64,000 nucleotides of DNA from positions 13,844,501-13,908,500 of the forward strand of contig JASXTE010000004.1 in assembly GCA_030280995.1 (NCBI GenBank). Reading direction: 5' to 3'. Below are positions 1 through 64,000 of the stretch, one piece after another (position 1 is the stretch's first letter; each line of letters starts with the position of its first letter). This DNA comes from Hemileia vastatrix (taxonomy: Eukaryota > Basidiomycota > Pucciniomycetes > Pucciniales > Zaghouaniaceae). The notes under the pieces were generated by a model. The model ran no database searches, was not told the DNA's origin, and was given only the letters and a program-made list of their open reading frames with translations. The position numbers and the translations under genes are program-made.

Positions 1-263
1 AGGGTTTGCATCCAGATTGCCTCTTGAGCTGCATCAACTGTGGCTTTGGACTCGGCTTCACTTGTACTAAGAGCCACAGTGGGTTGCTTTTTGCATCTCC
101 AACTAACTGCAGTTCCATTGATGATAAACACATAACCAGTGGTGGATCGACGAGTTACTGGACAACCTTCCCAATCAGTGTCAGCAAAACCAGTTGGTAA
201 AGAGTAACTGTAATGTCCCTCATTATCAAAATGAGAATCGGCTCGAAAAGAAAGTGAAAGATT
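1..263 (-). pseudogene. Ty1/copia pol, RNase H part (left piece of the split host copia)
   Basis: Reading the minus strand gives the end of a copia polyprotein: FRADSHFDN, then GFADTDWEGCPVTRRS, then TTGYVFIINGTAVSW and KKQPTVALSTSEAE. These are hallmarks of the copia RNase H (the usual DADWAG, RRSTSGY and STTEAEY blocks). The last block has Ser where Tyr is usual. The piece runs off the window at position 1. At its inner edge it abuts the AAT duplication of the giant element; without one AAT copy its frame is continuous with the copia at 29544-33197, so both are one retrotransposon split by a 29-kb insertion. The plus-strand open frame here is a shadow. Confidence 0.93.
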
Positions 264-266
264 AAT

Positions 267-322
267 CACCATGGGAAATCTATGGGTGAATTGCTAGCAA
301 TCCCCTCTCTTGAAATTTAGAG
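267..322 (+). repeat. Left terminal inverted repeat of the giant CACTA-like element
   Basis: It aligns with the reverse complement of 29485-29540 apart from small indels and substitutions. Shared blocks are CACCA, GAAATC, GGGTGAA, TGCTAGCA, CCCTC and TTGAAA. The palindromic TGCTAGCA core also occurs in the MITE at 16801-17061 and in the end at 50836. Confidence 0.88.
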
Positions 323-1196
323 TGTCCCTTAATTATGCCAGGTTTATGAATACTTTATAAACATAAGTAAATTAGAGTTAGGTTTACATTTATTCTCAGA
401 TTGGTCCAAAAATGAACCTCAATTGATCTCATGTTATGCATAAGTTGATCAACTATAACCATGATTTTATCCTTCATTGAGCACACATTGAGCACACATT
501 GATCCAACATAAGCTTTTGAATATGCAATATTATTATCAATTTAGAGGAAGAAAATTATTCCTTAACATACCTAATCATTAGTTTTCATTCAAAAGAAAA
601 ACCATAAAATTATGAAAGTAAATTTAATTTAGAATAATAATATCTTTTACTACATAATTGTAACAATAGATAAATTTAGCAAATTTTTTGATCACAAATA
701 TTAATAGCTATAGGGATTGAAATAACTAATGCCATTCCTATTTTCAAATTTTAAAAAGATTATAGTCACTTCTCACTTCTAATCTATTAAGTCTTTGCAA
801 AACTAAATTTTGTATAATTTTTTAAATTTTACCTAAAATATAAGACCTACAGGCTATTGAAAATAAAATCTTCAGCTACTCAACTAAAAGAAATATTTAT
901 ATTTATATAAGAATAAAAATAGTCCTTAAAGTGTATAACTTGAATGGTTGTTATGTAAATTAATATGCAAGTTTTCCGATTTAAATATTTAATGCTAATA
1001 TAAATCACTTTCCCAAGTTTTGGCATGAGTACATGTGAAATAGTAACTGCATTTAAAAGTGGAAACCAATATAATGACAAAAATATTTACAAAATTTATT
1101 TCAGTTTAATATTTATCTGTAAAAAATTTTTAAAGCAATATTCTATTCATCTTCTTAAGGATCTCTTCCTCCTCCTCTACCCATCTAATTTTTAAT
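323..1196. other. AT-rich subterminal DNA without recognisable genes
   Basis: Only short, low-complexity open frames without recognisable domains are seen. Apart from the subterminal repeats at 412-510, nothing stands out. Confidence 0.6.
412..510 (+). repeat. Subterminal TTGAGC-type repeats, left end
   Basis: Positions 476-505 hold ATTGAGCACAC repeated, then ATTGATCC, with a related CTCAATTGATC nearby. The right end of the element (29312-29392) has four GCTCAA motifs, the same word inverted. CACTA elements of other organisms carry subterminal motifs bound by their accessory protein. That these words are such binding sites is inference. Confidence 0.5.
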
Positions 1197-2034
1197 AGGG
1201 GGTCTCAAACTTGAACAAATATGCCAGGTGGATTTCATTTGAAAACCACCACATAAACACACCTTGAAACATGGCTGATTTGGTACATGAGATCTTAAAC
1301 ATGGGGTCAAATATGTCCTACTTTAGTGAAAATTTTCCAACCACAGCACAGCCAACCAATCTACAGATCCTCCCGATTCACCACACATCACATCTTTTGC
1401 CTCCCACTTTTTTGATACAAATTTTTACACATGGTGCCCCAGTAAATTTTGAGCTTTTCATTACTTTCATTAACAACAATTCCTGAAAAAATTTATATCC
1501 TCAAAACTTAGTCATCATGCCAAGAACACTACAAAATCTTCAACACAACCCTTTTAAATCCTTTTTTCATGCCTCAAAATGATCAAGTTGCATGTACTCT
1601 CCACTTGGGTTTGTTTTATATTTGCATATTGACTATTATTTTGAATTTTCACTGAAAGCATAATTTTTCCCTTCCTGATTCATTTTGGTTAATCATCTCA
1701 ACATGAAGTTGGATATTTCAGAAATTACATAATTATTCATTCTTTCTGTTTTTTAATGATCCCTCATATCCTTTTATTCATCTTCTCTCACTTCCTTAAC
1801 TCTTCGTCTATTTCTTTTATCCATCACTTCCTGAACTTCTATCTGGTCCTTTTACATCTTTGAAGACATCTCATCAGGTAAGTCATCCTCTCACCATCTT
1901 TTTTTCAATTTTAACTGATGTTCTTTTTCTGAATTTGTTTTTGTTATTTTTTCTATTTATTTTTTTGTTTTCTCAAATCACATTTCCACTTTTAAGAAGG
2001 TTCTACAGAAGCCTAGCTCTCATATCCACCATGC

Positions 2035-2775
2035 AACGTCTGATTTGGCTCACTGGTTTTTGAGATATTTATCATCCACTTGGCTCAAAATTCCATCAAC
2101 TTTATTTTAATCTTCTCAAGTAGATCTTACTCTGGAACAAACATAATACTTATAAAAAAAGTAGGTAGCTAAAATAGATCTTTTTAGACCATTGATAATA
2201 CCTGGCTTTAAATTTTATTACCCTTTTTTGATTTTCTTTTAAGTCAGAAATAAAAGGTCAGAAATAGGGTTAGGGTTTTTTAAATGACATATCCTTTTGT
2301 TGGAAGAATATGAAGAATCATGGATTTTATTTCCAGCAAATGGTGTTGAATCTGGTCCAGTGGTTGCTGAGATAACTGCTTTCAAAGTTGAATCTTGTTT
2401 CATGGACTAATTTACATTTTTTAAGTTCAATGTTGCATAATATGCATATAGATCTTATGCAATCTATTTCAAATACTACTTCAGGCTTTTGGCTCTGATT
2501 TGATCAGCTAAATATCAGTTTCGGATGAGGCCTTTTAATTTTGTAATTTTATTTTATGAGGATGAATATTAACATTTGCTAGATTTTGGTTCATTCAAAT
2601 CTCACATTATTTTGATTACAGGTTCTCTATAGGCATGAATTTCATTTCCAGAAAGCATAATCAATTTTGGCTCAGAAATTTCTGAGATATCTACTTTTAA
2701 AGTTGAGTCTTTTTATGTAAACTAATTTACATTTTTGAATTTTGATATTCCATAATATGCATGTTTTTTCTGATA
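2035..2775 (+). repeat. Degenerate direct repeats of about 300-bp period
   Basis: Two clear copies (about 2335-2470 and 2640-2775) share GAGATA, TTCAAAGTTGA or TTTAAAGTTGA, ACTAATTTACATTTTT and CATAATATGCAT. A weaker third copy is near 2035-2100. They lie inside the 3.5-kb TIR element. No coding signal was seen. Confidence 0.5.
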
Positions 2776-3468
2776 CTTTTCATTGTACCACTCCCAAGGT
2801 ATGTCTATTCCTCAACTTTTTTTTATCATTTGTTTCCTCAATTTTTATTCTTAATAAATCAATTTTTTCCCTGATTTGTTGATGTTTTGAATTTTTTTCA
2901 GGAGATGGCATCATCAAATCTATTTGGAACTCTTCTCAGCATAATCATCAATCAAAAATCCAAGAGATAATCATCAAACTACCAAGGAAACTCCTTGTTT
3001 GATATCTTGTAAAAAGTGTTCTCATTTTTTTGGAATCTTGTGAAACACTTACTCATTTTGGTTTTTCATTCCAAATCAACCAAAGTCTGATAAACCAGGT
3101 AAGTAAAGCAAGGGGGAAGGGCCCTATTTATATTAAATCTTTAGGGAGGGGTTCTAAATATGGTAATTAGAAGATTTTCAATTTTTTTCTTATTTCATAA
3201 ATTTTTAAATTATCAATTATTAAATATAATCAATCAAATAAACCTTTTGTGCAATTGAGACTTGCTGCTGTATAAATTTGTTCATTTAATTATTTATTTG
3301 TATTGAATGGATGAATTGTCAATACATTGCTTGTCATATGATTTATTTGGCTTTGGTAACATCTGAAATCATTAGTAGGTGTAATTGTGAATCCCATTAC
3401 TTTTACTTGGCTGATTATATTTTTTTATTGATTTATTTAAGAATTTATGAAATTAAAATGAAAATTTG

Positions 3469-3698
3469 TTAATCTTTACCCCCTCCCACAGTAAATTGCA
3501 GGGGGAGGTATTGTGAATTTTTTTTTCTTACATAAATATTTTTTTGACATGAAAAAATTGGCAATCTCCACCCCCTCCCACAGTAAAATTCAGTATGAGG
3601 TATTGCCATTTTTTTTCAGACATAAAAAAAATTTTTGACATGAAAAAAATGGCAATTGCCACCCCCTAATATAGTGAAATGCAGGGGAGGGTATTGCC
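3469..3698 (+). repeat. Three tandem copies of a ~48-bp quasi-palindrome
   Basis: Units at about 3469-3515, 3560-3607 and 3651-3698 recur every ~91 bp. Each has a C-rich left arm (ACCCCCTCCCACAG), a short centre, a G-rich right arm (GCAGGGGGAGG) and outer arms GGCAAT / ATTGCC. T/A-rich DNA with a TTGACATGAAAAAA word separates them. Copies two and three have decayed on one arm. Confidence 0.75.
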
Positions 3699-4723
3699 AA
3701 AATTCTAGATTTAGTAAAAAAAAATTTGTTAATTTATGTATCTTGTGCATAAGGGTTGATTAATAAAGCTGTTGAAAAACCATATTTAACCAAATTATTA
3801 ATAGAAATACAGAATGAATTTTAGTCATGTAGATATGGAGAAAAACATTACTTATAATTTAAATACAAAACATTTAATTAACTGGAATCCTAAATCATAG
3901 CAAGAGTAGAAGCATGCAATGTATATAAGAGGGATTCAAAGCATTTTTTTACAATCAAAATAGTTATTTCCATCTCTAATCTAGAAGAGGTTTTCAAGAT
4001 GGGTAAATGTGCCACCATTTCAATTTGAACTAAAATGACAAAGTGTAACACAGATTTGAATAGAAGGATCTCTTTATGGACAACAAGAATCATTTCTGAA
4101 AATTGAGTGATATTTTATCAGTTCAAGTAACTGAGAAATCCAGGCAAGGTTGTGCAAAATATCAGTTTAAAGCTAATTTCAGGAATGCTTTAAAGAACCT
4201 CAAGGTTAAATTGTGGTTGGTGTTGTATGGAAAGTGTTCTGGAATATAAGTAGTGATTCTTCAGCATGTCACACATGTAAGCCAAGTCAATTACAGCATT
4301 GGAGTTGGTATCTGAGTTAACCAATAGATCCAGGGCTAGAGTGGTAGCAGTTATTTGTAGTTTACAATGGACTGAAAGAGGATTTTTAGTGAATGGTGAT
4401 AAAGACTAAGGGTGAGTGTATCATGAAGTGGCTGCTTAAGTGGTGGGAAGTCACATTTTTCACATGTTGAATAATAAGCCCTTAAGAATTAGGTGAAAAA
4501 GAATCTAAGGAGATGGATTTTCCGTACCTAGTTCTCACTAATCAAGATGAAGGAGAGAAGTGTTTTGATGGCTTTTTCTTCCCAAAAGAAGGTGTGTTAG
4601 AGATAAAACACACCATCAAAATAAACCTGCCCTAGACAGGTGTATTTCATTTTCTGATGGGGTTTTTCGTAATTATTTTATGGCGTGTTTATGTGGCATA
4701 TTTGATCAATTTTGAGACCCCCT

Positions 4724-4923
4724 AATTTACTCCATAACATTTCATTTTCATAGAAAATATCTACTGTTTTAGAACTCTCCTTATCAGCAATGGCCCATTT
4801 TATTTTTAAGCTATTAATCCCTTCATCAATCCTCTACCACTCATAATTCTTAATGTATCATAGAATATGCATTTTATATTTCCTCTAAACTTTTTTACAA
4901 GATTTCAAATGTCGGATAACACT
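4724..4923. other. Short AT-rich spacer
   Basis: AT-rich DNA between the 3.5-kb TIR element and the hairpin array; no feature recognised. Confidence 0.5.
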
Positions 4924-6371
4924 ACGAGCCAGGGGGAGCCTGGCTGGTAGTAACTTAAAATTGCATAAAAAAAATTGAACCCGAGCCACAGGAAGTGGCT
5001 CGGGTTTTAATATATATACATTATTTGCTGCCAGCTTTAAGCTAGCAGCGTTTAATAAAAATGACAAAAAAAATGACCAAAGCCACTAAAAGTGGCTTTG
5101 GCCAATTAAATAATACATCTTGCAGGCAGTTTTAAACTGCCTGCATGATGTTGTGTTTAAAAGCAAGCGAAGTTGCATGCAGCAACTTTGCTTGCTTATT
5201 TTTTATATATTAATAACTTGCAGCCAGTATAAAACTGGCTGCAAGTCTTTTTTTAAAGCAACCAAAGTCGCTTGTAGCAACTTTGGTTGCAATAATATTT
5301 TGTTCATCTCCCAGCCAGCTAACACTAGCTGGGAGGTTTTAAGGTGATCTAGCAGCCAATGTTGCTTTAAGCAACATTGGCCGCTTAAAATATTTACTAC
5401 CAGCCAGGGGGAGCCTGGCTGGTAATTATTTAAAATAAAGTAAAAAAAAAATAGCCCGAGCCACAGGAAGTGGCTCGGGATTGAAAAAAAAAACTTTGCT
5501 GCCAGCTTTAAGCTGGCAGCATTTAATTAAAAAAAATCAAAAAAATGACCAAAGCCACTAAAAGTGGCGTTGGTCAAATTTATAATATATATTGCAGGCA
5601 GTTTAAAACTGCCTGCAAGATGTTTTGTTTAAAAGCGAGCAAAGTTGCATGCAGCAACTTTGCTCGCTTTTTTTTATATATTAATGACTTGCAGCCAGTA
5701 TAAAACTGGCTGCAAGTCTTTTTTTAAAGCAACCAAAGTCGCTTGTAGCAACTTTGGTTGCAAACGGTTTTTAGCATCTCCCAGCCAGATAACACTGGCT
5801 GGGAGGTTTTAAGGTAAGATTTGAGCAGCCAATGTTGCTTTAAGCAACATTGGCTGCTTAAAATATTTACTACCAGCCAGGGGGAGCCTGGCTGGTAATT
5901 CTTTAAAAAAAAGTAAAAAAAAAATAACGCGAGCCACAGGAAGTGGCTTGGGATTAAAAAAAAAAACTTTGCTGCCAGCTTAAAGCTGGCAGCATTTAAT
6001 AAAAAATATGAAAAAAAATGACCAAAGCCACTAAAAGTGGCTTTGTTCAAATTTATAATATATATTGCAGGCAGTTTAAAACTGCCTGCAAGATGTTTTG
6101 TTTAAAAGCGAGAGAAGTAGCATGCAGCAACTTCGCTCGCTTTTTTTTATATAATAATGACTTTCAGCCAGTATAAAACTGGCTGCAAGCCTTTTTTTAA
6201 AGCAAACAAAGTTGTTTGTAGCGACTTTGGTTGCAAACGGTTTTTCGCATCTCCCAGCCAGATAACACTGGCTGGGAGGCTTTAACGTGAGATTTGAGCA
6301 GCCCATGTTGCTTTAAGCAACATTGGCTACTATAGAAAATAAACTACCAGCCAGGGGGAGACTGGCTGGTT
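4924..6371. repeat. Higher-order array of ten distinct hairpins, three 474-bp units
   Basis: The unit repeats at 475, 473 and 474 bp (right arm of the first hairpin ends at 4948, 5423, 5896 and 6370). Each unit has ten different GC-rich palindromes separated by ~15-40 bp of A/T. In unit two: A 5398-5424 (stem TACCAGCCAGG, loop GGGAG), B 5455-5479 (CCCGAGCCAC, loop AGGAA), C 5498-5520, D 5546-5576 (loop TAAAA), E 5592-5618, F 5635-5667 (14-bp stem, loop ATGCA), G 5687-5717 (loop TATAAAA), H 5729-5761, I 5778-5805, J 5824-5858. About 31 hairpins in total. Hairpin F shows paired changes between units. Open frames across the array are artefacts of the arms. Confidence 0.93.
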
Positions 6372-8487
6372 TGAATTAATAAGAAATAAGATGAGATGAG
6401 ATATTGAAATTCGCGCTACTCTTTTACATGTCATTTGGCATTAATTTTTTGACAGTGTGAAATGTATATGTACATAATAAAAAATTAAAGCTAGAAAAAG
6501 TGGTATTGGATATTTTTAAATGCCAAAACATATATACCCAGTTTTAACAAGTTTAAAATATAAAAATACTGATTTTGTGTGCATATTGTTTTTCAGAAAT
6601 ATACGCTTGGTTGTTAACACTTTTGTAGCCAAATGTCAATTTAGTGGCAAAAAAAATAATAAGTGATAAAAAAGGTGTCCATAACAGCTGAAGGTTAGTT
6701 TTACAACCTTATGTGAACAAATGATATGGATAAGTGGATTGAATTTGAAAAATAAGTGAAAATAAATATTAATTGCATCCATGTAAAACAAGCCGAGGCT
6801 TTGGTTCCTCAAATTATACATCGTGAAACCCTATAAAAATAAGCTGTAAAAACAATATGTAAGTTTTAATTAAAAGCATGTGATAATGTTTTTTCTTCAT
6901 TTGTACAATATATTTCTGTGTAAAATCCTGTTGCATATACGCCTTATGCAAGTCACTGCATGCCTTGCAACCGGCATCAGTAATTTGCATGTTTCTATAC
7001 GCATAACTGTAAGAGAATTTTCATCCAAGTGGCAAATTTTCTATTTCTCTCATTCCACTTACAAGAGACAGGTTATTATAATTATTAGCTTTCCATCTGT
7101 TTCACTTAAGAGTTTTTATTTTGTTTTGTCCCTTGTTTTTGTTTCTTAAGTAAAAATATTAATTTCATTTTATATATATGTTCAGCTTTTAGGGAATCCA
7201 TTTTTCTCAATCATTAGGTTTGCCACCAAAGTAAGTTATTTACAGATTACTAACTTGGATTGTTGGTCTTTTAGTCTCCTTGTAAATCTCTTTAAAAAAT
7301 AAAAAAAATAGAACTGATGATTGTTTTTAACTCTCGGCAGCTTGATCTCTAACTTGTCATAGTATAATCAAAAAGCTAATTTTTGGTTAGCATCCAAATT
7401 TTATATTGGTTTGTCTTTCTCTTTTCATTTTTTTCATTCAATAAAAAAAATACTTATTTTTCTACAATAATCTATTCCTAAAAATTTAAATCAACAGATT
7501 AGTTGTCCATTTATCAATCAATCAACTTCTACCCAAGGATTTTTTTTTAAAATTTCAAGTAAGAATATCGTTTTTCACTATTTCATTTTTAAAGTTTTTA
7601 TTATTCTTAATCATTATATATTAAATAATAAAATAAAATAAAATATCATAGTATCCACATGTGTATTGATCAATTTTTTTCTACATATCAATAATTTATT
7701 GTATTGGCCTCCTGTAATTCTATTAATGGTAGAGGTATAGTTGATTCTTGTTTAAGGAAACTATACCTTTCAACATTATAAATTATGAATATCTGGCAGT
7801 TTGATATATTATTGATATATTGAGAAAAATTAAATAAAGAATCAACACATACTTATGTATTATTGCTGTATTTATTGTAATAATTGGGTGTTGGATTTAA
7901 GCTTCACATTTAATTGTTTATGTTTAGGGTATAGTTGAATCTCGTGTGCCCAACGCATATGGCAGAATACTATACTTGTAAGCAATTAAATGAAGCTTTA
8001 ATACCAAATACTTGATTAATATTTTAAATGAAGCTAATACTCATGTTTTCTACATGCACATTGGATATGATTTTTTATTTATTATTAAGTTTATATAATG
8101 ATTATTTTTGGAGGTGTTAATTTTAACAATTGCATTCTTTTTCACTTTTTTATTTATTTTTGAATTAAATTAAATTCTTATCCACTACACTACAAGATGC
8201 AGGCTTCACAAAGCTTTTTTATAAAGAAAAATCACCGCTGAGGAAAAAAATCAAACAACAAGCGTGCAAAAAACATCAAGAATGCATTACTTATTGTTGA
8301 AAATTACAGTATTGAGACAGATAAAAAGAGGCCAAAATATTTTTCTAGGAGTTTTGTAAAATATTTAGTTAATCCAGAACGGTATTTTACCTCAATTTCT
8401 AGCTGTTATATTTTCCATCCGATCCGCTCCTCAATTGCAAGTGTTATAGTGAAAACATTTTCTATTGAAGATCTCATTTGATTAAAC
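6372..8487. other. AT-rich intergenic DNA with one fold-back
   Basis: No gene recognised. Sequence from about 8350 may hold a degraded 5' exon of the oxygenase gene (a frame with SRSFVKYLVNPERYF stops at TGA just before 8488). A fold-back lies at 7884-8013. Confidence 0.5.
7735..8013. repeat. Imperfect fold-back sequence
   Basis: At 7884-8013 the arms TTAAGCTTCACATTTAATTG and CAATTAAATGAAGCTTTAA are inverted, with inner GTATAGT / ACTATAC pairs. A smaller dyad with GGTATAGTT / AACTATACC lies at about 7735-7770. It could be a tiny MITE; I see no target duplication. Confidence 0.55.
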
Positions 8488-9484
8488 ATGCTTGAAGCAA
8501 CAATTCAGTGCATCAAAGACTTTTCTTATTGTGAACATCAAGTTTTACAAAATAAAGCTCATAAAAATGGTGGTGGATTTGGTAATATGTTTGTTGGTGG
8601 TAGGTGTTTATATAGGAAAAAGTCTCTATTAATTCGTAAGTATTATATAGTTTTATTTATGAATAGTTTTAATCTACTATTATTTTAATTACTTTTATAG
8701 GTAAATATGCTTCTAAGCCCTTAGATTTGGCAGAGTATGATTGTTGCATGAAGCAAATAGAGTTATTCTTTAAATTTTTTTATCAAAATATATCTAATGT
8801 TAAGTATCAAGAAGCAGTAAAGCTCTGTCAAAAGCTCGGGATTCCTGGGTTTGGAGAAAATTTTGATGATCAAGAACTTGAACCATTTGCTGGAAATGTT
8901 ACTTGGACAACAGGCTCAAATGGAAACAGGTTTTCGAATAGTCCTCACTGTGACTCAGACCATAGCAAGTATACATTTGGACTTTTCATGCCTAAAGACA
9001 CTTAGAAAAATTCTCTTCATAAATCTTATGACTCAAATCAACCACGTCAAAAAGGTGGAGAACTTCATTTTCCTGAAATAGCTTGCAAAGTAGACATGGA
9101 GGCCACTAATGGCATCACAGCAATTCTATGGCCAGCAAACCTTCTTAATAATTTCACTTCACAATGTTATGAAATTGATGGATTCACTCGCATTGGCTCT
9201 TCTATTCAAGTTAGTACAAGACTTTTCAATACATTTAAAAAACTCCAAGAGTTTAAAATAGATATTTCTGAGTACTTAAATATAGATGAAGAGTTAGAAA
9301 GATGTAAATTTCTTATCATGAAACTTTCTAAGTACAATGAAAAGACTGAATTAACAAAAAAAAAAAGTTAGTGAATCACTATATATTTAATGTTACTAAA
9401 GATATTAAAAAATTATATACAGAAAAAGATTCTGATATACATGTTAATAAAAAAAGGAAAAGACCATTAAGTAGTGATAAGTGA
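8488..9484 (+). pseudogene. Tet-like 2OG-Fe(II) oxygenase, interrupted
   Basis: Exon 1 ends at 8635, a GT-AG intron spans 8636-8700 (65 bp), and exon 2 continues in frame. The domain core is visible: GNVTWTTGSNG, then SPHCDSDHSKYTFGLF with an HxD iron-binding pair, then KGGELHFPEIACKVD and FTRIGSSIQVSTRL. This block order is that of the Tet-like 2OG-Fe(II) oxygenases that rusts carry in many copies; relatives oxidise methylated bases. The start at 8488 is only the first ATG; a degraded exon may precede it. An in-frame TAG (9003-9005) splits the domain. The region after ILWPANLL has Asn where relatives, as I recall, carry the second iron-binding His. An 11-A run at about 9356-9366 shifts the frame away from a basic tail (KKRKRP) ending at 9484. 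Probably catalytically dead. Confidence 0.78.
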
Positions 9485-11728
9485 AAATGTGATTTTATTG
9501 TACAGGTATAGTTTTAGTTTAGTGGTAGAATGATATATTTAAACACATGTCTATAAAACCTTTTTATGAAACTGATGATTATGTATAATCTAGTGAAAAA
9601 CCTAAAACAATAAAAGTATGAAAAAAATGGATGTAAAAATTGAAAAATCATATTACAATAAAAAATTATCATTGCTATATGTAAAATAAAATATAATATA
9701 TTAAAATATAAGAAGCAAAATATAGCTTTGTAACTTGCTTAATTATTGCAAACGGAAACTAAAAATATATAATATTTTTAGTTTCCATCCTAAAAGATCA
9801 TATGCAACAATATAAATAGATCTGTACTATTAATATTATTTTTAAAAATATTAAAAATTTGCTAATTTTTGAAATAAGTTTTTTCTTATTAATAACTAAA
9901 GTAAAACCTTGTATTATTCTATTCTTATTTAAGTAAAATTAAAAAAAAATTAATGGACAATTAAATATTAATTTTTTTCATTGAGTCATTCATTATTCAC
10001 TTTCATATCTTACTTGAATTAATTTAGTGGCATTATTCAATATTAAATTTACTGAAATTTGTACACTACTGTGACTTATGATTTTTTCTTGATAAATTGA
10101 ATATTTTTCATCACATAATTTTATTTTTTAGTAAAGCATATAACTTCAAAAGTAGAAGTGAAATAATCAATAAAAGGAAATGAGATATCTTGATAATGAA
10201 GAATATATCAATCAATTTAGATCTCCAATAAAAATTAATTCTAATTTTTAAATTTACCTTGTAGAAGAGGAATATTTAATTAATATGAATTTCAATTTCC
10301 TTGTATATCTTAACTTAGCCTTCATCATCTATCTTTAATTAAGGTGCAGAATTCCAAAAGCTGAATTATATGATGATATTTCTATATATCTAATTGAATT
10401 TTTTTTAAATTCATAAAACCAAGTATGTAAAATAGAAACTACTACATCATTTTTAAGTGAATTTTATTATATTATAATAAAATATTAATAATTATAAAAG
10501 GGCTTTTACTTTTGTCAGAGAGTGGACCTCAATATATTTTAAGATAGATATAACACAATCAAATTGAAATTTATTTTAAAGTGTTTGAATATTTATCCAT
10601 TGAATTAATTTTAAGAGTTGGGGAAAAATATTTCTTTTTTCTTGGAGTTGAATGAATCTTAAAAACTGAGAAAAATATTGTAGATACATTTTTATTGAAC
10701 TTGATCTATTAAGGTAGATGTAAGTAGAATTTTATTCATATGAAATTTTAGAAGAAAAATAACATTTCAATAACTTATTATTGACATTTAAGGATGACCA
10801 AGAAGGATGGCAATCTAAAATGGGTTTGTTTTAATATTTATAGAAATAATATTTTTAAATTCTTAATAAGGAGTAACCTAGTTGCTTTCATAGAAAGAAT
10901 TAAATATCTTTTTTACCAAATTATTGAACAAAATTTGATATCTATACATGAATCTGTAAGTGTAAAAAATAATCAATATAAAATATGAATCAAAATACAG
11001 CAAGCTAAATTATAGATCATCGAAATGTAGAGTGAATATTGTTTTTCAAAATAATTGACACTGATAAAAAGATATTTTTTAAATTTAACTAGTTTTTCAA
11101 AGACACTTTAATATGATTTCATACTAATATGATGGCTTCTCATTATTTAAATGTCTAGATATTATTTTATCATGGTACATATATATGTTACTATTATTAA
11201 ATGAATTGAATATTATTTCCAGGAGTTTTTCATAGAGAATACTTAGTATAATTTAGATAATTATGCACCTTGAAGTTATAGAAATTAGATTAAGAAAAGT
11301 CTACTTAAGAAAAAGCTTTGATGAATTGTGAGCAAAAATTCATTACACTTAATATTTTTAACTTTTTAACATGCTGAAAAGAATTGATAGAAAACTGTTT
11401 CAATTTTTTGTAATAATTATCTTAAAATTTGCGACAAATGCTAAGATGTATTGCCATCTTAAAGAAATATATAGTGCTATGAGAAAAATGACTTATAATG
11501 TATTCTTAATTTTTCTTCAAATTTTTGATCCATCATGATTTTGAGTTATGATTATTGCAATAATATTTACTGAATAGCAAAAAGGTGTAAGAAATTTATA
11601 AAATAATAATTATTGATAGTTTAAGCATCTTTATTCAGATTCGGTAATAAATCTCACATAAATAAATAATTTGAGTTACACAAAAAAATGTAGCAATAGG
11701 ATAAAGTATATATTTACATGAAGTAGGA
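9485..11728. other. AT-rich stretch without recognisable genes
   Basis: Only short frames without domains. A vague resemblance to decayed copia reverse transcriptase near 10620-10860 is too weak to annotate. Confidence 0.6.
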
Positions 11729-14376
11729 TTATGTATTAATTACGTCAACAATAGAGAAAAATGAAGAATTCGGCTTAATAAGATTCCAATAATCAAGAAA
11801 ATCAGCTGCCATTGCTTTAGCAATATGGCTCATGGTGGGAGTATTAAAATTAAGTGGCATAGGCCCAGAATTATCTATTAATGGTTTGATAATATTAAAG
11901 ATATAAAAATTAAGGTTTTTACAGATTTTTTCACCGCCCAGATTATTATTATCACAGTATTTTCTAAGGAGGCTGAGTTGTGTTATGAATTCTAAGCAGT
12001 CTGAAGCTGACACAAGCCTGTGGTCCTGTGAGGAAAAAATAATCCAACAACACCATCAACCAAGTAAAAAGTAAATGATTGATATTTATGGTGTGAATAT
12101 TCTTGATTCATCTTCTGAATAGAATCAGTATGAGACTCATCAAATTGCTGCATATCTGTTGTTTTTTTTATTCCTCGAATGTTGTCGTTTCTTGCTTTCA
12201 GCTTGAGTTATATTTGCAGCAGCCTCTCTAGATTTTAAAATAATTATTGAAATTATGACGTCGATTATTATGTTTCTAAATTGGCATAGGGGAGTGGTTG
12301 AAAAATTTGCAGCAATTAACTGTGATGTTGAGCTGTCAAATGTATCGGGAACTTTGCTTTTCAGATGTGTAAGGCGGGCTAGAATATGTAGGGCACGTTC
12401 AATAGGACAATCTGGATTGAAGTTGGATTCTTCAGCAGGAAGGGTAAACTCTTGAGAAGCAAGATAAAGAGATGATGCAACGAGGGATGCCCAAAAAGAA
12501 CGCTGGTGAGCACTTGGGCTAACTAGTCTTGATAGCATGCATATCATCGATGATTCAGGGTGATCAGTCTTCTTAAACGGAGAAAGATTATTTGAGTTTG
12601 GTTCTTCAGAGTTACAAAAATTTTCCAAATTTTCAAAGTTCAAATTATTGACCACCCAGATCTGCAAAGTGTCAACATTAAGAAAATCCAAAGCTAAAAA
12701 AATAACCAAACAATTAGTTATCATAAAATAAATTATCCAACTTCAAGTAAGTGATACATACAGAGTTCATTAATTTTTGTAAGCATTTCGTCATGAGTAG
12801 ATTTCATCCATAGAAACTTGAATTTGTGCAAAATTTCTTGTGGCTTTTCAAGAGAAGCAGACAAACCGATTTCAAATAACTGATCAATTTCTGGCCATTC
12901 CCTAAGTACCTTTTGAACATTGATTCTACCTTCAAAAAATCAATGAATTTCAGCTATTTGCTTCAGTAATTTTGAGTTTCCAATCATTGTTGGAGTATAA
13001 GGAAGGGAGTTATTAGAAATTTTTATTGATGATGATAGAGACCGTAGGATTTGGGGAATTTCAATTTTAGATTTTGAAGATACGGCAACTATAAGCTGTT
13101 TCTTTGAACTTGAAGTATTTTTTTGTGGCTGGCTAGGTGGATCGATTTCTTCATTCAGTGTTTTCTCAACCTCATCAGAAGAAGTAGCTTCATCATCTTT
13201 TTGAGTTAGAGAAGCTTCATATTTTGAAACTTCATCATCTTCTTCTTCATTAGAGCAAGATTCGCTATTAGTTGACGCTTTGGAGTGATTGTCGTTTTTA
13301 GAGCTGGATTAAAAGATAAGAAAAAGACAAGAAATAATAAATAAGAAAGTAAAAAATTTGGAGATAGCTTTAAACACTAATATAAAATTGATTTCTATAT
13401 TACTCATGAAAGAAATGACATACCCTTTTGACACATTTTGGCTAGTTTGTTTAGATTTTTGAGATGCTGAGTAAGAGGAATCCTTGGCAGGAGGAGTTTT
13501 AGTAGCACTGACAAAACTAGAGCCCCTAGAAAGTCTCATTCTTTTTGAACGTCGAAGAATAGTCTTATCTCCCCCTCGAGATGTTGATGCATAGCCTTCA
13601 GCATCAGGTATTTCCTTATCATCATCATCTTTGATGATAATGACATCATCATCTTTGATGATAATGACATCATCATCTTTGATGATAATGAAATCATCAT
13701 CTTTGATGATAATGACATCATCATCTTTGATGATAATGACATCATCATCTTTGATGATAATGAAATCATCATCTTTGATGATAATGACATCATCATCTTT
13801 GATGATAATGACATCATCATCTTTGATGATAATGACATCATCATCTTTGATGATAATGACATCATCATCTTTGATGATAATGACATCATCAGGAGGAATG
13901 ATACCTTTTTCATAAGCTGAATTTGAATAAGTTTTAAAGAAAAAGTGTTGATAATTTATTGTTCTGAGTTTAAAGAATTTAATATAAAATAATTACTTAC
14001 ATTTTTCTAGGTCATCAATGTATTCAAGCACATTGTTGTAGGCATTTGAAATATAAGATGGCAAAGGCTTCTCGCTAAGAGTTGACAGTAGTTCTTCAGT
14101 TTTGCCTTTAGAAAACTCAAGTATCTTGCCATATTGAGATTGGGTAATTTCAGTCCTTTCATTGGCAAGAGAAGGGGGGTTTGGAGACATGCCTAGAGGT
14201 GGTTGTTTCTTGAGTTTGAAGGATTTGAATTGAGGATGCTGATGAGATTTGGTCAAATAACTACTTGGTGCTAATATATCAAATATATTAATGGAAAAGA
14301 AAAGTTAGTCTAAGAAGATATAAGAGATAAAGCAATAGATCTTACATAAAGGAGGTTTCTGTTTATCACAAGGCAT
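11729..14376 (-). pseudogene. Five-exon gene of unknown function, damaged
   Basis: The start ATG is at 14376 (MPCDKQKPPL). Consistent GT-AG introns are at 14271-14345, 13917-14000, 13304-13423 and 12694-12761, all keeping frame. Exon 2 encodes a basic, Ser/Pro-rich region ending YNNVLEYIDDLEK. Exon 3 carries an in-frame acidic/hydrophobic minisatellite (DDDVIIIK-like) followed by SRGGDKTILRRSKRMRL, a possible nuclear signal. Exon 4 is Glu/Asp- and Ser-rich, then has EWPEIDQLFEIGLSASLEK; exon 5 holds QRSFWASLVASSLYL. An in-frame TGA (12940-12942) and a frameshift near 12100-12150 break it; coding-like sequence resumes to 11729 (HRLVSASDCLEFITQLSLLR). I recognise no domain. It may be an accessory transposon gene. 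Confidence 0.6.
13625..13895 (-). repeat. Coding minisatellite, 30-bp unit, about nine copies
   Basis: Nine near-identical 30-bp units (ATGACATCATCATCTTTGAT plus GATA), a few with GAAATC for GACATC. In the frame of the host exon on the minus strand each unit encodes ten residues rich in Asp and Ile (VIIIKDDD pattern), so copy-number changes keep the frame. Two other frames are also open, giving Met/Ser shadows. Confidence 0.9.
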
Positions 14377-15676
14377 TTTAATGACTTATTACTTGAAAAA
14401 AATGAAAAATTCTTATATCAAGGTAATAAAGAGATAAAAAATATATATTGCTATTTTTATTTTCAAGCTGTAATAACACAGACAAATGTGATAACCAAAA
14501 GATAATAGTAGTAAAATTGAGAGAAATAAATGAATTGAGAAATGTGGTACTAAACAAGAGGGTTTATATATTACCAGAAGCAGGTTTTTGATAGGGGTTC
14601 TTTTAAAATGGCATCAAGCTAGCGAGAATATTGTAAAATAGTCTGATGATAATAATGGGGTTAATAGTAAAAGGGAAGTAACTAGACATGAAAATTGGGG
14701 GCTTAAAAGGATGACAAACAAATAAAATTTCCAATTTACAATTTGATAATCTCAAAGGGTAAATAGTTGAGAATATAAGTTTAACTAATTTAAATATTTA
14801 AATTAATTTTTAAATATCAACATCATGCAATATGACAAAGGGATCTATTATTGGAAATTTTGGCATCTTTATGTGTTATAAAAAATAGGGGACAAAAACA
14901 AAGGAAAAAGATAATTTAAAAAAAGGGGATAAAAAAAGATAACACTAAATATTATTATATAAAATTATTAAAAAAATTAATTTATTCTATGATAGGAGCT
15001 CGTTTGGGCTGCGCTGACACCCCGTGGCACAAACCTAGTCTAAACTTAGTTAAAGTTAAATTGATATAATAAATCGGAAATAGAAACACTTAAGAATCTT
15101 AGCATATGATTAAAGTATAAAATTATTTGAAATTATTGCCATATAAAATCCAATAACCAACTACCAAAGTCACAATTTTTTTAAAGTATTTTACAGATTT
15201 GTACAAGGTTACGTACTGTAAACATCATTAAATAGTAATTGATGAACACTTTCCACTGAGATAACTAAGTTGAAAAAGAAAATAGATAATGGATATATGT
15301 TTCTAACTTGAGCTATTATTGAATAGGAGCAGTCAAAAAAATATAGCAGGATTAATAAGGGTATTTTTTACATTGATGTAAAGCTTGGTTGATAAAATAG
15401 TAAAAACCTTTAAATCAGGACTAAAAAAAATAATCAAATCAAAGAGTAATATTAGAAATAGGTGTTATAAAAATTATAACCAATATCTTAGAAATATTGA
15501 GGGAAATAAATTACTGGTAATCGCAAAAAATATTGTACTCTTTTACCTTAAAATGGAAATAACAACTACTCATAATATACTCAAAACAACTACCAATAGC
15601 TAAAGGTTTCCCTCTTTACCAAAAGACCATGGTAAGGAATATGTAGACAATTGAATCCATCAAACTGTTTTGAGTA
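14377..15676. other. AT-rich intergenic DNA with one GC-rich patch
   Basis: No gene seen. A GC-rich patch at about 14995-15040 (GTTTGGGCTGCGCTGACACC) stands out from the background; it may be the end of an unidentified repeat. Confidence 0.5.
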
Positions 15677-17809
15677 AAGTGTCCAGCACAAGTTCGGCCG
15701 AGCTTGTGCTGGACACTTTTATAAGGAAAACCTCACTTCTCTTAAAAAAACATACACCTTACTAACTTCAAATTATAAAAGTGTCCAGCATAAGTACAGC
15801 CAAACTTGTTCTGGACACTTTGGCCAAGACCAGTGACTAAAAATTGAAGGAAAACCAAAAATCAATAGGCTATAAAAGGAAGTTAATTGATGGCATCAAA
15901 TTGTTTTTTGGTAAAAGTGTCCAGCACAAGTTCGGCCACCCTTGTGCTGGACACTTTTATGAGGAACACCTCACTTCTCTTAAAAAAACATGCACCTTAC
16001 CAAATTCAAATTGGAAAAGTGTCCAGCACAAGTTCGGCCGAACTTATGCTGGACAATTTGGCCAAGACCAGTGACTAAAAATTGCAAGTAAAACCAAAAA
16101 TCAATAGGCTATAAAAGGAAGTTAATTGATGGCATCAATATTTTTTTTGGTAAATGTGTCCAGCACAAGTTTGGCCGAACTTATGCTGGACACTTTTCCA
16201 ATTTGAAGTTGGTGAGGTGTTCCTCATAAAAGTGTCCAGCACAAGTTTGGCCAAACTTGTGATGGACACTTTTACCAAAAAAAAAATGATGCTATCAAAT
16301 ATGTTCATGTTATAGCCTAATTTTTTTTAATTTCGTTGAAGTAATAAGTTACTGTCCATGACCAAAGTGTCCAGCACAAGTTCGGCCGAACTTATGCTGG
16401 ACACTTTTATAATTTGAAGTTGGTAAGGTGCATGTTTTTTTAAGAGAAGTGAGGTTTTCCTTATAAACGTGTCCAGCACAAGTTCGGCCAAACTTGTGCT
16501 GGACACTTTTACCAAAGACATTAGATAGCATCAATTATCTTCATTATTTGGGCTATTTTTATTGGTATTCCTTGCAATTTTTAGTCACTGTTCTTTGCCA
16601 AAGTGTCCAGCACAAGTTCGGCCGAACTTATGCTGGACACTTTTATAATTTGAAGTTGGTGAGGTGTATGTTTTTTTAAGAGAAGTGAGGTGTTCCTCAT
16701 AAAAGTGTCCAGCACAAGTTCGGCCAAACTTGTGCTGGAAACTTTGGTCATGGACAGTAACTTATTACTTCAAGGAAATTAAAAAAAAATTAGGCTATAA
16801 CACCACACAATATGGGGGGCAGACTTGCTAGCAAGTCTGCAACCTTGGACCCAAACTCACCATAGATTGAACACACATTGAGCTATTGATAAAGGAACCA
16901 TACAATCAGGGATGAACACCACTCAGCAGAACAGTTTTAGGTGGGTGTTCAAGTAGAGTTCAGTATGGGTTCAGTCTGAGGTCAGTCTGAGTTCCATCTG
17001 AGTTCCATCTGAGTTCAGGTTGAGGACTTGCTAGCAAGTCCACCCCCTATATTGCGTAGTGTAACATGAACATATTTGATAGCATCATTTTTTTTTTTTG
17101 GTAAAAGTGTCCATCACAAGTTCGGCCAAACATGTGCTGGACACTTTTATGAGGAACACCTCACCAACTTCAAATTGGAAAAGTGTCCAGCATAAGTTCG
17201 GCCGAACTTGTGCTGGACACTTTTACCAAAAAAAATATTGATGCCATCAATTAACTTCCTTTTATAGCCTATTGATTTTTGGTTTTCCTTGCAATTTTTA
17301 GTCACTGGTCTTGGCCAAAGTGTCCAGAATAAGTTCGGCTGAACTTGTGCTGGACACTTTTCGAATTTGAATTTGGTAAGGTGCATGTTTTTTTAAGAGA
17401 AGTGATGTGTTCCTCATAAAAGTGTCCAGCATAAGTTCGGCCGAACTTTTGCTGGACACTTTGGTCATAGACAGTAACTTATTACTTCAAGGAAATTAAA
17501 AAAAATTAGGCTATAACATGAACATATTTGATGGCATCTATTTTTTTTTTTGGTAAAAGTGTCCATCACAAGTTCAGCCAAACTTGTGCTGGACACTTTT
17601 ATGAGGAACACCTCACTTCTCTTAAAAAAACATACACCTTACCAACTTTAAATTGGAAAAGTGTCCAGCATAAGTTCGGCCAAGCTTGTGCTGGACACTA
17701 TTACCAAAAAACAATTTGATGCCATCAATTAACTTCCTTTTATAGCCTTTTTATTTTTGGTTTTCCTTGCAATTTTTAGTCACTGGTCTTGGCCAAAGTG
17801 TCCAGCACA
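15677..17809. repeat. Array of 16 copies of a 44-bp palindrome with invertible spacers
   Basis: The palindrome has left arm AAAGTGTCCAGCACAAGTTC, centre GGCC, and the complementary right arm. Copies start near 15677, 15778, 15914, 16018, 16153, 16228, 16364, 16468, 16600, 16702, 17104, 17178, 17316, 17417, 17555 and 17656, with a truncated half copy at 17797-17809. Two main spacers alternate: ~57 bp (with ACCTCACTTCTC) and ~93 bp (with CAATAGGCTATAAAAGG); a third type has AGTAACTTATTACTTC. Spacers appear forward in the first third and reverse-complemented in later parts. The open frames here are shadows of the palindrome. Confidence 0.93.
16801..17061. mobile_element. CACTA-type MITE (261 bp) inserted in the palindrome array
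   Basis: The left end CACCACACAATATGGGGGG and the right end, read inward (CACTACGCAATATAGGGGG), form TIRs that continue into GACTTGCTAGCAAGTC, a perfect 16-bp palindrome present at both ends. TAA flanks each side (16798-16800 and 17062-17064). An uninterrupted copy of the target is visible at about 17508-17540 (GGCTATAACATGAACA), so the empty site confirms the 3-bp duplication. TIR design and the TTGAGC-like subterminal word match the giant element; it could have been mobilised by the same transposase. Confidence 0.92.
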
Positions 17810-18539
17810 TTACTTAAATTCTACTGAAGTATGTTTATCAATTACATGTTATTAAAGCCTCTTTTATTTTTTTAAGGCATGAAAACCAAATATAAATTGA
17901 TAATTTTTTGGTTTTTAATGATTAATAATTTTCAATTATTGTCGCGAAAAGTGAAGTTTAAAAATAAATTTCTTAAGATCCTTGTGTAAACAAATTCCCA
18001 TTGTTTGAATGCTTTAATTTTTTGTATATATTTTGTTTATTAACTATGGTAATGGATTTTTGAGTGCCTTTAATGATCTTTCTTTTTTGGTGAGGGATGG
18101 TGTTCACTTTCATTTTTTTTTCATATGTGCATTTTTATACTAACCATTGGTGGCGTTTAGCCAATAAAAAAGCAATTATAATTATTTAAAAACAGGTATT
18201 TTAAATTGAAATTTAGAGTCTAATTCTATTCTTGTTTTAGGCTTTAATTTGATCTTGTTGTATGTATCTGAGAAGAGATTCAATTTAATTTATTTTAAGT
18301 TCATTTATTGTGCATAAAAAAATTTCACATTTATTTAATCAAAACGTTTATCATGTCTTAAAGTTTTACAAAAATATATATCTGTTTTTCTATCCTAAAT
18401 AATTTTAAAATCGTTAATTCTTTTGCTCTCGTTTATCTTATACATCAATTGGAATTTTTTATAAGAAAGAATAATAATGTTATATTTAAAAAATGATTAC
18501 TATCACTCTATATACATGGTTACCAGTGGGGTAAAAAAT
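17810..18539. other. AT-rich spacer
   Basis: No gene or repeat recognised between the palindrome array and the LPxxCYS-family pseudogene. Confidence 0.6.
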
Positions 18540-20241
18540 CTAAGGTTCTGCTGCTTGATCTAGTGCTTCATTAACTTTGGCAAAATCTATATCTTCTCCA
18601 ATGTCAAGTAACTCCCTCTCATTAACCAAAAAATTTGCTAAATATCCATGTGAATAGCAGTTTTTTGGCAGAAATTTGGGCACATTCAAGATACCATCTG
18701 TTGAAGCTGTCTTTTTAGTTGAGCGATCATAAAGTTTCTTCTTTGAAGCCTTTTCAACATTTGAATGGGCCGTCTTTTTAGTCAAGTTGTCCATTTTATC
18801 TAAAATTTCATTGAGTTTTGTATTTCTCCATCCAGGAGCTACTCGTTTAGGAAGATTCTCTCTGGATCGGGTGGGGCTTCTTCTAAATCAGACATGAGAC
18901 TTGTATCATGAAAAAGTGCTACAAAGCCTGGCTGATCAAAGCACTTTTTTCTTGCAATGTTGTAGCGGTTTTTTGAAATCTAAAATCAAATCAAATTAGT
19001 AATAGACTTTCTTTAGTTATTATGCTTTGAATAAATTCCTTTGTTTGATAACGCTTTATCTATGCTCTTGATCTCTTTTCCTTTCTACTTGCCTCAATCA
19101 TCTCAAAGTTTTGACCAGCCACCTTTCAAATCTCCTTTCCCTTGTTGACCACCCATTGCTCGACGATGATTGGTGTAAACCTGAGTTTTGCTGAATCAAT
19201 ATTTTTCAATGTTGAGAGCCACTTAGTACAATGTTCTGATACTACACTCCCCATTACTTGATTCCATAGTGACTCAGAAAAATTTTGACAGTTCCAATCA
19301 AAAGCGAGTCAACAAAATCCTTTTTCTTGAAGCTCTTGTTCAAAATGCTGTTTTACAGAGATTGGTACAGCAGCTCCTCCCTTTAGTCCTCAGGGCTCAG
19401 GTGTTGAAATAAAAGTTGGTAGATGAATTTTGGAACATAAGAATATAGCAGTATTTGTTAAAATAAATTGAGGATCAGCAGCTGAAGTTGCCTGCGGTGC
19501 ATTTTGAACCTGTTTTAATGCTGTTTTAATGCTGTTTCAATTGTCAATAGCTTGTACTCATGCCAATTTTTCCAATCTGTGAGTTCTTCATTTGTTGGGC
19601 CTATAGGAAACTCAGATACATTAATGGGTTCACCAAGACAGAAATTCAAAAAGTGATAGATATTTCGGTTAATAGAATCTGAGCTTCTTGGTACATCACA
19701 CCTTGTAACTATGCTTCTAATCATTCACAAGTTTTGGTCATTTTGAAGTGACTCAGCATCAAGTATTCTGCGCTGATCGGTAGCTCGAATTATAAGAGAG
19801 GGATTAACTGCAAATTTTTGAAAATAAAAATTGGTAAACCTATTTTAAAACATAAAAGCATGTTGAAAAAGTTTACTCACCAGGTCCACTGGTACTGGCG
19901 GCTGGGTTAGTAGAAGTGGATCCCCCACCGCTTCCAAGAAACTGATTCAACAACATACTAGCGCAATCATTACCTACACTTTCTGCTTCCTGCTGAAAAT
20001 TACCAGGTGCGGATAGACCATCTGTATTTGTGATATTAGAAGAGCAATCAGTTGATCAAATTTGGGGATCTGATGAAGACTGAGGAGGAGGTTAGGGTTT
20101 ACCTGGATTTTCACTAGGTCTTTCAAGGGGAGCAGGACCCGATGGAGGCATTCTAGGATTTTGAGGGGGAGGATTATTTTGCACTCCAACATTACTTTCT
20201 AATGGAGGATCAACCTGCATGGCATCACCAGTATTAGACAT
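18540..20241 (-). pseudogene. LPxxCYS-family gene (rust hypothetical family), decayed copy
   Basis: It starts at 20241 (MSNTGDAMQVDPPLESN) with a Pro-rich leader, followed by a GT-AG intron from about 19886 and an exon beginning NPSLIIRATDQRRILDAESL. Later blocks include RNIYHFLNFCLGEP, GPTNEELTDWKNW, SESLWNQVMGSVVSEHCTKW and, at the C-terminus, NVPKFLPKNCYSHGYLANF. The layout resembles a large family of hypothetical proteins in rust genomes, and the C-terminal motif is shared with the gene at 25109-26229. In-frame stops occur in the leader and after DQNL, EP and GFC, and an 11-12-bp tandem duplication near 19510-19540 shifts the frame. It lies directly downstream of the Tnp2 gene on the same strand, so it may be the element's second gene. 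Function unknown. Confidence 0.65.
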
Positions 20242-20739
20242 TCTGTGCTTTATAGAAAAAAAAAATTATTAACTTTCAGAATATAGACAAGATAATATTA
20301 AAGAGAAATTAGTTTTACATTTTAATTGTGAATTTAATGAATAAAATATTCAAGCAAAAAAATTAGTGGAAAACTCAGTTTTATTGGCTTGAAAAATATG
20401 GTCCTTAGATTTTTCAACCCTGGTTCTGAACTATTTATAATATTTTTCAAGTATAGGTAGACTTTGTATAGTACATTGAATTCCTTTTAGTTGGAATTAC
20501 ATTTAAAATAAAATGTCACTCATTAATAGAAGGGTTTCTAAACCGTAATGAATGCCATTGTTATTGTTTTCTTAAACATTTAGGCAACATCTCAAAAAGT
20601 TTTATTTATTAATCTTGCATCTAGCTGTTCCAAAGATCTATTACAAACTTTCCAAATCCTCCAAATTCTTACCAATCCTAAATAATTTCAACCATATTAA
20701 TGAAAATAAAATGTCCATGTTGTTTAATTTTTTACTTAC

Positions 20740-23700
20740 TAGTGTCTGAAGTCCAACAGCAGTGATAACATTGTACTTTATTCCAAACATTCCCCTTTGG
20801 TGCTGTAAAGTGGCGGCATGTCAAATAATTGAATCTTGATTTATCACAATTTGTGTCGCTTTTTCTACTCTTACTAAACGGCAATGCACTTGTGGAAACG
20901 CCTCATAAGGATCCTTTTTTGTATCTTCTGGTATAAGCTCTTTAAATGGACTAACGATTAGATAGACTTTTTCATTATCGTCCTTTGAACTAAAAAGCTG
21001 ATCAATATGCCCAAACTGACTATCTTTTCCAAAGTAGAATTCAACGGTAGAATTCCCAGGATTCTGGTCATGATTTGTATAACGCTTTCCATGGACCAAT
21101 ATGCTTGCTATATTTTCAACTACCCTGTCTCCTACCTTCTCTGATGGTAACAAAGCCTGTTTAGATGTCTCTTTTCTTAAGCGTGCCCTTACCCATTTTG
21201 TAAATAATGCCTCAGTTAAATGGAAATGTCTTTTTTTTGTATCATACTCAATTTTTTAAATATTAGATCCATACTGAGCATCATCTTCAGCTTCAACTAG
21301 TTCCAATACCCTAGACTTCCGATTCCAGTGCTTGAGCATGTTCCGTGGTATTTCTTCTATGTTCAATAAAAATAAATTAGCTCATTTGCATTTTTAAGCA
21401 CCCAATTACCAAACTAAATACCTGGATGATGATTTTTTTGAATTTCCGATAATATACCATTAACTCTTTCAGCAGCCCAAGTAGCCATACCTACGGGTGG
21501 ACAAAAACGTTTAATCATTTCTGGAAAATGTTGAGTGAAATGAAGATTTGGCTTAAAGCTGATATTTTTCCAACCTTCTTCCAAGCAGTTACAATACTCC
21601 AATAGCAGTTGTTTTAATTCATCAACTTCATCGGCAGACACATTTTTTAAAGTCAAAAAGTTGTAAATTGAACTTAAAGTGGTGAGTGATTTGAGAAGAT
21701 AATATTCTCTAGGTTTGTGGTCTGAAGTCACGGATGTCTCGGCTTGATTTAATTTTTCTACCCAAAGGGGGATAAGTAAAAAAGGAAAGTAAACAGTATA
21801 AAGTACATGCCACTCTGCAGCTTTGAGGGAACCTGAATTTTTAGATCCTACTTGTTTTGGCACTCGTGAAATCAAGGAAGGTTTTTTTGTTTACTCTATC
21901 ACATTCCACACTGCCTCTAGCTCAGTGGCTGACAATTGTGGATTCCTAGTTCTTTCACTTTCTTTCTCTTTGCCCTTCTTTTTATCTTCCTTACTTCTAA
22001 TAGTCTCAACGGATGAATTAGATCTTTCACTTTTGGATATACTGATACTTTTTTGCCTTAAGTTATAGGTTGAATTTCGACTTCCACTTTCAGAAGCATG
22101 TTCGGAGCCAAACTCTAAGGTTTGAAAGTGATGTTCAGAACTTGATGACTTTGTCCGGCTGTTTGATCCTTCCGATTCAGCTCCTCCACTATCCATTCTA
22201 AGATATGTTTGTGACCATCTCATTGTACTTGTATATTGTAGTCTTTTTTGCCGTCCCACTGGTTCAATATTATTGGCATCAGTGCTGATTAAGCTGCTTC
22301 TAGGTTTTTTATATTGCTTATTTAGAAATATATCAGAATGTGCATCATCATATTCTCTTCTTACATGCCAATTTTTTTCCTTTGTCAGATTTTTTTCTAG
22401 GTCGATTGCAGCATTTTGTATTAGATAAAAAGTTAGACTGTGATCTTTAAGATTTCCAAGCATGTGTGAATGCATCAAGTCAATTGAGCAATATTCTCTA
22501 GGTTGCCAATATACAAGGCTATTTAGCTCGCTCCATCGAACCCCATGACTCCTAACAATAGATACCCGCTCCCAATGTGACTGGCACTTTTTCCACTTCT
22601 CTGCCCAGTGCATATGATCCTCATGAGTACGTAAGGAAAATGTTTCAACTTGATGCTCACCAATTTCATCTTTTGAAATATGACAGACAGAGCAGAACTT
22701 AGTGGCTGAGTGACTTGAAAAACCAGCAATCTTTCGCATCGCTGGAATGTCTCCTATTAAAGAGAATAATGCAGCCCTTATTTTTTGGCCCTGTTGATAG
22801 TGAGGTGTTTTTTCAATAAATATGCGATCCCATAGAGTCTTTAGTTCATTGACAAGAGGCTTCAGAAGATGATTTATTTGTTCACTCGTTGGCTCAGTTG
22901 GACCGGGAATAATAGCATACAAAAATAGATTTTTGGTTTTGTATCAATCTTCTGTAGGCAAGTTCATACACACCAACAAGATATTACCCACAGATTTCTG
23001 ATGACCTCCAATACGAGTGCCACCCTGCCTAAACCAGTCAACATAAAAACTAAACATTAAATTACCTTGTGTTTTTGTATGTCCATTGACACTTCTATTT
23101 TAAGTCGTAGAAATATCTGGAAAATATTTCCATACAAAACCATCATATACATCTTTCATGACATCCCTTTCCATGTTTTCTAGAAAATAATTTTTTTTCT
23201 CAATCAGCGTCTTGAATTTTATTAGTTTAAACTTTCCTGAAAGCCATTCAACCAAACTGTTGTGATGAAATGTTTTACAAGGATGGTAGATTGCTTCTTC
23301 TTGTTTGTACCTAGCCAAATACAAATTTTCATCACAATTAACAGTTTCTTCTCTCTGTCCTAAATCTTTCAAATAGCGCTTTGAGGATGAATAAAAAGGT
23401 TGAGTACAAGATAAGATTGATGGTTGGTGTTTGGAGATATACTTATAAAGAGCAAAGCACTTAGCACAGCATGTCTTGCTGACAAATAATGGATTGAGTT
23501 GCAATCGACTAAAAACTGTCTCTATAGAAAGGAGAATCAGGCTGATGATTCTGCTAGCATCTAGTTTGCCTATGTCACTTAGAAGTTTGCGTTTGTTGAC
23601 TTCATCATGCAAAAATTCAGCACAACCTTCTTTGCTTAAATGATGGATAAGAGAAAGTTTTGCTGCTTGCCACATTATCTTTTGGCTATAAGGCTCTTCC

Positions 23701-24034
23701 AAATTCAAATTGTTTGACTGTGGTAGAGATTGAATTGTTTCCAAAACAGGATGCCCCTAAGCAAAGAAAAAAATAGAGATTAATTGAAACATAATTTCTC
23801 TTTATTTACCAAATATTGATGTCTTACAAGATCTGGGATGTTGGATCCTAAGTTAGGTGAAGCGCTGGATGTACCAACCATCTGTGCTTTGCAATTTCTT
23901 TCCTCTTCATGTTTGGAGTATGACTGAGATGTTTTGAAAGCTACATCAACTTCAAAGCTTCCCAATGAGATCTGATGCTTTCTTGATGAACATCCAAGCT
24001 CTTCACATTTACAAACGCAAAAAAATGGTGGCAT
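20740..24034 (-). pseudogene. tnp2: Tnp2-type (CACTA) transposase, multiply interrupted
   Basis: Exon 1 (24034-23820) starts MPPFFCVCKCEELGC; an intron spans 23757-23819. Then come the N-terminal helical region, YVDWFRQGG (first catalytic Asp of the CACTA DDE core), YAIIPGPTEPTSEQINHLL, FCSVCHISKDEIGEH (the C-x2-C/H insertion), CSIDLMHSHMLGNLKDH (second Asp), the DUF4218-like region LKAAEWHVLYTVYFPFLLIP, and MATWAAERVNGIL (the Glu). Another intron follows HHPG near 21415. In-frame stops are at about 23100, 22944, 21891, 21257 and 20821, so this copy is dead as read. The enzyme would cut at the CAC...GTG ends. It is the only transposase seen within 267-29540. Confidence 0.88.
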
Positions 24035-25108
24035 TTTAAGACTTCTGGATATAAGAAATATGTTACTGGATGGTAGAAATTGAACAAACTATTTATTTAT
24101 TGTGAAGCACTTACTAAAATAAGCTAATTTTTACGTCTCAAGAAGTTTATCAACAAGTTGGTTACCATAGATTTATTTGAATGTTTGTTTCATGCAGATC
24201 GACCATGCATTAAGTAGGTATCCATACTGTGCATCAGCAAAATGTTTCAGACTCGCTACATTTTAAAATGTTGCATACATGTTTATCAAACAGCTTATTT
24301 TGCACAAAGCATAATACTATAAGAGAATACAAATTGATCGCATTTTTAAATATAGGAGAAACTATGATATAACTTAAATCAAAATAATACCATTTAATTT
24401 ATAATAATAAAGTTATTTAAGTGTTGCCGTTTTTTTTTCTGCAATCACCTGAATTAATAAAATTCTGCCAAGTAACAGAAAGGTTTTCACTAATAATCAC
24501 CATAAGATATAAAAAAATTTATAATATTTATTTTTCAAAATATAGAATTACAGTCTGAAAAATAAATATTTTTTCAACAAAATATATTATTTTAAAATTT
24601 TCAAATCTAAGAGGTCATCAAAGTAAAGCTTCCAGAATCCATAAAATAGAATTTTTACATTAAGTTGCTTATTCCAAACTCTGAAAAATTGGTATGGTTT
24701 CCGAGTAATCTTGGTAAATAAAATATATACATACTAATAAGGTGTTAATATAAATTTTTAAAATATGTTTGTCAGCACAATCAACAAGCTCAAATAATGT
24801 CATTATTTGCATTAAAATATTATCAAAATAAGTTGGAAAATCAAAATAATTCTGCATTATATTTTTACCTGTTTATCATGCAATAATTTTCTATTACAGC
24901 TGAGTTATTTCCTTTTGAATTAATTATGAACATACATAGATATCCATATTTTATAGAGAAAGATATTCATGAGAAAGCTCATCTGTCCATCCACTCAACT
25001 CTTCATTATTAACTATTTTCAAAATAAAAAATTTATTATAGTAGTGTTTTTGTTTCCATATCCTTTCAAAATTTTATATTTTTGTTCATTTTGCTTTTCA
25101 TAACGTAT
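24035..25108. other. AT-rich divergent intergenic region
   Basis: Lies between the minus-strand Tnp2 gene and a plus-strand gene; it could hold both promoters. No specific motif seen. TTTTCCTCAG at about 25131-25140 could be a 3' splice site, so the next gene may have an upstream exon in this stretch. Confidence 0.45.
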
Positions 25109-26229
25109 ATGATGAGCTCTAGATGTTCTTATTTTCCTCAGGGAAAAATACCTACTAATACCCGTGTACTAAATAAAAGATTCAATGAGATACTCCCTCA
25201 ATCAACTTCTCATTTTTGCAGGTCTATTTACAATTTCTGTCATGTGCTTTTGAATATTTCACCTCAGTCTAATGAATGGAAGCTGAACCCCACCGAAGAA
25301 CAACTACATATGTTTTCATTGTTCAATATAAGCTCTCTCAACATTGATATTAATTTGCCATATCCTGAACAAAATTACCGTGTTTCTGAACAAATCCCTG
25401 CTATATTCCACAATGATTTTATCCACTTTCTTCTTCAATGCAACTTTCCTGGAAAAACGTTTGCTTGGAATCTTGATTGCTTTCACGAGTGGAATCAAGT
25501 TTTGGCAAAAATTATCATTAAGCACTGGGATAAAGCTTTGGAAAAAAATTATTTGGTTTCTTATTCAATGGACTCTACTCATATTTCCTACCTAAATCAA
25601 ATGGGTGTTCTTCACGGCTGGTTTATAGGTTATGCTGATAAATTACGACTTGGAAAAGATTCTGATAGTTTCTGTGAAATAGTTAAAATAAGAAAGTATA
25701 AATATAAAATAAAAAAGAAAGTAAGAACTAATATTTTTATCTTTTTTTTTACACAAGCTTATATAAATTTGACAATCTTTTTCAGAATTCTTTTAACCAA
25801 ATTCACCTTCTTAAACAACTTCCAAGTGGTGAAACCTATGAGAATCTTTTAAAAAACGTCAAATGTTGCTCAGACACCGAAATTGATGATGAAGGTTCTT
25901 TTAAGCGGATTTTATTGCCATGGAGACCTGAAGAATTCTCAAGACTTGCACAAAATCTTGACCAGAAACACATTCAAATCCGAGAATCTTCCTCTTATTC
26001 AGGAGAAATACTTAAGAACTTGGCATTATATGATAGATTAAATTTGGTATCCTCAATTGAGACTCACTTTAATTCTTTTCCAGTCCCCAGGGGTTTGCCA
26101 AGTGACTGCTATTCTTCATTATATCTTGCTTCTCTTAATCCTCAACAATTAAGACTTCTTAATTGTCAAGCCCCAATAATTATTTCCTACATACTTGAAA
26201 AAATTTCAAATTCTAATGTGAGTTATTGA
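25109..26229 (+). CDS. LPxxCYS-family protein, uncharacterised, apparently intact
   Basis: Exon 1 runs from ATG 25109 (or 25112) to 25720, a 65-bp GT-AG intron spans 25721-25785 in phase 0, and exon 2 ends at the stop at 26229; about 350 residues. Blocks: FRSIYNFCHV-like opening, FHNDFIHFLLQCNFPGKTF, HEWNQVLAKIIIKHWDKAL, MGVLHGWFIGYADKLRLG, then LLPWRPEEFSRLAQNLD and the C-terminal VPRGLPSDCYSSLYLASL. This architecture fits a family of rust hypothetical proteins, also represented by the decayed copy at 18540-20241. No catalytic motif is recognisable. It is the only cargo gene without visible damage, which may mean later arrival or selection. An upstream exon spliced at 25141 is possible. Confidence 0.68.
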
Positions 26230-26326
26230 TGAATTCCCTAAAAAATAATCTAGAAGACTCATATTCCTTGTTTCCAATGTTTGGGACACTTAAACTTAAA
26301 AAATTAGAACAGATAAATATTTTTAG

Positions 26327-28770
26327 CTATGATGCAACTTTATATAAAGAAAATTTTACATACATTGATAGCTCAATCTTTTTTCTTTGTATCTTATAAA
26401 TGCTGAATTCAATACTTCTGCTTACAAAATACTTGAGTACATGAGCTTCAATTTGTTGGCCCATTCTATACAGACAATCAACTGCTTGCTGTTCAACTGC
26501 TGGATTCCAATTAGGCTCCTGTTTTAATATTTTATACAAATTCTCTTTTCAACCTTTTCTATTTCAATATAAGACTCTTTGACTTACCATTATATATACA
26601 TTTTGTGCACACCTCAAGTCTATTCCAACTCCTGCAGCCTTGATTGTACCAAGCAAAACTTGACATCTTTCATCATTTTTGAATTTGTCCAGATTTTCAT
26701 CCCTTTTTTTCATGCTCAACTTTCCTACAAGCTTTGTGTAGCTAATTCCATGTTCAGATAAAGCCTTTATTATACTGTTTCATTGGATAGAATATTGAAA
26801 TGTTGTTTAAGCTAAAAATAAGTTATTGAGATAATTAATAGAATTCCTTACATTTTCAAAAAGTCCACATATTCTGAAAATATAACAGCCTTGGGACAAA
26901 TTATCCCCCGTTCTCCCCTTAAGAAAATTTCTAAATGACTGATTAGATGTATAATCTTTGCTGAATGTTTCCATGTGAAAGGAAATGTTGGAGGTTGATC
27001 TGGGTTTTCGTAGACAGGGTGGTTACAAAATTGCCGTAAAATTGACAGTTCTCAGAGAAACTCAGCTGAGTCCCAAGGGAGTTTGGTGTTTCAAGAAGGC
27101 CCATAATACTCAGAAAAACGTTCTTGAAGCTTTGTAAGTTTTGAGTGCCAAGGTTCTGATAATTCTACAGATATTCCTTGCTCAATTTTTTGAGGAAGTG
27201 ATAAGATTGCTTCTTTTGTCCTCCGCAGGCATATGACATTCATGAGAGTATTTATCGATTTTATTGAGCTAGAGCTTCCTCTGTTTAAGCCATTCATAAG
27301 AAAATTAATCAACAACCAGTTTTCTTGCCATCTTTCTATTCTGAGGAATGATATAAGGCTTTGAAGATCAGTTGTCTGGTTCTGAAGTGGTGTCCCTGTC
27401 AAGCATAGTCAATACTCAGCCTCCAAGGCCGATATATTCTGATTCTTGTGCGACTGGGGATTCTTGATCAAACTTTTAAATTATGTTAAACATTTCATCA
27501 GCTTTTATAATATCATGTCCAAAATTATTAGTATTTCAAATGAATGCTTACTGAGCCTCATCTAAAACTATTCTGTACCAAATGAGTTTATGAGTTACTG
27601 GTGAAATAGGTTGAGGAGTTTTCTTTGAAGAAGATGGACTTGCTGTCTCATAGGTAGTCAAAACAACTAGTTTGTTCTGAAGCTCCTCAAAATTAATTTT
27701 CTTTGAATCCTTTCCATAAAGAACCTTGAAAGGTAGTGAATTATCTTCAAAGTGAATTCTTATTTCATTGAACCAGTTTGATAATGTTGCAAGTGGGCAA
27801 ATGATGAGAGTTGCTGATGTCCTATCTTTCTCTTGTCCACCACCCAAGAGTTGGAATCGTTTGGCTTCACTTTGAGTTGCAGTAATTAGGCCAAGAGTTG
27901 AGAGGGTCTTTCCCAAGCCCATATCATCAGCTAGAATTGAACCAATTCCTGAAGAGGATAACTTTTCTTCAAGAAATTTTTCATAATAATTATTAAAACC
28001 CACTCTCAGCCAGCTGTTGTCTGCATGCCTCCACAGGTTTTCTAACTTTTTGGATAAGTTATTTTTATTGTCTATCATAAAACTGATAGCTTGAATCTGA
28101 TGCGTTTTTAGAGTTGTTTTCATACCCCGTATAGATAGATTTTCCATTTGATTATCCCTTGTCCCAGAAATTTCAGAAGTTGTGTGAATACAAGAATGAG
28201 GAATATTGAAGAAGACGGTTGGATTGTAGTGTGGAATTGGTGTCAAATCAATTTGAGCATTTAGAAATAATTCTTTAGCCTGACTAATAAAATCAGTCAA
28301 ACAAAAAAGGAGGCCACAAATTCTATACTGCCTTTTTAATAGTAGAACCAAGTAAGAGCAAAAAAATAAGGTATTTGGGGATTTAAAGCCCTTTCCTCAG
28401 GTAAAATTTGAGATCCAGATCCAATTTCTCCAAGTAGTTGTCCAATTTGGCTGCTCTGTTCATTAGAAAGATCACCAAAAGGTTTTGCTTCTCCTTCTTT
28501 GAATAATCCAAAAACATGAACTAAAGATCTTCCTTGTTGCATAATAACTGGAGTGGATACTTCATCAAATACAGATCTTTCTTTTGGAAAAATAGGTTTA
28601 AAATTTAAAGAGAATTGTCCAATGCATCTTAAATTTGATATTTTAATTAAATGAATTTTATGGTGATGGTGGTAGTTTAAAGAAAGAGAGGGTGAGAGCA
28701 AAGTTTTGAAAGAGAATAAAGTAGAGAATATATATAATATTGGATGAATATTCAAAATTGAATTTCTCAT
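26327..28770 (-). pseudogene. SNF2-family ATPase (Rad5/Rad16-like), decayed
   Basis: Motifs appear in order on the minus strand: NLSIRGMKTTLKTHQIQAI, ILADDMGLGKTLSTLGL (motif I), ATLIICPLATLSNW (Ia), a DEAH box split by an intron (27473-27551), CLTGTPLQN (III), the CLRRTK block, LRQFCNHPVY, PKAVIFSEYVDFL, GTIKAAGVGIDL and NPAVEQQAVDCLYRMGQQ (VI, with Cys for the usual Arg). At least four GT-AG introns are used. Damage: a frameshift near 28340, and TGA stops before LCLTGTPLQN, after EYYGPS and before ELSILRQF. Such ATPases remodel chromatin or DNA-bound protein and are expanded in rust genomes. The 5' end is uncertain. The gene is convergent with the plus-strand gene ending at 26229. Confidence 0.85.
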
Positions 28771-29484
28771 GTATGTTAATAATTAATGTTGACTCACATT
28801 TTAATAATAACTAAATACAGATAAATAATTAAAAAAAGTGCATTATTTTAGAGCCTAAGTTTTGTGCCAATATATTAAAATTAGTTTCTTTAATAGTGTA
28901 AATTTTTTAAAAAATTCATTACTATTTTTTCCCCTTATAAAATATATATATATTTTTTCTCCTACATTAAATTTTTTGAACATTGTCTTATACTTTTTTA
29001 TTCCAAGGAACAATGAGAAATTTCTATTGATAAGGGCTCAATATCCACTTTTGTCTAGAAAATTTAAAATTATGTGCAAATATTTTTACAGAGTTATATT
29101 TTTATTAATAAAATTTTTAAAAAGGACTTAAATAGTATTCTTTTTTATATATTTGCGGAAATAAAATTGATAATTGAAATAATATTCCAGACCTAGTATA
29201 CTATGTGTCATTTAAGATATTTCTACTAATATCAAACCTGACCTCCCAACATTAAATGGATCTATATATAAAATTGAATATTATGGTATGTTAAGTGTTG
29301 TGGCTTAACCATTGCTCAAATTTGTTCCAACTTATGCTCAACTTAAATCCAAAGCTCTGCTCAAGAAGGGATAAATTGAGGCTCAATTTAGGGCCAACTT
29401 TTTTGTCAAAATTTTTTCAAATAATTTAAAAACAGTTTCCTAATTCTTTCAAATAATTTCCCCAACGATTTCCCAACCTCTTCC
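28771..29484. other. AT-rich subterminal region, right side, with GCTCAA motifs
   Basis: No gene. Positions 29312-29392 contain four GCTCAA words, inverted relative to the TTGAGC words near the left end. Confidence 0.5.
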
Positions 29485-29540
29485 TGAAAGTTTCAAAATG
29501 AGGGAACTGCTAGCAGTTCACCCCCTGATTTCATGTGGTG
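29485..29540 (-). repeat. Right terminal inverted repeat of the giant CACTA-like element
   Basis: Ends TTTCATGTGGTG, followed by AAT at 29541-29543. It contains GAACTGCTAGCAGTTC, a perfect palindrome, and CACCCCCTGATTTC, complementary in layout to the left end. Confidence 0.9.
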
Positions 29541-29543
29541 AAT

Positions 29544-32500
29544 GGTATTTTTGAGGTATCGTAAAACTTTTTTGAAAGCTATCCAATGTGTTATGCCAGG
29601 AGAAACTAGATGTTGAGCAAGTTGACTGTTGATAAAGGCAATATCAGGTCTTGTTTCATGAGTGATGTAATTAAGCCATCCAACAGCTCGAAGATAATTG
29701 ATGTTTAAACGTGTGAACTGATCTATTTAATCTTGAGTAGCTGGTATTAGTTGTGTATTCATCTGCATTGGAGTATTTGCTGGCTTGCAATCCATCATGT
29801 CATAAGATACAAGTAAATCTCTGATTTCTTGATCTTGGCATAATGATAAAGTTTTGAAATTTTTGTCTCTAATTAACCTCATACCTAATATAAACTTTGC
29901 ATCACCGAGGTCTTCCATGTCAAAATGTGAAGATTTTGCATCTTTGAACCATTGCACATCTTTGCCGAAGATTAATAAGTCATCAACATGAACATGGACA
30001 TAACACGGATGACTAGAGCTTTTGTGGATAAAAAGGCATGGATCTGCCGCTGATTGATAGAAGTTGAGAGTGTGAAAGAAATTAATCAATTCTGTATACC
30101 AGCATCTAGATGCTTGTTTAAGAACATAAAGTGATCTCTTAAGCAATAATACAGGATTTTTGAACTCTGGAGGTTTTATCATACCAAGTAGAATAGTCAT
30201 ATAAACATCTTCATCAGGTTTTCCACATAAAAATGCACCCTTCACATCCATCTGAATGAAGTCCCAGTTTTCTTGTGTAGCAAGACTAATTAGAACACGT
30301 AGGGTGGTTAATCTGCCAGTAGGGGCGAAAGTTTCAAAATAGTTAATTCCTTCCCTTTGAGAACATCCTTGTGCACATAGTCTAGCCTTATACTTTTGAA
30401 TATTGCCGTCTGCATCTCTTTTAATCTTGAACACCCAAATAGAACCTATGGATAGAATGTTAGCAGGCTTTTCCACAACATCCCACACGTTTTGTTGATG
30501 AATAATATTTAATTCCTTATTAATAGCTTCAATCCAAAAGTCGCCATCTGTTTGATTGATGGCTTCAAAATAAGTAAGAGGATCGGAAAGATATATATTT
30601 GGAATTCCATCATGTTGGGAATGAGAAGTAATTGAATCAACAGAAGATAAATAGTTTTTGATTTCAACAACACTGTTTAATTTTCTCAGGACTCTTTGTC
30701 TTGTACCTTCAATGATATTTCCAGTGTCAATCGCAGAATTAATATCCTTATGAGCTGTATTGGAGGTTAATTGATAGTCCCAATATTTATTCATTGGAGT
30801 TGAATCATTTGAATCAGATAACGGGTCTGGAAGAAAAGTGCCTGAATCATGATCAATTATTGGTGAATGAGAGGATTCTGTTGATGGAATGGAGGAATTT
30901 ATTGGCAATGAAAACGCATCTTCAGCAAAAGCATCAGCCAGCTGAGTTTTAATCAATGGACTCTGTATAGGAGAGCTTGATTCATCGAAGACAACATTAT
31001 GTGAATAAATGATTGAATTGTTGTCTAGACAAAGTAATCGATAAGAGTACATCTCTTTGGCATACCCAAGAAAACAACATTTCAAATAATTAGGACAAAA
31101 TTTCACAAATCTCTTTGATTTGTCAATTAACGCATATGCTGTACAACCAAAGACTTTAAGATGATCAAATTTGGGATCTTTGCCAAACCTCATGTTAAAT
31201 GGAGTTTCAAAGTTTATTGGCGCTGAAGGAGGTCTGTTTTCCAAATATACTGCAGTATTTATGGCTTCTCCCCAAAACTCAATTGGCATCTTGGCATGAA
31301 ATAGAAGGGACTTAGCCATTTTGGTCGTAATTCTATTCCCTTGTTCCGCAATCGGATTTTGTTGGGGTGAATAGGGTGAAGTTATAATCATTTTAAACCC
31401 ATCTTTAACACTCAATTCATTAAAATTTTTATTAACAAATTCAGTTCCTCCATCGCATACAAAGTTCGCAACCTTTAGATTGGAAATATTCTCAATTTGA
31501 ATTTTAAAATTTAAAAATGTTTTAAAAGCATCGGATTTATTGCTTAATAAGAAAACAAATCGATAAGAAGTAAAAGAGTCTGTAACTTTGAAATAATAAG
31601 ATGCGCCGCCATAAGAAGGCGGTGAAATTTTTCCGCTAAGGTCACAATGGAGATATTCTAAGAAACGAGTGCCTCTGGGAATCGCACCCGGAAATGGAGA
31701 ATGATGCTGTTTTGCATCTACACAGGGTTCACAAAAATTAAAATCATTTAAAAAATTAAAACCAATCTTGGATTGAAGTTTATCCAAATATTGAGGGTTT
31801 GAGTGACCTAGCCTATGATGCCATAAAGTCTTGGAGTTAGAAGCAAGAATTGATTTAATGTTTACAATGAATTGCTCACCAAATTTGGCGTTTAAGATAA
31901 CAAGTCCTTCATTGGAATCCCATTTTCCATCTAAAACGACCTCATCATCCTTAGTTATTGTTAGTACTCCATCTTTACTTGTATGTTGTTTGCATCCATG
32001 AGTGATAAAAAGACCAAGACCAATAAGATTTTGGCTTATTTGTGGAACATGTAGAAAATTGGTCAGCGTAATAGCTTCTCTTGATGTGACAAGATTGACG
32101 GAGCCTTTTCCAATGCTGTAGATTATATAATCATTACCAAGCTTTATTGGTTGACGAAAAGGACGAAAGGTTTTAAAATTCGAGTGACCTTTGATCATAT
32201 GTACAGTAGCTCCGGTGTCAAAAACAATGAGTTTTGAAGAAGATGTTGAGAGGTTTGCCCGAAAGATTTTTTCTGGACCACAACTAACATTGGCATGAAC
32301 TTCTTCCGTTTTAGAGGTACTTGCATTAGAGCAATTTTTTCACTTTTCCGGATGAAGTTGAAAACAATCGTATTCTGAATGTTTTGCTTTTGGGTTGTGT
32401 TTTCCATCTTGACAATATTCCCATTTGGGTTTCTGATTGCCTTTCACTTTGTTTAACAGCGCTGAACCAGATGAATTTTCTGATAAAATTTCAGAAGACA

Positions 32501-33197
32501 ATCAAGCAAGTTGTGACATTAAACTTGCAACAGAGAGATGAGTTTGAGTAACCTCACAAGCATGTAAGATAAGAGCCTTGTGAGTAGCATAAAATTCAGG
32601 AAGTTGCCTTAAAAGTTGATGTGCTTCATTCTTGCTTTCAACAGAGACTCTGACGGCACCTAATTCATTGATGCGAGTTCTTAAATTGTTAACAAAGCCC
32701 ATAAGATTTCCTTCGTGGAATTTAAAATCGTGATAGCAAGTAAAAATTGAGGCTCAATTAGAGGCATCAGCAGCAGCATACTGATTGATAAGTTTAGTCC
32801 AAATTTTCCATGGCTTCTCCATATCTTCATTGGTAACAAAGGCGGCAATATTAGCGGCATCAAGTTTGGAGATAATAATATTAGTTGCTTTATCTGCACG
32901 TTTTTGAAATTTAAGTTTGATATTTTGAGCAGAATCAGTTGGTGGGGGAGTTTCAAGACCAAATACAATATTTTTAAGATCATAATAAGTGAGACGAGCC
33001 CTCATCCTGATTCGCCATTCCTGAAAATTATTAGCACTAAGAACAGGAATGTTTTGTAGGGTATCATCACCAGTATCATTGTTTAAATCCATAATTGGTG
33101 GAGAGGCAGGTCGAGCAGTATCAAAGCTAGAAGTAGAGGAATTGGAAAGGTTTGATGTTGCTGGAAATGGGAAAGTAAATGTATCGTCTGATGTCAT
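29544..33197 (-). pseudogene. Ty1/copia gag-pol (host of the giant insertion)
   Basis: One frame runs from the gag start (MTSDDTFTF, 33197) through a degenerate zinc knuckle (CQDGKHN...C), protease VFDTGATVHM, pre-integrase HHRLGHSNPQYL with CEPCVDAK, integrase catalytic residues (HCDLSGK, VCDGGTEF, AEQGNR) and reverse transcriptase (WVFKIKRDADGNIQKYKARL, VDVKGAF-like MDVKGAFL, VHVDDLLIFG) to RPDIAFINSQLAQHL. PR-INT-RT order makes it copia. In-frame stops lie near 32751, 32499, 32340 and 29724. The frame is cut at the AAT duplication and continues at 263. The 3' part and 3' LTR lie left of the window. Confidence 0.92.
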
Positions 33198-33203
33198 TCA
33201 CTT

Positions 33204-33222
33204 GAGCTCTGGGCCCATAACC
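33204..33222 (-). other. Primer-binding-site-like sequence of the host copia
   Basis: On the minus strand GGTTATGGGCCCAGAGCTC directly follows the likely LTR end (...GGGTCTTTTCA). The same GGTTATGGGC follows the LTR in the copia elements near 34616 and 46869, as expected for a shared tRNA primer (probably initiator Met). Confidence 0.6.
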
Positions 33223-34469
33223 TGAAAAGACCCGAATTCCTTTTATAAATGAAAAAAAGGCAGACATTAATAAAAATGATCTGCCCTTAGAATGGTCTTT
33301 GCCGCTGTTACCTAATAATCAAAAATAAATATTATTGGAGCGAGATAGAAAAGACCGATAGATAACAGCTAAATACAAAATCTACCTTTTATAAATGAAA
33401 ATAAGGCAGACGTTAATAAAAATGATCTGCCCTTAGAATGGTCTTTGCCGCTGTTACCTATATACATTAGCTGTAAAGATCAATAATTGTAATAATAAAA
33501 TAAAATAAAAGAACACTTGAATCTGACCTAATAATTAAATATAAATATTATTTGAGAGAGATAGAAAAGACGGGAAAAAGGAAAAATAGAACCCAGTATA
33601 TAAGTTAGTATCTTGCTCAACAAACAAGGTCATGATTGAATAGCAGACTAGAAGAACGCCACAAAATACGTGAGCATGCCTCTATGCATGTGAAAATAAC
33701 ATCTATCTAAACAAGTATGGAAATAAAACCACAAAATACGTGAGCATGCCTCTATGCATGTGAAAGTAACATCTATCTAAACAAGTATGGAAATAAAATA
33801 AAAAAAATAGAAAATAAGGAAACAACTATTTGTTCTTACACTTTTACAAGCCATAATATCATTAATATTTAGCAAAGTATTGATCAAGACTAATCAAGTA
33901 AAACTATTACGACGCTCTTCTACAGTTGTAGTGTGTTTAAATCATAAGTTTGTATGCACAGAAAAACATCAGTATTAGTAACAGCAGTAAGCATATAAAT
34001 GTGAATAAATTTATGTGAGCACACCAGATCAGAGCCAAAATTTTCCGTCACCACATCTTTCCATCCTTACACAACCGATGCAAAAGAATAGGAGGGTGGG
34101 ATAAAGAAATTTCTTCAACTAACCTGCAAAGCTACATATTTTTCTTTTAAATATAGCAAAAACATTCTTGTACTGAAAAATCAAGCGGAACAAAAAAACT
34201 CATACATGTATATATGTATGGATATGTATTTTTATATTAATTTGATAAGTACATATTTTTATACTTAGTAATTTTTCTGGGAAGAGCACATTGACAGTAT
34301 TTCATTTTATATTATCGCTCTGGTGTCGCTGTTCCTCTTTATTTATTAGAAGTTTTGAATTATGAACAAGTTTAATATTTCAATCTTGAGGCTCTTTACT
34401 CTTGTAGAATTTTTAATCTTTATTTCAACGATGATCATTCAGGGGACAGGTGCATGTGAAGTAACATCT
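33223..34469 (-). repeat. Probable 5' LTR region of the host copia, with two internal tandem duplications
   Basis: The LTR 3' end on the minus strand is inferred at 33223, next to the primer site. It contains an ~80-bp repeat at 33239-33318 and 33385-33464 (period 146; word GATCTGCCCTTAGAATGG) and a 70-bp tandem duplication at 33659-33798 (word AAATACGTGAGCATGCCTC). The outer LTR boundary cannot be set because the other LTR is outside the window. No gene here. Confidence 0.5.
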
Positions 34470-34581
34470 GTAATGTGCTTAGACACTTTATGTACATAGT
34501 CATTTGTGTTATAGTCTGTAGTCGCGGCGTCCCCTGTTCTCCGGTTATTTCCGGAGTTCTACAGGCTGACACCGTGCTACA
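34470..34581 (+). repeat. 5' LTR of the second copia
   Basis: Contains TTTGTGTTATAGTCTGTAGT and ends CACCGTGCTACA. It is followed by a short partial duplication of its own end (TTCTTTCCAGAGTTCTACAG) before the primer site. Confidence 0.88.
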
Positions 34582-34860
34582 GGTAAGCAATGATATTCGG
34601 TTCTTTCCAGAGTTCTACAGGTTATGGGCTGTATTTGCAGGAACTGAAAGGTTAGCCAATAGATAACTCCACTAGCATTAGCAACACTAGGAATGCTTGT
34701 AGCCAAAAAACCCCCAGCGAATGTCTGATAAAGACTTACCAAATTCATCTCGCGCTGGTAAAAAATTAGCCACTCAATCTCTGACCAGGAATTAAAAAAC
34801 CTTGAAATAAACCCTCACATTGATACCTCTACTAAAAAACGTACAACTCGCTCTTCCACC

Positions 34861-35888
34861 TTGCGAGAAATATCCCCCACCCCTGCTCCCACTATAACCC
34901 CCATTCCGGGATCCCCATCTTCCCCCATTGAACAAAACTCCCCCACTAGCCTCTCTCTCCCTCCATTACCACCTTCTAGACAGCATACCCCTCCCCTACC
35001 TGCAAATAAAATCTACCCACCTCCCCTATCACTTGCGAGCTTGGGCCAAGTTGCAAGCTCAGATTCTGCACTCGCGAGTCCAGAATATAAACTTGCACTT
35101 CCTCTTTTGCACGCAACTTCCTCTCTTGTGCGACTAAGTGACAAAGTTGCACGACTTGCTCCACAACCCACACACCACTCCCCATCTCCAATAGAAGGCC
35201 TCACTCAAGCCATTGAGGGTATATCTATTAATCCCACCCCTCCTCCTCATTGCCCCACTCCTTCCCCTCATCCTGCTCCACATCCCACAACACAAACCAC
35301 TACTATGAGAGACACCAATAGCACAACACCGGCGGGGAGATCAGTCTCCCCCTTTAGACAGACTGATCCCCCCAGTAATTCTGGCCCATTACCACCCCAC
35401 ATGTCGCTGCCTTTACAACAGCCCCCTATAAGCATGATTGAGAGACAACGCACCTTACGTAATGTCATTGAATTCACTAAATCCATTCCCAATCTTGATG
35501 CAAGTGGATGTAACTACTCTTATTGACATATTAATGTCCTAGCACTCATTAAAGATTTTGTTGACACACGTGCATATGATTTAAATGATGGTAATCATCC
35601 TGATCAATTAGAGGATAGAGTCACCCACTTGATTCTTCTACACTCCATCTCCCCAAGTTTACGACATGAAATATTAACTGATTAGAATTCACGCCAAACT
35701 TATCTCCATATCAGCAAAAAATTTACCAGATCCAATCACACCTCCGCAATGACTGCAATTTGCAACTTCCTCAATCTAAAACAAACTCCATTCACATTGC
35801 ACAGTGAGTATTTGACTGCATTCAAAAAATATTTTGAAGCAATTGAACGGCAAGGAATTGTTTTTGATCAGAAGTCTTTAAAGCTCTC
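34861..35888 (+). pseudogene. Copia gag, Pro-rich N-terminal part, interrupted
   Basis: A Pro/Ser-rich leader (about 34861-35400) is followed by a gag-like region (RQRTLRNVIEFTKSIPNLD, then after a TGA HINVLALIKDFVDTRAYDL). Stops at about 35524 and 35683 and a frameshift near 35876 separate it from the pol frame. It would form the particle shell of the retroelement. Confidence 0.7.
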
Positions 35889-38800
35889 ATGTCACGTGCA
35901 TTACTACCATCAACCCTGAAAGACCTTTATGTTGATTTATGTGTTGCTCTGGACAACCGCCCTGACTCAAAGACGGTCACGTATGAAGATTTCTGCCAAC
36001 TTATGCCAAGTTTAGTTCAAAACAGAACTGATAGAGAAGGAATGTCATCACCTGCTGCGACCCTTACTGTTGAACCATCCCTTAATGCCGCTGCTCAACT
36101 TCAAAGGAAGACTGAATCTTACAGGCCTCCTGTTTCACGTCCTAATTGCCATGAATGCCACTCCACTGCTCATATTGTGGCACACTGTCCATATAATCCA
36201 CTTTCTTCCAACTTCTCAGTTAAACTATACATTATGCGGGAATGTGCGACTGTGTATGCTTCTGACCCTAACACAAGAAACAAAAAAGTATACATTCCAT
36301 ACAAACACCCTCAATGTGGTCCAATTTGTGCCAGAGATGTTCAAATTGAAGCTAATGAACTCACTATCTTTGAACAAAACATTGAGGCGTTATATGAACT
36401 GGTTGATCACATTGATCTGAATAGTGCTGAATGGTCTCCTGATGTGATTGCTGACAACTATGCTATCTTGGACAGTGGAGCAACTCATCATGTCACCGGC
36501 AATATGAGCCTTCTCAGCAAGTTCAAACTTCTTAAAAAACAGATTCCACTCAAAGTGGCCACTAACAGTCCTTCTTCATTCATCACGGGCATAGGAGATG
36601 GTAAAATAGTCACTATTACCAATGTCTTCTATTGTCCAGATGTTAGGACAACTCTAATTTCTCTATTTGATTTAGTGAACTGTGGTTTCTGTTTTGGTTT
36701 GTGTTCTGAAAATAAAAATTTGGGGATTTATATGAAAGAGGAGTTGATTATGACTGGCCAGGTAGAGAATACCAGAAGAAGATGGGTCTTAGATGTAATT
36801 AGTGCTAGTACTTGCAATCCAAATAATGTTCCTTCTTATTGCTATTCCTTGCATCCTTCATTACTCCCCACTGTAAAAAAGAATCATCATATCAATTGTC
36901 CACCTGACGCCAAAGGTTCCCTGATGGATTGGCATAGAAGACTAGGACATGTCAGCGTTGAAACCATCAGAAAAATCATCAATGCTGGTATGGGTACTGG
37001 ATTACCATTATCTATGCCTGCAGGTAAGATTGACTGTGAAGATTGTTTAATTGCGAAGAGCACTAGGAAACCATCAGCCACTCGTGAATCAAAACCAGAA
37101 TCCCTAATGAGTTTAATTGTTGGAGATATTGTTGGTCCCATGGATCCCACTATTCACGGTGCTAGATGGGCAGCAATGTTCAGAGAAAGCTCAACTTCAT
37201 ATGGTGAGGTGTTTTTACTGAATGCCAAATCTAAGGCAACTTCTTGTTTTGTTTCTTTCTATAAAAAATTAGAAAATGTCACTGGGAAGAAGCTTCTGGT
37301 TTTCCACACTGATGGAGGTGAGATGCACAGCAACAAAATGGCTCTGATATTAGCCGACATTGGTCCTACTCATGAAGTTACATTCCCCCATCACCACAAA
37401 CAGAATGGAACAGCTTCAAGGTTTAACAGAACAGTTGGTGACATTGCAAGAACTATACTCCTTGCCAGTGAACTACCTGAATCATTCTGGGGTTTGGCAT
37501 ACAAGTGGGCAGCTCATATTCACAATCGGATCCCTAATGTTAAAACAGGTGACAAAACCCCATTTCAACTACTATAAAATGCCACCCCTAACTATTCCAA
37601 CTTTTGCATCTTTGGTGAAACAGCATTTGTCCATATCCAAAAAGAGACACACCAAAAACTCAATCAACGTGCTTTGATTTGTAAGTGTGTAGGTTATTCC
37701 TTAAACAATGCTGGCTGGCTTTTCTGGCATGAATAATCAAACACCTTTTTTGAATCAGCCATGGCTGTTCTCCCTGGTGATTGCCTTCCCAATCATGACA
37801 CCTCTCTACAAGCTCCAATGACAACACCATCAAAAGGTTCTCTTCAGTCCATTCTCAACAATATGAAATTAGGTGATTTCAAAGATGAAGAAGCACTCCT
37901 TTCACAAGACAAAACTTTCATGGAAATTTTCCAAAAAGGTTTGTAACACTCTGATGTTAACCCTAGAACTCATCTGCAAGCCATGCTATCTCCTGACCGT
38001 CAAAAATGGGAACTGGCATGCAGAAGAGAACTAGCTAACATGAAGAATATGGATGTTTGGTATGAAGAAAAAGTCCCACCAGGCAGTAAAATTACCAATG
38101 CAAAATGGGTATTCACCATCAAAAACCCTTCTTCAGACTCACCAACATACAAGGCACGATATGTAGCAAAAGGTTTCCTTCAACAATATGGCATTGAATT
38201 TACTGAAACTTTTGCTCCCACTGCGACTTTTGCATCACAACGTGTTCTACTGACTCTTGCAGAATATCACAAGTGGACTGTAAAGTCTTTTGATTTCACA
38301 GCAGCATATCTTCATAGCCCAATTGATGAAGCTATATGGGTACATCCTCCTGAAGGTTATCAACTGAAGCATAAAGACAGTGCCACTGCCTGAAGAAAGC
38401 TCTATATGGCACCAAGCAGGCAGCAAAATGTTGGTGGTTACACATTTCTGACAAACTTGACTCTTTAGGATATAAAGCTAGGCAATACAACAAAGGTTTC
38501 TATGTCTTGAGGAAGGAAGGTTGTTTGGGTGTAGTTTGGATACATGTTGATGATGGAATTGTGACTGGTAGTGTGGAGGAGGTGTTAAAGGAGCTGGAGG
38601 ATGGTTTAGATGGATCCTTGAAAGTAAAATGGAATGAAAAGGTGAATGGCATTGTAGGTGTAGGTATTGAAGAAGTCCCTTAAGGCTTTAATCTCAACAA
38701 TTTTCAGCTTATTAACAAAATTTTAAGAGAACACAACCCTTCAGGATTAGTCACCAGATCTCCACTACCTCAGCAACAGATGATGAGGACACTATTGACA

Positions 38801-39462
38801 CTACTAAATATCTTTCTATTCTAGGCGCGCTCAGCTATGTGGCAGTGGCAACTAGGCCTGACCTTTCTTTCCCAGTAAATTTCCTTGCTAGATTCTCTTC
38901 AAAACCAACAGCAACTCATTGGACAGAACTCAATCACCTACTACGCTATGTACAGTACACTGCTAAACTTTCTTTCCACATTCATCCTGATAGAGACAGA
39001 CCCCTTAAATTTCTCTCTTACACTGATGCCACATGGAACAACGAAGAGTTTTCCAGAGCTCAATCTGGTCATATTTTACTGCTCAATGGCTGCCCTGTTA
39101 TATGGACATCAAGACGGCAACTAACTGTTAGTGACTCTTCTTTGAAAGCTGAATATGTTTCTCTTAGTAGTGGAATGAAGGATGCAATTTGGATCTCAGA
39201 CTTGCTTCAAGATCTATACCCTGATTTTCCACCTGTCAGGATTCACTGTGACAATAAAGGGGCTTTATCCAATGCAAAAAATAATCCTGGAGAAAATAGG
39301 ACAAGACATATTAGAAGATGTTACTACTTGGTAAATGAACAGCTCTTTCTTAAGAAAGCTTTTCTAGAATGGGTTCCAACTGCAAAAATGCATGCTGATA
39401 TTCATACCAAAGCACTGGGCCCATCTCTAACTTTCAACAAAAGGAAAGATGTCTGTGTATGG
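35889..39462 (+). pseudogene. Copia pol of the second element, interrupted
   Basis: Zinc knuckle CHECHSTAHIVAHC, protease ILDSGATHHVTG, pre-integrase DWHRRLGHVSVETI with CEDCLIAK, integrase GDIVGPM and HTDGGEMHS. The third catalytic residue is replaced: NGTASRFNRT has Ser where Glu is expected. RT follows from 37983 (NAKWVFTIKNPSSDSPTYKA), with WIHVDDGIVTG as active site after a frameshift near 38390, then RNase H SYTDATWNNEEFSRAQSGH to the stop at 39462. Stops at 37577, about 37733, 37944 and 38683 and frameshifts make it defective. Confidence 0.88.
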
Positions 39463-39623
39463 TGAAAGATGGAGGAATGGGGGGGATTATTTATTTTCTT
39501 TCTTATTTCTGTTTTTCTCTTATATATTTCTTTTCATTTTCTTTAATTTTTTTTGTGATGGTTAATTACAAGGGAGGAGGATAATCAGACTGGAATAATT
39601 TAAATGACCATGTGGGGGGGGAT

Positions 39624-39735
39624 TTTATGTGCTTAGACACCTTATGTACATAGTCATTTGTGTTATAGTCTGTAGTCGCGGCGTCCCCTGTTCTCCGGTT
39701 ATTTCCGGAGTTCTACAGGCTGACACCGTGCTACA
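39624..39735 (+). repeat. 3' LTR of the second copia
   Basis: Nearly identical to 34470-34581 and preceded by a G-rich polypurine-like tract. Confidence 0.88.
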
Positions 39736-40467
39736 ACATCATCTGCTTTAAAGTTGAAAAAAGTTACTTGTAGTAATTCAAAGTCTCATAATTGCTCTAC
39801 TAGTCCAAGTCCAGAGCTAAATTTAAGTTTGAGCTCTTGTTCTTCAACTTGTGATGGAAAATTTTTGGCTCAATGGGGAAGGGTGAAAAGCCTTATAAAA
39901 TAATAAATGCATTTTATTAGTTAAACACTCTTTGTCTCTCAATCGATAAAAGTGATCTCTGCTGAAGTACCTATAAAGAAATAGCAATGATCTTGAGAAA
40001 GATGAACCAAGATCATAATTGCAAGTAATAAATAATAATAACCTTATAAAATAATAAATGTGTTTTATTAGTTAAACACTCTTTGCCTCTCAATCGATAA
40101 AAGTGTTCTCTGCTGAAGTACCTAAGAACAAAAGTCTAATAATAACAAACTTCAAAATCATTAAGAATGGATCAAACTTATAAAGAAATAGTAATGATCT
40201 TGAGAAAGATGAACAGAGATGAAGAAACCAGTACCTAACACCCCTCTATATATATATGATAGAATCTAACTCAATATTAATTTTGATACAATTGAATAGC
40301 ACAGCAAAGAACACTAGTTGATGATGAGAGACATAAAAGAAAAAGTAAAAGTGCGTGGTAGAAACATTATGAGAACGCAATGACAAAAATAGCAAATATT
40401 TCACGTAGAAATTAATATAACACTTCTCTAAGTGAAGTTAGATTTGACAGTCACGTATTTTCACAAA
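39736..40467. repeat. AT-rich DNA with a 151-bp duplication
   Basis: CCTTATAAAATAATAAATG recurs at 39891 and 40042, and AATGATCTTGAGAAAGATGAAC near 39985 and 40190. The style resembles the duplicated LTR of the copia at 33223-33800, so it may be LTR remains of another element. No gene. Confidence 0.45.
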
Positions 40468-40952
40468 GGGTCCAATGGGATGATATTGGGACACACTGGC
40501 ACATTCAACCAAAAGTGTTAGGTGCATGCCGGTGATGCTATTTTTGTCTATTTTCAATTCAAATTTTTTTGATGTCTCATACTATGTAACAACATCCCTT
40601 AGATATATACATAATTCTTACACTTGGTGTGCAAATGTGATATTATTACCAAATAGGGAAAAAAACACCCACTACTACTAATACATACAGTGTGAAAGTT
40701 AGATACTACTGCATTATGGGGCAACAATAATATGTTGCCGGGCACTGTACAATCCTTTGTTAAATATGCAAGTATTACTTCAGTACAGGCTCAGTTTATG
40801 AACACTGAACTATTATGTACATATTTAAGGGAACAATTGTAAAGTGCACATTAATTTAAGATTCCAGTGATTGTGCAAGGTTTAGAGTCACAAAATTATT
40901 TGCTCGTTATCATCATTTGACTTATATTGATTGCCATTACCACACTTATAAT

Positions 40953-41065
40953 TGTAGCACGGTGTCAGCCTGTAGAGCTCCGGAAAGAACCGGAGAACAG
41001 GGGATGCCACAACAACAGACTATAACACAAATGACTATGTACGTAAAGTTCCTACGCACATAACA
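40953..41065 (-). repeat. Solo LTR of the 112-bp-LTR copia family
   Basis: Its reverse complement starts TGTTATGTGCGTAGG and ends CACCGTGCTACA, matching 34470-34581 throughout. Flanks are ATAAT and ATAAG, a nearly perfect 5-bp duplication. It shows that the family's LTR begins TGTTATGTG. Confidence 0.88.
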
Positions 41066-41180
41066 ATAAGTTACTGATGATAAAAACTAAAAAAATAACA
41101 AACTACTCTACTTCAACTACCTTTTGAAACTTCAGAGTGCTCTTGAGAGCAGCCATTTCATCAGGAAACCATTGTCTTAG

Positions 41181-41965
41181 TTAAGGACTCAACTTCTCAC
41201 ACCAAGTTTCTACAGCTGGTGGCAATTCCCAACAACAATACTTACATTTATATACTGGTGGAAGTGGAGCACCTTCCAAAAAGCTCCCTTGTTTGAAATG
41301 TGAGATGGAGGGATAAAATACAAGTACTAAAGGCTGTGTGTTACCTGTAAAAGAATAAGGCACAAAGGTAGAAGACATTATATGAATGTTATTGCCAGCT
41401 TGAAGTACTACCACTGGGACTTCAAACATATTTGCAGCAACAATGCTATGTGAAGGAGCTCAAAACCATGTCTTCTTTGGTGCTGGTGAGTTGAAATAGT
41501 TAATTTTATCAAAAGATCTTTCTGCTTCTTCTCTCCCAAACTGTTTGTCGTATTTTGGCCTCTGATCTATTATTTGCTGCACCATTGCTTGCCGTACTGA
41601 ATACCATGACCAAGGAGTTCCAAGAGCAAGTGCTAGTGATGAAAATCCACAATTACCATCAGAAGGAACATCATTTTCTTCATAAAGAAAAAATTGAAGG
41701 GATGGGAGAATGTTGAGTTCTTTGCATATAAGAACAATTGGTTGCAATACAGACACAGGTTTGAGATGAGTCAGGTGCTTTCTACGAGTTTCCATAAAAT
41801 TTATTGGCTCAGAGGCTGCACATATTTCATGGACATGTGGTGCAAAAAGTGAGGCTATAGGAGGCAGAGATGATTTTTCTAGCTCAGAAAAGGCGAGTCT
41901 TCTAGATGTGCAACTCCAAATGTTATGACCTGTTTTTCCACAAGAACCACATTTCCAAAGTAATA
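41181..41965 (-). pseudogene. C-terminal part of a MULE protein: zinc knuckle plus OTU-like domain
   Basis: On the minus strand a CCHC knuckle (CGSCGKTGHNIWSC, ~41960-41919) is followed by NILPSLQFFLYEENDVPSDG, then NCGFSSLALALG. The DG-NC motif is the catalytic Asp/Cys region of OTU cysteine proteases. After a stop at 41460 the frame continues with ANMFEVPVVVLQAG and HFKQGSFLEGAPLPPV, the latter holding a His at the place of the OTU catalytic His. Some Mutator transposon proteins carry OTU- or Ulp-type protease domains. One in-frame stop breaks it. Confidence 0.78.
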
Positions 41966-42780
41966 ATAGTTAATCCTTTGAATCTATATACTCTCAAACA
42001 ATTGATCACAGAAAATTCTAATATCTTTGACTTCACAATTATTAACTACTTTTATGTTAAATAACTTTTTGTCCAATTGTCCTCTCTCTATTACTAGATG
42101 CGATACCCTCTTTATATTTTTCCAGCACTCTAAACACAGTTCCCTAGTGGATCTCCAGTGCTGACTCTAGCGCTACATTAGTAAAACAGTAACTAATCTA
42201 TTAGTAGACCATGTACACCGCTTGTAACAACTACAGCACCTAAAACATACCCTATCCTTACTAACACTAGTATTAACTTGTCTCACTCATGCTTGACACC
42301 TTGGCATGTGCACCCCTGAATGTACCTTTGTTTGTTTCAGCGCTACTTCCAAGTTTGACTCCTTCTAACACTGATCCTAGTCGCTTTGATTTTCAACTAG
42401 TTAACCTCCTATATCACCTGTTTCAGTAAGTTACCACACTAGCCGCAGTGCAGTATACTTCGCACTTGAGCCTTTCCTTAAGCCATAATGCCTTCCTTAG
42501 TGCGTAATATACAATTATTGGAAAATACAAGTCCATATTGTTCAGCGCTTGCAGTCCTAAATCAATAACACACAATTTGCCATTATGCGGCGCATCCTGC
42601 AGCAAAATCAGAGCGCGCAGACCCTGAACCCTCTTCTGCACTTCTATTTCCCTTTGTCCTTGAAACACACAAACACGCATTATAGTTTAGCACTTCCTAC
42701 TGAACTATGAATCCCCTTTGTTCTTCCTGGACTATGTGAGCTTATTGGTCCAAAATCAAACTACCTGTGAGGCTCTTACC
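41966..42780. other. Unexplained less AT-rich segment in the MULE
   Basis: It lies where the MULE transposase core should be, between FAR1-like and zinc-knuckle regions. It has higher GC and several AGCGC words (AGCGCTACATTAG, TTCAGCGCTTGCAG). An 85-aa open frame on the minus strand (42423-42680) has no domain I know. It could be a captured fragment or an LTR of another element. Confidence 0.4.
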
Positions 42781-43260
42781 ACAGCTTTCTTTCACAAGAA
42801 TTAGCAAACAAGCTGTAATCTACCTCATGATTATGTGATGTGTTGTCATAGATAATTTCCCAGTAATGTTTTCTGGTATCACAGTTTGAAAAAGCTTCCT
42901 AGAGAAGTGGATCAATCTTTGTTTAGCAGACTTAGATCAGAAAAAAAGATAACATTACTTTTTTTTCACTATTAAACTGATTCTGGTGAGAAAAATTGTT
43001 TGACCCTTTAGATATCCTCGGTTTCAGACAAGCATTCCATGGACAGCCACATCGAATTATTTTTTGGTTTTGGATTTGAGTTTTATTGGTAATGAAAAGT
43101 CTTGAGACACAGTATGTGCCTGAGTGAATACAAGCAAGCCAAACTTTTTCTATCATGCCATCAAGGCCTTTTTTAGATCGAGAACAAACAAGGCTTGTGT
43201 CTTGCTTGAAAGCTTATGATTTTGCTGCTATCTCAGCTTCATCTAGAGTTTGATAAATGA
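42780..43260 (-). pseudogene. N-terminal FAR1-like DNA-binding domain of a MULE transposase
   Basis: Minus-strand blocks: QTLDEAEIAAKS, then SRSKKGLDGMIEKVWLACIH, IRCGCPWNACLKP and, after stops, WEIIYDNTSHNHEVDYS. The C..C/H..H layout (VWLAC, CGCPWNAC, HNH) is that of FAR1/WRKY-GCM1-type zinc fingers at the N-terminus of Mutator transposases. A TAA after AAKS and stops after FFLI and before the HNH block inactivate it. Confidence 0.7.
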
Positions 43261-43807
43261 TTGGTTGTGAATTGATTGGTAGCATTGGAAAAGTATGGGT
43301 GTCTTTCTTTGAAAGAGTGATATAAAATTTGTTTTTCTCTGGTAAAATCTCATTTATGTGCTGCATGTATTAATAATAGGTGTGTTTTTCCTTACTTGCT
43401 AGTAATATCTAACTTACACACCATATGTATTTGTAGTAGTGAGTGTTTTTTTCCCTATTTGGTAATAATATCACACTTGAACACCAAGCATAAAAATTAT
43501 GTATATATCTAAGGGATGTTGTTACATAGTATGAGACATCAAAAAATTTGAATTGAAAATAGACAAAAATAGCATCACCAGTGTGCACCTAACACTTTTG
43601 GTTGAGTGTGCCGGTGTGTCCTAATATTGTCCCGGGTCCAATTTGACAGTAAATTTTTTTTGTACAGTAATCCTTGGGGATGTAAGTAGATTTTTTATTT
43701 ATTTTCCATTCTTTCTCCAATTTACACAAAATTTATCTTCTGAATCAATATAAATACCAGTATAACAGTAAAAAAAGTAAAAATTAACTATAATTTTGTT
43801 TTTTATA

Positions 43808-45795
43808 GCCAGTAACACATTATCAGGAACTCGACAAGACACTTCTTGTATGAGTTTTCTGCAAGTAAGAAACTTAGTTGGAAAACGGACTTTACTATCA
43901 AAACAAACCAAGGTGGTGTTAAATCATGTAATTTAGATTTCACCATTAGTGTATTATATAGGCTAAAGCCTCTTGATAAAAAATTAGATAGTGATTGAAT
44001 TATTTTCTTGATTTCCTTAACTTTTAATTTTAACACGGGAGCTTTTAGATGACAACCCAGCTCTGAATAGACCAGGAGCATCATTTAAAGAATTAAAAGT
44101 GATTAAATCTTTATGGAGTTGGAAATATGAGTCTATCTTCTGACACTGTGTGTAGTGTGGTAAGAATGAAATATTTTTTTCTCCTGTTTTCTTGTGATTT
44201 TCCTTTTTTTTGCACTCTTCTGGTATGAATAAGCTTGTTAATTAAAATTTTTTTATATATTTATGTCTTTTGGGAGAACAGGTGTACAATATTTGGCTTT
44301 CAGAAAGTCCTAAATGTCAAAAACCTGATCTCAGTCAATATGAAATCATACTAAATATAATTTCAATCTGTATTCTTTCCGCCAAAACTCCTAAAATAAT
44401 TTATTGAATTTTGTTTTATTTTTATTTTTTTTGCTTCTCAAATGAGTCTTAACTTTTTTCTTGTTTTCATTTGAAAAAAAAACAAGGTGTGGCTTTCTGC
44501 TGAAGGCTCCTTGCCCATAGGAACAAAAACTAATATTCAGCTGAGAAGTGGGGACTCTTTTGAGGTTTGGGAAGGATCAAAATTAATTGGAAGTTGTAAA
44601 GTTCTAAGTTTTTTACCTACCAATCATCAGAATCTATTTAACTTCAATGGTGACTTTAAGGCGATGATTGGTCAGTTGAGATAAAAAATACCAACCCTTT
44701 TTTATCTTAAGATAAAAATAATAAATTTTTCATGTTTTGTATTGGTTCCTTCTGATTTTTTAGAGTTTCTTATAAGGCAGAAAAAAGTTGGTAGTAATAT
44801 TTTTGTCTTCCAAGTATCTTCTGGGCTGGAAGTAGCCTCAGTAAGTTAATATTTCTGGTTTTTCTTTCAGTGTTTACCCTTGCAGTGATGATTATGATTT
44901 TAGGCAACTAGAACCTTCTCCACAAACTCACTATCTATCACAGTCCAATAAATAACTTTGAATATTTACTTCATAATGCAGCTTTTTTTTTATTTCATAC
45001 AATCTCACCCAGCTAGGGGCATGAAGGCATTGTAAACTAATAGGCTAGATACATGTGAGGAGTAATGAGCGTAGTGGGTAAGTTGTCTGGGCAATTACCA
45101 GGTTAAAAGGGGGAGCTAGGTGCCTTTGAGGACACTGATGGGGTTGCCATATGGGGGAGGGTTATCCTCGAGGGGTCATGGTTTGATGGGCAGGGATTTT
45201 AGAAAGAATTTTTGGGGAGTGGAATTCTGTAGCAGACCCAAGACAAATGACCAAGAACAATCCTCCAGATAATGGGGGGGATGGAAAAGTGGGGTAGGTT
45301 CTCCAGCCTTCACACACATTTCCATACACCAAAGGTTGCTGAGGGAGAATAGAGATATTGTTGGGAGAATGAGACATTGACACCAGCATAAAAAAAATGG
45401 TGCCAACGATGGACAAAGAGGCTGTGGTTGAAAAGGGCAGAGGAGGCAAGGATTCAAACCTGTGACACAAAAGTTAAGGTAACTGACTAGTGGCCATCCG
45501 GGCGACGATCTAACCACATAGACCATCTCTCTCCCAATATAATGCAGCTTTGAAGTCAGACAAGTACTAGAAATGCAGAATGAGTTGTTAGAATTTTTTA
45601 TATTTGTGAAAAATAAAAGTGAAAGCAATTAGAGTAAGAAGGAAAGTGGGAGAGTTTGCCTTGTGCAAGCTGTAGTTGTAAGACAAGCAGATCCAAAAAT
45701 ATCTGTGACATTGACAACCTGCAAAGTACCTCTCATTAGCGTTTCTCTTAAAATTATTTCAGCGTGTGATAATTCATCAGGAAGTGTTGATGAAT
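43808..45795 (+). pseudogene. Putative multi-exon gene remnant, unknown function
   Basis: Several plus-strand pieces look exonic and are bordered by plausible splice sites: SGTRQDTSCMSFLQVRNL (from 43810), DDNPALNRPGASFKELKV (~44052), VYNIWLSESPKCQKPDL (~44282), VWLSAEGSLPIGTKTNIQL (from 44487), RQKKVGSNIFVFQVSSGLEV (~44776) and VQAVVVRQADPKISVTL ending at TGA 45793-45795. I recognise no family. Frame consistency between exons was not fully verified, and the SINE at 44986-45538 lies in the last inferred intron. It may be a host gene or decayed cargo. Confidence 0.35.
44986..45538 (-). mobile_element. tRNA-derived SINE (553 bp)
   Basis: On the minus strand the 5' end (ATTGGGAGAGAGATGGTC) has an A-box-like TGGTCTATGTGG and, ~60 bp on, GGTTTGAATCC, a B box with one change from GGTTCGAATCC. 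The 3' end is A-rich (seen as TTTTTTTATTTC at 44986). The 13-bp repeat ATAATGCAGCTTT flanks it (44973-44985 and 45539-45551), the signature of LINE-type target-primed insertion. It is clearly more GC-rich than its surroundings. The tRNA-unrelated body of over 400 bp is long for a SINE. The minus-strand open frames are incidental. Confidence 0.82.
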
Positions 45796-46123
45796 GACGC
45801 AGTCTCTAGTACTGACTGAGTATTTTGTGGCGTTCATAACACATGCTTTGCACATTAGTAGATGTTTTTAGGTACCTAAGAGCATGTACAGTTCCCCGAA
45901 GAAAGTCTTCGGGATTTTTTATGCATAGCACCTTCCATTAACCACCATTCATCCAGCCATCACTTGTTTAATATCACATAAAATGCCTCAAGATTTTATT
46001 TTTAGGTCTTTCAACTTCCCCTGTTTCATTTGGTATAGTATTTTTGTGTACTCTATCTCATTTGGGAAAGATATAAACTAATTTATTTTATTTAGTTTTT
46101 TTTTCCTTGCACTATGGTGACCT
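45796..46123. other. Intergenic DNA, nothing recognised
   Basis: No gene, repeat or motif identified. Confidence 0.5.
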
Positions 46124-46420
46124 CTAGACCTGGAAGGAAGCAACTTACAATAACAAAACAAGCTTACATTGTTGGCATGGCTGAAGCAAGAATCACATGA
46201 GCTAAAATTTCTAGAAATCTAGGTGTTTCTGACTCTACTGTCTGCTCAATATTGGAGAGATGGTGAGCTAGGGGAAATGTTGAAACTGCACCCTCTTCCA
46301 GTTGTCCCCTCAAAACAAACTCACAAGACATGCGTGAACTCAAACGACTCATCCTCTCTAATTGAAAAGCTAAGTTGAGTAGCCTCTTATTCACTTAGTT
46401 TCATAAATGCCTGCTCATAT
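46124..46420 (+). pseudogene. Tc1/mariner-type transposase, N-terminal helix-turn-helix fragment
   Basis: From ATG 46124: SRPGRKQLTITKQAYIVGMA, then AKISRNLGVSDSTVCSILER, then ARGNVETAPSS and MRELKRLILSN. This is the paired HTH region of Tc1-type transposases, which bind the TIRs. TGA replaces the expected Trp or Arg codon at three places (about 46199, 46262 and 46370). The catalytic DDE part is absent, so this is a fragment. Confidence 0.75.
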
Positions 46421-46765
46421 GAAGGCTGTCACTGATGAAAATGGTGGATCCACCCATTGGTGAATCTCAAATTTTTAGCTTATTTTTTTTTCTTTTTTTA
46501 TGCTTTGATTTTACAACCAGGGGTTATCTGAGTCTAGCTTTCTATATAAATAAGTCTCATTGCTTAGAAATTCCTACTTTAAAATTTATGGAATCACCTT
46601 TTTTTTACAAAATGAAATAGATATAAAAATATTGATTATTATGATTTTTAGTTGTGATATTTGTAATCTACACAACAACTTTAACCATAATGAGCAATCT
46701 CGTAGTGAAAATGAGAGTTGAGTGTAGATTTTGTGAGGAAAACTTCAATCCCAAATACTTTCTTC
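46421..46765. other. AT-rich spacer
   Basis: Between the Tc1 fragment and the third copia; no feature recognised. Confidence 0.5.
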
Positions 46766-49700
46766 TGGGCACTGTACTTAGTTATGTAGTAGAGTATATA
46801 TACTGTGGTCATGGCAGCTGCTGTTCTCTGGTTCTTTCTGGAGTTCTATATGCTGACACTGTGCCACAGGTTATGGGCTTTCCCCATGGGCACTGAAACG
46901 TCAGACATAGCCACTCCACTCCATTTACACAAGTGCAAAGCTAATAAAAGAAAGACCCCCAGCTTATGCCTGCTACAGACTCTCCTTCTGCTGGTAAAAG
47001 CTCAACATCCTCATCAATCTTAAAAAGGGAATTAAAAAACCTTGATATCCCTCCCCACCTCACTGACACATCATTATCATCCTCTCCACTTCACACCACC
47101 AGTCATCTTCTCTCTCTAATATGAAATCATCATCTGCTTCTCTATCTTGTAAAACCCCCATTACTGAGCTTGAGTTAAAAGCCCCAATAAGTACCTCACC
47201 ACCACTTATCACCATCACTGCTGTGGAAGAAAAAACCATGGCCACACCACCCTCCCCTATACTTTCTGCCACACCTGATTCATGCCTGACAAGTACATCA
47301 GCCTCTCCCAGCTAAACCCTGAAAATTGCCCTGGCAGTGGCTTAAATTCAAGATCTACTGACTGATGTCAAATGCTGCCAACATGTCCTTGGACACATAA
47401 TGAATTTCATGGCACATAACCCCTGTTTGAGGCCAAGTGGTGACAATTGGAATGACTGGCAAAAAAAATGTTTTCCTATATGAAAAACATTATGGGAACC
47501 AGAGCATATACCCTCAAGGACAATGTCACACCCAACCAGGACCTCAATTTCCTGAGTCATTTCCTGATGTTGAACTCCTTAGCTGACAACCTCCAACACA
47601 AGATCTCAATGGACTGGAGATATCATCAAGTGTATCTCTTCCTGGTGGGCAAATATAACAAACCAACACATACCTCACTCATTTCCATGGTTGTCAATCT
47701 GCTCAATATCTGTTCTCAAACTATTGCATCTTCCAAGGAGTGTCTCAAAACACTTGAATCTGGAACTGATTCCCTAAAACGCCAAATAAAATCAATGAAT
47801 ATGGATAAATTTCACTTCCTCATGGTGCACGCTCTCATGCCTCATTCAATGAGTGACTTGTATGTTGAACTTGACCACCACAAAGACTTTGCATCACTTT
47901 CAATTGAGGACTTGTGCCAGATTATCCCAAACCTCAAACATAATTGTGCTGATTGTCAGGAAAGGGTTTTTGACTCATCTACCACCCTAACTGCTGATGC
48001 AAATTTTAATGCTGTGGTGGGTTCACCTTGTAAAGCTGATTGCATTTTCCCAGAAAATGCACAATGTCTATTTTTGGAATGCAAATGATCTGAACACTTT
48101 TTTTCTCAGTGTCCATACAACATTCATTCCCTTTTCTTCTTGGTCAGGCTTTACCACTTTTGAGAATGCAATAATCAGAGAAGAGGAAATCCAAATGAAA
48201 TTATCAATGTCCCTTTTTTCATCCAAAAAGTTTCCCAATACAAGGCCAAGAAGTTTTGATTTAAAAAAATCACATGACAATCATGGTGGCCAATATAGAA
48301 GCCTTGTACAATGCCCTGGAAATGCTTGATTTGAATAGTTTCAAGCAACCTACAGGGGATGATGATAATATGATTGCTATAATTGATAGTGGTGTCAATC
48401 AACATGTGACTGGAAATGTGAGCCTCCTAAAAACGTTTAGGATTTTAAAAAACCCTATTTATATTTAATTAGAAACTAAAGCCCCCTCTTCTTTCATCAT
48501 TGGCATATGCAACATTAAACTAATGGGCAGAAATATTAAAATCATTACAATAAAAAATACGTTATGCTGTCCTGATCTTAGAAAAACTCTGATATTGTTA
48601 TTTGACTTAGTTATCTTTGGTTTTGCATTTGGGTTATTGTCAGATCATAAAAATTTATTAATCTTCTTTAATGATTGATTAATAATGGAGGGTCGTTTGT
48701 AAGACAAACAACACCATTGGGTACTAAATGTAATTACTAATGTTCCCAGAAATGCATCATTATTGTCACCCTATTCCTTTTATTCCCTTCAGCCTTCTCT
48801 TTTGTGTGTTTTAAAAAAGAATATACGTATAAATTGCCCACCAGCAGAAGAAAGTTCACTTATGGATTGGAACAGAGGATTGGGTCATGTAAGTGGATGG
48901 GTGATCAAGCAAGTCCTCTCTTCTGGTACTGGTCAAGGTTTACCACTGAAGCTCCCCCCAGGGAATTGATTGCCATGAATTCCTGATTGCTAAAATTACC
49001 AGATGACCTATGGAAACTTAAAAATCCAGACCTGAATCCTTGTTGAGTTTGATTGTGGGTGTTTTTATAGGTCCTATGGATACAACTGTGAATGGTGCTA
49101 GGTGGGCAGCAATTTTCAGTGAAAGCTCAACTTCTTATGGAGAACTTTTCCTACTGAATTCCAAATCAGAAGAAACTGTGTTCTTCATTTCATTCTATAG
49201 AAATCTGAAAAATGTTACTAACAGTAAACATCAGGTTTTGTGACAGTTGGTGGGGGGATGCACAGTAAGAAAATGGCTCAGTTTCTCCATAATATTTGTT
49301 CCACACATGTGATTTCCTGTCCTCATCACCATGAAACAAAATACTACTGCTGAGCATTTTAATAAGAAAGTGGGAAATATGGCATGTAAAAACTTGCAGA
49401 GTGTTTTGGGGGTTTAGCCTACAAATGGGAAACACATGTTCATAACTACATCCCCAATATCAAAACAGGTGATAAACCTCCCTCTGTCTTATTCTCAACT
49501 GCAACATAAATTACTCTTACTTCAGGATTTTTGGTGAGAAAGCATTTGTACACATCCACAAAGAAACTTGTTGAAAATTTGATCAACATGCTCTCTTGTG
49601 TCAATGTGTTGGATACTCTAACAAAAATTCTGCTTGGAATTTATGGAATGAGAACTCCAACACCTTTTTTGAATCATAAATAGCAACTTTTCCTGGAGAT

Positions 49701-49996
49701 TATCTCCCAGTGCACAATATTTTCCACCAGTCCCCACAAAAAGGATCCCTCCAGTTAATCCTAAACCAGACTCAAATAAGAGACTTCAAAGACAAGCTGA
49801 CTCTCCTTGTGCAAAACAAATGGTCTCTGCTACTTCAAAAACAATTTATGACCCATACTTCAATAATTCCACAAACTCATTTACAGGAAATGATCTCCCT
49901 GGATTACCAAAGTTGGAAACAGACATGTAAAGATGAGCTGAAGAACTTGAAAAATATGGATGTGTGGTATGAAGAAAAACTACCATCAGTATAGAA
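46766..49996 (+). mobile_element. Degenerate, truncated third copia (same family as 34470-39735)
   Basis: A partial 5' LTR (46766-46868, ending TGACACTGTGCCACA) is followed by GGTTATGGGC, a gag with stops (47468-48088; MDKFHFLMVHALMPHSMSDL), protease IIDSGVNQHVTG with Val in place of Ala, pre-integrase LMDWNRGLGHVSG, integrase GPMDTTVNGARWAAIF, and the RT start LKNMDVWYEEK near 49960. The second copia has LANMKNMDVWYEEK at the matching place. Numerous stops and frameshifts are present and the 3' half is missing from 49996 on. Confidence 0.82.
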
Positions 49997-50835
49997 AAAT
50001 ATTTCTATAATGCTATACTATAGACGCTATCTGAGATGGATTGATTCTTCTTTTTAAAATAATTTTAAAAGTAGAACCTTCCACTATAATATATAAAGAA
50101 AGTGTAATAAAGAAGTATGCAAGTGTGGTGGAGAAAGAAGAGTAGAATAAAATATATATAAGAATCTAAACATAGAATTAATATATTTTAATATAAGTAA
50201 TCTTTCTGATGGCTAGATTTATTCTTAAGAAGCACTAGTATTTTCAGTAAATTCTTCTTTGAAGCACTCTTGCTAGTACTTTCCTTACTTTAGTAATAAT
50301 ATAACTCTACAGTGCTACTTCTTGCTATGTACAACCAATATGCACAAGAAATACAAAATATATAAACATCTTTCTTCAAAAGCTCTTACTCAACTACTAT
50401 ACTATTATTATTATTTATTTTCTTTCTATCTGTATTAATTTCAATTTTTATAAAAGGGTGTTTTCTCTTTTATATACCCTATATGATCAGCAGCCTTCTC
50501 CTATGCTCTCTTCTCCTACTGGGTTTCCAACACAAGTTCAACGCTAGACTAAGTATATCAAATGGTATAAAAATTATCTCAGTAATCTGATTATAGCATT
50601 TGAATAAGTCTGTTCTAATAGTGTCTGAAACACACACACAAAATCAACTATTAGCACCTTACACAACAACTATCCTTAAATACCCTACATTTCCTGAGAT
50701 CCCTGACTGCATAATGAGTACTGTACTGCCTTCTTTTTAAGACCTACAAAGGCAGACTACTAATAGCACTAACACTAGCCAGAGATGGGACTGACTATTC
50801 TAAGCACAGAAATGAGACTAACTAAGAATTACTAT
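49997..50835. other. Pyrimidine-rich and AT-rich DNA, no gene
   Basis: No coding potential recognised. It is somewhat C/T-rich around 50460-50800 and could be LTR remains. Confidence 0.5.
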
Positions 50836-50950
50836 CACCACACAATATGGGGGGTGGACTTGCTAGCAAGTGTGCAAGGTTGAGCCTAAATTCACATCTA
50901 ATTGAGCACACCTTGAGGTAATGATGAGACAATAAGGAATAAAGTGTTAA
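50836..50950 (+). mobile_element. Left end of a CACTA-type element related to the MITE
   Basis: CACCACACAATATGGGGGG, then GGACTTGCTAGCAAGTG and ATTGAGCACACCTTGAGG, matches the left ~100 bp of the MITE at 16801. No matching right end with the TGCTAGCA core was found downstream, so this is a solo end or its partner is lost. Confidence 0.75.
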
Positions 50951-53900
50951 AGTAAATTGAACCTCTGATGAAGCTATCTTGATTATTTATTGAAGTACAT
51001 GTGAATTTTTTTTGAAACAATGTTGAAGCATTAAAAACACAATTATGTAATCATATGTTGAAATCAGCCCTCCCCACAGCTAAGCCAGTCTGGAAGGCTA
51101 CACAATTTTAAAAAAAACTTTTAATTTGTTGCATGTAAAACTAGACACACCCCAATCTATATTTAAAGAAAAGTGATATTAAATGTTCAAAGAATTATAC
51201 TTAATTGTTAATATATGGTGAAATTATAAGGCACTATAGTAAATCATTCAAGAAAAATATTTTGGGAATTAACATCTTCTATTAAATTTCCCTAGTAATA
51301 ATTTGAAACTAAAATTTAATTCTAATTATTCAAAAAGATTTTATTAACCATTATTAATATTTAAGATATCTGAAAAATGTAAAACACTTATAAAAATGAA
51401 GAAAATAATAATTTGGTGATAAAATTAGGCTCTAATATAAATATCTATTCTATTTCCTATTCAATTAATAAAAAATATATGCATGTAATAATATTTTTTA
51501 CAATATATTAACCCTTTTTCTTCAAAATATGAAAAAAAAAAGACATAAAAAGAAGTTTTATTAGATTTAATATTACAAAAATAGTTTGTTTGATATATAT
51601 TTTTTTGGAGTTGATTCCTTTCCTTTTTCCATGCTATATAACATATTTCTCATGTTTTATAATTATTTTATTTTTTAGAACACTATTACTTACCTCTCCA
51701 TTCCTACCTTCTGTCTTACATAAAAATTATCTTCAATAATATTCCCCTATTGAAAATTTATATTATTTTCTCTCAACGCAATTATTTCCATGATTTTAAA
51801 CCCTTTCTTATGCTATCAAACGCTCTCTGACCCTTTAAAGTATCCCTAACCCTTTCCACTTCTTCCCATCCCTATTTATCACCTCCCCAGACATTTATTC
51901 CTGTTATAGCTCATAGAAAACAAGTGGAGTTTTTTGAGAAGGAAATGAAAAGTGATTGATGCGAGGGTAAGTGAAGCAAAAGGCTAAGGGTGATAATAAA
52001 AATGAAGATGTGGTTTTAAAAAAATGGGTAGAGAGGGAAGTAAAATAGGTTTAAAGAGGCCATAAATATTATTGAGGATAGAAAAAGGGATCAGAGTGTG
52101 TTTGATTGTTGATTGAAGGGTATTGGAAGGAGTGGGGAGCAATTTTATTTGACAAGAAACAGTTTACGATTTGTGGGATAGCGAGTGAAAGAAAAAGGTT
52201 GAGAGAAAAGTGAAAGGTGAAAAGAAGGTAGAAAAACATTTGTTAAGAAAATATGATCACATATAAAGGTACTAGTAAGAGTGAGAAAATTAGAAAATTT
52301 GGTGTAGAAAAATTGAAATACGAGTTTTTTTAAAAAAAGAGGGTGGATGCTATTGTAGTACCAAACATCAGAATCCACCTTCATCTTATATTTTTTACTA
52401 CAGAAGAAGAATTATTTCAATCATATGAATACTGAGTTATGGCCTTAAATTCATCCCCCTGTTATACTAAAGAGGAGACTTCCAATTTAAATTTAACTGA
52501 AATAAAATTCTAGTTTAAGGCATTTTATAGATCTTTATTAACTTAAGATACATAAGTTTTTACTACTTATATCAATAATAAAATTGAAAAAATCAAAAGT
52601 AATGAAATAGTGAAATTAATCAATACAGAGTAATAAATTCCTTATTTCCAATAATTTCATTTAATGAGGATAGTAATCATAAATATCTTTGAAAAATCAG
52701 TCAAATTTTATTATCTATAAAATATTTTGAGAAGAAAACCTACAATAAACTCATAAATCTCAAAGATATTTAGTAAAATATAGAAGAAGGCATTTACATT
52801 AAATTAAATTTATAATTAAATATTATTCCAGATATTTAAACATGAGTTTTGGGAGGAACTTATTAAATTTTAATATTCTATAGTGTCAGGCTGAGGTCAA
52901 GTAAAAAGATGTGAACTAGCTTGAATGATCAGTTGTCTCAAAGATTTTAATGGTCCTATATGAATACTGTAGTAAAAATCCAATAAGTATTAAAATATAA
53001 CTTAATATAAGGGTCTCAGTAATTCTAATCTCACTAATTATATATGGCTTACAATATTTATAGTTGGCAGAAAAATAGATTTAATAAATTCAGATAATAA
53101 TCAAAGACTTTATGAGTACTATTAATATGTATTGTAATTGTATTGGTTATATGTTTAAATTGTAATGATAAAGAATGCAGAAAATAAGACCAAAAACCTC
53201 CTCCTTTTATATACAATTACTTCCCCAATGACTCCTACAATTTTCCAGATCAATACAAAATTAATGGTTCCTCATTCTAGCCAATATACATTTTCAGAAC
53301 CAAAAAGAGTGACTAGTAACATAATAAGAATGATATCAACTGCCAAAATCCTGTAGTAATAGGGATAATCCATCAAAAACAAAGAATAAGCAAAAAAGAG
53401 AGTATATGCATATTATACATTAATATAAAAGGCTAAATAAAGGAAAAATTAAGAATAATTTATAATTAATAATAAGGGGGATTAACTGTAGAAATGTTGG
53501 GGCTAATCATGACATTATACTACATGAAATACCCATTCAAAAATAACCAAAATTGACTGAGAAACCACCAAAAAACCCAAAAAAGGGCATGAGATGTGGG
53601 GTAGCTACATGCAGTCCTTGGCAGGTGTTTGCACGAGTAAATCCTTGACTAATTTAGGCAAATTTAAGCGTGGTAGTGAAGTAAAGCTCCAATAATGAGG
53701 TTATTAATGAAGTTAGTGCATATAAAGAGGGTCTATGCATTTATAATTAAGCTAGGACACTAAATAAGTGCCTGTTGCCTATTTTAGTGTGTTTCCCCAC
53801 AGTGGACGTAGAATGTGGGGTAACTATAGTGTGAAAAAAGCTAACTTTGCTAAAAATGAAGCTATTCACACAAAAAAAATGCAGGCAGTATGTGGCCAGT

Positions 53901-54671
53901 ACACAGAAGCCATTTCTGGCATAAAAAACACCAAATTTGAAAAGTGTTATTTTTATGCATTTGAGTAGCCAAATCAATATTCCTGACCAAGAAAAATTGA
54001 TCTGACAAAGCACATTTTTAATATTATTAAATTTATAGTGCATATAATGAACTTTTAAGTGATTTAAAGCACATTTCTTTATTTTTACATAAAACAATGA
54101 AAATAACAGCTTTAAGTGTACTTAAAAATTATGTAGCCTTATACTTAAGGTTCTTAATATTGCCCTAACATATTCCAACTTAATATTAAGTACATAAGAC
54201 TTATAAAAGGTGGATATATGGGTGTATATAAGGTGTTATAATGGCATTATTTGTATATTATCATCATTTTACTTATGTATACTGTTTGCGTACTTTAATT
54301 TATTGCTCCCATGTATAGTCCATGTGTTTAACATAACTTATAAGTACTTTTTACTCAGTCCAGGGAATATCCAGGCTGAAATATAGTGTGATTATTATCA
54401 GTTACTGATGTTATTCCTAATCTCCATACAATTCTACTTAAAATTTCATACAAAAACTTTTTACATTTTTTAAATTTGAGAGTCAACTTTTAGTTTTTAT
54501 ATAACCATCTACAAAAAAATTAATTCAATTTATTTTCAATAAATTGAAATACATTTTTTAATGTATTTTTTTAATGTTCATCCTTCTATTTCCAAGGTAA
54601 TTTTTTTTCAAAAACATTATGTTAATAAACTCATATCTTTATAAATTTTTTAGTATCTTATCACAAGGTTA
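50951..54671. other. Long AT-rich stretch without recognisable genes
   Basis: Only short frames without domains; many local poly-A/T runs. Nothing resembling a transposase, LTR or RNA gene was recognised. Confidence 0.6.
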
Positions 54672-54676
54672 ATATC

Positions 54677-55466
54677 TGTCAAGGGGTGCTTTTGGTCTAG
54701 AAGCTTGGTTCGAGGTTTATACAAGGAAGTTTAGGGTTTTATTGAACTCTCAAAGAATAGTACATATTTCTTTAATCAAAATAATTGTTTTACTCAAATA
54801 AAAGAGGTAGTTATAAGATATCAATATAAATTATAGATTAGAATTACGGTGTTGTAAATAATAAAGTTATAAAATATAGGAATAAATGTATTGTTGTGAG
54901 TGTAATAGTAACGTAAGTAATAAAAGAATGATTTGAAAAGTACAAAGTAAGAGGCCTTTTATAGGCAAAACATGAGGGAACAAAATATACGGAATTTACA
55001 CCATATATTGTAAGCATGTGAGAAAAAGAATGACTGAAAGGAGTACATATATGACACAAGAGTTAAATAAACTGGTACTTCAACAAGGACATCAAATTTA
55101 TTAGCAATAAAGTTTGAGTTCCTTGGACTGTCACAATTAATTACACAATAATTAATTAATTATATTACTTTCATGGGATTCCAGATCTCTCACTGAGGCA
55201 ATATAATTGTTTTAAAGTTTTTTTATTATAATTTTATTATTAAATTCTATTCTCATTGACTTATACCATTGAGTACGGTGTTAGGGAGTAAAATTGTAAG
55301 GGACATTTTATTTACACTAATTAATTATATTACTTATTTTACTTACTAGTTAATTGTAAGTAATTCTTAAGTAGGTAATTAATTATTAGTAAGAAGAAGG
55401 GGCGTGGCTTCAACTCTGTAAAATAATTAATTATTTTACTGGTTAAGTCTAGTAGCCTGCCTGACA
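54677..55466 (-). repeat. 3' LTR of the gypsy element
   Basis: Matches 62584-63373 along its length with scattered substitutions. It contains the palindromic AATTAATTAATTATATTACTT region and the GAAGAAGGGGCGTGGCTTC block near its end. Confidence 0.92.
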
Positions 55467-55515
55467 CTCCCTCACTCTAAAAAAACAATAAAAAAAATGC
55501 TATGATTTTTTCTTT

Positions 55516-58500
55516 TTATACTTTTTTTAGTAGAGTGGGAAGATTAGATATCTCCTTCCCAGGTATCCAAGAATCATATTCAGATGATTTATTCTTGAAT
55601 CTCAATGAATATTCTGTACCTTTTTCAGCAGTGACAATTCTGTCATTTAGAATTTTTTCAATTTCTTCTGTTTCAGTGATTTCATTTGGGGTTTTCTTTG
55701 GTCTTCCCCTCCTTTTTGGAAATATATCACTATTGGATGTGTAATGTTTCAAAAGAGATATTGGAAAAACAGGATGTTTTCTGTCATATGGAGGATAAAA
55801 AATAACCTCAACTGCATTATCTCCAATCATTCTTCTAACAACAAATGGACCAACAAATGGATCTTTCAATTTGTTATTACCTTGTAAGTTGAAGTGGACT
55901 GTAGAAATCAACACTTCATCACCCTTTTTAAAAGTGTATTCTTTATGGGATTTGTCCCATCTCTTCATCTCATATTCAAATGATTTTTCAATACATTTTT
56001 GAGCATGATTTCTGAATAGTTGTTGCATTTGAAGAAAAGATTTTACACCAGGATGTATATCCAATTTAGGTATTTTGTTATTGAGAATTTGGGCAGGAGT
56101 ATTTGGAACATATCTAAGCCAGAGCTCAAAAGGCTTTCTTTGAGTAACAGAATAAACAGTGCTATTATAAGCAAATTCCAACCCAGGAAGTAAGGTAACC
56201 CAATCATGAGTATATCTGTCATTATCTTTATACTCAAGGCCAAAGGCACAATACCTTCTAATCATTTCTTCTAAAGTCTGAATCATTCTTTCAGCTAAAC
56301 CATCAGTCTGTGGATGATGGGCAGTAGAAATTTTCAGATCACAGCCACAAACATCCATCAGAGACATCCAAAATTCAGAAGTAAATTTAGGGTCTCTGTC
56401 AGAGATTATGGCTTTAGGAAAACCAGCAGTATTAAACATATGAGACCACCATAAGAAAGCTAATTCTTTAGTGGAAAAATCCTTGTGAGTAGGGATAAAT
56501 TTACACATTTTTGTGAATCTGTCCACAATAACCGAACAAGAGTTATAACTGTCTTTACCAGCAATAGGTAACCCTGTTACAAAATCCATGTTTATTATCT
56601 GCCATGGTGCATCAGGAGGTTCAATATGTTGCATTGATCCTGCTCTTTTACCAGTTAATCTTTTTGATTTTTGGCAAGAATCACAAGACTCAACATATAA
56701 TTTTGTGTCTTCAGACATATTAACCCATCAAGCAGTGTTCTTAATTCTGATAATTGTTTTTTCAAGATCAAAATGTCCAGCTAATATGTCATCATGACAA
56801 ATTTTCAAGATGATTTCTTTCATAGAAGGAGGAATAACAATGACATTACTCAACTTTCTTCCATAATATAGATATCCTTCATCAATTGAAAATTTACCTT
56901 TTTCCAAAGCTTTTTGGTACTTTGGTGGAAGGGTTTTAATTAATGCTTGTATTGAAGCATTCTTTGGATCATTTAATATGGTGCATAACTTTCTCAAGTC
57001 AGTTTCCTTATCATATGAATCCAGAATAAGCTGTAATAGCTCTTCCTCCATATCAACCACATATATCCCATGTATATGAATAATTTCATCCTCAGGATCA
57101 TACGCAGGATTTGAGTCATTATTTGGTAAAGGTAACCTAGATAACATATCCATATTTGAGTGAACAATACCAGCCCTATGAATAATTGTCATTCTTCCTC
57201 TGTACTCTTGAACAGCCAACTGCCATCTGAACATATGTCTGTTAGGTGTTTTCAAGTTTAAAAGGGATTTAACTGCACTGCAGTCAGTGACAAGTTCAAA
57301 TTTCTGGTCATCTAGGTAATAATGAAGCTTTTCTAGAGCCCATACTACAGCTAAACACTCTAATTGAGTAGCACCATATTTTAATTCACTATTTCTCAAG
57401 GTTCTTGAAATATAACAAATTACTAGTTCTGCAACTTTATCATTTATCACTTGTTTTTGATGGAGGGCAGCACCAAGACCAATGAAACTGGCATCAGTGT
57501 ACAAAACAAATGGTTGATTAAAGTCAGGTAAAGCAAGAATTGGTGTTGACATCAAACAGTGTTTCATAGTGTCAAAGGCTCTTTGTCTTTCACTATTCCA
57601 GACAAAAGCAACATCCTTTCTAGTTAATTGGGTAAGGGGTAAAGCTATGACTTGGTAATTTTTAATATACTGTCTATAGTATCCACACATTCCCAAAAAA
57701 CTTTGGAGCTCTCTCACTGTAGTACGAGCCTTCACCTGTTGTATGGCTGCCACTTTGTTCTGGTCAACACATATCTGTAAGCCTGAAACAACATGACCAA
57801 GAACTTTTAAAGAATGGAAACCAAATTTACATTTCTTCAAAGCAAGTGTCCTATTTATTTCATCCATTTTCTGGAATACTTTACACAGGTGGTTAAGATG
57901 GTCCTCAAATGTTTTTGAGAATATAATGATATCATCAATATAAACCATCAGCCATCCTTCAATTATCTCTTGATGGAATGTGTTATCCATGACTTTTTGG
58001 AAAACTGAAGGGGCATTTTTAGGGTCAAATGGCATCCAAATATACCTATAAATACCCATATGAGTGAAAATCATCAGAAAGTTCTGAAAATTTTTCTCAA
58101 CAGGTACCTGGTGATATCCTTTGTTACCATCCAAACAGCTGATATATTTAGCACCCTGTAAAGTAGCATGTATAGAGCTAATTGTAGGTAAAGGGTAGAT
58201 ATCATCAACAGTATAAGTATTTAGTGCTCTATAATCACCACATAATCTGGCTTTATCTTTCTCATAAGAAATAAGGACAGGTGAGATAACACAATGTTTA
58301 GGTGTTTCAACTACCTTTTCAATAATATTCATTTTTAAAAGGGTAGAGATATTGTCTTCAATATCTTTTCTCTTTGTGGGGGAAGCAGGTTAAGGCTTCT
58401 TCTTTAAACTAGGTGGTATATCAGTTAATGGGAAAGACAATGAATGTTTCATTTCCTCTTTAACTAATCCCATTTCATGTGATCCATGAGCAAAGGCCAT

Positions 58501-61500
58501 AGGAAAAGACTTTATCAAGTTAATGATGGAATCTTTATCCTTACCAGAAAGTTGTTCTCCAAAAGAGGCATTTTCAATTTCAGAAAAAAGGGCATGCATC
58601 TCTTTTGTAGATCTTCCTTTACATTGAACCACAGAATTACATGTGTTTAATTCTGGTTTCAATAATTTTTTAGGGGAGGAAATCATAAATTTTCTATTCC
58701 CATTCATCCCCATTGTGAAACATTGATTTGAGGGATCCAATTTTATGCCATACTTGGTTAATATATCATTCCCTACAATAAACCAATTTCTTAAGTTATC
58801 ATTCTTCATGAGAACAAAATCACAAATAGCTCTTACAAAACCATGGTTATATTTAAAAAACACTGTGGCTTTGTATTTACCAATGGGGGACAAAACAGAG
58901 CCATAACCTCTCCAATTTTCAGAAATTATAGGCATCAGTTTTGATTTATAGTCTTGATCCACTGAATCAAGTTCTCTTTCAGAAACTACACTTCCTCCAG
59001 CTCCAGAATCTAGAACAACTTCAATGCTGGTTCCATTAATCAAGACTGGTGCCTTGAGAGGGGTAATAAAAATTGAGTTATCGTCAATGTTCTTTATGAT
59101 CTCAGCATCCTCAACTGTAGATAAAGCATTATTATCAATATCAATAGTATTTAAATAATGAATATCCTCTTCAAGAATCAAGATTTCTTGTTGAGATTCA
59201 TATGAAATATTGCTGGCACAATCACTTGATGTATCATCCAGTGCCACTGTGTCATCAGCATGCTCCTCTGTTTGTTCTACAAGATTTATCTTCTTGTCAC
59301 AAACATGGCCTTTCTGCCAAGGCTTGTTGCACTTGAACCAAGTGTTTTTTGCATACTTCGTTGGTGCAACAGGGGCAGAAGGTTTACCAGCCTTTTCCAG
59401 AGGTTTCTGTTGGTAAGTGGAGGGTTTCTCCAAAGGGGTCCTAGGAATGAATCTTCTGGCATCATACTTACTGTTTAGAAGTATCTCATTGCAAGTATTA
59501 ATGAAAGAGGAGGGTTATTTGGAGAACTCAGTCCTAGCCACTATCAAGTCTCTCAGAGACATTGGTAATTTATAAAGGATCCTGTCCTTCCATAAATCAA
59601 ACTCCATATTTGGGTCCATTTCCCTTAAGATTTTTACAAGTTTCATTAAAAACTCAATAGGTTTATCAGTAGAAGAGCTATATATAGTCTCCTCATACTG
59701 CCTTTGTTGAGCCATTCTGAACTTGGAGCCACCAAATTGTGCTTTAATTAATTTCTTCCAATCCTCCCATGAGTAGTAATTCCCATCCAGGAGAACAGAT
59801 TCATACCACATCAGGGCAACATTAGTGAACAAAGATATTAACTTGGACACAATTTACTCATCTGGGAGTTTGTAAGAATTTTTTAAGTTATCAATTCTGC
59901 AAATAAATTGTTGCCAATCAGAGGAAGAATCACCATCAAATGTAGGATATTGGTCAAGTTTTGGCCAATTCTTTTGATTTGAAGGAGTCTCCTTAGTACT
60001 AGCTTGTTTCTGAGTAAGAAGCAGCTTCAATTTCTCTAATTGGGCTGAAATCTCATTGTTTAATCCTTCTGTTGCAGATCCTGGTGCATCATCAGTCTTT
60101 GATGGAAACTGAGTGTTATCAACAGGTATTTCTGGAGCTATTTTTACTTTAGATGAACTAGCCACAGGTACTATTTGAGCATCCTGCACTATATGTTCCT
60201 TCACAGAAATTTCAGAATATTTCTGGTCATTCAACAATGAGTTCAATTTTTCTTCAATGGTTGTTAGTCTTGTTTTCATTCTTGGAAGACTAGATAAACT
60301 CTCATTGATAGTTGCAAAAGATAACTGATTTTTATTTTGAAAAGATGACAAATTGTCATTCAATATTTTCAGATTTTTCTTATCTATCTCCACCTCCTGG
60401 CAACAGGCAGATACAGTATCTTTTAGTTTAGAAAAATCATTTTTTATATTTTGTCATAAAGCAACTTTCTTTTCATGAGTTGCTTTGTAATGAGACAATT
60501 CATCAGAGACTCTCTGTGATTCACATCTTAATGCTTAATAATCCTGATCAGTTAACAAACTATTATATCTCTGAGTCAATTTCATATTGTTCATTATATG
60601 ATTTTGTTTGGCAATAATATCTCTCAAGTACTCATCATTAATTCTTGCTACATCTGGAGTGTTTCTCAATAAGGAAACTGAGTAACTTTCCAGACTCTCA
60701 TAGAACTCAGGGTCAAGAGTTTCATCAATTACAGCCATTTCAGGGTTTATCATTGAGGTAGCAATTAAAAGTAATGGATTAGATACATGAGATATCTGTC
60801 TACTGCTCCCAGCCTCTACTGGTCTCAAGGTGTCTTCTTTCCTCTCAGATTTACCTGAAAGAACAGAATCAGCCGCAAGAAAAGGCACTTGAGAATCAAT
60901 AGAGGGACATACCAGGGTTTGCTGGGTATCACCATATTGGGCTTTCTTCTTCTTTTGCCTCCTTGATAGGGGTGGGGAGGTGTGGGGTTGACCTGGTTGG
61001 GCCTTGATGGACCTGCCCGAGGTAACTGATGCTAATTTTGAGACAGGTAGTCCCACTGAGTGTTTAACCAGTCCCACTGCCACTTGGACACCTCCACCTT
61101 TTCTTGGGACTGGGGAGCCAATTGTTGTTGATCCCTGGGAGGAAGAGGTTTCTTCTTCTCTTGAAGAAAGGTATCTATTCTTCTCACCTTTTCTTCCAGA
61201 GCATCTACCCTTGCCTTTAGTCTCAAGTTTTCTGTCCTTAGCTCCTTTATGTGAGTTGACAGATTCTTTACCTGTTGAGACAATGGCATCTTTTTTATCC
61301 TGAAGCCTTTTAGAAGCTCTTCTGGTGGGTTTATCATAGGCTTCTGATCCTGAGTTGTGTCCACTAGGATTTATACTTCTTCCATCTCTACATCCTGTTT
61401 GGGGCAATGATTTATTAGTCTGAGAAATTCTTCTTCTTAAAGGAGAACTTACAGAAGTAGGCTCATCATAATCAATCAAGTCCAGTTCTTCTTCACGTGC

Positions 61501-61524
61501 AGCAGAGCCACTTTGGTCAGTCAT
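55516..61524 (-). pseudogene. Gypsy gag-pol, one frame of about 2,000 codons with in-frame stops
   Basis: All pieces lie in the same minus-strand frame, so only stops break it (60532, ~60450, 59851, 59512, 58387 and 56725). Gag (61524-59515) has a basic Ser-rich N-terminus, then a capsid-like region (DWQQFICRIDNLKNSY, FTNVALMWYESVLLDGNYYSW) and a short Cys region (WFKCNKPWQKGHVC). Protease LDSGAGGSVVSE lies in 58390-59433. RT has RALNTYTVDDIYPLP and MVYIDDIIIFSKTFEDH (active YIDD); RNase H has LYTDASFIGLG. Integrase has an incomplete zinc finger, IINMDFVTGLP, ISDRDPKF and GLAERMIQTLEEM (D, D, E). A chromodomain-like C-terminus (IVTAEKGTEYSLRF, SWIPGKEISN) ends at 55516. Gag and pol share one frame without a shift site. 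Confidence 0.93.
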
Positions 61525-62583
61525 TTTAAGATTTTACTGAAATGAAGAAAAGAGACAATAAGATTAATTAGTCTTTATTTTTGATTTTTATTTAACAAAA
61601 AATAAAATAAAAATAATAAAAAAATCTTTTTCAAGATAAAAATCAACTAAATAAAATTAATTTATTAATTTAAAAATAATTTAAAACCAGGATTATAATA
61701 TAATCAACTGTAGAAATAAATTAAAAATTTTTATTAAAAATTTTAATTATTTTCAGGATTCAAATCAAATAATTTATTACCAGGACTTATTGTTAACTGA
61801 AGTAATCAAATATGAACCTTTATTAATTTAACAAAATTTTATTAAACTGATAACTTAACTACCAGGACTTAATGTCAACTGAAGCAATTAAATATGAATT
61901 TTTATTTTAAAATTTTATTAAGCTGATCACTTAACTACCAGGACTTAATTTCAACTGAAATAATTAAATATGAGTTTTATTAATTAAAATATTTATTGAA
62001 CTACCAGCACTCAAGGTCAACTGAAGTAATTAAATATGAATTATATATTAATTAAAAATATTATTTTCAGGAAAATTTGTCAACTGTAACAATTAAATTA
62101 ATCAGGACAAATGTCAACTGAAAAGATTATAATAATTAATATTAAAATATAATTATTTTATTACCTCTGGGACTAAGAACACTTATTGCTCTATTATGGT
62201 CAACCAGGAAAAATAAAAAAAAATATAATAATAAAAATAAAAATCCAAACTACCAGACACCTCCCCCTGTAAAATGAGCAATTTAATTCCACTTACACAG
62301 TGCTGAGTAAAAGGAAATACGTAGCAAATGAAGACAGAAGAGTAACCCACAAATAGTAATGTCAATAATTACCACAATATATACGACATTTAGTCAATAT
62401 ATGAACCTAATTTTTGGAGCGCGGTTTGATTCCCGTTCGCAGAAAAAATTTTTTGTCACGTGACATATGACGTTTGTTGTTTTTGTCGCTTTCTCGTCCT
62501 TACAGGTATTCGAACACCGATGGTCCCTTCAATTACGCCCTCAAATCACAATGCGCCGTCAATAATTCAGAAAGGCCCTCAAT
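61525..62583 (-). other. Gypsy 5' leader, AT-rich, with local repeats
   Basis: Between the gag start and the 5' LTR. Positions 61770-62110 carry a repeated ACCAGGACTT...GTCAACTGAA motif in about six degenerate copies. Next to the LTR (62505-62583) is a GC-richer stretch with GGTATTCGAACACC, which contains a tRNA B-box-like word; the primer site could not be assigned. Confidence 0.5.
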
Positions 62584-63373
62584 TTTCAAGGGGTGCTTTT
62601 GGTCTAGAAGCTTGGTTCGAGGTTTATAAGAGGAAATTTAGGGTTTTATTGAACTCTCAAAGAATAGTACGTATTTCTTTAATCAAAATAATTGTTTTAC
62701 TCAAATAAAAGAGGTAGTTATAAGATATCAATATAAATTATAGATTAGAATTACGGTGCTGTAAATACTAAAGTTATAAATTATAGGAATAAATGTATTT
62801 TTGTGAGTGTAATAGTAATGTAAGTAATAAAAGAATGATTTGAAAAGCACAAAGTAAGAGGCCTTTCATAAGCAAAACATGAGAGAATAAAATATAAGGA
62901 ACTTACACCATATATTGTAAGCATGTGAGAAAATAAATGACTGAAAGGAGTACATATATGACACAAGAATTAAATAAACTGGTACTTAAACAAGGACATC
63001 AAATTTATTATCAATAAAGTTTGAGTTCCTTGGACTGTCACAATTAATTACACAATAATTAATTAATTATATTACTTTCACGGGATTACAGATCTCTCAC
63101 TGAGGTAATATAATTGTTTTAAAGTTTTTTTATTATAATTTTATTATTAAATTCTATTCCCATTGACTTATACCATTGAGCACGGTGTTAGGGAGTAAAA
63201 TTGTAAGGGACATTTTATTTACACTAATTAATTATATTACTTATTGTACTTACTAGTTAATTGTAATTAATGCTTAAGTAGGTAATTAATTATTAGTAAG
63301 AAGAAGGGGCGTGGCTTCAACTCAGTAAAATAATTAATTATTTTACTTGTTAAGTCTAGTAGCCTGGCTGACA
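62584..63373 (-). repeat. 5' LTR of the gypsy element
   Basis: Pairs with 54677-55466. The outer duplication ATATC follows at 63374-63378. Confidence 0.92.
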
Positions 63374-63378
63374 ATATC

Positions 63379-64000
63379 AGTCTTGATGGATCTCTGATTG
63401 AAATCCCAATTTAAATCTCATCCTGAGAATTCTTCAAATTAACTTAAATATTGAGTGTATTTAATGTCTTTGAATTTTTTAAAAAAGGTTTAAAAATGAA
63501 TAAAATGGTATATGATGTAAATGATAAGCTTTAAATTTAAGTACATAGATATCTGGGAATAAAGATACCTATTAAACTCATTTTTATTCAGTTTTTTTAG
63601 ATGAGAGCTATAAGAGCCCTATTCATGAAGAAGTATTATATTTAACCCTATATACATTGATAAAAAGCTTGTCAGGCTTTAAGTTCTTCCCATATTTTAA
63701 ATTCTAACGCATTGGTATATCTATATTCTTTCAACGTGATTGAAAAAACCTACCTCATTAAAAAAGGTAATTTTTATAATGATTTTTCTTAGTGAGTTAT
63801 TCACTTTCTTTAATTTTTATGATGCCTTTTAAAAATATTTAGTTTAATTTATTTTATTTTATTTGATCTGACTTTGCCTAATTTTATTCTATCATACAAT
63901 TTAATACTGTATTATATTATATTATATTTCATTTCATTTCACTTATTATTATTCTATTCAATCTAATTTAATATAATTTTGTTTTTTTTATTTTAGTATA
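63379..64000. other. AT-rich DNA, nothing recognised
   Basis: No gene or repeat apart from TATTATATTATATT-type low complexity near the window end. Confidence 0.5.

What the first reader, a model, noticed from the sequence alone, without database searches (positions are those of the whole stretch)
264..29543. A 29.3-kb CACTA-like giant transposon, proven by the restored frame of its host copia
Seen: CACCA...TGGTG inverted ends with matching TGCTAGCA palindromic cores, AAT on both flanks, and a copia frame that stops at 29541 and resumes in frame at 263 (...LKNT, I, NLSLSF...) after removing one AAT. This frame continuity is independent evidence that everything between is one insertion event or grew inside one. 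CACTA elements this large with such cargo are, to my knowledge, not well described in fungi.
Basis: partly seen in the sequence, partly recalled or inferred. Interest (0 to 1): 0.92.

Follow-up and report, generated by a model that had tools for sequence, protein, structure and literature searches.

The report
Giant CACTA transposon in coffee rust
The 29-kb stretch is one cut-and-paste (CACTA-type) jumping element that landed inside a retrotransposon of what is almost surely the coffee leaf rust fungus; beside its transposase it carries genes for a DNA-demethylase-like enzyme (TET) and a chromatin-remodelling motor (SNF2) that may help such elements escape silencing.

Summary
Confirmed. 264-29543 is one CACTA/EnSpm element inside a copia retrotransposon. 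All 12 copia paralogues fetched have the uninterrupted site with one AAT. Right ends were found for 6 of 20 other left ends examined; these elements, 25.6-31.6 kb long, have matching 3-bp duplications. One form of each end, with up to 3 mismatches, occurs 1,883 (left) and 2,096 (right) times; reversed-pattern controls 0. The genome is Hemileia vastatrix Race I, inferred from scaffold length.
Inside are a tnp2 transposase, a TET-like dioxygenase and an SNF2 ATPase. Transposase, SNF2 and a third gene show dN/dS 0.25-0.29 against one 71-74% identical relative, so SNF2 belongs to the lineage. The window copy is decayed: premature stops in transposase and TET, an iron-ligand position changed.
TET-carrying EnSpm elements with CAC..GTG ends and 3-bp duplications are published from rusts (PMC12730594), so the kind is known. 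My searches found no SNF2-carrying rust CACTA and no Hemileia member; published sizes were not seen. Best reading: a giant TET+ CACTA family that counters methylation-based silencing; that function is inferred.

The parts
264..266 (.). target site duplication AAT, left copy
29541..29543 (.). target site duplication AAT, right copy
267..307 (+). left terminal inverted repeat CACCA...TGCTAGCA...CCCCTC
   Evidence: 1,883 genome matches to a form seen in several copies, up to 3 mismatches
29500..29540 (-). right terminal inverted repeat
   Evidence: 2,096 genome matches to a form seen in several copies, up to 3 mismatches, 84 of them exact
267..566 (.). left subterminal region with TTGAGC/TGAGCA-type short repeats (11 in the two terminal 300-bp pieces together; interior pairs mean 0.63, maximum 6 in 5,000 draws)
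29241..29540 (.). right subterminal region, same short repeats
8673..9371 (+). TET-like 2OG-Fe(II) dioxygenase, main exon; in-frame stop at 9003-9005 in this copy and Asn where 19 of 20 other copies have the distal His
   Evidence: PF20515 5.2e-11 in the window, 2.1e-21 and 3.7e-22 in two other copies; alignment of 21 copies
11729..14304 (-). unknown gene region in several ORFs, with a 24-bp coding tandem repeat (DDDVIIIK) at 13620-13891; no Pfam match above cut-off in the ORFs scanned
15634..17809 (.). array of palindromic AAAGTGTCCAGCACAAGTT... repeats, arranged differently in other copies
16801..17061 (.). nested 261-bp miniature CACTA element, TSD TAA (16798-16800, 17062-17064); found at other places in two other copies
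21414..24034 (-). tnp2-type (Transposase_21) DDE transposase; ATG at 24034-24032, apparent GT-AG intron about 23809-23757 (by eye), then one frame of 781 codons with 3 premature stops in this copy
   Evidence: PF02992 1.8e-9; sequence; stops and copies
25082..26229 (+). conserved gene of unknown function (two ORF pieces), dN/dS 0.26 against the relative L026
26327..28782 (-). SNF2-family ATPase gene in about six ORF pieces (SNF2 and Helicase_C domains), dN/dS 0.25 against L026
   Evidence: PF00176 2.9e-26 and 3.7e-14, PF00271 8.6e-9
1..263 (-). host copia, continuation of the frame beyond the insertion
   Evidence: empty sites
29544..33197 (-). host copia, gag to reverse transcriptase part
   Evidence: PF07727, PF25597, PF13976, PF22936 on 29727-32198 and PF14223, just below its cut-off, on 32754-33197

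Best explanation
This is a decayed copy of a giant (about 29 kb) CACTA/EnSpm DNA transposon family of Hemileia vastatrix. Shown: its ends, 3-bp duplications, empty site, other same-ended copies, a tnp2 transposase, a TET-like dioxygenase gene and an SNF2 ATPase gene in conserved positions. Inferred: the transposase binds the terminal and subterminal repeats, cuts the element out and inserts it at a staggered 3-bp site; the TET enzyme oxidises methylated cytosine on silenced copies and so counters silencing or CpG mutation; the SNF2 motor opens chromatin on the element so that transposase or TET can act. Copies then accumulated CpG transitions and G:C>T:A changes, and those sampled no longer read through the transposase. 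The confidence given is for the identity (one CACTA element of a family with these genes); for the anti-silencing role of TET I would say about one half.
For: Empty site in 12 of 12 copia paralogues. Right end found in 6 of 20 loci looked at 21.8-31.8 kb from a left end, all 6 with matching 3-bp duplications; one has a changed first TIR base and its duplication is read by position. End counts 1,883 and 2,096, controls 0. 21 of 40 scored left ends have a scored TET hit within 60 kb, 21 of 21 downstream on the same strand, 0.26 expected by chance. 12 of 40 scored SNF2 hits lie near one of the 84 exact right ends: 11 at 1,187-1,190 bp and one at 1,453, which fits the nested miniature element seen there. 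Domains: PF02992, PF20515, PF00176, PF00271. Selection: dN/dS 0.25 (SNF2), 0.26, 0.29 (transposase). Subterminal repeats. Decay: among 21 TET copies, 63 of 101 C>T/G>A changes fall at CpG although the majority sequence has only 8 CpG sites.
Against: 14 of the 20 loci had no right end in the 10 kb examined; 4 of these (L021, L023, L031, L037) had no match of 250 bp or more to the element, so many left ends belong to shorter, longer or broken copies. Nearest inward-facing pairs also occur at 9.9, 11.1 and 36-49 kb, and 5 wrong-facing neighbours were seen in the first of the two pairings. The window copy cannot itself make a full transposase or TET. No enzymatic activity, expression or methylation was tested. 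TET was not found where expected in the relative L026 (two 2-kb pieces, position uncertain), so selection on TET between families is untested. The element's CpG observed/expected (0.30) is lower than that of its host copia (0.50), which speaks against TET having protected these copies from CpG loss.
Confidence: 0.93

Rival explanations
1. The two ends belong to separate small elements, or the block is a composite or mis-assembly, and the interior is ordinary genome.
For: A nested miniature element with similar ends lies at 16801-17061 and a further unpaired end of that kind at 50836; HiFi reads (N50 16 kb) are shorter than 29 kb.
Against: 12 of 12 empty sites; 6 other elements with the same ends, interior and duplications; constant SNF2-to-end distance in 11 of the 12 cases where an exact right end was listed nearby.
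Confidence: 0.02
2. TET and SNF2 are passengers: captured host genes that hitch-hike with no role in transposition.
For: All 8 loci with a usable stretch of the transposase frame have a stop inside it, and 15 of 20 other TET copies have a premature stop in the projected frame; PMC12730594 section 4.1 says TET genes seem passively transferred between transposon families, by no mobility of their own.
Against: SNF2 is constrained as strongly as the transposase between two element families (dN/dS 0.25 and 0.29, one comparison); TET keeps HxD in 21 of 21 copies and the distal His in 19 of 20 others; PMC12730594 section 4.2 argues that each TET serves its own transposon.
Confidence: 0.2
3. It is a Plavaka/KDZ-type or Starship-type giant element rather than CACTA.
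For: Giant fungal elements with cargo are usually Starships (recalled), and TET genes are also known in KDZ and Plavaka elements (PMC12730594); that paper also reports similarity of the rust TET+ EnSpm transposases to Plavaka ones.
Against: tnp2 transposase, CAC..GTG ends, 3-bp duplications and subterminal repeats; no captain-type recombinase domain in the 22 element ORF pieces scanned; 8-bp duplications are reported for the rust KDZ element (PMC12730594).
Confidence: 0.05

Closest known systems
TET+ EnSpm (CACTA) families of rust fungi, from Puccinia striiformis (Kojima 2025, PMC12730594; abstract, sections 3.1, 3.4, part 1 of 2 of section 4 and figure legends read, plus word search)
   Same: 5'-CAC..GTG-3' ends, 3-bp duplications, EnSpm-type transposase, TET/JBP dioxygenase gene inside the element, rust host
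   Different: Hemileia and SNF2 do not occur in its main text.
Plant En/Spm-CACTA giants (e.g. the 20.5-kb soybean element in the title of PMC2613891, search listing only)
   Same: CACTA-type ends, 3-bp duplication, subterminal repeats, tnp2 transposase, large size (features recalled)
   Different: No TET or SNF2 cargo known to me (recalled).
Other TET+ rust DNA transposons (hAT7, IS3EU, PHISTA, Dileera, ESTA, Helitron1) in PMC12730594
   Same: TET/JBP cargo proposed there to counter silencing
   Different: Other transposases and, where given, other duplication lengths.
JBP2 of kinetoplastids (recalled, no call)
   Same: An SNF2 ATPase and a TET/JBP dioxygenase used together
   Different: There fused in one host protein; here two genes of a transposon. 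An analogy, not kinship.

Membership tests
CACTA/EnSpm | terminal inverted repeats CAC..GTG | tested here: met
   CACCA...TGGTG, score 46 against shuffle maximum 29; ends repeated 1,883 and 2,096 times
CACTA/EnSpm | 3-bp target site duplication | tested here: met
   7 of 7 elements with both ends in hand (window plus 6), one read by position because its TIR start is changed; empty sites
CACTA/EnSpm | tnp2 (Transposase_21) DDE transposase | tested here: met
   PF02992 1.8e-9 in the window, 8.2e-11 in the relative L026
CACTA/EnSpm | C(2)C and H(3-4)H motifs between second D and E (PMC12730594) | tested here: inconclusive
   CSVC and WAAERVNG read by eye; no alignment to characterised transposases made
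CACTA/EnSpm | short subterminal repeats near both ends (recalled) | tested here: met
   11 against an interior mean of 0.63, maximum 6; the motif set was chosen after seeing the sequence
TET+ EnSpm lineage of rusts | TET/JBP dioxygenase gene inside the element | tested here: met
   PF20515; linkage to left ends in 21 of 40
TET+ EnSpm lineage of rusts | transposase and TET group with the published EnSpm / PU-type families | not tested
   the published sequences were not in reach; a protein search with a family TET gave 95 candidates, none at E 0.001 or better
Starship | tyrosine recombinase captain at one end (recalled) | tested here: not met
   no such domain in the 22 element ORF pieces scanned, not every ORF
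KDZ (Kyakuja-Dileera-Zisupton) | 8-bp target site duplication | tested here: not met
   3-bp duplication; 8 bp reported for Zisupton-1_PGr in PMC12730594

The most novel reading that the evidence does not exclude
The element carries a two-part anti-silencing kit: a TET dioxygenase that erases 5-methylcytosine and an SNF2 motor that opens or scans the silenced chromatin, selected together as parts of a giant CACTA lineage, a transposon-borne parallel to kinetoplastid JBP2 (recalled) and an opponent of the SNF2-methyltransferase fusion DNMT5 of basidiomycetes (DNMT5 from PMC13297926, passages). It would be one of the reasons why this family could spread to about 1,900-2,100 copies of each end in a CpG-poor genome.
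Probability: 0.35. Interest if true: 0.8.

Novelty: new variant of a known kind. Interest (0 to 1): 0.58.

Why it matters
Rust genomes are among the largest of fungi because of transposons (PMC12210899, abstract start and passages). A giant, abundant CACTA family carrying both a methylation-erasing type of enzyme and a chromatin motor makes the idea that transposons fight silencing with their own genes testable: family members with different gene content appear to sit in the same genome (ends outnumber TET candidates) and could be compared for methylation, CpG decay and copy number.

Tried and rejected
Separate small elements, composite or mis-assembly: rejected by empty sites and same-ended copies. 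Protein database search with a family TET: 95 candidates, none at E 0.001 or better; PDB by sequence with TET: no chain at E up to 1. SNF2 as a DNMT5-derived decoy: PDB lists for three SNF2 pieces show Rad54-, DDM1-, RAD5- and CHD-type chains and, among the rows shown (60 of 65), none labelled DNMT5 or Rad8; not supported, not excluded. TET in the relative L026: two 2-kb pieces gave no TET; inconclusive. Miniature-element copy number: not completed. No structure prediction was run. Literature: no paper that I recognised as on an SNF2-carrying rust CACTA in the listings (titles and abstract starts only), nor SNF2 in PMC12730594 by word search.
Full report
WHAT IS THERE. The left end starts with AAT (264-266) then CACCATGGG..., the right end finishes ...TGGTG (to 29540) then AAT (29541-29543). 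The 41-bp inverted ends align with local score 46, against at most 29 in 300 shuffles of the terminal 300 bp. Before and after lies a copia retrotransposon on the minus strand: VLRYLKNTI continues as NLSLSFRADSHFDNEG.

EMPTY SITE. A search with 757 bp of the right flank returned 41 rows in the same genome, the window's own included. I fetched the region around the site for the 12 best other rows. In 12 of 12 the joined flanks with a single AAT align over 324-326 bp without any gap, at 90-97% identity. The copia was whole before the insertion.

THE GENOME. The window lies at G000:C121:13844501-13908500 in a 747.6-Mb genome. The length of contig C26, 71,415,227, equals the largest scaffold of the Hemileia vastatrix Race I assembly (PMC10652848, part 1 of 2 of the whole text read), whose total is 747.98 Mb. 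The name is my inference from that equality.

SAME-ENDED COPIES. The first 437 bp gave 1,922 first-look candidates, of which 40 were scored, all at 97% identity or more, the window's own included. I took 10 kb at 21.8-31.8 kb from 20 other left ends. The right end was there in 6 of 20; from the coordinates these elements are about 28.8, 31.6, 29.0, 28.6, 25.6 and 27.5 kb long (three of them also). All 6 have matching duplications: TGT, TAA, TAT, ATT, TTT and ATA, the last read by position because the first TIR base is changed. In the other 14, ten show interior matches (some displaced, one of them only 72-76% alike) and four show none of 250 bp or more. Genome-wide, a left-end form seen in several copies (41 bases, up to 3 mismatches) occurs 964 + 919 times and a right-end form 1,024 + 1,072 times; the reversed patterns occur 0 times. 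Only the first 100 places of each are listed, so a full pairing was not possible. Of the 100 listed exact left ends (contigs C2, C19, C26, part of C34), 9 pair inward within 80 kb with a listed right end (9.9, 11.1, 25.5, 29.6, 31.6, 36.4, 37.8, 39.6, 47.4 kb), with 5 wrong-facing neighbours; of the 40 left ends, 7 pair with one of all 100 listed right ends (24.1, 25.6, 27.5, 31.6, 40.5, 44.1, 48.7 kb), with none wrong-facing. The nearest partner need not be the true one. The family therefore seems to include shorter forms (about 10-11 kb) and longer ones; some left ends run after 0.8-1.6 kb into other sequence, among it another CACTA-like end and a stretch 87% like window 53345-54379.

GENES. 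Transposase: 24034 to 21414 minus, PF02992 at 1.8e-9; after one apparent intron it is one frame of 781 codons with three premature stops in this copy, one of them shared with two other copies. TET: 8673-9371 plus, PF20515 at 5.2e-11, 2.1e-21 and 3.7e-22 in two other copies. SNF2: 28782-26327 minus, PF00176 at 2.9e-26 and 3.7e-14, PF00271 at 8.6e-9. A conserved gene without Pfam match at 25082-26229 plus. An unknown region at 11.7-14.3 kb minus. TET DNA gives 513 first-look candidates, 40 of 40 scored at 95% or more; the SNF2 exon 1,087, 40 of 40 scored at 97% or more. First-look candidates are loose, not confirmed counts. Position is conserved: 21 of 40 left ends have a scored TET within 60 kb, all downstream and on the same strand (0.26 expected); 12 of 40 SNF2 hits sit near one of the 84 exact right ends, 11 at 1,187-1,190 bp and one at 1,453 bp, where a miniature element is nested; the window's own value is 1,189, though its right end is not in the exact list.

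SELECTION AND DECAY. A diverged relative (L026, 71-74% over the two long stretches, 68% at the right end) keeps the order SNF2, unknown gene, transposase. dN/dS between window and L026 is 0.25 for SNF2, 0.26 for the unknown gene, 0.29 for the transposase; this is one comparison, stop codons were skipped and synonymous change is high (0.8-1.1 per site). Within the family copies are dying: of 10 loci tried, 8 gave a usable transposase stretch and 8 of 8 have at least one premature stop (two of them, L005 and L024, share four stops and lie about 20 kb apart, so they are not independent). In TET 15 of 20 other copies have a premature stop in the projected frame (one more has a stop only in the last few codons and is not counted); frame shifts were not assessed. 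HxD is kept in 21 of 21; the distal His in 19 of 20 others, not in the window. Four copies differ by 3.2-3.9% over 6.8 kb. Changes from the majority: TET region 328 in all, 101 C>T/G>A (63 at CpG), 105 C>A/G>T; 6.8-kb region 418 in all, 140 C>T/G>A (50 at CpG), 114 C>A/G>T. CpG observed/expected is 0.30 in the element, 0.50 in the copia, 0.22 in the rest of the window; this is against a simple view that TET protects its own copy.

HOW IT WORKS. The ends, duplication and transposase imply cut-and-paste insertion (established for CACTA; inferred here). The 11 TTGAGC/TGAGCA-type motifs in the terminal 300-bp pieces (interior mean 0.63, maximum 6 in 5,000 draws; the motif set was chosen after seeing the sequence) fit transposase binding sites. 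TET would oxidise 5mC on silenced copies; SNF2 would open chromatin. Both are inferences from protein family.

KNOWN OR NEW. Kojima (PMC12730594; abstract, sections 3.1, 3.4, part 1 of 2 of section 4, figure legends; word search) describes TET+ EnSpm families with CAC..GTG ends and 3-bp duplications from Puccinia striiformis, related EnSpm families from other rusts, and proposes escape from methylation. SNF2 and Hemileia have 0 occurrences in its main text; its supplements were not readable, so element sizes are unknown to me. PMC12210899 (passages) names CACTA among the TIR superfamilies found only in Pucciniales within Pucciniomycotina. The listings gave no paper that I recognised as describing an SNF2-carrying rust CACTA (titles and abstract starts seen). 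So: a new variant of a known kind.

On recount I mended: the end patterns are forms seen in copies, not shown to be the commonest; the 12 SNF2 cases split 11 + 1; the second pairing was redone with all listed ends; the ATG and intron coordinates; and 'heavily methylated', which no call supports, was removed.

Noticed in passing
window 16801-17061: Nested 261-bp miniature CACTA element (ends CACCACACAATATGGGG.../...TAGTG, TSD TAA); 97-98% copies sit at other places inside two other copies of the giant element (L032, L040), so it has moved on its own.
   Followed up: partly
window 50836-50871: A further CACTA-like left end of the miniature type (CACCACACAATATGGGGGGTGGACTTGCTAGCAAGT); its partner end was not looked for beyond the TGCTAGCA scan.
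   Followed up: no
whole genome G000: TET-like PF20515: 10,849 first-look candidates, 150 scored and 150 over the cut-off, 0 of 14 control genomes; the best scores (105-129 bits) exceed the 77-80 bits of two copies of this family and, by eye, none of the 150 places is among the 40, so other TET families seem to abound.
   Followed up: partly
TET copies L054-L073 and window 22700-29532: Among copies, G:C>T:A transversions are about as common as all C>T/G>A transitions (105 against 101; 114 against 140), beside strong CpG decay: an unusual-looking mutation spectrum.
   Followed up: partly
window 4921-6370: 473-bp tandem array (3.1 copies) with many short inverted repeats.
   Followed up: no
window 15634-17809: About 16 copies of a palindromic motif around AAAGTGTCCAGCACAAGTTCGGCCGAACTTGTGCTGGACACTTT with long inverted arms, arranged differently in other copies.
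   Followed up: no
window 13620-13891: 24-bp coding tandem repeat, 11.3 units at 98%, reading DDDVIIIK on the minus strand.
   Followed up: no
L040 4595-5131: A diverged TET-like stretch (24% identity, E 6e-7) just outside the right end of another copy.
   Followed up: no
window 34861-39465 and 55516-61524: A second copia (plus strand) and a Gypsy element with a weak chromodomain match (minus strand).
   Followed up: no
L007 2372 onward: Another CACTA-like end (CACCACAGAAAAAATGGGGGGGTATTGCTAGCAATACCC) follows directly after 871 bp of a copy, a further related family.
   Followed up: no
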